This document shows, one piece after another, positions 1 to 33,704 of a stretch of 33,704 nucleotides of DNA. The DNA is taken from positions 1 to 33,704 of the forward strand of contig CACYCR010000125.1 of assembly GCA_902772935.1 (NCBI GenBank), read 5' to 3'. Every line of letters starts with the position of its first letter. The first letter of the stretch is position 1. Source of the stretch: Oscillospiraceae bacterium (GTDB taxonomy: Bacteria > Bacillota > Clostridia > Oscillospirales > Acutalibacteraceae). A model generated the notes under the pieces. It made no database searches, was not told where the DNA came from, and was given only the letters and a program-made list of their open reading frames with translations. A program made the position numbers and the translations under genes.

Positions 1-1
1 C

Positions 2-193
2 GTCTGCAAAGACCTGCTGCAATACAAGATCATCGCCGACAAGTGCAAGGGCTGCACCGCCTGCGCAAGAAAGTGCCCGGTGGGCGCAATCAGCGGCACT
101 GTCAAGAACCCGCATACGATTGACACGAGCAAGTGCATCAAGTGCGGCGCCTGCATGGACACCTGCAAGTTCGGCGCGATCATCAAAGAATAA
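2..193 (+). CDS. NuoF/HydB-type hydrogenase or NADH dehydrogenase subunit, C-terminal end (partial)
   Basis: Only the last 63 residues are in the window; the gene starts upstream. They form a bacterial 2x[4Fe-4S] ferredoxin domain with two cluster motifs, CKGCTACARKCPVGAI and CIKCGACMDTCKFGAI. This tail is typical of NuoF-like/HydB flavoprotein subunits of NADH-linked [FeFe] hydrogenases. The stop codon lies 14 nt before the hydrogenase start, with the hydrogenase ribosome binding site in the gap, so the two genes are almost certainly one operon. By family knowledge, this subunit would carry FMN and pass electrons between NAD(H) and the catalytic subunit. The flavin and NADH sites are outside the window, so another ferredoxin-tailed protein cannot be excluded. 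Confidence 0.75.
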   Translation, partial: VCKDLLQYKIIADKCKGCTACARKCPVGAISGTVKNPHTIDTSKCIKCGACMDTCKFGAIIKE

Positions 194-207
194 GGAGGGT
201 ACCGCTC

Positions 208-1959
208 ATGGAAAAAATGCTGAACATCAAAATCAACAATATCCCGTGTACCGTTCCTTACGGCACGACGATTCTCGAAGCGGCGCGCATGGTCGGCATC
301 GAGATCCCGACCCTTTGCTACCTCAAGGAAATGAACGAGATCGGCGCCTGCCGGTTCTGCGTTGTTGAGGTCAAGGGCGCAAGAAGCCTTGTCGCTGCCT
401 GCGTATATCCGATTGAACGCGACGGCACGGAAATTTTCACGAACACCCAGAAGGTGCGTGATTCCCGCAAAAAGACGCTGGAGCTGATTCTTTCGACGCA
501 CGAGCGCAAGTGCCTGTCCTGCATCCGCAGCGGCTCCTGCGAACTGCAGAAGCTCTGCCATGAATACGGCATTGAGGACGAGGGCGTTTATGACGGCTTC
601 AAGCCGGTCTATGACCTTGACACCTCCGCGGCGCACATGGTCCGCGACAACAACAAGTGCATCCTTTGCCGCCGCTGTGTGGCTGCCTGCCAGAATCAGG
701 GCATCAACGTCATCGGCGCGAACGCCCGCGGCATTGACACGCACATCGGTTCGGCGTACGAGCTGCCGCTCGGCGCGACGTCCTGCGTTTCCTGCGGTCA
801 GTGCATCGTTGCCTGCCCGACAGGCGCACTGTATGAAAAAGACTGCACCAAAGAGGTGTTCGCTGCGATCGCAGACCCGACGAAATACGTTGTGGTACAG
901 GCTGCGCCGTCCATCCGCGCAACGCTTGGCGAATGCTTTGACATGCCGGTGGGTACCGACGTGACCGGCAAGCTGTTTGCGGCGCTGCGCCGTCTCGGCT
1001 TTGACAAGGTGTTTGACACGGACTTCGGCGCCGACCTGACGATCATGGAAGAGGCGAACGAACTGATTGACCGCGTGAAGAACGGCGGTGTGCTGCCGAT
1101 GATCACGTCCTGTTCCCCGGGCTGGATCAAGTATTGCGAGCATTACTATCCCGATCAGCTGGCGCATCTGTCCTCCTGCAAATCTCCGCAGCAGATGCAA
1201 GGCGCGATCATTAAGACGTATTTTGCCGAAAAGAACGGCATTGACCCGAAGGATATTGTTTCCGTTTCGGTGATGCCCTGCACCGCGAAGAAGTTTGAGA
1301 TCGGCCGTGACGATCAGAACGCGAGCGGCTACGCGGACGTGGACTATGTGCTCACGACGCGCGAGCTTGGCCGGATGATCAAGACGGCGGGCATCAACTT
1401 CACGGCGCTGCCGGACGAGAATCCGGACGCCCCGCTCGGCCAGGGTACCGGCGCGGCGGTCATCTTCGGCGCAACGGGCGGCGTTATGGAAGCGGCGCTG
1501 CGCACGGCGGCGGAAGTGATCACCGGCAAAGCGCTGGACAATGTTGAGTTCACGGATGTCCGCGGCATGGCGGGCGTGAAGGAAGCAAGCTACGACCTTG
1601 CCGGTCTGACGGTGAAGGTTGCGGTTGCAAGCGGCACGAAGAACGCGAAGATCCTGATGGACAAGGTACGTGCCGGCACAGCGGACTACACGTTCATTGA
1701 GATCATGTGCTGCCCGGGCGGCTGCATCAACGGCGGCGGTCAGCCGACACAGCCGGCAGTTGTCCGCAACTTCACGGATCTGAAGGCGCTGCGTGCGAAG
1801 GCACTGTATGAGAATGACAGAACGCGTCCGCACCGCAAGAGCCATGAAAGCGAAGACATCAAGCAGGTTTACGCGGAGTATCTCGGCGCGCCGAACAGTC
1901 ACAAGGCGCACGAGCTGCTGCACACGACGTATGTTGCGCGCGAGATGTTCAACAAATAA
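208..1959 (+). CDS. hydA: [FeFe] hydrogenase catalytic subunit, NADH-dependent group A type
   Basis: This cytoplasmic enzyme of 583 residues reduces protons to H2 or oxidises H2. Start ATG 208 follows GGAGGG at 194-199; a longer reading from 133 would overlap the previous gene and lacks such a site. Domain order is: an N-terminal [2Fe-2S] ferredoxin fold (about 1-80); a His/Cys region (HERKCLSCIRSGSC); two [4Fe-4S] motifs (NKCILCRRCVAAC and CVSCGQCIVACPTGA); the H-cluster domain (about 225-520); and a C-terminal small-subunit-like region. The three H-cluster signatures are intact: TSCSPGW (Cys302), MPCTAKKFE (Cys358) and CCPGGCINGGGQP (Cys502, Cys506). Length and layout fit the multimeric HydABC/NADH-linked class. 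The maturases HydE, HydF and HydG are not in this window. A hairpin terminator follows. Confidence 0.95.
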   Translation: MEKMLNIKINNIPCTVPYGTTILEAARMVGIEIPTLCYLKEMNEIGACRFCVVEVKGARSLVAACVYPIERDGTEIFTNTQKVRDSRKKTLELILSTHERKCLSCIRSGSCELQKLCHEYGIEDEGVYDGFKPVYDLDTSAAHMVRDNNKCILCRRCVAACQNQGINVIGANARGIDTHIGSAYELPLGATSCVSCGQCIVACPTGALYEKDCTKEVFAAIADPTKYVVVQAAPSIRATLGECFDMPVGTDVTGKLFAALRRLGFDKVFDTDFGADLTIMEEANELIDRVKNGGVLPMITSCSPGWIKYCEHYYPDQLAHLSSCKSPQQMQGAIIKTYFAEKNGIDPKDIVSVSVMPCTAKKFEIGRDDQNASGYADVDYVLTTRELGRMIKTAGINFTALPDENPDAPLGQGTGAAVIFGATGGVMEAALRTAAEVITGKALDNVEFTDVRGMAGVKEASYDLAGLTVKVAVASGTKNAKILMDKVRAGTADYTFIEIMCCPGGCINGGGQPTQPAVVRNFTDLKALRAKALYENDRTRPHRKSHESEDIKQVYAEYLGAPNSHKAHELLHTTYVAREMFNK

Positions 1960-1972
1960 GCACAAAGAAAAA

Positions 1973-2008
1973 AGCGGTACCGTTCCGAAAGGAGCGGTAC
2001 TGCTTTTA
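1973..2008 (+). terminator. Rho-independent terminator after hydA
   Basis: The stem AGCGGTACCGTTCC pairs imperfectly with GGAGCGGTACTGCT around a GAAA tetraloop and is followed by TTTTAT. It lies 13 nt after the hydA stop codon. Confidence 0.8.
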
Positions 2009-2012
2009 TATA

Positions 2013-2101
2013 CACAATTTCTTTTTGGTACGTTTTCTTTGAAAAGAAAAAGGTTCGCCGCGCAGGCTTTTCTTTTCTAAAAGGGAAGAAAGTAAAAGAA
2101 A
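2013..2101 (-). repeat. Composite dispersed repeat, short copy 1
   Basis: Read on the minus strand, this begins GTTTTCTTTTACTTTC, passes an AT-rich palindrome (TTTTCTTTTCTAAAAG on plus) and the GC core GCCTGCGCGGCGAA (plus 2055-2067). It ends in a second palindrome (TTTTCTTTGAAAAGAAAA on plus) next to TTCTTTTTGGTAC. The same modules recur at 3555, 4511, 4744, 6264, 14201 and 18066. It lies between converging hydA and the PPC gene and may also act as a terminator for the minus-strand genes. Confidence 0.75.
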
Positions 2102-2105
2102 ACGG

Positions 2106-2528
2106 TCACCGGAAGGAGAACAGGTTTAAGCCGGTTGCATCGTCGTGTACGCGGGAGATCTTGCCGTCCAGCACCGTGATGAAAATCTCCGCTGTCGCAC
2201 CGATCACCGCCGACTTGAGATGGCCGCCGAATGCCGCACCTGCTTCGTTCGCCAACGTGATGTGCAAATGCAGATAACACGCATCATCCATCACGCTCAC
2301 ATTGCCCGTCAGATTCGTGATCTCCAAAAAGTCATTCAGCACCGTCTCGCTGTATGCCTTCGTCGCCGCGTCAAACAGGCCGATCGTCACGCCCTTTGCC
2401 GCACCGAGGCCCTGAATCATTCCGGCACGAACGCCGTATTCCCGGCAAACCGCCAGCAGAGACGCGCAGATCTCTTCGCCGCGTTCCAGCCGGACTGCGA
2501 TCGTATTTCCAAATCGTTTTGTTTCCAT
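2106..2528 (-). CDS. PPC-domain (DUF296) protein
   Basis: The product is 140 residues, the usual size of a stand-alone PPC/DUF296 domain. This fold occurs in plant AT-hook proteins and in many bacterial single-domain proteins of unsettled function. The signature is visible as HLHITLANEAGAAFGGHL, with clustered histidines and the glycine-rich GGHL turn, preceded by GLGAAKGVTIGLFD. It is cytoplasmic, with no signal peptide or membrane segment. AGGAGGG precedes the ATG. The gene begins 21 nt after the murI stop on the same strand, so the two are probably cotranscribed. I see no sequence basis for a specific role; DNA binding is annotated for some relatives but is not demonstrated by anything here. 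Confidence 0.85.
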   Translation of the reverse strand: METKRFGNTIAVRLERGEEICASLLAVCREYGVRAGMIQGLGAAKGVTIGLFDAATKAYSETVLNDFLEITNLTGNVSVMDDACYLHLHITLANEAGAAFGGHLKSAVIGATAEIFITVLDGKISRVHDDATGLNLFSFR

Positions 2529-2549
2529 AAAAAGTCCCTCCTGTATGGT

Positions 2550-3326
2550 TTAAATTTCAAAATCCATCAGCCGCTCCATCAGCGGCAGTTTTTCCGGATC
2601 ACTGTTTTCAAAGCGGATCACGCCCGGCGTCGTCTGCGGGTTCAAAAGTCCGCCGCGCTCCAGCAGCGTCCGCGTCTGCCGTGCCGCACCCTGCGCGCCG
2701 TCGTAAAACCGAACCTTGTCACCGAGCACTGCGCGCAGATCCCGCTGCAAAAACGGAAAATGCGTACAGCCCAGCACCACACAGTCGATTTCTTCTTTTT
2801 CATACGGGGCAAACAGTGCTGCCAGAACATCGCGCGCCTCCTGCGTCCCCATTTTGCCCTGCTCCACAAGCGGCACAAGCGCCGGAGCAGGCAGGGTAAT
2901 GATCCGGCAGGTGTCCGCAAAACGGCGGGTCAGCAGGGTGAATTTTTCTTCCTTGAGTGTCAGCGGCGTCGCCATCACCACCACGGTCGGGTACGTCGCA
3001 GACAGCGCGGCCGGTTTCAGCGCCGGCTCCAGTCCGACGATCGGCACATCCGGGTACCGTTCCCGCAGAGACGCGGCGGCGGCACTTGTCGCCGTGTTGC
3101 AGGCAAGGACGATCGCCTTTGCGCCCTGTGACAGCAGGCGCTCTGTTGCCGCCGTTGTCAGTGCGCGGATCTCTTCGGTCGGACGGACGCCGTAAGGCGC
3201 ATGGATCCCGTCGCCGAAATACAAAAAATCTTCGTGCGGCAGCTGGATGCGCAGCTGCTTGAGCACGCTGATGCCGCCCATGCCGGAATCGAAAACGCCG
3301 ACGGGCGAACAGGGATTGGTCTGCAT
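2550..3326 (-). CDS. murI: Glutamate racemase
   Basis: The enzyme converts L-glutamate to D-glutamate for peptidoglycan synthesis in the cytoplasm. I chose ATG 3326 because GGGAGG sits 8 nt upstream and the protein then opens directly into the family N-terminus (GVFDSGMGGISVL); an ATG 30 nt earlier lacks a site. The product is 258 residues, normal for MurI. The two catalytic cysteines are present in CNTATS (Cys76) and GCTHFP (Cys187), with Asp13 in VFDSG. One detail differs from most relatives: the loop usually read as YFGD[TS]xxxPYG is YFGDGIHAPYG here. The PPC gene follows closely. No clean sigma-A promoter was found upstream, but three TGACGCA repeats lie 74-126 nt before the start codon. 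Confidence 0.93.
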   Translation of the reverse strand: MQTNPCSPVGVFDSGMGGISVLKQLRIQLPHEDFLYFGDGIHAPYGVRPTEEIRALTTAATERLLSQGAKAIVLACNTATSAAAASLRERYPDVPIVGLEPALKPAALSATYPTVVVMATPLTLKEEKFTLLTRRFADTCRIITLPAPALVPLVEQGKMGTQEARDVLAALFAPYEKEEIDCVVLGCTHFPFLQRDLRAVLGDKVRFYDGAQGAARQTRTLLERGGLLNPQTTPGVIRFENSDPEKLPLMERLMDFEI

Positions 3327-3399
3327 AGAAAACACCTCCCGGTGCAGGGTAATCAAAATAAGTAAATCCGTTTACATCCGACCGGCATCCGGCACAGTC

Positions 3400-3471
3400 G
3401 TGACGCACACTTGACACAGTCCTGACGCAGTTATAACGGCGGTTGTGACGCACACCTGACTGCGACTTGAC
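3400..3471. promoter_or_regulatory. Direct-repeat array (TGACGCA), possible operator or iterons
   Basis: TGACGCA occurs at 3401, 3423 and 3446, spaced 22 and 23 nt, about two helical turns each. Two copies extend to GTGACGCACAC[CT]TGAC (3400-3415 and 3445-3460). The phasing suggests protein binding to one DNA face. It lies upstream of murI on one strand and of the winged-helix gene at 3988 on the other. Function is inference; no known regulator motif was recognised. The stretch 3472-3554 holds nothing recognisable. Confidence 0.35.
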
Positions 3472-3554
3472 GACACTATAAGAAAGAGAGAAAGAAATAC
3501 GAGATACGAGACACCTTTACGCGCGCGCGAAGCAAAAGCTAAAATCCCCGAAAA

Positions 3555-3833
3555 AACAGCAGCCGTTTCTTTTTGGGAGCGTTTTCTTTTCGGAAAAAGA
3601 AAAGTATTACCGTTTTGGTGACGTACAACGCACCCCGACACAAGTTCTTTTTGGTTCCTTTTCTTGTCAAGAAAAAGGAACGCCATACTTTTCTTTTCGG
3701 AAAAAGAAAAGTAAGCAAAAGAAAACTCGTGTATCGTTTCAAGGACGTACAACGCACCCCGACACAAGTTCTTTTTGGTTCCATTTCTTGCCAAGAAAAA
3801 GGAACGTATGCAAAAGAAAACTTGTGTCGCTGA
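3555..3833 (+). repeat. Tandem array of AT-rich palindromes (composite repeat array)
   Basis: Four palindromic cores follow one another: TTTTCTTTTCGGAAAAAGAAAA at 3582-3603, TTTTCTTGTCAAGAAAA at about 3659, a second TTTTCTTTTCGGAAAAAGAAAA (around 3690-3711), and TTTCTTGCCAAGAAA (around 3784). A unit of 124 bp is duplicated: 3621-3658 is identical to 3745-3782, covering ACGTACAACGCACCCCGACA and the following CAAGTTCTTTTTGGTTCC. Open frames read through it contain low-complexity Lys/Phe/Gln runs and are repeat artefacts. From 3834 to 3971 I see no gene or clear promoter. Confidence 0.8.
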
Positions 3834-3987
3834 CCGCTGCAAACAAAAAAGTTGCTGCCGTTTTCGTCGGCATTTGTCGCCGAGAAAAATATTTTCGTGA
3901 AATTTTGCAAAAAGTCGCGGAAATCCTGCAACAAATCGCCGTTTCCGCCCTTTTTATGGGGGGATCTTTTTTGGAGGTGCAAACAGC

Positions 3988-4482
3988 ATGAACCTGACAG
4001 AACCAAACGGTTGGATCAAACTGCCGCGCAATTTCCTTGACGACGGTGTCACCTGCGCAGATGCAGCGCATTTTCTGGTCTGGTGCGTTCTTCGCGCCAA
4101 AGCCGCATTTGCGGCACGGCAAGCCATGTGCTCCGGGCAGCTCGTTGACCTGCTGCCGGGCCAGCTCATCACAAGTTCACGTTCCATTGCATCGCTGACA
4201 CGGCTCAGTGAGTCCACCGTGCAGCGGATCCTGCGGGACTTTGTACAGGCGAAGCGCATCCGCCGCAAATGTTATGCGCACTGCAGCCTGATCACTGTCC
4301 TGTCGGAGGAAGCGCCCCGGCAGGCTGCACAGCAGACGCCGCCGGACAACCGAGCTGCGGCGCAGTACAGCACGGACAAAATCCGTACCAACCGGTACGC
4401 GCCGAAAGACAGCACATTCAGTGCCGACGCATCCTATGACCTTGAGGCGTACCGGCGCACAGCCATCGGGCTTTACGACTGA
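3988..4482 (+). CDS. Winged-helix protein resembling replication-initiator/DnaD-like N-terminal domains
   Basis: The product has 164 residues, with GGAGG 11 nt before the ATG. Residues 1-100 look like the winged-helix region of phage and plasmid replisome-organiser or DnaD-like proteins: an opening GWIKLPRNFLDD, an aromatic/alanine-rich helix (HFLVWCVLRAKAAF), then LLPGQLITSSRSIASLTRLS and STVQRILRDFVQAKRIRR, which reads as a helix-turn-helix plus recognition helix. The middle is polar and probably disordered. The C-terminus carries ASYDLEAYRR, a short motif I associate with similar small DNA-binding proteins on Clostridia mobile elements (recollection, not checked). It stands alone between repeat arrays. 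It could be a transcription regulator instead; no replication partner is adjacent. Confidence 0.6.
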   Translation: MNLTEPNGWIKLPRNFLDDGVTCADAAHFLVWCVLRAKAAFAARQAMCSGQLVDLLPGQLITSSRSIASLTRLSESTVQRILRDFVQAKRIRRKCYAHCSLITVLSEEAPRQAAQQTPPDNRAAAQYSTDKIRTNRYAPKDSTFSADASYDLEAYRRTAIGLYD

Positions 4483-4510
4483 CGCGAAAAGCTGACAGCA
4501 AAGGCGCATC

Positions 4511-4702
4511 AGGTTTTCTTTTGCTTCCTTTTCTTTTTCCGAAAAGAAAAGGAAGGCCTGCGCGGCGAGCGCAATATAATTCGGAATTCGGAATTCGGAA
4601 TTATGGTTGCGCTGTCAGTCGTAGCTGCTTGTATGTTTTCGCCGCGGAGAAAAGCGGGCGTTTGCGGTGAACGTGCAAATCGTATGCGCGTTGCGCCGCG
4701 TG
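4511..4702 (+). repeat. Composite dispersed repeat, long copy
   Basis: Modules in order: GTTTTCTTTTGCTTCC; the palindrome CCTTTTCTTTTTCCGAAAAG with its matching arm; the core GCCTGCGCGGCGAGCGCAA (4556-4574); three CGGAATT iterations; then GTTTTCGCCGCGGAG (4635-4649) and CAAATCGTATGCGCGTTGCG (4676-4695). The same order recurs at 6264 and 14201. Apart from this and the copy at 4744, the interval 4483-4799 holds no gene. Confidence 0.8.
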
Positions 4703-4743
4703 TTCTCGAAAACGTTATACAGCTATTCTTGCTTTATTTGTTA

Positions 4744-4797
4744 TGTTTCTGTACTTTTTCTTTTCAAAGAAAAAGTACCAAAAAGAAACTGTGCCGG
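4744..4797 (-). repeat. Composite dispersed repeat, palindrome-only copy after cysS
   Basis: The palindrome GTACTTTTTCTTT-TC-AAAGAAAAAGTAC is flanked by CCAAAAAGAAAC. It matches the palindrome and GTTTCTTTTTGG module of the other copies, read on minus. It lies directly after the cysS stop codon and could fold as a terminator of that gene. Confidence 0.7.
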
Positions 4798-4799
4798 GC

Positions 4800-6200
<1,401 letters not shown>

Positions 6201-6263
6201 GATATGGTGGCTCCTTTACAGAGTATTGTACAGATTGAGACGCAATAAGCGACAGAAAACAAT

Positions 6264-6497
6264 GTAACGTTTCAGGGACGCAAAACGCAGTCCGACACAA
6301 GTTCTTTTTGGTTCCTTTTTCTTGTCAAGAAAAAGGAACGCCTGCGCGGCGAGCGCAAGATAATAATTCGGAATTCGGAATGCGGAATGCGGAATTGCGG
6401 TCGCGGGGAACGTGATGGAATGGTTTATGTTTGCGCCGCAAAGGGAGGTGTGTGATGGCGGCATACGTGTAAATTGTATGCGCTGCGCGCCGCGGAG
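6264..6497 (+). repeat. Composite dispersed repeat, full-length copy
   Basis: This is the most complete copy. It contains ACGTTTCAGGGACGCAAAAC and CCGACACAAGTTCTTTTTGG, the palindrome TTCCTTTTTCTTGTCAAG with its matching arm, the core GCCTGCGCGGCGAGCGCAA (6340-6358), repeated CGGAATT/CGGAATG (6366-6396), TTTGCGCCGCAAAGGGAGG (6430-6448), and GTAAATTGTATGCGCTGCGC (6469-6488). It fills most of the gap between cysE and cysS. The remaining bases 6498-6588 show nothing recognisable. Confidence 0.85.
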
Positions 6498-6588
6498 GGA
6501 GGACTGTGCCGGTGGCGCCTTGCCGCCGGCAGTCACACGCATTGGTTTTTTTTGCAGAAAGGCGGCTGCGGAGGCCCGGTGGCCGCTG

Positions 6589-7290
6589 TCAGATGACCCA
6601 GAAGTTCTGCGTGTTCCACAGCTCTTTTTCTTCGTCGGATTTCCGCAGACGCGGGCAGGCGTTGGTGGCGTCCGCCAGCTCCTCTTCGAGCTGGTCCATC
6701 CGGCCGAGCAGCCCGGAGATGGCAAGCTCCACCGGGTCGGCAACGTGGATCTGGTCCAGGCGGTCGATGCGGATGCCGTCTTGCTTGACGATTTTTGCCG
6801 GGATGCCGACGGCGGTGCAGTTCGCCGGAATGTCCGAAAGGACGATCGAACCGGCGGCGACGTTGGAGTTATCCCCGATGATGAGCGGGCCGAGCACCTT
6901 GGCGCCCGCGCCGACGAGGACGTTGTTGCCGAGCGTCGGGTGGCGTTTGCCGGTGTCTTTGCCGGTACCGCCGAGCGTGACGCCCTGATACAGGATGCAG
7001 TCGTCGCCGATGACGGCGGTTTCGCCGATGACGACGCCGGTGCCGTGGTCGATGAAGAGCCGGCGGCCGATTTGTGCGCCGGGATGAATTTCAATGTTGG
7101 TTTTGTGTACGCAGCGCTGCGAGATCAGACGCGCAAAGAAAAACAAATGATGGACGAAGCACCAATGGGCGCGGCGGTACATCCGCACCGCACGGAAGCC
7201 CGGGTACAGAAGCAAAATTTCAAGCGTGCTGCGTGCCGCAGGATCGCGGTCCTTGATGCAGCGGATATCTTCTTTCAAACGGCTGAACAT
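6589..7290 (-). CDS. cysE: Serine O-acetyltransferase
   Basis: The enzyme makes O-acetyl-L-serine from serine and acetyl-CoA, the committed step of cysteine synthesis. ATG 7290 is chosen because AGGAGG lies 7 nt upstream and the protein begins in the family style (MFSRLKEDIRCIKDRDPAAR); an upstream reading would run through the T-box terminator. It has 233 residues. The C-terminal half is a left-handed beta-helix of hexapeptide repeats, with IDHGTGVVIGETAVIGDD, QGVTLGGTGK and the catalytic-type histidines of HPGAQIG and DHGTG. It resembles the short Gram-positive form lacking the long N-terminal helical domain of enteric CysE. The C-terminal tail (about 190-233) is acidic and helical. It is controlled by a cysteine-specific T-box. 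Confidence 0.95.
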   Translation of the reverse strand: MFSRLKEDIRCIKDRDPAARSTLEILLLYPGFRAVRMYRRAHWCFVHHLFFFARLISQRCVHKTNIEIHPGAQIGRRLFIDHGTGVVIGETAVIGDDCILYQGVTLGGTGKDTGKRHPTLGNNVLVGAGAKVLGPLIIGDNSNVAAGSIVLSDIPANCTAVGIPAKIVKQDGIRIDRLDQIHVADPVELAISGLLGRMDQLEEELADATNACPRLRKSDEEKELWNTQNFWVI

Positions 7291-7308
7291 GCAATCGCCT
7301 CCTATAAC

Positions 7309-7344
7309 AAAAAACGCCTCTGCAGCCAACGGGCAACAGAGGCG
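7309..7344 (-). terminator. T-box attenuator terminator of cysE
   Basis: On minus, CGCCTCTG (7337-7344) and CAGAGGCG (7315-7322) form an 8-bp stem followed by six T. It lies directly downstream of the T-box sequence and 18 nt before the cysE start, the expected position for the competing terminator. Confidence 0.9.
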
Positions 7345-7556
7345 TCGAAAACGCGGTTCCACTCTGATTTCTTACTTCGCGGCAAGGCCGCTTCTCCCTT
7401 AACGCGGGCTGTCGGCCGCAGATACTTTTGGTTCCCCGCGGCAGCTCGGGAGCGCACTTCGGTCTGCGTCCGGCAAGGTGCTTTCAGCACGCGGCACCTC
7501 TCTCTTGGCGTTCCGTCAGACGTACTCTTCTCCGTCAAAGCTTTTCAAATGTGTAC
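7309..7556 (-). promoter_or_regulatory. T-box riboswitch, cysteine specifier, controlling cysE
   Basis: The leader RNA starts near 7556 and ends at the attenuator before cysE. The antiterminator T-box sequence AGAGTGGAACCGCG is at 7352-7365 (minus). Stem I can be drawn: GGAG (7530-7533) pairs with CTCC (7449-7452) and GTCTG (7517-7521) pairs with CAGAC (7462-7466). They enclose a specifier loop with AGAGTAC on the 5' side and CGAAGTGCG on the 3' side. The codon there is TGC (7454-7456), cysteine. By family knowledge, uncharged tRNA-Cys pairs with this codon and with the T-box bulge, stabilises the antiterminator and allows cysE transcription when cysteine is scarce. Confidence 0.93.
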
Positions 7557-7562
7557 TGTTTC

Positions 7563-7591
7563 ATTATATCCGTTTTTGCGTCGGTTGTCAA
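7563..7591 (-). promoter_or_regulatory. Sigma-A promoter of the T-box/cysE transcript
   Basis: TTGACA (7586-7591) and TATAAT (7563-7568) are both perfect consensus boxes separated by 17 nt. The predicted start is about 7556. Confidence 0.92.
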
Positions 7592-7618
7592 CCGCTTTTG
7601 TATTTTTCCGAAAAGCGG

Positions 7619-7647
7619 TTGCAGTTGCAGCATAATGTTGGTATAAT
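7619..7647 (+). promoter_or_regulatory. Sigma-A promoter of the flavodoxin-hexosaminidase operon
   Basis: TTGCAG (7619-7624), a 17-nt spacer, then TATAAT (7642-7647), 32 nt before the gene start. It is divergent from the cysE promoter, with the two -35 boxes only 27 nt apart. Confidence 0.8.
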
Positions 7648-7679
7648 AAAGAAAAACCCGTTACGCAAAGGAGAAGACC

Positions 7680-8207
7680 ATGCGCATTATCCTGTATCAA
7701 AGCAGCACCGGCACCACCGAACGCTATGCGAAGCTGCTTGCCGAACGGACCGGCCTGCCGTGTCAGTCATTGGAAAAAACAACCGCGCCCACAGACGCCG
7801 AGGTGATTTTTCTCGGCTGGCTGATGGGCGACAGTCTGCAGGGACTGAAAAGCGTGAAGGCACGCTATGCAAATCTGATTGCCGTCGGCGCCGTGGGCCT
7901 GTTTTCCATGGAAAAGCCGCGCGCGGAGATGGAGGAGAAGATCGCCGCCGGCGCACCGCTGTTTCTGCTGCCGGGGAGCTTTGACCCGCACAGGATCAAG
8001 GGCATGACGCGCATACTGATCGGCATGACGCTCAAGGCGCTCAAAAGCAAGGTCGGCGACGGCGGCAATGAAAAGGAACGCGAAGCGCTGCGCTTTTTTG
8101 AGGAGGGCGTCGATGGATTTGACCCCGACGCGCTGCAGGAGCTGGAACGGTTTTTACGTGACGGTACGACGCAAGCGCAAACAAAGAAAGAGGAGGATCC
8201 GGTATGA
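7680..8207 (+). CDS. Flavodoxin-like FMN-binding protein
   Basis: The protein has 175 residues and opens with the flavodoxin phosphate-binding loop: a first beta strand (MRIILYQ), then SSTGTTERYAKLLAE, where the T/S-x-T-G-x-T pattern holds the FMN phosphate. The second strand region EVIFLGWLMGDSL and the third LIAVGAVGLFSM fit the alternating flavodoxin fold. Relatives include flavodoxins and the flavodoxin domain of protoporphyrinogen-oxidase-like proteins, but the partner cannot be told from sequence. AAAGGAG precedes the ATG. Its last codons overlap the next start by four bases (ATGA), so translation of the hexosaminidase is coupled. Why an electron carrier is paired with a glycosidase is unclear. 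Confidence 0.78.
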   Translation: MRIILYQSSTGTTERYAKLLAERTGLPCQSLEKTTAPTDAEVIFLGWLMGDSLQGLKSVKARYANLIAVGAVGLFSMEKPRAEMEEKIAAGAPLFLLPGSFDPHRIKGMTRILIGMTLKALKSKVGDGGNEKEREALRFFEEGVDGFDPDALQELERFLRDGTTQAQTKKEEDPV

Positions 8208-9643
8208 ACATCCAATGGATTCCGCGTCCGCAACATGTGACGCAGTACGGCGGCGTGATGACGCTTTGCGGCGACCCGGTGCTGCGGCAGGACGGTTCCC
8301 TGCCGCCGGAGGGGTACACCGTGACGCTGCGCGGCGGCACAGCGACGCTGACCTATGCCGATGACGGCGGAAAATATTACGCGCTGCAGACGCTTGCACG
8401 CCTGCGGCAGCCGGACGGCAGCTATCCCTGCCTTGCCGTCGAGGACGCGCCGCAGTACGCCTACCGCGCGTTCATGGTCGATTCCGCGCGGCATCTGCAA
8501 ACGGTCGGTGAACTCAAGGCGGTCATCGAAGCGGCGGCCGCCCTGCGGTTCAACTATTTTCACTGGCATCTGACGGACGATCAGGGCTGGCGCATCGAAA
8601 GCACGGTGTTTCCGCAGCTCAACGAGATCGGCTCGTTCCGCGCCGAGGACGGCTTCGGCAACAAGGACGGCAGGCGGTACGGCGGGTACTTCACGAAGGA
8701 TGAGATCCGCGACATTGTGGCGTTTTGTGCCGAACGGCAGATCACGGTCATCCCCGAGGTCGATATGCCCGGCCACACGGTCGCGCTGATGGCGGCGTTC
8801 CCGCAGCTCTCGTGTACGGGCAAGGTCACCGCTGTTTCGACAAAGATCGGCATTCACAAGGACATTCTCTGCGCCGGCAATGAGGAGACGTTTGAGACGG
8901 TCTTCCGGATTCTGGACGAGGTTTGCGACCTCTTCCCCGGCGAGCTGTTCCATATCGGCGGCGACGAAGCGCCGAAGCTGCGCTGGGCGGACTGCGAAAA
9001 ATGTAAGGCACGGCTGCGGGCAGAGGGGCTGTCCGGCTTTGAACAGCTGCAGGGGTACTTCACCAACCGCGTGGCCGCGTACCTCAAAACAAAGGGCAAA
9101 CGCGCCGTCACCTGGAACGAGAGCCTCAAAAGCGGCACGCTCGACAACGACGTTGTGGTGTGCAACTGGATGGACAAGGCGAACGACTGCGTGCGCCGCG
9201 CGAACAGCGGCGGCAAGGTCATTGAGGAGGATTTCTTCCATTACTATCTCGATTATCCCTACGGCATGACGCCGCTGAAAAAGACCTATACCTTTGACCC
9301 GATGCGCAAGGGCCTGACCGCGGAGGGCAGGAACAACATTATCGGCGTGGAGGCGCCGCTCTGGACGGAATTCGTCCGGGACTTCGACCGCTTTTGCTAC
9401 ATGATGTTCCCGCGGCTGATGGCGGTCGCGGAACGCGGCTGGACGGCGCCGGCGCTGCTGGATTACAAATCCTTTACCGAACGGGCAAAGGCGATGCTGC
9501 CGGCGCTTGAAGCCTGCGGCGTCACCGCGGCGCCTGCCGGCGACTGGGACCCGCGCGGCCCTGCCCGCCTGCGCAGTCTGCACGCCCACCGCAGAGCGGT
9601 CTTTCACGCGAACCGGACCGACCGGCGCACCGACGATGCATAA
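8204..9643 (+). CDS. Beta-N-acetylhexosaminidase, glycoside hydrolase family 20
   Basis: The protein has 479 residues. After an N-terminal GH20b-like domain (1 to about 85, ending ADDGGKYYALQTLARL) comes the catalytic barrel, opening YRAFMVDSARHLQTV, with NYFHWHLTDDQGWRIE and VIPEVDMPGHT. The catalytic Asp-Glu pair of family 20 is in HIGGDEAPK (Asp254-Glu255). WNESLK and VEAPLWTEFV are family substrate-pocket strands. It removes terminal beta-linked GlcNAc or GalNAc by substrate-assisted catalysis. No signal peptide is present, so it should act inside the cell on imported chitobiose-like, mucin-derived or wall-derived fragments. AGGAGG sits 8 nt before the start, inside the preceding gene. 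Confidence 0.92.
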   Translation: MNIQWIPRPQHVTQYGGVMTLCGDPVLRQDGSLPPEGYTVTLRGGTATLTYADDGGKYYALQTLARLRQPDGSYPCLAVEDAPQYAYRAFMVDSARHLQTVGELKAVIEAAAALRFNYFHWHLTDDQGWRIESTVFPQLNEIGSFRAEDGFGNKDGRRYGGYFTKDEIRDIVAFCAERQITVIPEVDMPGHTVALMAAFPQLSCTGKVTAVSTKIGIHKDILCAGNEETFETVFRILDEVCDLFPGELFHIGGDEAPKLRWADCEKCKARLRAEGLSGFEQLQGYFTNRVAAYLKTKGKRAVTWNESLKSGTLDNDVVVCNWMDKANDCVRRANSGGKVIEEDFFHYYLDYPYGMTPLKKTYTFDPMRKGLTAEGRNNIIGVEAPLWTEFVRDFDRFCYMMFPRLMAVAERGWTAPALLDYKSFTERAKAMLPALEACGVTAAPAGDWDPRGPARLRSLHAHRRAVFHANRTDRRTDDA

Positions 9644-9670
9644 CGCGGCGCAAAGGCATTCCCGCAATAA

Positions 9671-9703
9671 AAAATGAGCAAGGTTGTCCCTTGCTCATTT
9701 TTG
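9671..9703. terminator. Bidirectional terminator between converging genes
   Basis: AAAATGAGCAAGG pairs with CCTTGCTCATTTT around a short TTGTC loop, with A-rich and T-rich flanks. It serves the hexosaminidase on plus and the phosphoesterase on minus. Confidence 0.88.
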
Positions 9704-9715
9704 GTGTTTTGAACA

Positions 9716-10690
9716 TCAATCCGTGATCGGATACTGCAGCGAATAGGTGCGTTCGCACACGGTTCCATCGTCGTCAAACACCCAGGCGCTGCGCACGAAG
9801 TTGCGTCCGCGCACCACCAGGCTGTCTTCGTATAATTCCACGACGATGCCTTCGCCGGTCTTTTCGGTCATATCATGGGGTTCCACGTCGGACAGCCGCG
9901 AGAGCGACGGCGCATAAATCTGGGGAATGCCGTTCTGGAAGCGGAACGACTGGTCGCGCTGCAGCGGGGTGTGGTGATGACCGCACAGGAAGAACAGGTC
10001 GTGTTCACGATAGTAGTTCTGCAAAATCTGCAGCGGCCGCCAGGTCGTCTGATAATTCTGATCCTTGGACCAGTGCAGCGGGAAGTGCGCGATCACAAAG
10101 GCGGGTTTGCCGCTTTCGGCGGCCAGTGCAAGCGTATCCTCCAGCCAGTCGAGCTGCGCGTCGGAATAAACGCATTCCTGCGTTTGGTCGGTCTCCGAGC
10201 CGAGAATGATGAAATAATAGCCGTTGATGACCCGGTAGTAATAGGGGTGCTCCAGTTGGATGTCGAAGAAGGCGTCCGTGAACCGGTACCAGCGGTTCAG
10301 AATCTTTGCGGGGTCGCCGCTGCCGTTGCCGGCGTCATGGTTACCCAGCACGGGCAGAATTGTTTCACCGCGCATGAACAGCGCCGTCAGCCCGTGGAAA
10401 ATCGTGTTTTCCAGATACTGGCCGTTCATGACACTGTCGCCGAGGAAGAGGATCAGATCGTTGCCGCTTTTGCATTTTGTCACATTCTGCAATCCTTGCG
10501 TAAACGCGGGATAACGTTTCCAGTTGTTTGTTTCCACATGGACGTCGGACAGGATGGTGAAATGCAGCTTGCAGGCTTCGGGGTCCCGGATGTCGAAGGA
10601 TTCGCCGCCGACTTTGCCGAATACAAGGGCAATGACAACGGCAAAGACCAAAGCGAATGCGCGCAGGGGAAAGAATCGGATCTTGCTCAT
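9716..10690 (-). CDS. Membrane-anchored or secreted calcineurin-like metallophosphoesterase
   Basis: The protein has 324 residues. A basic N-terminus and hydrophobic stretch (FFPLRAFALVFAVVIALVF) form a signal peptide or anchor, placing the enzyme outside the membrane. The five metal-binding blocks of the calcineurin-like family are present in order: ILSDVH (Asp49, His51), LFLGDS, VLGNHDAG, VIAHFPLHW and LCGHHHTP. Substrates in this family range from nucleotides to phosphodiesters and lipids, and nothing here narrows the choice. The GDS block has Ser where Asp or Asn-type motifs are more common, while the aspartate itself is kept. CAGGAGG precedes the ATG. It is a single gene with its own promoter and terminator. 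Confidence 0.88.
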   Translation of the reverse strand: MSKIRFFPLRAFALVFAVVIALVFGKVGGESFDIRDPEACKLHFTILSDVHVETNNWKRYPAFTQGLQNVTKCKSGNDLILFLGDSVMNGQYLENTIFHGLTALFMRGETILPVLGNHDAGNGSGDPAKILNRWYRFTDAFFDIQLEHPYYYRVINGYYFIILGSETDQTQECVYSDAQLDWLEDTLALAAESGKPAFVIAHFPLHWSKDQNYQTTWRPLQILQNYYREHDLFFLCGHHHTPLQRDQSFRFQNGIPQIYAPSLSRLSDVEPHDMTEKTGEGIVVELYEDSLVVRGRNFVRSAWVFDDDGTVCERTYSLQYPITD

Positions 10691-10716
10691 GAGAAATCGC
10701 CTCCTGTTTTTCTTTT

Positions 10717-10745
10717 ATTATAGCATGCCGGACACATCGTTGCAA
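10717..10745 (-). promoter_or_regulatory. Sigma-A promoter of the metallophosphoesterase
   Basis: TTGCAA (10740-10745), 17-nt spacer, TATAAT (10717-10722), 27 nt before the start codon. Confidence 0.75.
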
Positions 10746-10871
10746 GCCTTTTTCGCAATGCTGCGTTCGGGTTTTTCCAACCGGCGGACGAATGTCGACT
10801 TTTTGGCGAACCTGCTGTATCGGCAGCTTGATTTTTGTACGCGAAACCGGGTGCTGTTCCCTGCGTGCCGC

Positions 10872-10900
10872 TTGACAAGCGGACAAAAAAATGATAAGAT
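10872..10900 (+). promoter_or_regulatory. Sigma-A promoter of the leucine-rich-repeat gene
   Basis: TTGACA (10872-10877), 17-nt spacer, TAAGAT (10895-10900), 36 nt before the ATG. Confidence 0.82.
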
Positions 10901-10935
10901 ACATTATGAAGAAATCTTGAATGGAGGTTTTTCGA

Positions 10936-12981
10936 ATGAAACATAAAAAATATGCATTGTTTCTGCTCACATTCGTTTTGCTGCTTGCGTTGACGGCAAC
11001 GGGTGCTTTTGCGGCAGTTCCGCAAAGAGGCACCTGCGGCGACGGCGTCAACTGGGCGCTGTCCGAAGCGGGCATCCTGACCATTTCCGGCAACGGTGCA
11101 ATCACAGCGCCGGAAAACTATACGAGCTTTGTCAATGAGATCGTCGGCGTCAAGATCGAAGAAGGCGTCACCGCCATCAGCGACAGAGGCTTCTACGGTC
11201 TGTCCAAGCTGCGCGCTGTTGTTGCGGACAAGGACGTTGTGTCCATCGGCAAGGAAGCGTTTGCCGGCTGCACCGCACTGGAAGCGATCGACCTCGGTGA
11301 AAACCTGACCACGATCGGCGAACGCGCGTTCTACGGCTGCAGCGGTCTATATTCCAAAATGGACCTGAGCAAGACCAAGGTCACCGAGATTCCGAAGGAA
11401 GCGTTCCGTGACTGCTCCGGTCTGTTCAACCTGACCCTTTCCGATTCGATAACCAGCATCGGCGAAGGCGCGTTCTACGGCTGCCGCAACCTGAAGAATC
11501 TGGTGATGCCGGCGTCGCTGACATCCATCGGCGTGAACGCGTTTGCGGGTACCGATAAACTCGGCACCGTTGACTTCAGCAAGGCGACCGGTATGACCGC
11601 AATCCCTGCATCTGCGTTTGTTGCCAGCGAAGGACTTGAAAAGGTCTGGCTGCATGAAAACATCACCGCCATCGGCGAAAAAGCGTTCAAGGGCTGCATC
11701 AATCTCAACGAGATCAACCTTGCGCCGGAAGAGCCGGGAGAAGGCACGGAAACAGAACCGGCAGAAGATACCGGTCTGCCGTCCGTTCCGGTCATCTCCG
11801 ATCTGAGCGGGATCACATCCATCGGCGCGTATGCGTTTGAGAACTGCCGCAGCCTGCCGGCTGTGCGGCTTTCGGACAGCATCACCCGGATTGAAGAAGG
11901 TACGTTCAAAAACTGCTTCATGCTCAGCGAGATCAATCTGCCCGCCGGCCTGACAAAGATCGGCGCGGATGCGTTCAACGGTACCGCAAAGCTTGTGAAG
12001 TTCATGACCACGGCGGAAATGAACCGTACGACGGAAGAACGCGCGCTTGCAGCCGCGATCCTCAGCGCGAAGGAAGACCTGAAGAAGGAAGCCAGAGGCG
12101 GCGGCCCGAAGACGAAGGCAGCGCTCGCAGCCGCGATCACGGCGGTTGAAGCAGCGACGGACGCCAAAACGCTTGAAACCGCGAAGACCAAAGGCATTGA
12201 GAGCATCAAAGCCGCAAAGAAAGAAGAACCCGCGGGTCTGCTGGATACCGTGACCGGTCTGCTGAACCCGGAGACCGTCATTCCCGATGTGATGGCCCTG
12301 CCAGCGAACTATAAAGCAATCGACGACTATGCCTTCCGCGGCATGGACGGTCTTGCCGGCTGCAACCTGCCCGCAGGTGTGACCTCGATCGGCAAATACG
12401 CTTTTGCGGAATGCGGCTCGCTGGATTACATCGGCCTGCCGGCGTCGCTGAATCATCTCGGCGAAGCGGCGTTCCTCGGCGACAGCATGCTTTCGACAAT
12501 CTCCTTTGCAGAAGGCATTGCGCTGCAGTCCATCGACGCGAACGCGTTCAACGGCTGCACGGCGCTGCTGTCGGTGACACTGCCGAACGGCCTGTCCACC
12601 ATCGGTAAGAGAGCGTTCTACGGCTGCACCGGTCTGTACGCGGTGTCGGTGCCCGCGTCGATCGCAACAATCGGCGAAGCGGCGTTTAACGGCTGCTCCA
12701 ATCTGCAGGTGGTTGTTTACAACGGTACGCAGGAAGGCTGGGAGAACGTGCTGCGCAATTCCGGCGGTTACAACCAGCCGCTGAATGACGCGACGAAAAA
12801 GTGCCTGCAGGAACCGAACGCAAACGATGATGGCGCAGACATCACCGGCTTTGCGAAGTTCTTCAAAAAGCTCATTAACACCATCAAGAGCAAGCTTGAC
12901 AGCATCAAGAAGGTTCTTCTGAACATCATCACCGGTAAGGGCGTCGGCGACTTCTTCTATCAGCGTCCGAAAGATTATTAA
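10936..12981 (+). CDS. Secreted BspA-like leucine-rich-repeat protein with helical insert and C-terminal amphipathic tail
   Basis: The protein has 681 residues; ATG 10936 follows GGAGG at 8 nt. A signal peptide covers about 1-24 (cut near GAFA-AVPQ). A module CGDGVNWALSEAGILTISGN precedes BspA/LRR_5-type repeats of about 23 residues with the pattern I.. AF.GC..L..v.lp....sIG. Repeats run about 50-350 and again about 460-600. Between them lies an Ala/Lys/Glu-rich helical stretch (about 356-440) resembling small three-helix wall-protein modules. The C-terminus has FFKKLINTIKSKLD followed by a second cationic helix, like the tails of two other secreted proteins in this window. By family analogy it is a surface adhesin or binding protein. 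No LPXTG or SLH domain is present. Confidence 0.88.
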   Translation: MKHKKYALFLLTFVLLLALTATGAFAAVPQRGTCGDGVNWALSEAGILTISGNGAITAPENYTSFVNEIVGVKIEEGVTAISDRGFYGLSKLRAVVADKDVVSIGKEAFAGCTALEAIDLGENLTTIGERAFYGCSGLYSKMDLSKTKVTEIPKEAFRDCSGLFNLTLSDSITSIGEGAFYGCRNLKNLVMPASLTSIGVNAFAGTDKLGTVDFSKATGMTAIPASAFVASEGLEKVWLHENITAIGEKAFKGCINLNEINLAPEEPGEGTETEPAEDTGLPSVPVISDLSGITSIGAYAFENCRSLPAVRLSDSITRIEEGTFKNCFMLSEINLPAGLTKIGADAFNGTAKLVKFMTTAEMNRTTEERALAAAILSAKEDLKKEARGGGPKTKAALAAAITAVEAATDAKTLETAKTKGIESIKAAKKEEPAGLLDTVTGLLNPETVIPDVMALPANYKAIDDYAFRGMDGLAGCNLPAGVTSIGKYAFAECGSLDYIGLPASLNHLGEAAFLGDSMLSTISFAEGIALQSIDANAFNGCTALLSVTLPNGLSTIGKRAFYGCTGLYAVSVPASIATIGEAAFNGCSNLQVVVYNGTQEGWENVLRNSGGYNQPLNDATKKCLQEPNANDDGADITGFAKFFKKLINTIKSKLDSIKKVLLNIITGKGVGDFFYQRPKDY

Positions 12982-12996
12982 TTGTCAGAAGAAACC

Positions 12997-13030
12997 GCAA
13001 TGCCGCAGATTCTGCGGCATTGCCGAATTT
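12997..13030 (+). terminator. Hairpin after the leucine-rich-repeat gene
   Basis: GCAATGCCGCAG pairs with CTGCGGCATTGC in a 12-bp stem with a 3-nt loop. The following CGAATTT is a poor T tract, so termination may be partial and the next gene could be read through. Confidence 0.6.
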
Positions 13031-13049
13031 GTATACGCGGAGGGATTCC

Positions 13050-13586
13050 ATGATCGACCAAGTCGAAAAGAAACTGCAGGAACTGAAACAGCAGCAGCGC
13101 GAAGAGTATTATCGCCGGAAGGCGGCAGACCTGACCCAGTGGGGTCTTGTCTCGCAGAAAAAGGGCAAGAAGAATGCCGCGCCGATCGTTGTAACGGATG
13201 AAGAATATGACGCGCTGATTGATGCGTCGAATGGCGTTGGAATGCCGACGCGCAACGGCTATGCCAAGGCATTGAACATTGCCGCGGTGGCCATGCTGAC
13301 GCTGGGTATCATTGTCGGCTTTGTTGTGGCAAGCTTTGCGGACAGTCTGGAATATGTCTGGTTCATTGCAAGCGTCCTGGTCGGTGCGATCTTTTCTGTG
13401 ATTCTCTTCGGCCTTTCCGAAGCGGTGCGGCTGCTGCAGCAGCTTGTGGATATGGAGCGTGCGGATCGCGCGAAGAAATCGAGCGAGATCCTCAAGGAGT
13501 TCCCGGACGAACAGCCGGATGTGACGGCACGGTTCACCGAAACGGAATTTGCGGAAGCGCCCCAGCATCCGTATAACAATCCTTAA
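13050..13586 (+). CDS. Two-helix membrane protein of unknown function
   Basis: The protein has 178 residues. ATG 13050 has GGAGGG 6 nt upstream; an earlier in-frame start would lie inside the preceding hairpin. Residues 1-35 are a charged, probably coiled-coil helix (MIDQVEKKLQELKQQQREE). Two membrane segments follow at about 73-95 (ALNIAAVAMLTLGIIVGFVV) and 101-121 (VWFIASVLVGAIFSVILFGL), then an amphipathic helix EAVRLLQQLVDMERADRAKK and an acidic, probably disordered tail. Both ends should be cytoplasmic. I do not recognise the family. It lies between two hairpins, so it is probably weakly linked to the LRR gene by read-through. Confidence 0.75.
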   Translation: MIDQVEKKLQELKQQQREEYYRRKAADLTQWGLVSQKKGKKNAAPIVVTDEEYDALIDASNGVGMPTRNGYAKALNIAAVAMLTLGIIVGFVVASFADSLEYVWFIASVLVGAIFSVILFGLSEAVRLLQQLVDMERADRAKKSSEILKEFPDEQPDVTARFTETEFAEAPQHPYNNP

Positions 13587-13593
13587 ACATGCA

Positions 13594-13624
13594 AGCGCCG
13601 GGGGATGGCCCCGGCGCTTTTTTT
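13594..13624 (+). terminator. Strong Rho-independent terminator
   Basis: AGCGCCGGGG pairs with CCCCGGCGCT around GATGG and is followed by seven T. It lies just upstream of the uracil-DNA glycosylase ribosome binding site, so that gene must have a promoter overlapping here or receive read-through; no clear promoter was found. Confidence 0.88.
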
Positions 13625-13642
13625 CTGAAGGGAGACGGCAAA

Positions 13643-14200
13643 ATGGAACACGATCTTGCCGCGTTGGAGCGTGCGTGCGGACAATGTGAGCAATGTCCGC
13701 TTTGTACGGGACGGACGAATCTTGTGTTTGGTACGGGCGTACCGGACGCAAAAATCATGTTTGTCGGCGAGGGCCCGGGCATGCAGGAAGATTTGCAGGG
13801 CAAGCCGTTCGTCGGCAAGAGCGGGCAATTATTGGATCAATATTTGTCACTGATTGATCTTGACCGGGAGAAGAACATTTACATTGCGAATATGGTGAAA
13901 TGTCGGCCGCCGCAGAACCGGGACCCGAAGCCGGAGGAGACGGAAGCGTGTTTGCCGTGGCTGCGCAGTCAGGTGAAGCTGATCCGGCCGCAGTTGATTG
14001 TGTGTCTGGGCCGCATTGCGGCGCAGCGGCTGATTTCGCCGGATTTTCGGGTGACGAAGCAGCACGGGGAAATGATTGCGAAAGGGCAGATGACGTTTAT
14101 GGGGACGTTTCACCCGGCGGCGCTGCTGCGCAACCCGGCGCAGAAAGCGGATGCCCTGGCGGACTTTCAAAAGATCCGCGCATGGATGCGCGAACACTAA
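13643..14200 (+). CDS. Uracil-DNA glycosylase, [4Fe-4S] family-4 type
   Basis: The enzyme removes uracil from DNA to start base-excision repair. The product has 185 residues from ATG 13643, preceded by AAGGGAG. Family blocks are present: MFVGEGPGMQEDLQGKPFVG (uracil-binding and water-activating region), NMVKCRPPQNRDP, IVCLGRIAAQ and the C-terminal TFHPAALLRNP, equivalent to the DNA-intercalation loop. The cluster cysteines appear in the N-terminal CGQCEQCPLC, in VKCRPP and in EACLPWL. The N-terminal group holds four cysteines (12, 15, 18, 21), more than the two needed, so which pair binds iron is uncertain. A dispersed repeat begins directly after the stop. Confidence 0.92.
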   Translation: MEHDLAALERACGQCEQCPLCTGRTNLVFGTGVPDAKIMFVGEGPGMQEDLQGKPFVGKSGQLLDQYLSLIDLDREKNIYIANMVKCRPPQNRDPKPEETEACLPWLRSQVKLIRPQLIVCLGRIAAQRLISPDFRVTKQHGEMIAKGQMTFMGTFHPAALLRNPAQKADALADFQKIRAWMREH

Positions 14201-14462
14201 CTTTTCTTTTGGAAAGGAAAAGTTAGCAAAAGAAAACCGGTGTACCGTTTCAGGGACGAACAGCGCAACTCGCTACAGGTTCTTTTTGGATACTTTTTCT
14301 TGCCAGGAAAAAGTATCGCCTGCGCGGCGAGCGCAAATGAAATTCGGAATTCGGAATTGATGTCGCGACGAAGGTCTGCGGCATCTTTTTTGTTTGCGCC
14401 GCGAAAGGAAGAGGGCGGCAGCGGTAACCGCCGTAAATTGTATGCGCAAGCGCGCCGCTGAA
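14201..14462 (+). repeat. Composite dispersed repeat, full-length copy
   Basis: In order: the palindrome ACTTTTCTTTTGGAAAGGAAAAGT, the segment CCGTTTCAGGGACGAACAGC, GTTCTTTTTGG, the palindrome TACTTTTTCTTGCCAGGAAA with its arm, the core GCCTGCGCGGCGAGCGCAA (14318-14336), CGGAATTCGGAATT, TTTGCGCCGCGAAAGGAAG (14393-14411), and GTAAATTGTATGCGC (14433-14447). It runs from the uracil-DNA glycosylase stop almost to the stop of the converging SH3 gene. Confidence 0.85.
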
Positions 14463-14468
14463 ACGGTG

Positions 14469-15566
14469 TTATGGATTGCTGAAGATGTCCGGATCGTCAA
14501 AGGCGTCCAGATCCGCAAACGGATCCGGTATGTCCGTATCCGGCGCTGCTTCACCGCCGTACGGATCGGGGGCGTCAAAACCCTCGTACCCGGTAAACGC
14601 GTCAGACGTCTCCGCACCTGCATCGTCGTAAACCGGCGGCGTATCATACGGCGGCAGATCCGTGCCGTTCATGTCGTCGTATCCATTGTTCGGATCATAG
14701 TTGCCCATGTTCGGGTCGGTCGGGTCGGTCGGCGTCTCCTTTTTGCGCTTCACGATCAGAAGAACCACCACCGCCGTCAGCGCCAAAATCACCGCGCAAA
14801 GGCAGCAGACCACGATCACGGTCTTCGTGTCGCTGAAAAAGCCGATCGGCTGATCCCGGTTTTTATCGCTTTCCGTCGGGAGGGTGTCGGTCGTGGGTAC
14901 CGTTGCAATCGCGGCCGTCGTGTCGGCGACGGTGCTTTCACTCGTTGGCTGTGTGGTGGTCTCGGTTGTGGTTTCCGTCGTCGGAACAACCTTCTCTGTG
15001 TAGTCAATCGCGCACCAGCCGGACGTGCCCTTATAGGACGTGTAGCCCCAGGTGTAGCCGCCGTACGCATAGGTGTACTGATAAGTCAGCTGCGTGTTCT
15101 TCGGAATGGTGCGGTACGATTTATACGTCCGCGCCGGACCCTGCCGCAGAATCACACCGACGTCCGGGGTAACCACAGCGGTCACTTCGTCATCCAGCAT
15201 TTTTCCGGTTTCCTTCTGCACGACTTTGTTTTCGCTGAGAAAGCTCCTGTCGAGATCGCTGCTCGGCAGGTATACAAACGAATCAATTTTCGCCGCTTCT
15301 TTTTGGCTGTCCTCCAGAATCAGCCGATACGCGCCGTCCGACTCAATGTATTCAAACACCATGAAGCGGATGCCCGGCTCAATATGGCCGCGGTAAGTCC
15401 TCGGTTCGCCCATGATGTCGCTTTCCGTATAGGAATAGTCGTAGCCGCGCGGACCGCAGACAACGTACCAGTCGTCAAATTCCGGCTCGCCGAGGTCGGC
15501 GAAGGCTGTGACGGACAGACCGAGCAGTAAAACCAGCGTGAGAAGAATCGCTGTGCATTTTTTCAT
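14469..15566 (-). CDS. SH3-domain membrane protein with acidic cytoplasmic tail (paralogue A)
   Basis: The protein has 365 residues. A signal peptide covers 1-23 (MKKCTAILLTLVLLLGLSVT, cut after AFA). An N-terminal region of about 100 residues (DWYVVCGPRGYDYSY...) is shared with the next gene. A bacterial SH3-like domain (about 130-190) carries VGVILRQGPARTYKSYRTIP and GWCAIDY. A Thr/Ser/Pro-rich stalk (about 195-235) leads to one membrane segment near 249-272 (VVCCLCAVILALTAVVVLLI) followed by KRKKE. The final 90 residues are very rich in Asp, Pro, Tyr and Gly (YDPNNGYDDMNG, DPFADLDAFDDPD). By the positive-inside rule the SH3 domain is outside and the tail inside. AAAGGAGG precedes the ATG, 31 nt after the paralogue's stop. 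Confidence 0.82.
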   Translation of the reverse strand: MKKCTAILLTLVLLLGLSVTAFADLGEPEFDDWYVVCGPRGYDYSYTESDIMGEPRTYRGHIEPGIRFMVFEYIESDGAYRLILEDSQKEAAKIDSFVYLPSSDLDRSFLSENKVVQKETGKMLDDEVTAVVTPDVGVILRQGPARTYKSYRTIPKNTQLTYQYTYAYGGYTWGYTSYKGTSGWCAIDYTEKVVPTTETTTETTTQPTSESTVADTTAAIATVPTTDTLPTESDKNRDQPIGFFSDTKTVIVVCCLCAVILALTAVVVLLIVKRKKETPTDPTDPNMGNYDPNNGYDDMNGTDLPPYDTPPVYDDAGAETSDAFTGYEGFDAPDPYGGEAAPDTDIPDPFADLDAFDDPDIFSNP

Positions 15567-15597
15567 GGGAAGACCTCCTTTTGCCTCTTCGGGTACG

Positions 15598-16452
15598 TTA
15601 CCCGTTCTTTTTCCGTTTCACAATCAGTAAAATCACCGTCGCCGAAAGCGCCAGCGCCACCGCGCAAAGGCAGCAGACCACGACCACCGTCTTTGTGTTG
15701 CTGAAAAAGCCGTCCGCCGCGTCTGCGGGTTCGTCAGGCTCCGCCGGGGCGGTGCTCGTTTTGGGTGCCGCCGTAGTAGTGGTTGTTATCATGAACGTCG
15801 TGCTGTTTACAGTTGTTTCGGTCGTTGTCGGCGCTGTTGTCGTTGTGGCTTCAGTCGTTGTCGGGGCTGTTGTTGTGACCGGTGCCGTGTAATCAATGCA
15901 GACCCAGCCGTTTGTGCCTTTGTAGGTCGTGTACGCCCAGTTGCGGCCGCCGTAGGCGAGGGTGTACTGATAGGTCAGCTTTGTTCCCTTCGGCACCGTG
16001 CGGAAGGACGGATAGGTCGTTGCCGGACCCTGCCGCAAAATGACGCCGACGTCCGGGGTGACCGTACAATCGACCGGTCTGGACAGCTTTGTGCCGTTTT
16101 CGGCGCGCACTGCCTTTTTTTCACCGACGAAATACTTGTTCAGCTGCGCTTCGGTGACATAAACAAAGCCGCTCCCCTTGGTTTCGTGATGGTCGTCATC
16201 GACCACAAGCAGATACGTCTTTTCGGTGCTGTCGTAGCTGTGGACGCGGAGCTTTGTACCGGGTTCAAGGAAATCGTGCAGATCGGTGTTCTCGTCGATC
16301 CCGTAATACGGTTGGTCGACAAAGGCATAGCCGGCGGTGCCGCAGCGGACGTACCAGTCTTCGAAATCGCCTTCGTCGAGATCGGCGAACGCGGCGAACT
16401 GCAGCGCGAACAGCAGCATCAGTATGAGTGCAAGCGCGGTACATTTTTTCAT
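15598..16452 (-). CDS. SH3-domain membrane protein without tail (paralogue B)
   Basis: The protein has 284 residues. ATG 16452 has GGAGAG 6 nt upstream, and the start matches the paralogue (MKKCTA). It shares signal peptide, N-terminal domain (DWYVRCGTAGYAFVDQPYYG), SH3-like domain (VGVILRQGPATTYPSFRTVP, GWVCIDY), a Thr-rich stalk of repeated TTTEATTTTAPTTTETT type, and a near-identical membrane segment (VVCCLCAVALALSATVILLI). It ends at KRKKNG, so it lacks the acidic tail of its neighbour. The pair arose by tandem duplication. Extracellular SH3-like domains often bind peptidoglycan; that is a family inference. It is fourth in a five-gene minus-strand set. Confidence 0.8.
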   Translation of the reverse strand: MKKCTALALILMLLFALQFAAFADLDEGDFEDWYVRCGTAGYAFVDQPYYGIDENTDLHDFLEPGTKLRVHSYDSTEKTYLLVVDDDHHETKGSGFVYVTEAQLNKYFVGEKKAVRAENGTKLSRPVDCTVTPDVGVILRQGPATTYPSFRTVPKGTKLTYQYTLAYGGRNWAYTTYKGTNGWVCIDYTAPVTTTAPTTTEATTTTAPTTTETTVNSTTFMITTTTTAAPKTSTAPAEPDEPADAADGFFSNTKTVVVVCCLCAVALALSATVILLIVKRKKNG

Positions 16453-16463
16453 GGCAATCTCTC

Positions 16464-16829
16464 CTATCGTAAAAGATCTATGAGTTTCAGGATCCCGCTG
16501 CCGAGCAGGTAGGATCCTGCGTTTAACACCAGGGAAAACAGATACGGGTTTTGCCGCAGGGTCAGGGTGCTTTTGAACAGCCGCCCTTCGGCAAAGACGA
16601 TGAGGATCTCGAGCGGCACCAGAAACCAGAAGTACGCCGCCGGGGAGATGTAAAAGGAAACCACCGTCAGAATCGCGTTGAGCAGCGGGTTCGTGATGAC
16701 GTTCACCAACAGAACTACGCCCTGCCCGTACCACGCGCGCACACCGAGCAGAAACGCAAGCGCCGCCTCCAGAACGATTGTCAGCGCCAGCGCGGTCAGC
16801 ATGCTGAAAAAGACGCGCTCAAAGATCAT
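16464..16829 (-). CDS. Four-helix membrane protein of unknown function
   Basis: The protein has 121 residues from ATG 16829; a TTG 21 nt earlier is possible but has no better ribosome site. It is almost entirely hydrophobic, with about four membrane segments: SMLTALALTIVLEAALAFLL, VVLLVNVITNPLLNAILTVV, AAYFWFLVPLEILIVFAE and a C-terminal LFSLVLNAGSYLLGSGIL. The block LLVNVITNPLLN is distinctive, but I cannot assign it to a named family. Its first codons overlap the end of the 46-residue gene by 11 nt, and paralogue B starts 11 nt after its stop, so tight co-expression is expected. Substrate or partner is unknown. Confidence 0.72.
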   Translation of the reverse strand: MIFERVFFSMLTALALTIVLEAALAFLLGVRAWYGQGVVLLVNVITNPLLNAILTVVSFYISPAAYFWFLVPLEILIVFAEGRLFKSTLTLRQNPYLFSLVLNAGSYLLGSGILKLIDLLR

Positions 16830-16959
16830 GACGGATCTCGTGGACCGCAAATGCGATCGTCAGCGCTGCAATTACGACAAAGAGTACCGCAAGGGCAAAC
16901 AGCGGCGTTTTGATATGATTGAGCAGCGCGGAGTTGATGAGTTCATACCAGTCGTTCAT
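16819..16959 (-). CDS. 46-residue single-pass membrane peptide
   Basis: The reading frame begins ATG 16959 with AAAGG at 9 nt and encodes MNDWYELINSALLNHIKTP, then one hydrophobic helix (LFALAVLFVVIAALTIAFAV) and HEIRHDL. An alternative ATG at 16967 would add three residues. It overlaps the MFS gene end by 17 nt and the next membrane gene start by 11 nt, as expected for a real gene in a compact operon. Single-pass peptides of this size often act as accessory subunits of a neighbouring transporter; that is inference. It is too short for most automatic gene calls. Confidence 0.62.
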   Translation of the reverse strand: MNDWYELINSALLNHIKTPLFALAVLFVVIAALTIAFAVHEIRHDL

Positions 16960-18025
16960 GGGGTTCATCCTTTCTGATCGAGATCAACATACAGGCGAGG
17001 CAGACGATGGTCAACACCGAGAGCATGATGCAGTTTGCCGCAAGACCGGTGATTTTGACAAAGCACACCGGCACGACGCCAAGGAACAGACCGATCGTTG
17101 TGAAGCCGAACGCAAGCCCCGGCGCTTTCGGCAGCACCGAAACAAGAACTGCGAGCGTGACGGACATGGTCATGCTGAAGAACATGACGCCGACAAGGGA
17201 AACGATCATGTGGTTGTCGCCGAAGAGCAGAAACGGCAGTGCCGCCGCGATGCTGCCGAGCGCCAGCTTTTTCACGCCGAAAAGGTCGGCCAGAACGCCG
17301 CCGAGCGCTTTGCCGACGCCCATGAAGGTGAAGAGCAGAATGGTCTGCAGTGTTGTTTTTCGCCAGGAGATCGGGATGCCGTAGGCCATATAGCCGCGCA
17401 CGATGACGACGATCACCGACAGCAGGATGATGAGTCCCTTGCCGATTTTCGGGTTGTGATAGCGGAAGGCGCGGCAGGGGACAGCGTCGTAGGCTGCGGC
17501 GCTGTCTTTGAGGTACATTTGCGCGAGGATCGCAAACGGAACGGCCGAGACGACCAGAATCAGCAACAGCCAGTACGGCGTACCCGCTGCGGCAAGCAGT
17601 TTGCCCGTCACGACGCCGAACGAGCCGCCGGAGACAAAGATTGCGCTGTGCGAAAGGCTGCCGTTTGCGGTGCGCAGGGTCACCTCTGCGCCGTTCACAT
17701 GGGTGAAGGCGTTGCCGATACAGACGACCGTGAGGGACAAAAACGGCCACGGCGTATGCGCCTGCAGAACCAGTGCTGCGCCGAGCAGGACAAGGCCGGC
17801 CACGCCGAAGGAGCATTTTTTGCATTTGTCGCTGAGGTACCCGAACAGGCTTTGTGGTGTGAAGGCCAGCAGGTCGTAGGCGAAGGAAATCAGCCATGCG
17901 ACGGGGGCGCTTTCCGTATAGCGTGCCAGCACGAAGAAGCAGACCACTTCCGTGACAAAATGGACATAAAAATACAAAAAGCCCGTGCCGAGGTTTTGGG
18001 TGTTGAAGGGTTTCGGTTTCGTCAT
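16943..18025 (-). CDS. Major facilitator superfamily transporter
   Basis: The protein has 360 residues with about 10-12 hydrophobic helices, fitting the MFS fold on the short side. The loop after helix 2 contains GYLSDKCKKCSF, a variant of the G-x-L-a-D-r-x-g-r-k motif, and its equivalent in the second half is GGVLADLFGVKKL. The amphipathic start MTKPKPFNTQNLGTG is cytoplasmic. The substrate is unknown. The start has only a weak site (GAAAGTGG). It is the first gene of a set of five minus-strand genes that overlap or lie within 31 nt of each other. No promoter was recognised between it and the dispersed repeat upstream. Confidence 0.85.
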   Translation of the reverse strand: MTKPKPFNTQNLGTGFLYFYVHFVTEVVCFFVLARYTESAPVAWLISFAYDLLAFTPQSLFGYLSDKCKKCSFGVAGLVLLGAALVLQAHTPWPFLSLTVVCIGNAFTHVNGAEVTLRTANGSLSHSAIFVSGGSFGVVTGKLLAAAGTPYWLLLILVVSAVPFAILAQMYLKDSAAAYDAVPCRAFRYHNPKIGKGLIILLSVIVVIVRGYMAYGIPISWRKTTLQTILLFTFMGVGKALGGVLADLFGVKKLALGSIAAALPFLLFGDNHMIVSLVGVMFFSMTMSVTLAVLVSVLPKAPGLAFGFTTIGLFLGVVPVCFVKITGLAANCIMLSVLTIVCLACMLISIRKDEPHERLV

Positions 18026-18065
18026 ACTTGAACCACTTTCTGTAAAAATGTTTGGCAGCGAAAAA

Positions 18066-18180
18066 GATACAGGTTTTCTTTTGCTTACTTTTCTTTTTTC
18101 GAAAAGAAAAGTAAGGCCCGCGCGGCGAGCGCAAGAAAAATGCGGAATGATGGTCGCGGACGCTCATACGCCGTAGACGC
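18066..18180 (+). repeat. Composite dispersed repeat, partial copy
   Basis: It begins ACAGGTTTTCTTTTGCTTAC, followed by the palindrome CTTTTCTTTTTTCGAAAAGA with its arm and the core GCCCGCGCGGCGAGCGCAA (18116-18134), one mismatch from the other copies. TGCGGAATG and GGTCGCG follow, after which similarity fades. The rest of the interval to 18312 shows no gene. Confidence 0.8.
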
Positions 18181-18312
18181 CACATCGCAAGGCGCTGCTC
18201 CCCACTGATGGGAATGCAACGCAGCCCTTTTTTTGGGGGCGAAGCATCTCTGTTGTCAGTTTAAGTGTATCATGTGTATGGGGGTTTGTCAATTGCCTTG
18301 CCGTCGTTTCCG

Positions 18313-18349
18313 GTAAAAAATACCGGGACCCGACGGACGGGCCCCGGCA
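18313..18349 (-). terminator. Distal terminator of the large secreted protein gene
   Basis: On minus, CCGGGGCCCG and CGGGTCCCGG form a stem with a short loop, followed by TATTTTTT. It lies about 290 nt after the stop codon. The same GC-rich hairpin occurs at 18598-18626, where no T tract follows. Confidence 0.7.
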
Positions 18350-18597
18350 ACAGACGGTCGATAAAGTCGCCAGACCATTTGCAATGCCAAAAGTGGGTCA
18401 TGCAAGTGGTCTTTTTGATTGGACGCAAACCATTTATGTTTCGACAAATAGAAATGGTTTGTTGATTATAATTGCAAATTAGGCGCGTTCTCGCCCTCTC
18501 GCGGTACCATCGTACAGCTTCGGGGCGAGAACGCACCTTCTGATCGTCTTTCTCGACGTCTGCCAGCTTGCCGAAAAATCCTTTTTCGACAAGCTGA
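18350..18597 (-). other. Hairpin-rich non-coding interval downstream of the large gene
   Basis: On minus, in order: a 15-bp hairpin CAGCTTGTCGAAAAA/TTTTTCGGCAAGCTG (18564-18596); GCGTTCTCGCC/GGCGAGAACGC (about 18483-18533), with a 22-29 nt interior; AAACCATTT/AAATGGTTT around 18428-18461; and GACCA.TTGCA/TGCAA.TGGTC around 18368-18409. An open frame can be read through it, but its sequence is explained by the inverted repeats and it has no ribosome site or recognisable domain. It is probably a structured 3' region or a small RNA. Confidence 0.5.
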
Positions 18598-18626
18598 TAC
18601 CGGGACCCGATGAACGGGCCCCGGCA
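18598..18626 (-). repeat. Proximal copy of the GC-rich hairpin
   Basis: TACCGGGACCCGATGAACGG and the following GCCCCGGCA differ from 18321-18349 at only two positions. It folds into the same stem and lies 15 nt after the large gene's stop codon. Confidence 0.75.
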
Positions 18627-18640
18627 GGAGTTCTGTGAAC

Positions 18641-21600
18641 TTAGTGCGGGAAAATTTTCGCTGTGATGGTGTGGATGCATGCGCGGATTCTTGCGATCAG
18701 GCTGTAGAAGATACGCAGGAAGCGGGACAGGAACGACGGTGCGGAGCCGATGTATTCGCCGCAGGTGTCGCACAGATGGTCGCCGTCGGTATCTTCGTGC
18801 AGGCCCTTGTGGATCAGCACGCCGTCGTCGCCGAACGAATAGGTTTCGTTGTCAATGGTGACCACGCCGGTCTGCATGAGGGCCGTGCCCGGATCGAAGT
18901 AATACTGTTTGCCGTCGATGGTGACCCAGCCGGTCTGCGGGGTCTGTGCCCAGTAGTAGCGCTTGCCGCCTTCTTCTTCGACCCAGACGTAATCGAGCAG
19001 GTGGCCGTCCGGTGCAAAGTGGTAAACGATGCCCTGGCCGTTGTAGTTCTGGATCATGACGTTGCCGGTCAGCATCTTGCCGGGCTGCGTCGGACTGGCG
19101 ACGAAGTGATAGGTCTTGCCGTCGATCTCGGTCCAGCCGGTGATGTAACCGTCGCCCCAGTAGCCTCTGGTGTAGCCTTCCGGTACCACAACGAAAGCAA
19201 CCTTTGCCTGGCGGCCGTCTTCGGTGAATTCATACTCGATGCCGTTGATGGTGTGCTTGCCGCCGGAGATCGCTGTGCCGTCTTCTTCGAAGTAGTAGAC
19301 GTCTTCACCGTGGAAGAGCCAGCCGGTCTGGGTCTCGCCGTTGATGAAGTAGCGGGTCTTTCCGGTCGCTTCGTCTGTCGCAAAGCCGGTGTAGGTGCCG
19401 AGCGGTTTGCTGTAGCCGCATCTGCTGCAGGTCAGCGTATCGTCTGCATAGACGAAGTCGTGACCGTCAACGTCGCAGTTTGCCGGCTTTGTCATGGTGT
19501 AGGTGTCGATGATCTCATCGGTGTAGGTGCCGTCGCCGGCGACCAAGACGTTGTGCGTCTCGATTGTGAATTCCTTGTCTGTGGTGTGCGCGGTCATGTA
19601 GATGGCGTCATATTCGCCTTCGACTGCCTGGCTGCCGCGGACAAATGCGTACGGGAAGCCCGCTGTCTCGACGACCTGATAGGATTTTTCACCGGTGGAA
19701 CCGCAGATGTAATACACGGCGCCGTTCTCGGTGTCGACCTTGCCGTCAGTGACGGGTTCGGTGCGTGCATAAGAGTGGTCGTGGCCGGAGAAGACGAAGT
19801 CGATGCCGAGCTCGTCAACCATCGGCGGAATCAGTTCGTTGACGATGTCGTTGCTGCCGCCCGGATTGGTGTAATACGGCGGCTGGTGAAGTGCAAGCAC
19901 TTTCCACTGCGCGTTGCTCTTCGCAGCGTCAGCCTTGACCCAGTCAATGGCCTTGGTGTAATTTGCGGCACTGCTGTCTGCATAGTTGATGACAGCGGTG
20001 TAAACGTTGCCGTAGGTTGCGCTGTACGCAAGCGGTGCTTCGTTGTTCACGGCCTCCATGCCGAAGAAGTCGGCGGAGTTTTCACCGCTGAAATCGCCGT
20101 AGTACTCGTGGTTGCCGAGGACGTGGAGAATCGGGCGGGTGCTCAGATAACCCTTGGAGAAAATCGAACCGACGTTTTCAAACCATTTGTACTGACCGCC
20201 GTTGTCCACGGCGTCGCCGGTCTGAATGCCGAAGGCATAAGGCACGTTCGACTTCTGCAGCGCATCAAGGATCGCGTCAAGGTTCGTGGTGTCGGGATCC
20301 TGCATATCGCCGATGATGAAGAAGTCGGTGTCAACATTCTTCTTGCCGGTGGTGAAGGTGCGCAGGTCGGACATGATGTTGCCGTCGCCGACCATGTAGA
20401 CATATTCGGTGTTCGCTTTCAGACCGGATACCACAGCCTTATTGAAGCGGACCGCATAGTTGGTGTTGATGTCGGCGGTGGAGGAAAGTTCTTCCAGACG
20501 GCTGGTACCGGTCACGGTCTGCAGCGCGTCTTCGCCGTTCTCGTCATAGTCCGCCTTGGCGGCATATTTGACGATGGCTGCATCGGCTGTGGCTGCGGGG
20601 CTCGCAAGCCAGGAGAGGTTGATCATGGATGAACCGTCCTGTGCGCCGTTGAGCACGATGTAGGTCGGTGCGCCGTCTTCCACGCCGGCAGAGGCATAGC
20701 TCTGTGTGGTGTAGTAGAAGGAGATCAGGCCGTCTTTTTCAGCGCGGACGGTGAATTTTTGAACGGCGTCTTTAAACGCTTCAGTGTAAAGTTTACCGTT
20801 TTCATCAGTGACGTCTTCAGAAACAGCATTGCCGTTATCAAAGACAATCTTTGCACCGGCAACCGGGTTGCCTTCGGCGTCCGTGACGATGAAGTTGCCG
20901 CCCTGACCGACCAGGAAGGTCTCGGAGGTCAGCACCAGCGGCGCAATGCATTCGGTCGAAACCGAACCGCCGAAGGAGCCGAGGTACTTCTCGTCCTTGT
21001 CGCTCACATAGTTGATCTGGCCCTTGTCCACACGGAAGCGGACCGCGATGCTGTCGGAACGGACGTTGGACGGGATGTTATAGACGATGTGCGCAATGAT
21101 GCCGTCTTCCGGCACGGCGCTGCCGTCTTTTTCAAGCTGGAAGCTGATGATGGCGTTCGTGCTGTCGTACTTCGGTTCGCCGACCAGCTTGTAGCCGTCT
21201 GCCGGAACGACCGTCACGTCGTCATAGAAATAGGTGAACGCGGCGAAGGTGTGGACAGCGATGTCCGCGCCGGCAACGTCAGATGCGTTAGCCGCTTTGA
21301 TGCCGAGGCTGTAGGTGCCGCCGAGGACCGGGGCTTCCTGCTCTGCAACAAGTTCTGCGGTTGCGGGTGCTTCGGCGTCAACGGTGAAATATCTCGTTTC
21401 GGTGGTCTTGTTGCCGAAGTTATCATAGACGGTGACGGAAACGCTGTGAACGCCGTCATTGAGCTGGGCGTCATAGAGATAGATCTGTTCGTCGCCTTCG
21501 TTGATGAAGCACTTGTCGGTGACGTCCACGCCGTCGATGGCCATGGAGACCTTGGACGCGTCGATGCCGGTCATGTACTTGTCATCTGCATCCTTATAGG

Positions 21601-23896
21601 AGGCGCGGAAGGTGACGGTGTTGTTATCAAGAACCGTTTTGTTGTTCACGAATTCTTCCGGTGCGGCCGGCGTATCATAGGTGATGGAGGTCACTTCGGG
21701 GTTCTTGGTGTCGTCGGTGTTGGAGGAATAGATGAGCTGAATGTTGTCAATATAGACCGTGCTGGCAGATCTGGTACCGTTGGGGATACCGGGCTGGAAG
21801 GAGACCCAGAACACGCCGCAGCCCTGATAGAAGCCGTAGGGATAGCTGGTCGGGCTGATGTTTGAGCTGCCGCTCACGGGCGTCGACAGGTCAATTTCCA
21901 CATACTTCCAGCCGACCCAGTTTTCGGCGGCAGAGCCATTCATCGTGGAAATCGGCGCATACGTGATGCCTCCATCCTTGTTGCACAGGTTGAGGTACAT
22001 GCAGAAGTTGGCCATGCCTTCCGGAACATAGACCCATGCGCTCATCTTCTTCGGCGAGCCTTCAAACCGATATTCCGGAGAGGTCACACGTACATAGTTG
22101 TTGGAGTTTCTATCTCCGTTATAGGTAGAGAAGTCGACGTCCATACGCAGGGCGTGGTCGCCGAAGCGGACCTGTTCGCCTTCGTCGTCACGGGAGACGA
22201 TTCTGGCATGCATCGCGCTCTTGTCAAGCGAAGCGTTCGGCCAGCCGTAAAGCGGATAGCCCTCCTGCCGCCACACTTCGGCCATCTGGCTGTGCGACAT
22301 TCCGTTGTGCTCGGTTTTGTCTTTATTGTTGTAGATCGGCAGGTCATAGGACGGGATCCACTGCAGCTTGCCTTCGCTGTTTGCGGCTTCTTCTGCGTCG
22401 GTGGTGTACTCGAAGTCATACAGCATGACGGACGCCGCGCCGATGACCGCCTTGGTGGACGCAGTCACGTCCGCGTTGTATGCGGACGCTGCGGTGACGG
22501 TGGCCTCCGCGCTGCCGTCGCTTCTGGCGGTGAAGATCAGACCCTCGAATACGCCAATCTCGTAGGTCACATCGTTATTTTCGGCGTCGACTGCGGACCA
22601 CACAAGGTCGTCTTCTTTCAGTTCGACCGTTCTGCCGGCGTTCTTTGCGACAAGACCGAAATTGGTCGTTTCGTCAAAGTCGAGGGAGAATTCCTCAGAG
22701 GGGATGTAGAGCTCGTCCGGCGTGGCGATCTCGATGCTCGTGGAGCCGACCACGGCGCCGCCGGAAACATAGTTGACGGTGACAACGCCGGTATTGTTGT
22801 TGGCGATGAATTCGCCGTCTTCGGAGATGGTGCCGAGCGAAGCGCTGTCGTCGGCAAGGGCAAATGCACCGTCTGCCGGAAGTGCTGCTGCGCCGCCGGC
22901 GGAGTCAACGCCTGTGGCGGTGAACTGTACGGTGGAGTTCGGTGTGTAAAGCGTGTTGTTCGGCGACAGGGACGCATGGTCGAATTCGCCGGACGGTCTC
23001 GCGTTGGAATAAACCAGAATGGAGGATGCAACCTTACGTTCGACGGAGTCGGACGGATGGTTCGCAAGAGTGAGCGCTTCGGCGCCTTCATACTTCGCAA
23101 GGTAGGTGGTGGAGCCGCCGCCGTCGAAGTTCAGCGCCTGTACGCAGCCGAGGCCGAGCAGGATCGTCGTCAGGTCATAGTTGTCGCAGCTGTTGGACAC
23201 GGGGTAGTTCCGGCCGTCGACGCACATGAGAACGAGGGAGCCGTCCGCCTTCAGACCGACAGCGGTGTGCGGGGCGACATAATCGTCGTGCAAGGATGCG
23301 ATCGGGGTACGCTCGCCGTTTTCAAGCAGCATATAGAAGCCGCCGGCTGCCTGCTGCAGCGTGTCAAGCACTTCCTGCGTCAGTTCGTTGCCCATGACGG
23401 GTTTGCCGTCTTTCGTGATGCCGAAATACGGGTGGCCGAGCGCCGCCTTATGAACGCGGCCGTCGATCACGAGCGGGCCGGTCGGTTCGCCGGTCTGCAT
23501 GTTGTAGATGTCGGCGTTGAACGCGGCAACGACGTTGCGGCCGGTCTTCTGCTGCGCATACTGCGCCTGCTGACGGACGGATGTCATGTTCCACGTCAGG
23601 TTGTCGGCAGAATTGGAATACGCGGCCATGATGCCTGCGGTCGACGTGTCGGACATATCGACCGTGACAGCATAGACGGTCTCCTGCTGTGTGCCGGAGG
23701 TCTTGTTGGTAATAATGCGGTTCTCGGTGATGCCCGGGGCGAGGTTGTATTTCGTATCTGAAATCAGATAGAAATCTTCCGTCGGGGTAAACGCACTGGA
23801 ATCGACCGCAGCGTTAACCGCCATAGGCAGACAGGTGCAGGCAAGCAGCAGCACCAATGCCAGCGATAACGCCTTTTTGATGGGGTGAATCTTCAT
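18641..23896 (-). CDS. Giant secreted protein: phosphodiester glycosidase plus metallophosphoesterase plus wall-binding repeats
   Basis: The protein has 1751 residues; ATG 23896 has AAAGGAG upstream and begins a signal peptide (MKIHPIKKALSLALVLLLAC, cut near VNA). About 75-315 is a NAGPA-type phosphodiester glycosidase domain: RNVVAAFNADIYN, TAVGLKADGSLVLMCVDGRN and ALNFDGGGSTTYL. Ig-like and carbohydrate-binding-like regions follow (about 330-1080), then an FN3-like domain as in purple acid phosphatases (about 1085-1185). A calcineurin-like phosphoesterase comes next (about 1190-1450), with FFIIGDMQD, TGDAVDN, VLGNHEYYG, ALHQPPYY and SGHDHSYARTEP. Choline-binding-like Trp/Tyr repeats (about 1510-1695), DTDGDHLCDTCG and the cationic helix FLSRFLRIFYSLIARIR end it. 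It probably removes phosphodiester-linked sugars, then phosphate, from surface or host glycans. Confidence 0.88.
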   Translation of the reverse strand: MKIHPIKKALSLALVLLLACTCLPMAVNAAVDSSAFTPTEDFYLISDTKYNLAPGITENRIITNKTSGTQQETVYAVTVDMSDTSTAGIMAAYSNSADNLTWNMTSVRQQAQYAQQKTGRNVVAAFNADIYNMQTGEPTGPLVIDGRVHKAALGHPYFGITKDGKPVMGNELTQEVLDTLQQAAGGFYMLLENGERTPIASLHDDYVAPHTAVGLKADGSLVLMCVDGRNYPVSNSCDNYDLTTILLGLGCVQALNFDGGGSTTYLAKYEGAEALTLANHPSDSVERKVASSILVYSNARPSGEFDHASLSPNNTLYTPNSTVQFTATGVDSAGGAAALPADGAFALADDSASLGTISEDGEFIANNNTGVVTVNYVSGGAVVGSTSIEIATPDELYIPSEEFSLDFDETTNFGLVAKNAGRTVELKEDDLVWSAVDAENNDVTYEIGVFEGLIFTARSDGSAEATVTAASAYNADVTASTKAVIGAASVMLYDFEYTTDAEEAANSEGKLQWIPSYDLPIYNNKDKTEHNGMSHSQMAEVWRQEGYPLYGWPNASLDKSAMHARIVSRDDEGEQVRFGDHALRMDVDFSTYNGDRNSNNYVRVTSPEYRFEGSPKKMSAWVYVPEGMANFCMYLNLCNKDGGITYAPISTMNGSAAENWVGWKYVEIDLSTPVSGSSNISPTSYPYGFYQGCGVFWVSFQPGIPNGTRSASTVYIDNIQLIYSSNTDDTKNPEVTSITYDTPAAPEEFVNNKTVLDNNTVTFRASYKDADDKYMTGIDASKVSMAIDGVDVTDKCFINEGDEQIYLYDAQLNDGVHSVSVTVYDNFGNKTTETRYFTVDAEAPATAELVAEQEAPVLGGTYSLGIKAANASDVAGADIAVHTFAAFTYFYDDVTVVPADGYKLVGEPKYDSTNAIISFQLEKDGSAVPEDGIIAHIVYNIPSNVRSDSIAVRFRVDKGQINYVSDKDEKYLGSFGGSVSTECIAPLVLTSETFLVGQGGNFIVTDAEGNPVAGAKIVFDNGNAVSEDVTDENGKLYTEAFKDAVQKFTVRAEKDGLISFYYTTQSYASAGVEDGAPTYIVLNGAQDGSSMINLSWLASPAATADAAIVKYAAKADYDENGEDALQTVTGTSRLEELSSTADINTNYAVRFNKAVVSGLKANTEYVYMVGDGNIMSDLRTFTTGKKNVDTDFFIIGDMQDPDTTNLDAILDALQKSNVPYAFGIQTGDAVDNGGQYKWFENVGSIFSKGYLSTRPILHVLGNHEYYGDFSGENSADFFGMEAVNNEAPLAYSATYGNVYTAVINYADSSAANYTKAIDWVKADAAKSNAQWKVLALHQPPYYTNPGGSNDIVNELIPPMVDELGIDFVFSGHDHSYARTEPVTDGKVDTENGAVYYICGSTGEKSYQVVETAGFPYAFVRGSQAVEGEYDAIYMTAHTTDKEFTIETHNVLVAGDGTYTDEIIDTYTMTKPANCDVDGHDFVYADDTLTCSRCGYSKPLGTYTGFATDEATGKTRYFINGETQTGWLFHGEDVYYFEEDGTAISGGKHTINGIEYEFTEDGRQAKVAFVVVPEGYTRGYWGDGYITGWTEIDGKTYHFVASPTQPGKMLTGNVMIQNYNGQGIVYHFAPDGHLLDYVWVEEEGGKRYYWAQTPQTGWVTIDGKQYYFDPGTALMQTGVVTIDNETYSFGDDGVLIHKGLHEDTDGDHLCDTCGEYIGSAPSFLSRFLRIFYSLIARIRACIHTITAKIFPH

Positions 23897-23959
23897 AGTA
23901 AGATTGCTCCTTTCTTCTTTTGTGGATGCCACCGAAACTTCCATTGGTATCCAATCTAT

Positions 23960-23988
23960 ATTGTAAACTTTGTCCAAAGAAAAGTCAA
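23960..23988 (-). promoter_or_regulatory. Sigma-A promoter of the giant secreted protein gene
   Basis: TTGACT (23983-23988), 17-nt spacer, TACAAT (23960-23965), giving a leader of about 55 nt. Bases 23989-24116 show no further feature. Confidence 0.8.
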
Positions 23989-24116
23989 TTGCCGTTTGAT
24001 AGAGAAAATTTGCGTTTTTCTGTGAAAAATCACAAGAGAGCCGCTGCCGCGCAAGGAAAATCCGTATACAACAATCATAGCTTTGTCGAAAATGCGCGCA
24101 TTTCGGCGCCCGGTGC

Positions 24117-24148
24117 GAAAAAAAACCGGAGAGCGGCGGGCCCTCCGG
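24117..24148 (-). terminator. Rho-independent terminator after the GH43 gene
   Basis: On minus, CCGGAG and CTCCGG close a GC-rich loop (GGCCCGCCGCT) and are followed by eight T. It begins 5 nt after the GH43 stop codon. Confidence 0.85.
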
Positions 24149-24153
24149 GTGAT

Positions 24154-25458
24154 TCAGACGGTTTCGGTTTTATCAATCTGCAGGCGGAAAACGGTACAGG
24201 GCCGGTCGCCGGTGCTTTGCAGGCGCAGCGGAAAATCTCCGGCCGCGGCAAAAAATACCAGGGCGGCGCTGCCGTCGGGCGATGCCGGAAGTGCTGCGGT
24301 ACCTGCGGCGCGGTCGCCGAGAAAGAGCCGGATGCCGCCGTCGGCGTCGCAGCGATAGGTCAGCGCCAGGCGGTACCTCCCTTCGGCAAAGCGGGCGGGG
24401 CTGAACGTGAAGCCGGCGCCTTTTTTGCTGCAGACTGCGGCAAAGCGGCCGTCCGCCGTCTTTTTGGCCCAGGCGCCGCCGAAAAACCGGCAGGCGTGCA
24501 GCGGTGACGTGAGCATCTGCGGCAGCAGCAGACGCACAAAGCCGTTTGCGGTCGGCGCGGCCTGTTCAATGACGCCGCGCGCTTCATCCACCTGCAGGCG
24601 TTCCGCCCGTGCGCGGCGCAGAAAGACGCTGTTTTCGGAGGACGCGTGATAAAACACGTACCACTGTGCGCCGAGCTTTACAATCGAGCCGTGGTTGTTC
24701 CAGGTCGCCTCATCGCAGCCGTCGTTGTCGATCACGGTGCCGCGCCGTTCATAGGGGCCGAACACGTCTGTGCTGACGGCATAATCCAGCTTTGTCGGTC
24801 GTGCGCCGTGGTGCGGCGCGTCGTCGGTGTACTCCGAGGCGTAGATCAGGCAGTAGTGATCGCCGAGCTTCCGCAGGGACGAACCCTCATGAAAGCCCTC
24901 GCGGCCGTCCGCGTTGGACAAAACGCCGCGGTGTACGGTCTCCGGCCGCAGGGAGCAAAGGTCGTCGTTCAGTTCGGCCATCTGCAGTTCGAACTGTCCC
25001 CAGGTGTAATAAATGTGTCCCTTGTCTGCGAGGACGGAGGGGTCGATGCCGCGGATCGGTTCTCCGCCGCAGGTGATGCGCCGCGGGTTGGAAAACGGTC
25101 CTTCGGGGGCGTCGCTTTGCGCCACACCCTCGCTGCCGTCCGCCATGCAGAAAAACAGGTAGTACGTTCCTTTGTGAAGCAGCACGTCCGGGGCGTAGAG
25201 CGCGGCGTCCGACCACGGCACGGCGGCGGACGAAAAGCTTTCGCCGTGATCCACCCAGGCGGTCAGGTCGCAAAGCGGCGCGGACACGACATGGTAGGCG
25301 TGACTGCAATAGCAGCCGGCAGTCCGGTCCAGGGAACCGTACAGATAAACGCGGTCGCCGAAGACCTTCGGCTCGCCGTCCGGAATGCAGAGATCAAACG
25401 GCAAAAACGGATTCAGGCCGGGCGTTCTGCCGGTCGGTTCGACGGGCCGGTTGTTCAT
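24154..25458 (-). CDS. Glycoside hydrolase family 43 protein (xylosidase/arabinosidase-like) with C-terminal binding domain
   Basis: The protein has 434 residues. It opens NPFLPFDLCIPDGEPKVFGD, the start of a five-bladed beta-propeller GH43 domain in which Asp27 is the likely general base. ALYAPDVLLHKGTYYLFF (Asp91) and RGIDPSVLADKGHIYYTWG follow, and EGSSLRK (Glu191) is the likely general acid. TWNNHGSIVKLGAQWYVFYH completes the propeller at about 255-275. The last 120 residues are beta-rich, like a CBM6-type sugar-binding module. No signal peptide is present, so it should act on imported xylo- or arabino-oligosaccharides; exact specificity is uncertain. AAGGAG precedes the ATG, which overlaps the previous stop by four bases (ATGA). 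Confidence 0.88.
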   Translation of the reverse strand: MNNRPVEPTGRTPGLNPFLPFDLCIPDGEPKVFGDRVYLYGSLDRTAGCYCSHAYHVVSAPLCDLTAWVDHGESFSSAAVPWSDAALYAPDVLLHKGTYYLFFCMADGSEGVAQSDAPEGPFSNPRRITCGGEPIRGIDPSVLADKGHIYYTWGQFELQMAELNDDLCSLRPETVHRGVLSNADGREGFHEGSSLRKLGDHYCLIYASEYTDDAPHHGARPTKLDYAVSTDVFGPYERRGTVIDNDGCDEATWNNHGSIVKLGAQWYVFYHASSENSVFLRRARAERLQVDEARGVIEQAAPTANGFVRLLLPQMLTSPLHACRFFGGAWAKKTADGRFAAVCSKKGAGFTFSPARFAEGRYRLALTYRCDADGGIRLFLGDRAAGTAALPASPDGSAALVFFAAAGDFPLRLQSTGDRPCTVFRLQIDKTETV

Positions 25459-26336
25459 ATCGCAGTCTCCTTTTCATGCAGTTGTCCGCGGCAGCAGATC
25501 TCGCCGCCGTCGCCGATGTACGCAAGCACGCCGTTTTCCCGTACAGTGAAATACATCTGCGGTGCGCAGAGTACCCGGATGGATTTGCGCGTTTCCGCGT
25601 TGTGATCATACACGCCCGTGGTGAAGACGCAGATCTTCGGCGAAAGGGTGCGAAGGAAGGCCGGTGTGCTCGAGCCCTGACAGCCGTGATGGCCGACCTT
25701 CAGCAGATCCACTTTGCCGATCAGCGGCGCAAGGCGCGTCTCATCGCCGGTATAGTCGTCCATGTCGCCGGCAAGGAAGATGCGGGTGCCGCCTTTTTCA
25801 AGCAGAACGCCGAGCGACTGATCGTTTTCGCCGACCTTGCCGTCGGGAACCGGGTCGTCGGTATTGAAGAGCGTGACCTTGAAATTGCCGAAGACAAACG
25901 GTGTACTGTCCGGCGCGGCGATGATTGGCACCTGCCTTGCCCGCAGGGCGGCGATCGTCTGATCATAGACCTCCTGATTGTCCCAGTCGCGGATCTCCCG
26001 TTCGTTGATCCGGCTGCTGTCATACACTTTCAGGTAGGCGCGGCCGACTGTCACTGCCGGGTCGGCAAGCAGGGTGTCGAAACCGCCGAGATGGTCGGAG
26101 TGACTGTGTGTGCCGACAATGAAATCCAGACGGACGTTCCCTGCGTCATCTGCGGCGTGCGCTTTGAGGTATGCGAGCACGCGCTGCTCATAGCCCGGCA
26201 GATCCAGCCACGGCAGACCGCGCGGATTGTCGGTGTCTTCGCCCGCGTCCACCAGAGCGAAGCGGCCGGCGCTTTCGAGCAGAATGGCGTCGGAGTTTCC
26301 GGTGTTCAGAAAATGAATGCGGTCATCACAGAACAT
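25455..26336 (-). CDS. ComEC/Rec2-like metallo-beta-lactamase-fold hydrolase
   Basis: The protein has 293 residues; ATG 26336 has AGGAGG 8 nt upstream, and longer readings extend across the promoter. It opens IHFLNTGNSDAILLES and FALVDAGEDTDN, as in the soluble hydrolase domain of ComEC proteins. Metal ligands sit in THSHSDHLGG (His77, His79, Asp81, His82), LAGDMDDYTGDE and VGHHGCQGSS. There are no membrane segments and no signal peptide, so this is a stand-alone cytoplasmic form. Relatives cleave phosphodiesters in DNA or nucleotides; the substrate here is unknown. Its stop overlaps the GH43 start, so the two are cotranslated. Confidence 0.87.
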   Translation of the reverse strand: MFCDDRIHFLNTGNSDAILLESAGRFALVDAGEDTDNPRGLPWLDLPGYEQRVLAYLKAHAADDAGNVRLDFIVGTHSHSDHLGGFDTLLADPAVTVGRAYLKVYDSSRINEREIRDWDNQEVYDQTIAALRARQVPIIAAPDSTPFVFGNFKVTLFNTDDPVPDGKVGENDQSLGVLLEKGGTRIFLAGDMDDYTGDETRLAPLIGKVDLLKVGHHGCQGSSTPAFLRTLSPKICVFTTGVYDHNAETRKSIRVLCAPQMYFTVRENGVLAYIGDGGEICCRGQLHEKETAI

Positions 26337-26376
26337 CAGATCAGCCTCCTGTACAGAACAATTGCTGTTTTTTTCT

Positions 26377-26405
26377 ATTCTAACATGTCCGCCCGCCGGA
26401 TGCAA
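26377..26405 (-). promoter_or_regulatory. Sigma-A promoter of the hydrolase-GH43 operon
   Basis: TTGCAT (26400-26405), 17-nt spacer, TAGAAT (26377-26382), 40 nt before the start codon. Confidence 0.7.
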
Positions 26406-26415
26406 GAAGAAACCG

Positions 26416-26453
26416 AAAAAAGCCCGCGCACACACCGAAGGTGCTGCACGGGC
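26416..26453 (-). terminator. Terminator after the phosphatase gene
   Basis: On minus, GCCCGTGCAGCACC and GGTGTGTGCGCGGGC form an imperfect stem with a short TTC loop, followed by six T. It ends just before the next promoter. Confidence 0.8.
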
Positions 26454-26470
26454 GGTTCACTTTTTATTGC

Positions 26471-27595
26471 TTATTTTGTGAGCTTCGCCTTCAGCGCTGC
26501 GATCTGCGCTTCACGCATACCGCCGGAAAGCAGATACTGCGCCGCGTAGGCGGAGAGATCGGCCGTTTTGATGTCCGCGCCGTCATCTCCCGTAAGACTT
26601 TGGATCATCGGGTCAAGCACGTTTTCGACAATGACATCGTATTTTTCTTTTTCGGACACTGCGGTGATGCCGTAATAATTATCATAGGTGACCATATAGT
26701 CGTTCACGATTTCCTGATACGACGCGCCGCAGAGCGCTTCGACGAGCATGCACATGAAGCCGGTCCGGTCCTTGCCTTCCGTACAGTGGATGAGAAACGG
26801 GCCGTCGTTTTCGGCCATGGCGGTCAGCCCTTTCGCCGCTTTCCGGCGGAATTCCGCGGAGGTAAAATTCATGTTCATTGCCAGTGGAAGAACCTGTCCT
26901 TGTGCATACAGGGAACGGAAATACGCGCACGCGAAGGTCTCCTGCGCGAGATAGCCGTTGATTTTTTCTTCGTTGTCTGCGAGGTTGATGATGCAGCGGA
27001 CCCTTGCCTTCTTGATCAGCGCGTCCACGTACGTCGCGCGATTGTGCTGATTGTCGCAGGGCGAGGCGGCGCGGAAGACGACATTCTCCTTCATGGCACC
27101 CGCACTTACGGTGCGGAAGTTGGCAAAGATTTCGTCACTGTCATAATCCGATCTCTCGTCGGTATAGTGGATATCCCGGGCGTCCTGAATGGCCCGGTAG
27201 GTACTCCGTGCGTGCAGAGAGACGGTCGCCGTTGCGGTCTCTTCTATGTCCGCAATCTCCCACAAATCGTCGCCGTTGTTGATGCAGACCTTGACGTGCG
27301 GATAGCCCGGATACGCGACCACAAGCGGCTCACCCGTCTTCGTATAATACCCGTTGTAATAGGGAAGATCCGTCAGGGTGTAACCGTTGGAAAAGGTTAC
27401 ACTCACGCTGTCGCCGTACGCAAAGCCGTGCGCGTTGAAGTCGTCGATCGTGATGTCGAGATAGATGCCGCCGAATTCCGGTTCATGAAGAACGGCAAGA
27501 TCGGAAACCGTCGGCGAAGCGCCGACACAGCCGCCGCATACGGAAACCAGCAGACACAGCGTCAATAGAATGGAAAGTGCGTTTTTACAGTTCAT
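26471..27595 (-). CDS. Exported tyrosine-phosphatase-family protein with N-terminal beta domain
   Basis: The protein has 374 residues. The N-terminus MNCKNALSILLTLCLLVSVC is a signal peptide; the following GGC may be a lipoprotein cleavage site, though the lipobox is atypical. Residues about 30-130 (FGGIYLDITIDDFNAHGFAYGDSVSV) resemble the C-terminal beta domain of DUF62/SAM hydroxide adenosyltransferases. Residues about 140-330 are a Y_phosphatase3-type domain with the complete P-loop HCTEGKDRTGF (Cys271, Arg277). By family it removes phosphate from tyrosine or from lipid or inositol phosphates outside the cell. The start has a weak site (GAAGG). It lies 76 nt downstream of ilvD on the same strand, so it may be expressed by read-through. 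Confidence 0.85.
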   Translation of the reverse strand: MNCKNALSILLTLCLLVSVCGGCVGASPTVSDLAVLHEPEFGGIYLDITIDDFNAHGFAYGDSVSVTFSNGYTLTDLPYYNGYYTKTGEPLVVAYPGYPHVKVCINNGDDLWEIADIEETATATVSLHARSTYRAIQDARDIHYTDERSDYDSDEIFANFRTVSAGAMKENVVFRAASPCDNQHNRATYVDALIKKARVRCIINLADNEEKINGYLAQETFACAYFRSLYAQGQVLPLAMNMNFTSAEFRRKAAKGLTAMAENDGPFLIHCTEGKDRTGFMCMLVEALCGASYQEIVNDYMVTYDNYYGITAVSEKEKYDVIVENVLDPMIQSLTGDDGADIKTADLSAYAAQYLLSGGMREAQIAALKAKLTK

Positions 27596-27671
27596 AAACA
27601 AGCCTTCGGTTGCAGCACTCTTTCGTTTTCTCAGAATACGCAGACGCTGCGAAGAACTGCCGGCTGCACAG

Positions 27672-29363
27672 TTACTGCAGCACGGCGCCTTCCGAAACGG
27701 GGCCGACCAGCTTGGCGTAGCGCGCAAGCCAGCCCTTTTTGACCGGGCATTCCGGCAGGACAAGGGCAGCTCTGCGTTTTTCCAGAACCGCATCACTGAC
27801 CTCCAGCGTGATCGTGCGCTTCGCAATGGAATAGGAAACGATGTCGCCGGTTTCCACCAGCGCAATGTTGCCGCCGAGCGCCGCTTCCGGTGATACATGA
27901 CCGATGACACCGCCGCGGGACAGTCCCGAAAACCGACCGTCTGTAACCAATGCAATGTCCTTGTCCATCCCCATGCCGCACATCAGCGCCGTGAGCATCA
28001 GCATCTCCTGCATGCCCGGGCCGCCCTTCGGGCCCTCATAACGCAGCACGATCACGTCGCCGGGCACAATGTCGCCGAAAATCAGTGCATTCAGCGCCTC
28101 CTGATGACTGTTAAACACTTTTGCGGGTCCGCTGTGTTCCAGCATGTTCGGGTCAACGCCTGCTGTTTTGACCACCGCGCCAAGCGGCGCAAGATTGCCG
28201 TAGAGCACCGCAAGTCCGCCCTCGGGCGAATACGGATCGTCAAACGGACGAATGACCGTGCGGTCACGCACCGCGGCGTCTGCCGTTACCTGTGCCAGCG
28301 TTTTGCCGGTGATCGTCTCCTGTTCGCCCCAAAGGACGCCCTGATCAATGGCCTGTTTGATTACGGCGGACACACCGCCGGCGTTGTCGAGATCCACCAT
28401 CAGATGCGGGCCGGACGGCGAGAGCTTCACCAGATGCGGCGTTTCCCGACCGATACGGTCAAAGTCGTTCAATGTAATATCGATATCCATCTCATGCGCC
28501 AGCGCAGGCAGATGCAGCGCTGTGTTTGTTGAGCAGCCGAGCATCATAACGAGCTTGATTGCGTTAAAGAAGGATTCTTTGGTAAGGAAGGTCGATGGCT
28601 TGACGTCGTATTTTGCAAGCTCCACCGCGCGCATACCGGAGCGTTTTGCCATATGATAGCGTTTTGCACTGACCGCCGGAATCGTACCCGTTCCCGGCAG
28701 TGCGATCCCGAGCACCTCGGTCATACACGCCATGGAGTTTGCTGTGAACATCCCCTGGCAGGAGCCGCAGGTGGGGCAAACCTCGTCCTCATAGGCACAA
28801 TAGGTCTCGCTGTCCAGCGTGCCGGCAATGACCTGTCCGGCGCATTCGGCAATGCTTTGCACATCCACCCGTTTACCGTTGTAATGGCCGGGCAGCATCG
28901 GGCCTGCTGTGACCACAATAAACGGAATATCCAGACGCAGCGCGCCCATAATCATGCCCGGGATGATTTTATCGCATCCGCAGACGAGCACAATTGCATC
29001 ACAGACGTGCGCTTTTGCCATCGTCTCCACACTGTCGGCAATCAGTTCCCGGCTCGGCAGCGAATATTTCATGCCGTCCGTTCCCATGATCATACCGTCG
29101 CATACGCCGATCGTGCCGAACTCCACGGGCGTACCGCCGCCCATCAGAATGCCGTCCTTCACCGCCTGGCCGATTTTATCAAGATTGCTGTGACCCGGGA
29201 AAAAGTTGGAATAGGAGTTGCACACGCCGATAAACGGGCGATAGATCTGCTCGTCCGTCAGTCCGGCGCCTTTCATCAGGGAACGAGCGCTGACTTTTGT
29301 TTCGTCTGATTTCAGCTCATAGCTGCGAAACTCGTCTTCATCCAAAAGTTGTCTCTTTGTCAT
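27672..29363 (-). CDS. ilvD: Dihydroxy-acid dehydratase
   Basis: This enzyme of branched-chain amino acid synthesis dehydrates 2,3-dihydroxy-isovalerate and 2,3-dihydroxy-3-methylvalerate. Its length of 563 residues is normal. Family signatures are all present: GVCNSYSNFFPGH, CGCDKIIPGMIMG and CPTCGSCQGMFTANSM (iron-sulfur cluster ligands), MLGCSTNTALHLPA, the C-terminal YEGPKGGPGMQEM, and DGRFSGLSRGGVIGHVSPEA with the catalytic serine. AGAGGG precedes the ATG and a consensus promoter lies upstream. It is not next to other ilv genes in this window. An AAAGCAC palindrome just upstream of the promoter may be an operator. Confidence 0.97.
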   Translation of the reverse strand: MTKRQLLDEDEFRSYELKSDETKVSARSLMKGAGLTDEQIYRPFIGVCNSYSNFFPGHSNLDKIGQAVKDGILMGGGTPVEFGTIGVCDGMIMGTDGMKYSLPSRELIADSVETMAKAHVCDAIVLVCGCDKIIPGMIMGALRLDIPFIVVTAGPMLPGHYNGKRVDVQSIAECAGQVIAGTLDSETYCAYEDEVCPTCGSCQGMFTANSMACMTEVLGIALPGTGTIPAVSAKRYHMAKRSGMRAVELAKYDVKPSTFLTKESFFNAIKLVMMLGCSTNTALHLPALAHEMDIDITLNDFDRIGRETPHLVKLSPSGPHLMVDLDNAGGVSAVIKQAIDQGVLWGEQETITGKTLAQVTADAAVRDRTVIRPFDDPYSPEGGLAVLYGNLAPLGAVVKTAGVDPNMLEHSGPAKVFNSHQEALNALIFGDIVPGDVIVLRYEGPKGGPGMQEMLMLTALMCGMGMDKDIALVTDGRFSGLSRGGVIGHVSPEAALGGNIALVETGDIVSYSIAKRTITLEVSDAVLEKRRAALVLPECPVKKGWLARYAKLVGPVSEGAVLQ

Positions 29364-29414
29364 AGATACCCTCTTTTCTGTTGTTTTTGCGTAATCCGAC
29401 TTACGTACAAAGCC

Positions 29415-29443
29415 ATTTTATCTTCTTCAGCTGCTTCTGTCAA
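29415..29443 (-). promoter_or_regulatory. Sigma-A promoter of ilvD
   Basis: TTGACA (29438-29443), 17-nt spacer, TAAAAT (29415-29420), giving a leader of about 45 nt with no attenuator visible. Confidence 0.85.
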
Positions 29444-29451
29444 TTGATTTT

Positions 29452-29473
29452 GTGCTTTATCAGAACAAAGCAC
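29452..29473. promoter_or_regulatory. Inverted repeat, possible operator upstream of ilvD
   Basis: GTGCTTT and AAAGCAC are separated by 8 nt, 8 nt upstream of the ilvD -35 box and between divergent genes. It does not match the CodY box I know. The flanking stretch to 29550 is AT-rich, with a weak TATGAT at 29516 for the plus gene. Confidence 0.4.
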
Positions 29474-29550
29474 TAAAGTTTACATTTTTTTAACAACAAG
29501 TCGTCATGAAAAAGCTATGATAAAAAAAAACAAAAGAAAGGAAGAATCCT

Positions 29551-29877
29551 ATGATCGGCATTGGCAAATGGCAAGGCTCTGTCAACATTCAGATTTTGAA
29601 ATTCAGCGGCGACGTCTTTATCACCATCGAAGACAATAACGGTGATTATGCTGTCGATATCAAACTCCCTCCTCAACTGGAAAAGGTCAAACTGCGGTTT
29701 GATTCCATCACCGAGATCGGCGACAACGGTTTGAAGGGCAAGGGTAAACTGCTCACGCCCGCCGGCAGAGAGCTGGGCTTTGAAGCTAACGTCAGCTTTG
29801 ACGGCGACACAATGAGCGGTTCACTGAAAATCGCAATTGCGAACATCAAGATCAAAAACGGTCACCGCATCGGATAA
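29551..29877 (+). CDS. Small beta-rich protein of unknown function
   Basis: The protein has 108 residues; AAAGGAAG lies 9 nt before the ATG. No signal peptide, cysteines or membrane segments are present. The sequence alternates hydrophobic and polar residues (VNIQILKFSGDVFITIEDNN, LKIAIANIKIKNGHRIG), which suggests an all-beta, lipocalin- or barrel-like fold with paired FSGD/FDGDTMSG turns. I recall similar small proteins starting MIGxGKW and ending KNGxRIG in other Clostridia, without assigned function. It is a single gene ended by a strong terminator. Confidence 0.75.
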   Translation: MIGIGKWQGSVNIQILKFSGDVFITIEDNNGDYAVDIKLPPQLEKVKLRFDSITEIGDNGLKGKGKLLTPAGRELGFEANVSFDGDTMSGSLKIAIANIKIKNGHRIG

Positions 29878-29951
29878 ACGCGACCGCAAACCGCATCCCT
29901 CTGTGTTCGCTTTCGGGCGCGACAGCAGAGGGAACACAGGCTGATAAGAAC

Positions 29952-29999
29952 AAAGATGCTTTTGTTACGGAACGTCCGCAACAAAAGCATCTTTTTATT
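29952..29999 (+). terminator. Rho-independent terminator
   Basis: AAAGATGCTTTTGTT pairs with AACAAAAGCATCTTT around a 13-nt loop and is followed by TTATT. A smaller hairpin, CCCTCTG/CAGAGGG, lies upstream at about 29897-29931. Confidence 0.88.
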
Positions 30000-30094
30000 A
30001 TTTCCAAAACCAACGGCGCGTTCAGGATTATGTATTGGCCGGAGGTTCTTTCGGCTACACCGGCAGGGACAACACGAAGCCACCGGTTTCGCGT

Positions 30095-30123
30095 TTGACA
30101 TTTCATAGAACAGCATATATAAT
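30095..30123 (+). promoter_or_regulatory. Sigma-A promoter of the small secreted protein gene
   Basis: TTGACA (30095-30100) and TATAAT (30118-30123), both perfect, with a 17-nt spacer; 34 nt before the ATG. Bases 30000-30094 show nothing else. Confidence 0.92.
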
Positions 30124-30157
30124 AATAGTACAAGCAGATTCGAAAGGAGTGCTTTTT

Positions 30158-30691
30158 ATGCTGAAAAGAACCATCGGCCTTCTGCTGACGGTTCTGGTTT
30201 TATGCTTTTGCCTGCTGCCCGCTGCTGCACAAAACGAAACCGGCGTCATCACACTCAGGCTCAACAGCGACATTGACGGGCGGACCAAATGGGACGTTGA
30301 ACAACTGATTGAAATCAAATCCGGAAATGTTGTCTACAGTACGTACAGAACTGCGCCTGTGTCGGTTTCCGACTATGCAGGTACGCCGGACAGCGGTAAA
30401 CTCAAGGCCGGCCGCACCTATAATATCCACTATCAGCTGTCTGCAGCCGAAGGCTATGAGCTGCCGGAAACAGTGACAGCAGATAACGTGAAAATCGAAT
30501 GCGGCAAGGGCGTGAAAGTGCACGCGGTTCAGATTACCAGAGGCACGTACCGTGAAGAAAACGGCGCGCTTGTGACTTGTCGCGGGCTGCTGATTTACGC
30601 CAGCGTAGTGGTGGATGGCAACATCTTTCAGCGTGTGATCGGTTGGTTCCATGATTTGATCCTGAAAGCCAAAGCCTGGTCGCTGTATTAA
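30158..30691 (+). CDS. Small secreted protein with C-terminal amphipathic tail, unknown function
   Basis: The protein has 177 residues; AAAGGAG lies 8 nt before the ATG, and an earlier in-frame reading would overlap the promoter. A signal peptide (MLKRTIGLLLTVLVLCFCLL, cut near AAA-QNE) is followed by about 130 residues of beta-rich sequence, including KWDVEQLIEIKSGNVVYSTY and KAGRTYNIHYQLSAAEGYEL, which looks Ig-like or SpaA/prealbumin-like. The end, NIFQRVIGWFHDLILKAKAW, is a Trp/Phe-rich cationic helix of the kind seen on the LRR and giant proteins here. I do not recognise the family. It has its own perfect promoter and terminator, which suggests strong expression. Confidence 0.78.
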   Translation: MLKRTIGLLLTVLVLCFCLLPAAAQNETGVITLRLNSDIDGRTKWDVEQLIEIKSGNVVYSTYRTAPVSVSDYAGTPDSGKLKAGRTYNIHYQLSAAEGYELPETVTADNVKIECGKGVKVHAVQITRGTYREENGALVTCRGLLIYASVVVDGNIFQRVIGWFHDLILKAKAWSLY

Positions 30692-30716
30692 ACGGCAGCA
30701 GCAATCCTGTAAAATG

Positions 30717-30755
30717 GAAACGCAGCAGGTTTCATCACCCGCTGCGTTTCGTTTT
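30717..30755 (+). terminator. Rho-independent terminator
   Basis: GAAACGCAGC pairs with GCTGCGTTTC around a 14-nt loop and is followed by GTTTTG. Confidence 0.8.
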
Positions 30756-30782
30756 GTATGTGGGTTGTCTTTTGACGCCAGG

Positions 30783-30970
30783 TCACAGACCTTTCTTTGC
30801 GTGTAAACAATAGGAATACATACAAGGCACAAGTACCATGATCAGAAATAGGCCAATCAGCCATGGTACCGGAACCAATCGTGTCAGACCAATTATAATC
30901 ATCAGAATATCGTTTTTACGGGTTAAAAACGCATAAAGCAGCAAGACAAGAAAGCGATCAGAATGAACAT
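30783..30970 (-). pseudogene. Probable frameshifted small membrane-protein gene
   Basis: On minus, ATG 30970 opens MFILIAFL but meets a stop after 15 codons. Shifting frame near codon 8 gives a continuous hydrophobic protein: FLVLLLYAFLTRKNDIL, then MIIIGLTRLVPVPWLIGLFL and IMVLVPCMYSYCLHAKKGL, ending at TGA 30783. Composition and two to three membrane segments look genuine, but no ribosome binding site precedes the ATG. It may be a decayed gene or contain a sequencing error. Bases 30971-31098 show nothing further. Confidence 0.4.
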
Positions 30971-31098
30971 GACTTGCACGAAAAAAGATGACTTTTCTGA
31001 TCCCGAATCTTGTATACGCCGGGAATCTGCGGAAGAAATCGTCCTTTGGGAGGCGGTGGATACTTAATTGGGATTGTACACCGCAAGACAGTATGATT

Positions 31099-31126
31099 GC
31101 GGCAGCGTTTTATCAGGCGCTGCCGC
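31099..31126 (-). terminator. Terminator after the glutamate synthase cluster
   Basis: GCGGCAGCG and CGCTGCCGC form a 9-bp stem with a 10-nt loop. It lies 26 nt after the last gene's stop codon. On minus it is followed by AATCATAC with no T tract, so efficiency is uncertain. Confidence 0.55.
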
Positions 31127-31151
31127 CGGTTTCTTATAGCGGGAATTCTTT

Positions 31152-31874
31152 TCAGTTTGCGACATACATCTGCCGGAACGGGTTTTCGTGATTGGGCGTA
31201 ACCACAGTGAAGGGTGCGTTCAGAATCTCCGCCGCATCCTGTGCAAAGAGCGTGCAGAATGTTTGGATCAGCGGTTCGATTTCGGCAAGATCTTCCGGTG
31301 CAGCGGGCGAAACGGTCACTTGCGGCGGAAAACGCACACCGCTGAGACTGCCGCGCAAAAACACCTTGCCGCCGTGCAGCCCTGTGCAGGGAAAGTTGCC
31401 GACAACCGGCTTTCCGTCGGTGTGCAAACCGAGTACAACGATGACGCCGCCTGCCTGGTATTCTCCGAGAAAGCTTCCCGTCCGACCGCCGATCACCATG
31501 GCCGGCACCTTGTCGCGGTACGCTTTCATGTGGATGCCGGCGCGGTAACCTGCGTTCTGACGCACGAAAATCTCGCCGCCGCGCATGGCATAACCGACCG
31601 CGTCGCCGACACTGCCGCAAATCACAATCCGCCCGGCATTCATCGTGTCGCCCACTGCATCCTGCGCGTTGCCGTCCACTGTGATTGCAGCGCCGTTCAG
31701 ATAGGCGCCGAGCGCGTTGCCCGGCGTGCCGCTGATTGTCAGTTTGACGTCTGCCATACCCGCTGCAAGAAATCGCTGCCCGCAGCAGTGTTCTATCATG
31801 CAGTCTGTTTCACCTTGCCGCAGTTGTTCGTTCAGCGCTTTGAAATCCAGCCCGGACGCATCAATTCTTTTCAT
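31152..31874 (-). CDS. Glutamate synthase GXGXG (alpha-subunit C-terminal) domain protein
   Basis: The protein has 240 residues made mostly of the right-handed beta-helix that ends the large GltB subunit. The Gly/Ala repeats are clear: GTPGNALGAYLNGAAITVDG, NAQDAVGDTMNAGRIVICG, SVGDAVGYAMRGGEIFVRQN, and AGYRAGIHMKAYRDKVPAMV. In archaeal-type and many clostridial glutamate synthases this domain is a separate polypeptide acting in the complex as a structural scaffold. The last 70 residues are less conserved. Its start overlaps the FAD gene stop by one base (TGATG), and it is the last gene of the cluster. Confidence 0.88.
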   Translation of the reverse strand: MKRIDASGLDFKALNEQLRQGETDCMIEHCCGQRFLAAGMADVKLTISGTPGNALGAYLNGAAITVDGNAQDAVGDTMNAGRIVICGSVGDAVGYAMRGGEIFVRQNAGYRAGIHMKAYRDKVPAMVIGGRTGSFLGEYQAGGVIVVLGLHTDGKPVVGNFPCTGLHGGKVFLRGSLSGVRFPPQVTVSPAAPEDLAEIEPLIQTFCTLFAQDAAEILNAPFTVVTPNHENPFRQMYVAN

Positions 31875-33109
31875 CAGACCGCACCTCCAAACTTGTGTCG
31901 GCGTTCCCGCTGCGGGAACGCAGTTGTGGTCGGGCTTTGCTTGAGCCGTTCAAAATCAAGTGTATCCAGCGGCGTCTGTTCCCGGATCAAAGACGTATAA
32001 ATGCCTGCGCGCGCCACATCGCCGATCAGCATATACCCCGTCAGGCGGTTGTCTTTGCTGAAGAGCCTTTTCAGATGCCGCTCGTCTGTTTCTTCATAGA
32101 CTTCGCCGCCGCAGTCGCTGCCTGCGCTGAGCGCGTGCAAGCCGAAAAAGCCGATCGCGTTCATTGGAATCGCATTGGAGAAGACGGCGTCACCGCCCGC
32201 CATGTTGATTCCTGCGCAGTGCCCCTGCAGCGAAGCGTTCGGCAGAATGGCCAGCACCCTTTGCTGCCCGATGGAAGCGTCCATGCCCTGCGTGCAGTCG
32301 CCGGCGGCATAGACGTCCGGCAGCGAGGTTTGCATCCGGTCGTCCACCAAAATGCCGCGCTCCGTTTTGCCGCCGCAATTCTTGATGAGTGTTGTGTTGG
32401 CGCGCACACCGACAGCCAGCACAAGCAGATCAAAATCAACCTGCTTTCCGCTTTTCATCAAAGCGGTGTTTTTTTCATATCGAACAGCGGTGTCCGACAG
32501 CAAGAAACGGACGCCGTTTTGTTCCAGCCTGGCCTGCATCCGCGCGGCGCAGTCGTTGTCCAGAATGCTCGACAGCACACGATCCGCAAGGTCGCAAACG
32601 GTGATCTCCTTCACCAGCGGCCGCAGTCCTTCGGCGCATTTCAGTCCGATGAGTCCCGCGCCGACGATCAAAACGCGGCTCTTTCCGGTTGCCGCCTGTT
32701 TCAATGCGATTGCATCGTCAAGCGTCAGGAAGGTAAACTTTTGCTCCACGCTGTCCAGTCCTTCCGTCGGCGGCACAAACGGCGAAGATCCCGTTGCCAC
32801 ACACAGCGCAGTATAGGGCAATACGCCGCCGTCATCCAGCGCAACCGTTTTCTGCGCCGCGTCCATGGCGGTCGCTGTTCTTCCGTAAAGGACCGTGCAG
32901 TTGTTTTTTGCATAAAAGTCTTCCGGGCGGTAGTTCATGCGCGCCGGTTCCGTTCTGCCTTCCAGATAATAGGAGATCAGCGGACGGCAATAGACCGGAT
33001 GCGTTTCCGCGGAAACGACCGTGATGGGCGTTTCTTTGTCTACACTTCTGATACCCTCGATACAGTGTGCCGCCGCAACGCCGTTTCCGAGAATCACATA
33101 GGGCTTCAT
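31874..33109 (-). CDS. FAD/NAD(P)-dependent oxidoreductase of the glutamate synthase cluster
   Basis: The protein has 411 residues of the pyridine nucleotide-disulfide-type oxidoreductase fold. The FAD-binding start is YVILGNGVAAAHCIEGIRSV, the NAD(P) Rossmann motif is VLIVGAGLIGLKCAEGL, and the FAD-contacting end is PDVYAAGDC. There is no redox CxxC pair, so it resembles ferredoxin- or NADH-oxidoreductase members rather than disulfide reductases. By position it should feed electrons from NAD(P)H to the iron-sulfur protein and then to the FMN domain that makes glutamate from 2-oxoglutarate and glutamine. It overlaps both neighbours (ATGA upstream, TGATG downstream). Confidence 0.88.
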   Translation of the reverse strand: MKPYVILGNGVAAAHCIEGIRSVDKETPITVVSAETHPVYCRPLISYYLEGRTEPARMNYRPEDFYAKNNCTVLYGRTATAMDAAQKTVALDDGGVLPYTALCVATGSSPFVPPTEGLDSVEQKFTFLTLDDAIALKQAATGKSRVLIVGAGLIGLKCAEGLRPLVKEITVCDLADRVLSSILDNDCAARMQARLEQNGVRFLLSDTAVRYEKNTALMKSGKQVDFDLLVLAVGVRANTTLIKNCGGKTERGILVDDRMQTSLPDVYAAGDCTQGMDASIGQQRVLAILPNASLQGHCAGINMAGGDAVFSNAIPMNAIGFFGLHALSAGSDCGGEVYEETDERHLKRLFSKDNRLTGYMLIGDVARAGIYTSLIREQTPLDTLDFERLKQSPTTTAFPQRERRHKFGGAV

Positions 33110-33546
33110 TCGGCAGCGCTCCTTTCCTCATAAACGATAGCCCGATTCGGGCAGCCCTGCACGCAGGCGGGTGCGCCGCAGGTGTTTTGCAGACACAGTT
33201 CGCACTTTTGCATCACGCCGTTTTCGTTTGGCGCCAACGCGCCGAAAGGACAGACCAGCACGCAAGTCAGACACCCGACACACCGGCTTTGATCCACAGT
33301 GATCACGCCGTCGTTGATTTGCAGCGCCGCGGCAATGCAGCTTTTGACGCAAAGCGGGTCCGTGCAGTGGCGGCAGGAAACCGCGTAGCAGATCTTGTCG
33401 CCCTCTTCAATATGGATGCGCGGATAGAGCGGCTTGCCCTTTAGCGCAACTGCCATGTCCGCTTCGCCGGAGTTGGCAAATGCGCAGTTATATTCGCACA
33501 GATGGCAGCCGAGGCACCATTCCTCATTGACATAAACACGTTTCAT
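33106..33546 (-). CDS. Four-cluster [4Fe-4S] electron-transfer protein
   Basis: The protein has 146 residues; ATG 33546 has GAGGAGG 5 nt upstream, and a longer reading would overlap the previous gene. Sixteen cysteines form four cluster-binding groups: CLGCHLCEYNC, CRHCTDPLCVKSC, CVGCLTCVLVC and CELCLQNTCGAPACVQGC. This is the HycB/DMSO-reductase-beta type arrangement. It sits between the FMN-domain gene and the FAD oxidoreductase gene and should relay electrons between them. Its stop overlaps the oxidoreductase start (ATGA). Confidence 0.9.
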   Translation of the reverse strand: MKRVYVNEEWCLGCHLCEYNCAFANSGEADMAVALKGKPLYPRIHIEEGDKICYAVSCRHCTDPLCVKSCIAAALQINDGVITVDQSRCVGCLTCVLVCPFGALAPNENGVMQKCELCLQNTCGAPACVQGCPNRAIVYEERSAAE

Positions 33547-33556
33547 TTTGGCCTCC

Positions 33557-33704
33557 TCACTCGCCGGCGTGGGCGATCCCGAGAATTTGCAGCTCTTTTT
33601 CATTCAGCCCGACGCCACGCAGCATCAGCCGGTTGCCGCGCAGCGCTTCAATGGAATTGATACCCATGCCGCCCATGATCTCTTTGATCTCATGCTGCCA
33701 GGCC
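33557..33704 (-). CDS. Glutamate synthase FMN/central domain protein, C-terminal end (partial)
   Basis: Only the last 48 residues are inside the window; the gene continues past its right edge. They read WQHEIKEIMGGMGINSIEAL, then RGNRLMLRGVGLNEKELQIL and GIAHAGE, the characteristic end of the stand-alone GltB FMN-binding domain of archaeal-type glutamate synthases. The stop lies 10 nt before the iron-sulfur gene's ATG, confirming one operon. Confidence 0.88.
   Translation of the reverse strand, partial: AWQHEIKEIMGGMGINSIEALRGNRLMLRGVGLNEKELQILGIAHAGE

What the first reader, a model, noticed from the sequence alone, without database searches (positions are those of the whole stretch)
2013..18180. 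Composite dispersed repeat family in at least six intergenic sites
The same ordered modules recur at 2013, 3555, 4511, 4744, 6264, 14201 and 18066: GTTTTCTTTTGC or GTTCTTTTTGG, an AT-rich palindrome (CTTTTCTTTTTCCGAAAAG type), the core GCCTGCGCGGCGAGCGCAA (exact at 4556, 6340 and 14318; one mismatch at 18116), CGGAATT iterations, TTTGCGCCGC[AG]AAGG and GTAAATTGTATGCGC. Some copies are full (6264, 14201, 4511) and some truncated (4744, 18066). None encodes a transposase. The palindrome arms vary together (TTCC/GGAA, TACT/AGTA), which suggests selection for folding as RNA or DNA. It may be a non-autonomous element, a REP-like element or a mobile terminator.
Basis: seen in the sequence. Interest (0 to 1): 0.7.

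Follow-up and report, generated by a model that had tools for sequence, protein, structure and literature searches.

The report
Stop-codon-hugging mosaic palindromic repeat family
Dozens of copies of a modular, hairpin-forming DNA repeat sit between genes of this bacterium, and related repeats occur in many other bacteria, often right after a gene ends; it looks like a little-described branch of the known REP class of bacterial repeats, with no obvious enzyme to move it.

Summary
The core occurs 4 times in the window (0.06 expected), and tag+palindrome 48 times in the genome against 0 in the reversed control. A unit is a T-rich tag ending TTTTG[G/C], an AT-rich palindrome with covarying arms and a GC-rich core; units combine, BIME-like, with a spacer, heptamer iterations and sometimes an intrinsic-terminator hairpin. 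The 6264 copy splits cysE-cysS, where 14 of 14 congeners read have a short gap. Some relatives carry species-specific versions with the same tag. The core recurs 82 and 32 times in two Flavonifractor genomes, 27, 21 and 5 in termite-gut MAGs and 3-6 in three alphaproteobacterial MAGs; of 41 such sites examined, 29 lie within 35 nt of a stop codon, against 3 of 36 on the other side. No RAYT-type transposase was found in this genome or several carriers. Verdict: a REP/BIME-like family with a new tag, probably mobile and non-autonomous, partly acting as terminator or 3'-end structure. Mobilising enzyme and function are not shown.

The parts
2010..2103 (+). degenerate head-to-head pair: tag TTTCTTTTTGG + palindrome (+), core-like stretch in reverse, second unit on - strand ending at about 2103
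3566..3830 (.). array of several units in both orientations joined by the spacer ...ACGTACAACGCACCCCGACACAAG; no full core
4507..4574 (+). unit: tag GTTTTCTTTTGC, palindrome 4524-4555, core 4556-4574
4576..4700 (+). heptamer iterations (4576-4604), weak terminator-like hairpin (4604-4627), diverged tail module
4745..4790 (-). core-less unit (tag + palindrome 4751-4778), close to the 3' end of cysS (4800)
6295..6358 (+). unit: tag GTTCTTTTTGG, palindrome 6311-6339, core 6340-6358; antisense between cysE and cysS
6361..6490 (+). heptamer iterations, degenerate terminator module (about 6398-6432), TTTGCGCCGCAAAGG and GTAAATTGTATGCGC tails
14197..14240 (-). inverted unit (palindrome 14197-14226, then GCAAAAGAAAAC on the + strand), overlapping the stop codon of the preceding gene
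14241..14272 (+). spacer between the inverted pair
14273..14336 (+). unit: tag, palindrome 14289-14317, core 14318-14336
14341..14450 (+). heptamer iterations, intact terminator module (hairpin from 14359 with U-run), TTTGCGCCGCGAAAGG and GTAAATTGTATGCGC tails
18067..18134 (+). unit: tag GTTTTCTTTTGC, palindrome 18084-18115, core 18116-18134; no intact terminator module behind it

Best explanation
A REP/BIME-like family of short non-autonomous repeats. The unit is a T-rich tag (TTTTTGG or CTTTTGC), an AT-rich palindrome directly behind it, and usually a GC-rich core that can form a small hairpin or compact pseudoknot. Units occur singly, as inverted pairs and as short arrays, and pick up passenger modules (spacer, 7-bp iterations, an intrinsic terminator). 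Shown: copy number, anatomy, covariation, intergenic placement in the window, an occupied site against short gaps in congeners, species-specific versions with one tag in several genomes of the order. Inferred: copies spread by an enzyme acting in trans that recognises tag and hairpin, perhaps as single strands, and that is lost or unrecognised here; insertions survive mainly near stop codons, where they fold in RNA or DNA and, when they carry the terminator module, end transcription.
For: 48 tag+palindrome hits in this genome against 0 control, 68 in G003 (0), 44 in G029 (0), 40 in G036 (1). Same tag, different palindrome per species. Arms: 98.6% of cells paired, 6 of 13 pairs changed on both sides, 41 such cells against 14.4 in shuffles and 0-2 when slid. 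Inverted pairs and a 139-bp tandem array on C81. cysE-cysS: about 388 bp in G000 against at most about 65 nt in 14 of 14 congeners read. No unit in the 150 nt after the uracil-DNA glycosylase gene in 9 of 9 congeners, nor in the loci around the gene at 18025 in 2 of 2, though neighbouring genes differ there. Stop-codon proximity 29 of 41 in other carriers; tag-side proximity in G000 14 of 43. Terminator module: -16.6 kcal/mol at 14359.
Against: No transposase tied to the units: RAYT-like proteins occur in some carriers and in genomes with few units, and 1 of 20 such loci had a unit nearby. No target duplication or precise end was seen. The side that faces the stop codon differs: core side in Flavonifractor, termite and alphaproteobacterial genomes, tag side in G000. 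In 24 order-level loci with genes on both sides the core-side gene ends towards the unit in only 10, so the placement is not general.
Confidence: 0.62

Rival explanations
1. RAYT-mobilised REP/REPIN family: a Y1 tyrosine transposase recognises the tag and hairpin.
For: Tagged palindromes in inverted pairs are the REPIN plan. Divergent RAYT-like proteins (3 scanned: 58.2, 58.5 and 64.0 bits to NF047646, below its cut-off 80) exist in the genus; alignment A2 matches 27 of 53 genomes at E<=0.001 (some weakly, as IS200 types), including carriers G003, G028, G036 (with one TAG), G083, G268 and G720-G722.
Against: None in G000 (84% complete), G029 (98%), G046 (99%), G291 (99%), G488 (100%), G117 (90%) or the two Flavonifractor genomes, all carriers. 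Present in congeners with few units (G001, G010, G012, G013, G017, G019, G020). One of 20 such loci had a unit nearby. The tag is neither GTAG nor CGTC.
Confidence: 0.15
2. A transcription terminator or 3'-end processing element multiplied by duplication and kept by selection; not a mobile element.
For: Core side behind stop codons in 29 of 41 sites against 3 of 36 on the other side and 3-4% of random positions. Good terminator hairpins (-13 kcal/mol or better, at least 6 U of 8) in 8 of 23 regions printed. Each of the 4 cores of the window scores terminator-like on the reverse strand, among 58 such sites where 24.7 are expected.
Against: Alphaproteobacterial copies keep the hairpins but the ones printed have no U-run next to them. 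In G000 the other end more often faces the stop codon. The copy inside cysE-cysS is antisense and its terminator is degenerate. Near-identical copies in G003 look like spread.
Confidence: 0.2
3. MITE derived from an insertion sequence with terminal inverted repeats.
For: Inverted outer ends ACACAAG...CTTGTGT in tag-core-inverted-tag composites.
Against: Single units and core-less units are also common and modules shuffle. No search for an insertion sequence with these ends was possible beyond the Y1 families.
Confidence: 0.05
4. Chance low-complexity similarity in AT-rich spacers.
For: Palindromes are T- and A-rich.
Against: Controls of 0 against 48 and the GC-rich exact core.
Confidence: 0.01

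Closest known systems
REP / BIME repeats, GTAG-tagged super-family (Di Nocera et al. 2013, PMC3733652; abstract, passages and sections 6 and 15 read)
   Same: Short tagged palindromes, many copies, species-specific stems, inverted dimers, intergenic, mostly at 3' ends of ORFs.
   Different: Tag is TTTTG[G/C]; AT-rich stem; GC-rich core behind the stem; no RAYT found in this genome.
CGTC-tagged REPs (same paper)
   Same: No dedicated transposase, close to ORF 3' ends (<20 bp in the examples of the paper), mainly alphaproteobacteria, inverted dimers.
   Different: CGTC tag and 8-9 bp stems there; here stems of about 13-15 bp, AT-rich. The alphaproteobacterial copies found here share only the core and the hairpin plan; whether any is a CGTC REP was not tested.
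REPIN/RAYT systems (PMC3116915, PMC2817692; search listing only)
   Same: Inverted pairs of tagged hairpins with a spacer.
   Different: No linked RAYT shown.
Short heptanucleotide tandem repeats of cyanobacteria (STRR; recalled, no call)
   Same: 7-bp iterations next to intergenic repeats.
   Different: Only a passenger module here.

Membership tests
REP/BIME | many copies per genome, intergenic | tested here: met
   48 hits against 0 control; 7 of 7 window sites intergenic by my gene call, one overlapping a stop codon; copies outside the window were not all checked
REP/BIME | imperfect palindrome with a conserved unpaired tag at one end | tested here: met
   23 aligned units of this genome: four T of the tag invariant, hairpin 98.6% paired
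REP/BIME (GTAG or CGTC super-family) | tag is GTAG or CGTC | tested here: not met
   the letters in front of the palindrome are TTTTG[G/C]
REP/BIME | inverted dimers separated by spacers | tested here: met
   C81, C171, C69, window 3566-3830 and 14197-14336
REPIN/RAYT | RAYT gene in the same genome | tested here: not met
   0 in G000 by PF01797 and by alignment A2; the genome is 84% complete
REPIN/RAYT | RAYT gene flanked by the repeats | tested here: inconclusive
   1 of 20 Y1/RAYT-type loci of related genomes had a unit, 608 bp away; species-specific stems could have been missed by the pattern used
MITE | target-site duplication and clean ends | tested here: inconclusive
   short-gap sites found but congeners are too distant to place the ends
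intrinsic terminator | GC-rich hairpin followed at once by a U-run | tested here: met
   only for the terminator module of some copies, intact at 14359; not for the unit itself
Rfam RNA families | match to a described family | tested here: not met
   only the T-box at 7335-7547 in the window; one microRNA match far below its gathering score in 16 related loci

The most novel reading that the evidence does not exclude
The core with its neighbouring hairpins is a conserved structured RNA (small hairpins, possibly an H-type pseudoknot) that sits just behind stop codons in Clostridia and Alphaproteobacteria, affects the 3' end or translation of the upstream mRNA, and has become the passenger or driver of a transposase-less repeat family.
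Probability: 0.2. Interest if true: 0.8.

Novelty: new variant of a known kind. Interest (0 to 1): 0.58.

Why it matters
The REP survey read here (PMC3733652) places tagged REPs mainly in gamma- and alphaproteobacteria under two tags. This family adds a third tag in Clostridia, including a Flavonifractor genome (An92) whose record title carries no MAG label and which could be tested. Carriers that are 98-100% complete and lack a detectable RAYT sharpen the open question of how transposase-less REPs spread. The stop-codon placement shared with alphaproteobacteria suggests a common 3'-end role that Term-seq could test directly.

Tried and rejected
Chance and low complexity: rejected by controls. 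Rfam: no family. Phage vector: a long tag+palindrome pattern and a 33-mer from the Flavonifractor/alphaproteobacterial element gave 0 in viral contigs; the 19-mer core gave 4 viral contigs, not examined. Plasmids: 159 records with weak matches (E limit 10), 38 covering at least 80% of the query, read as chance. RAYT: first tested with PF01797, which proved insensitive to this branch, then with alignment A2 (15 of the 20 ORFs; five left out, one shortened at its start).

Pseudoknot: of 29 order-level loci only 6 fitted my core rule, about 5 of them convincing (0.8% of shuffles). The permutation test (43 of 50 cells paired against a mean of 29; outer pair 9 of 10) used 10 hand-picked representatives, two from one genome, so it is suggestive only; the two G003 types pair only 3 of 5. 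The second small hairpin of Flavonifractor and alphaproteobacteria (61 of 64 cells against a mean of 39) was parsed by hand, and one row (L330) may be misparsed. Gene orientation used a crude longest-ORF rule: the core-side gene ends towards the unit in 15 of 21 (G000), 10 of 24 (order loci), 35 of 45 (Flavonifractor and termite) and 15 of 24 (pattern loci), so there is no bias in the order loci. R1 scored at most 18 candidates per genome. Literature: exact oligos gave five off-topic papers by title and none; topic searches listed no description of this family; the library lacks most subscription papers.
Full report
WHAT IS THERE. The window is contig C125 of a 2.44-Mb draft genome in 190 contigs, 84% complete. 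The core GCCTGCGCGGCGAGCGCAA is exact at 4556, 6340 and 14318 and has one mismatch at 18116; 100 shuffles gave a mean of 0.06 matches. Palindromes of 13-15 bp stand directly in front of each of the four cores and at further places. The seven sites are intergenic by a simple codon-based gene call, one overlapping a stop codon. In the whole genome there are 58 blastn matches to the 6264 copy, the query and antisense palindrome matches included, 11 exact 15-mer cores against 0 in the reversed control, and 48 hits of tag+palindrome against 0.

ANATOMY. Reading the copies gives one unit: tag (A1 GTTCTTTTTGG, A2 GTTTTCTTTTGC, or TTTCTTTTTGG), a palindrome at once behind it, then usually the core. 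A1 and A2 also stand head to head around the core, and such composites repeat with a spacer (ACCGTTTCAGGGACGAACAACGCACCCCGACACAAG); on C81 the period is 139 bp. Instead of the inverted unit, the core may be followed by 7-bp iterations (TCGGAAT or TGGAAAA types) and a module GCGGTCGCGAC-GAAA-GTTGCGGCTGC-TTTTTTG. In 23 units with a core (22 distinct) the 13-bp stem is 98.6% paired; 6 of 13 pairs changed on both sides, 41 cells against 14.4 in shuffles, and 0-2 when the partner is slid. Template-switch correction of palindromes could produce the same pattern without selection for folding.

TERMINATOR MODULE. Of 23 regions printed behind cores or core-like matches, some of which are not this module, 8 fold at -13 kcal/mol or better with at least 6 U of 8 behind the stem; at 14359 the hairpin has -16.6 kcal/mol, z -2.98. 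It is weak behind 4556, 6340 and 18116. The 6340 copy lies antisense between cysE and cysS, where an intact terminator that also works in reverse could block the operon; this fits selection against it but is one case.

INSERTION-TYPE DIFFERENCE. Between cysE and cysS this genome has about 388 bp. Of 25 congener loci fetched with cysS I printed 15; a cysS start was found in 14, and in all 14 cysE runs to within about 65 nt of it, leaving no room for a unit. The fifteenth, G020, has cysE on another contig. No unit lies in the 150 nt after the uracil-DNA glycosylase gene in 9 of 9 congeners (one locus has a unit elsewhere), nor in the loci around the gene at 18025 in 2 of 2; gene order beyond these genes differs, so these are weaker.

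RELATIVES. With the pattern TTTTGSNNNCTTTTN{3,16}AAAAG, 7 of 39 genomes, this one included, reach 10 or more hits (48 here, G003 68, G029 44, G036 40, G028 19, G015 18, G014 10), with controls of 0-1 per strand; several others have 4-7, among them identical copies in G005 and G006, and the rest are near background. The tag is constant while the stem is species-specific. In 398 genomes of the phylum most counts are background; G046 (14 against 1), G488 (8 against 1) and G579 (17 against 0; its sequences were not seen) stand out, while a few others have 5-8 hits, those listed being dissimilar to each other. A covariance model of the units matched 41 of 295 genomes of the order at E<=0.01; many of the best matches show tag+palindrome without the core, three of them just in front of what looks like 5S rRNA. 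In the G003 copies fetched, a tail of about 130 bp is constant and the left modules vary.

THE CORE BEYOND THE GENUS. GCCNGCGCGGCGAGCGC counts, all with controls 0+0: Candidatus Flavonifractor merdigallinarum 82, Flavonifractor An92 32, termite-gut Oscillospiraceae MAGs 27, 21 and 5, alphaproteobacterial MAGs 6, 3 and 6, one Bacteroidales MAG 1. These nine genomes were chosen because the core had been found in them. In the termite genomes tag, palindrome and core stand together; in Flavonifractor and the alphaproteobacteria another small hairpin with compensating 4-bp stems stands between palindrome and core. I examined 41 distinct sites of the 182 counted in the eight Flavonifractor, termite and alphaproteobacterial genomes: the core side lies within 35 nt of the stop codon of an ORF of at least 140 aa in 12 of 16 (termite), 11 of 15 (Flavonifractor) and 6 of 10 (alphaproteobacteria); the far side in 2 of 15, 0 of 11 and 1 of 10; random positions 3-4%. 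In this genome the tag side does so in 14 of 43 and the far side in 2 of 40, so the side differs between groups; order-level loci show no bias.

MOBILISING ENZYME. PF01797 finds nothing in this genome. A divergent RAYT-like branch exists in the genus; an alignment of 15 of its members finds 27 of 53 genomes at E<=0.001 but not this genome, nor G029, G046, G117, G291, G488, G716, G718, G723 or G724, all carriers of units or cores; it finds several congeners with few units, and it finds carriers such as G003, G028, G083, G268 and G720-G722. One of 20 such loci had a unit nearby. A RAYT is therefore not shown to be needed, though a past one cannot be excluded. Other transposase families were not searched.

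COMPARISON. Di Nocera et al. 2013 (PMC3733652; abstract, passages and sections 6 and 15 read) define GTAG and CGTC REPs, report that REPs lie mainly downstream of coding regions and that CGTC REPs lack a dedicated transposase. RepRanger (PMC12306157; passages read) cites ribosome stalling by REPs within 15 nt of a stop codon. The family here shares the plan and the placement but has another tag, an AT-rich stem and a GC-rich core, so it works like a REP without meeting the tag or RAYT criteria. No description of it was listed.

VERDICT. A REP/BIME-like, probably mobile non-autonomous family, a new variant of a known kind. The function is most likely a 3'-end structure, with true termination only where the terminator module is intact.

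Noticed in passing
window 18351-18597: Another dispersed repeat of about 246 bp: ten further matches in this genome (C84, C140, C76, C74, C103, C127, C190, C94, C91, C186) at 82-95% identity and several in congener G020.
   Followed up: no
window 7335-7547 (-): T-box leader in front of cysE-cysS, the gene pair split by the 6264 copy.
   Followed up: partly
L006, L011, L016, L024; similar short stretch at window 6508-6540: A GC-rich dispersed palindrome (GTGCCGGTGGCGCC type) next to several copies.
   Followed up: no
L028, L029, L027, L013, L004 (C137, C181, C171, C81): The A2 tag is sometimes followed by an unrelated module TGCGGAAATCTGACC... instead of the AT-rich palindrome.
   Followed up: no
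G001, G010, G016, G714 and others, matches to window 6362-6407: The 7-bp TCGGAAT iterations occur in many congeners, including G001, G010 and G016, which have 0-1 tag+palindrome hits.
   Followed up: no
L175, L178, L185: Tag+palindrome units just upstream of 5S rRNA in three genomes of the order (5S identified by eye).
   Followed up: no
L394-L413: A divergent RAYT-like Y1 transposase branch; many members score near or below the cut-off of PF01797, and 3 of 3 scanned fall below that of NF047646.
   Followed up: partly
L097 (Bacteroidales MAG RGIG6747): One full tag-palindrome-core unit in a MAG labelled Bacteroidales; could be transfer or binning error.
   Followed up: no
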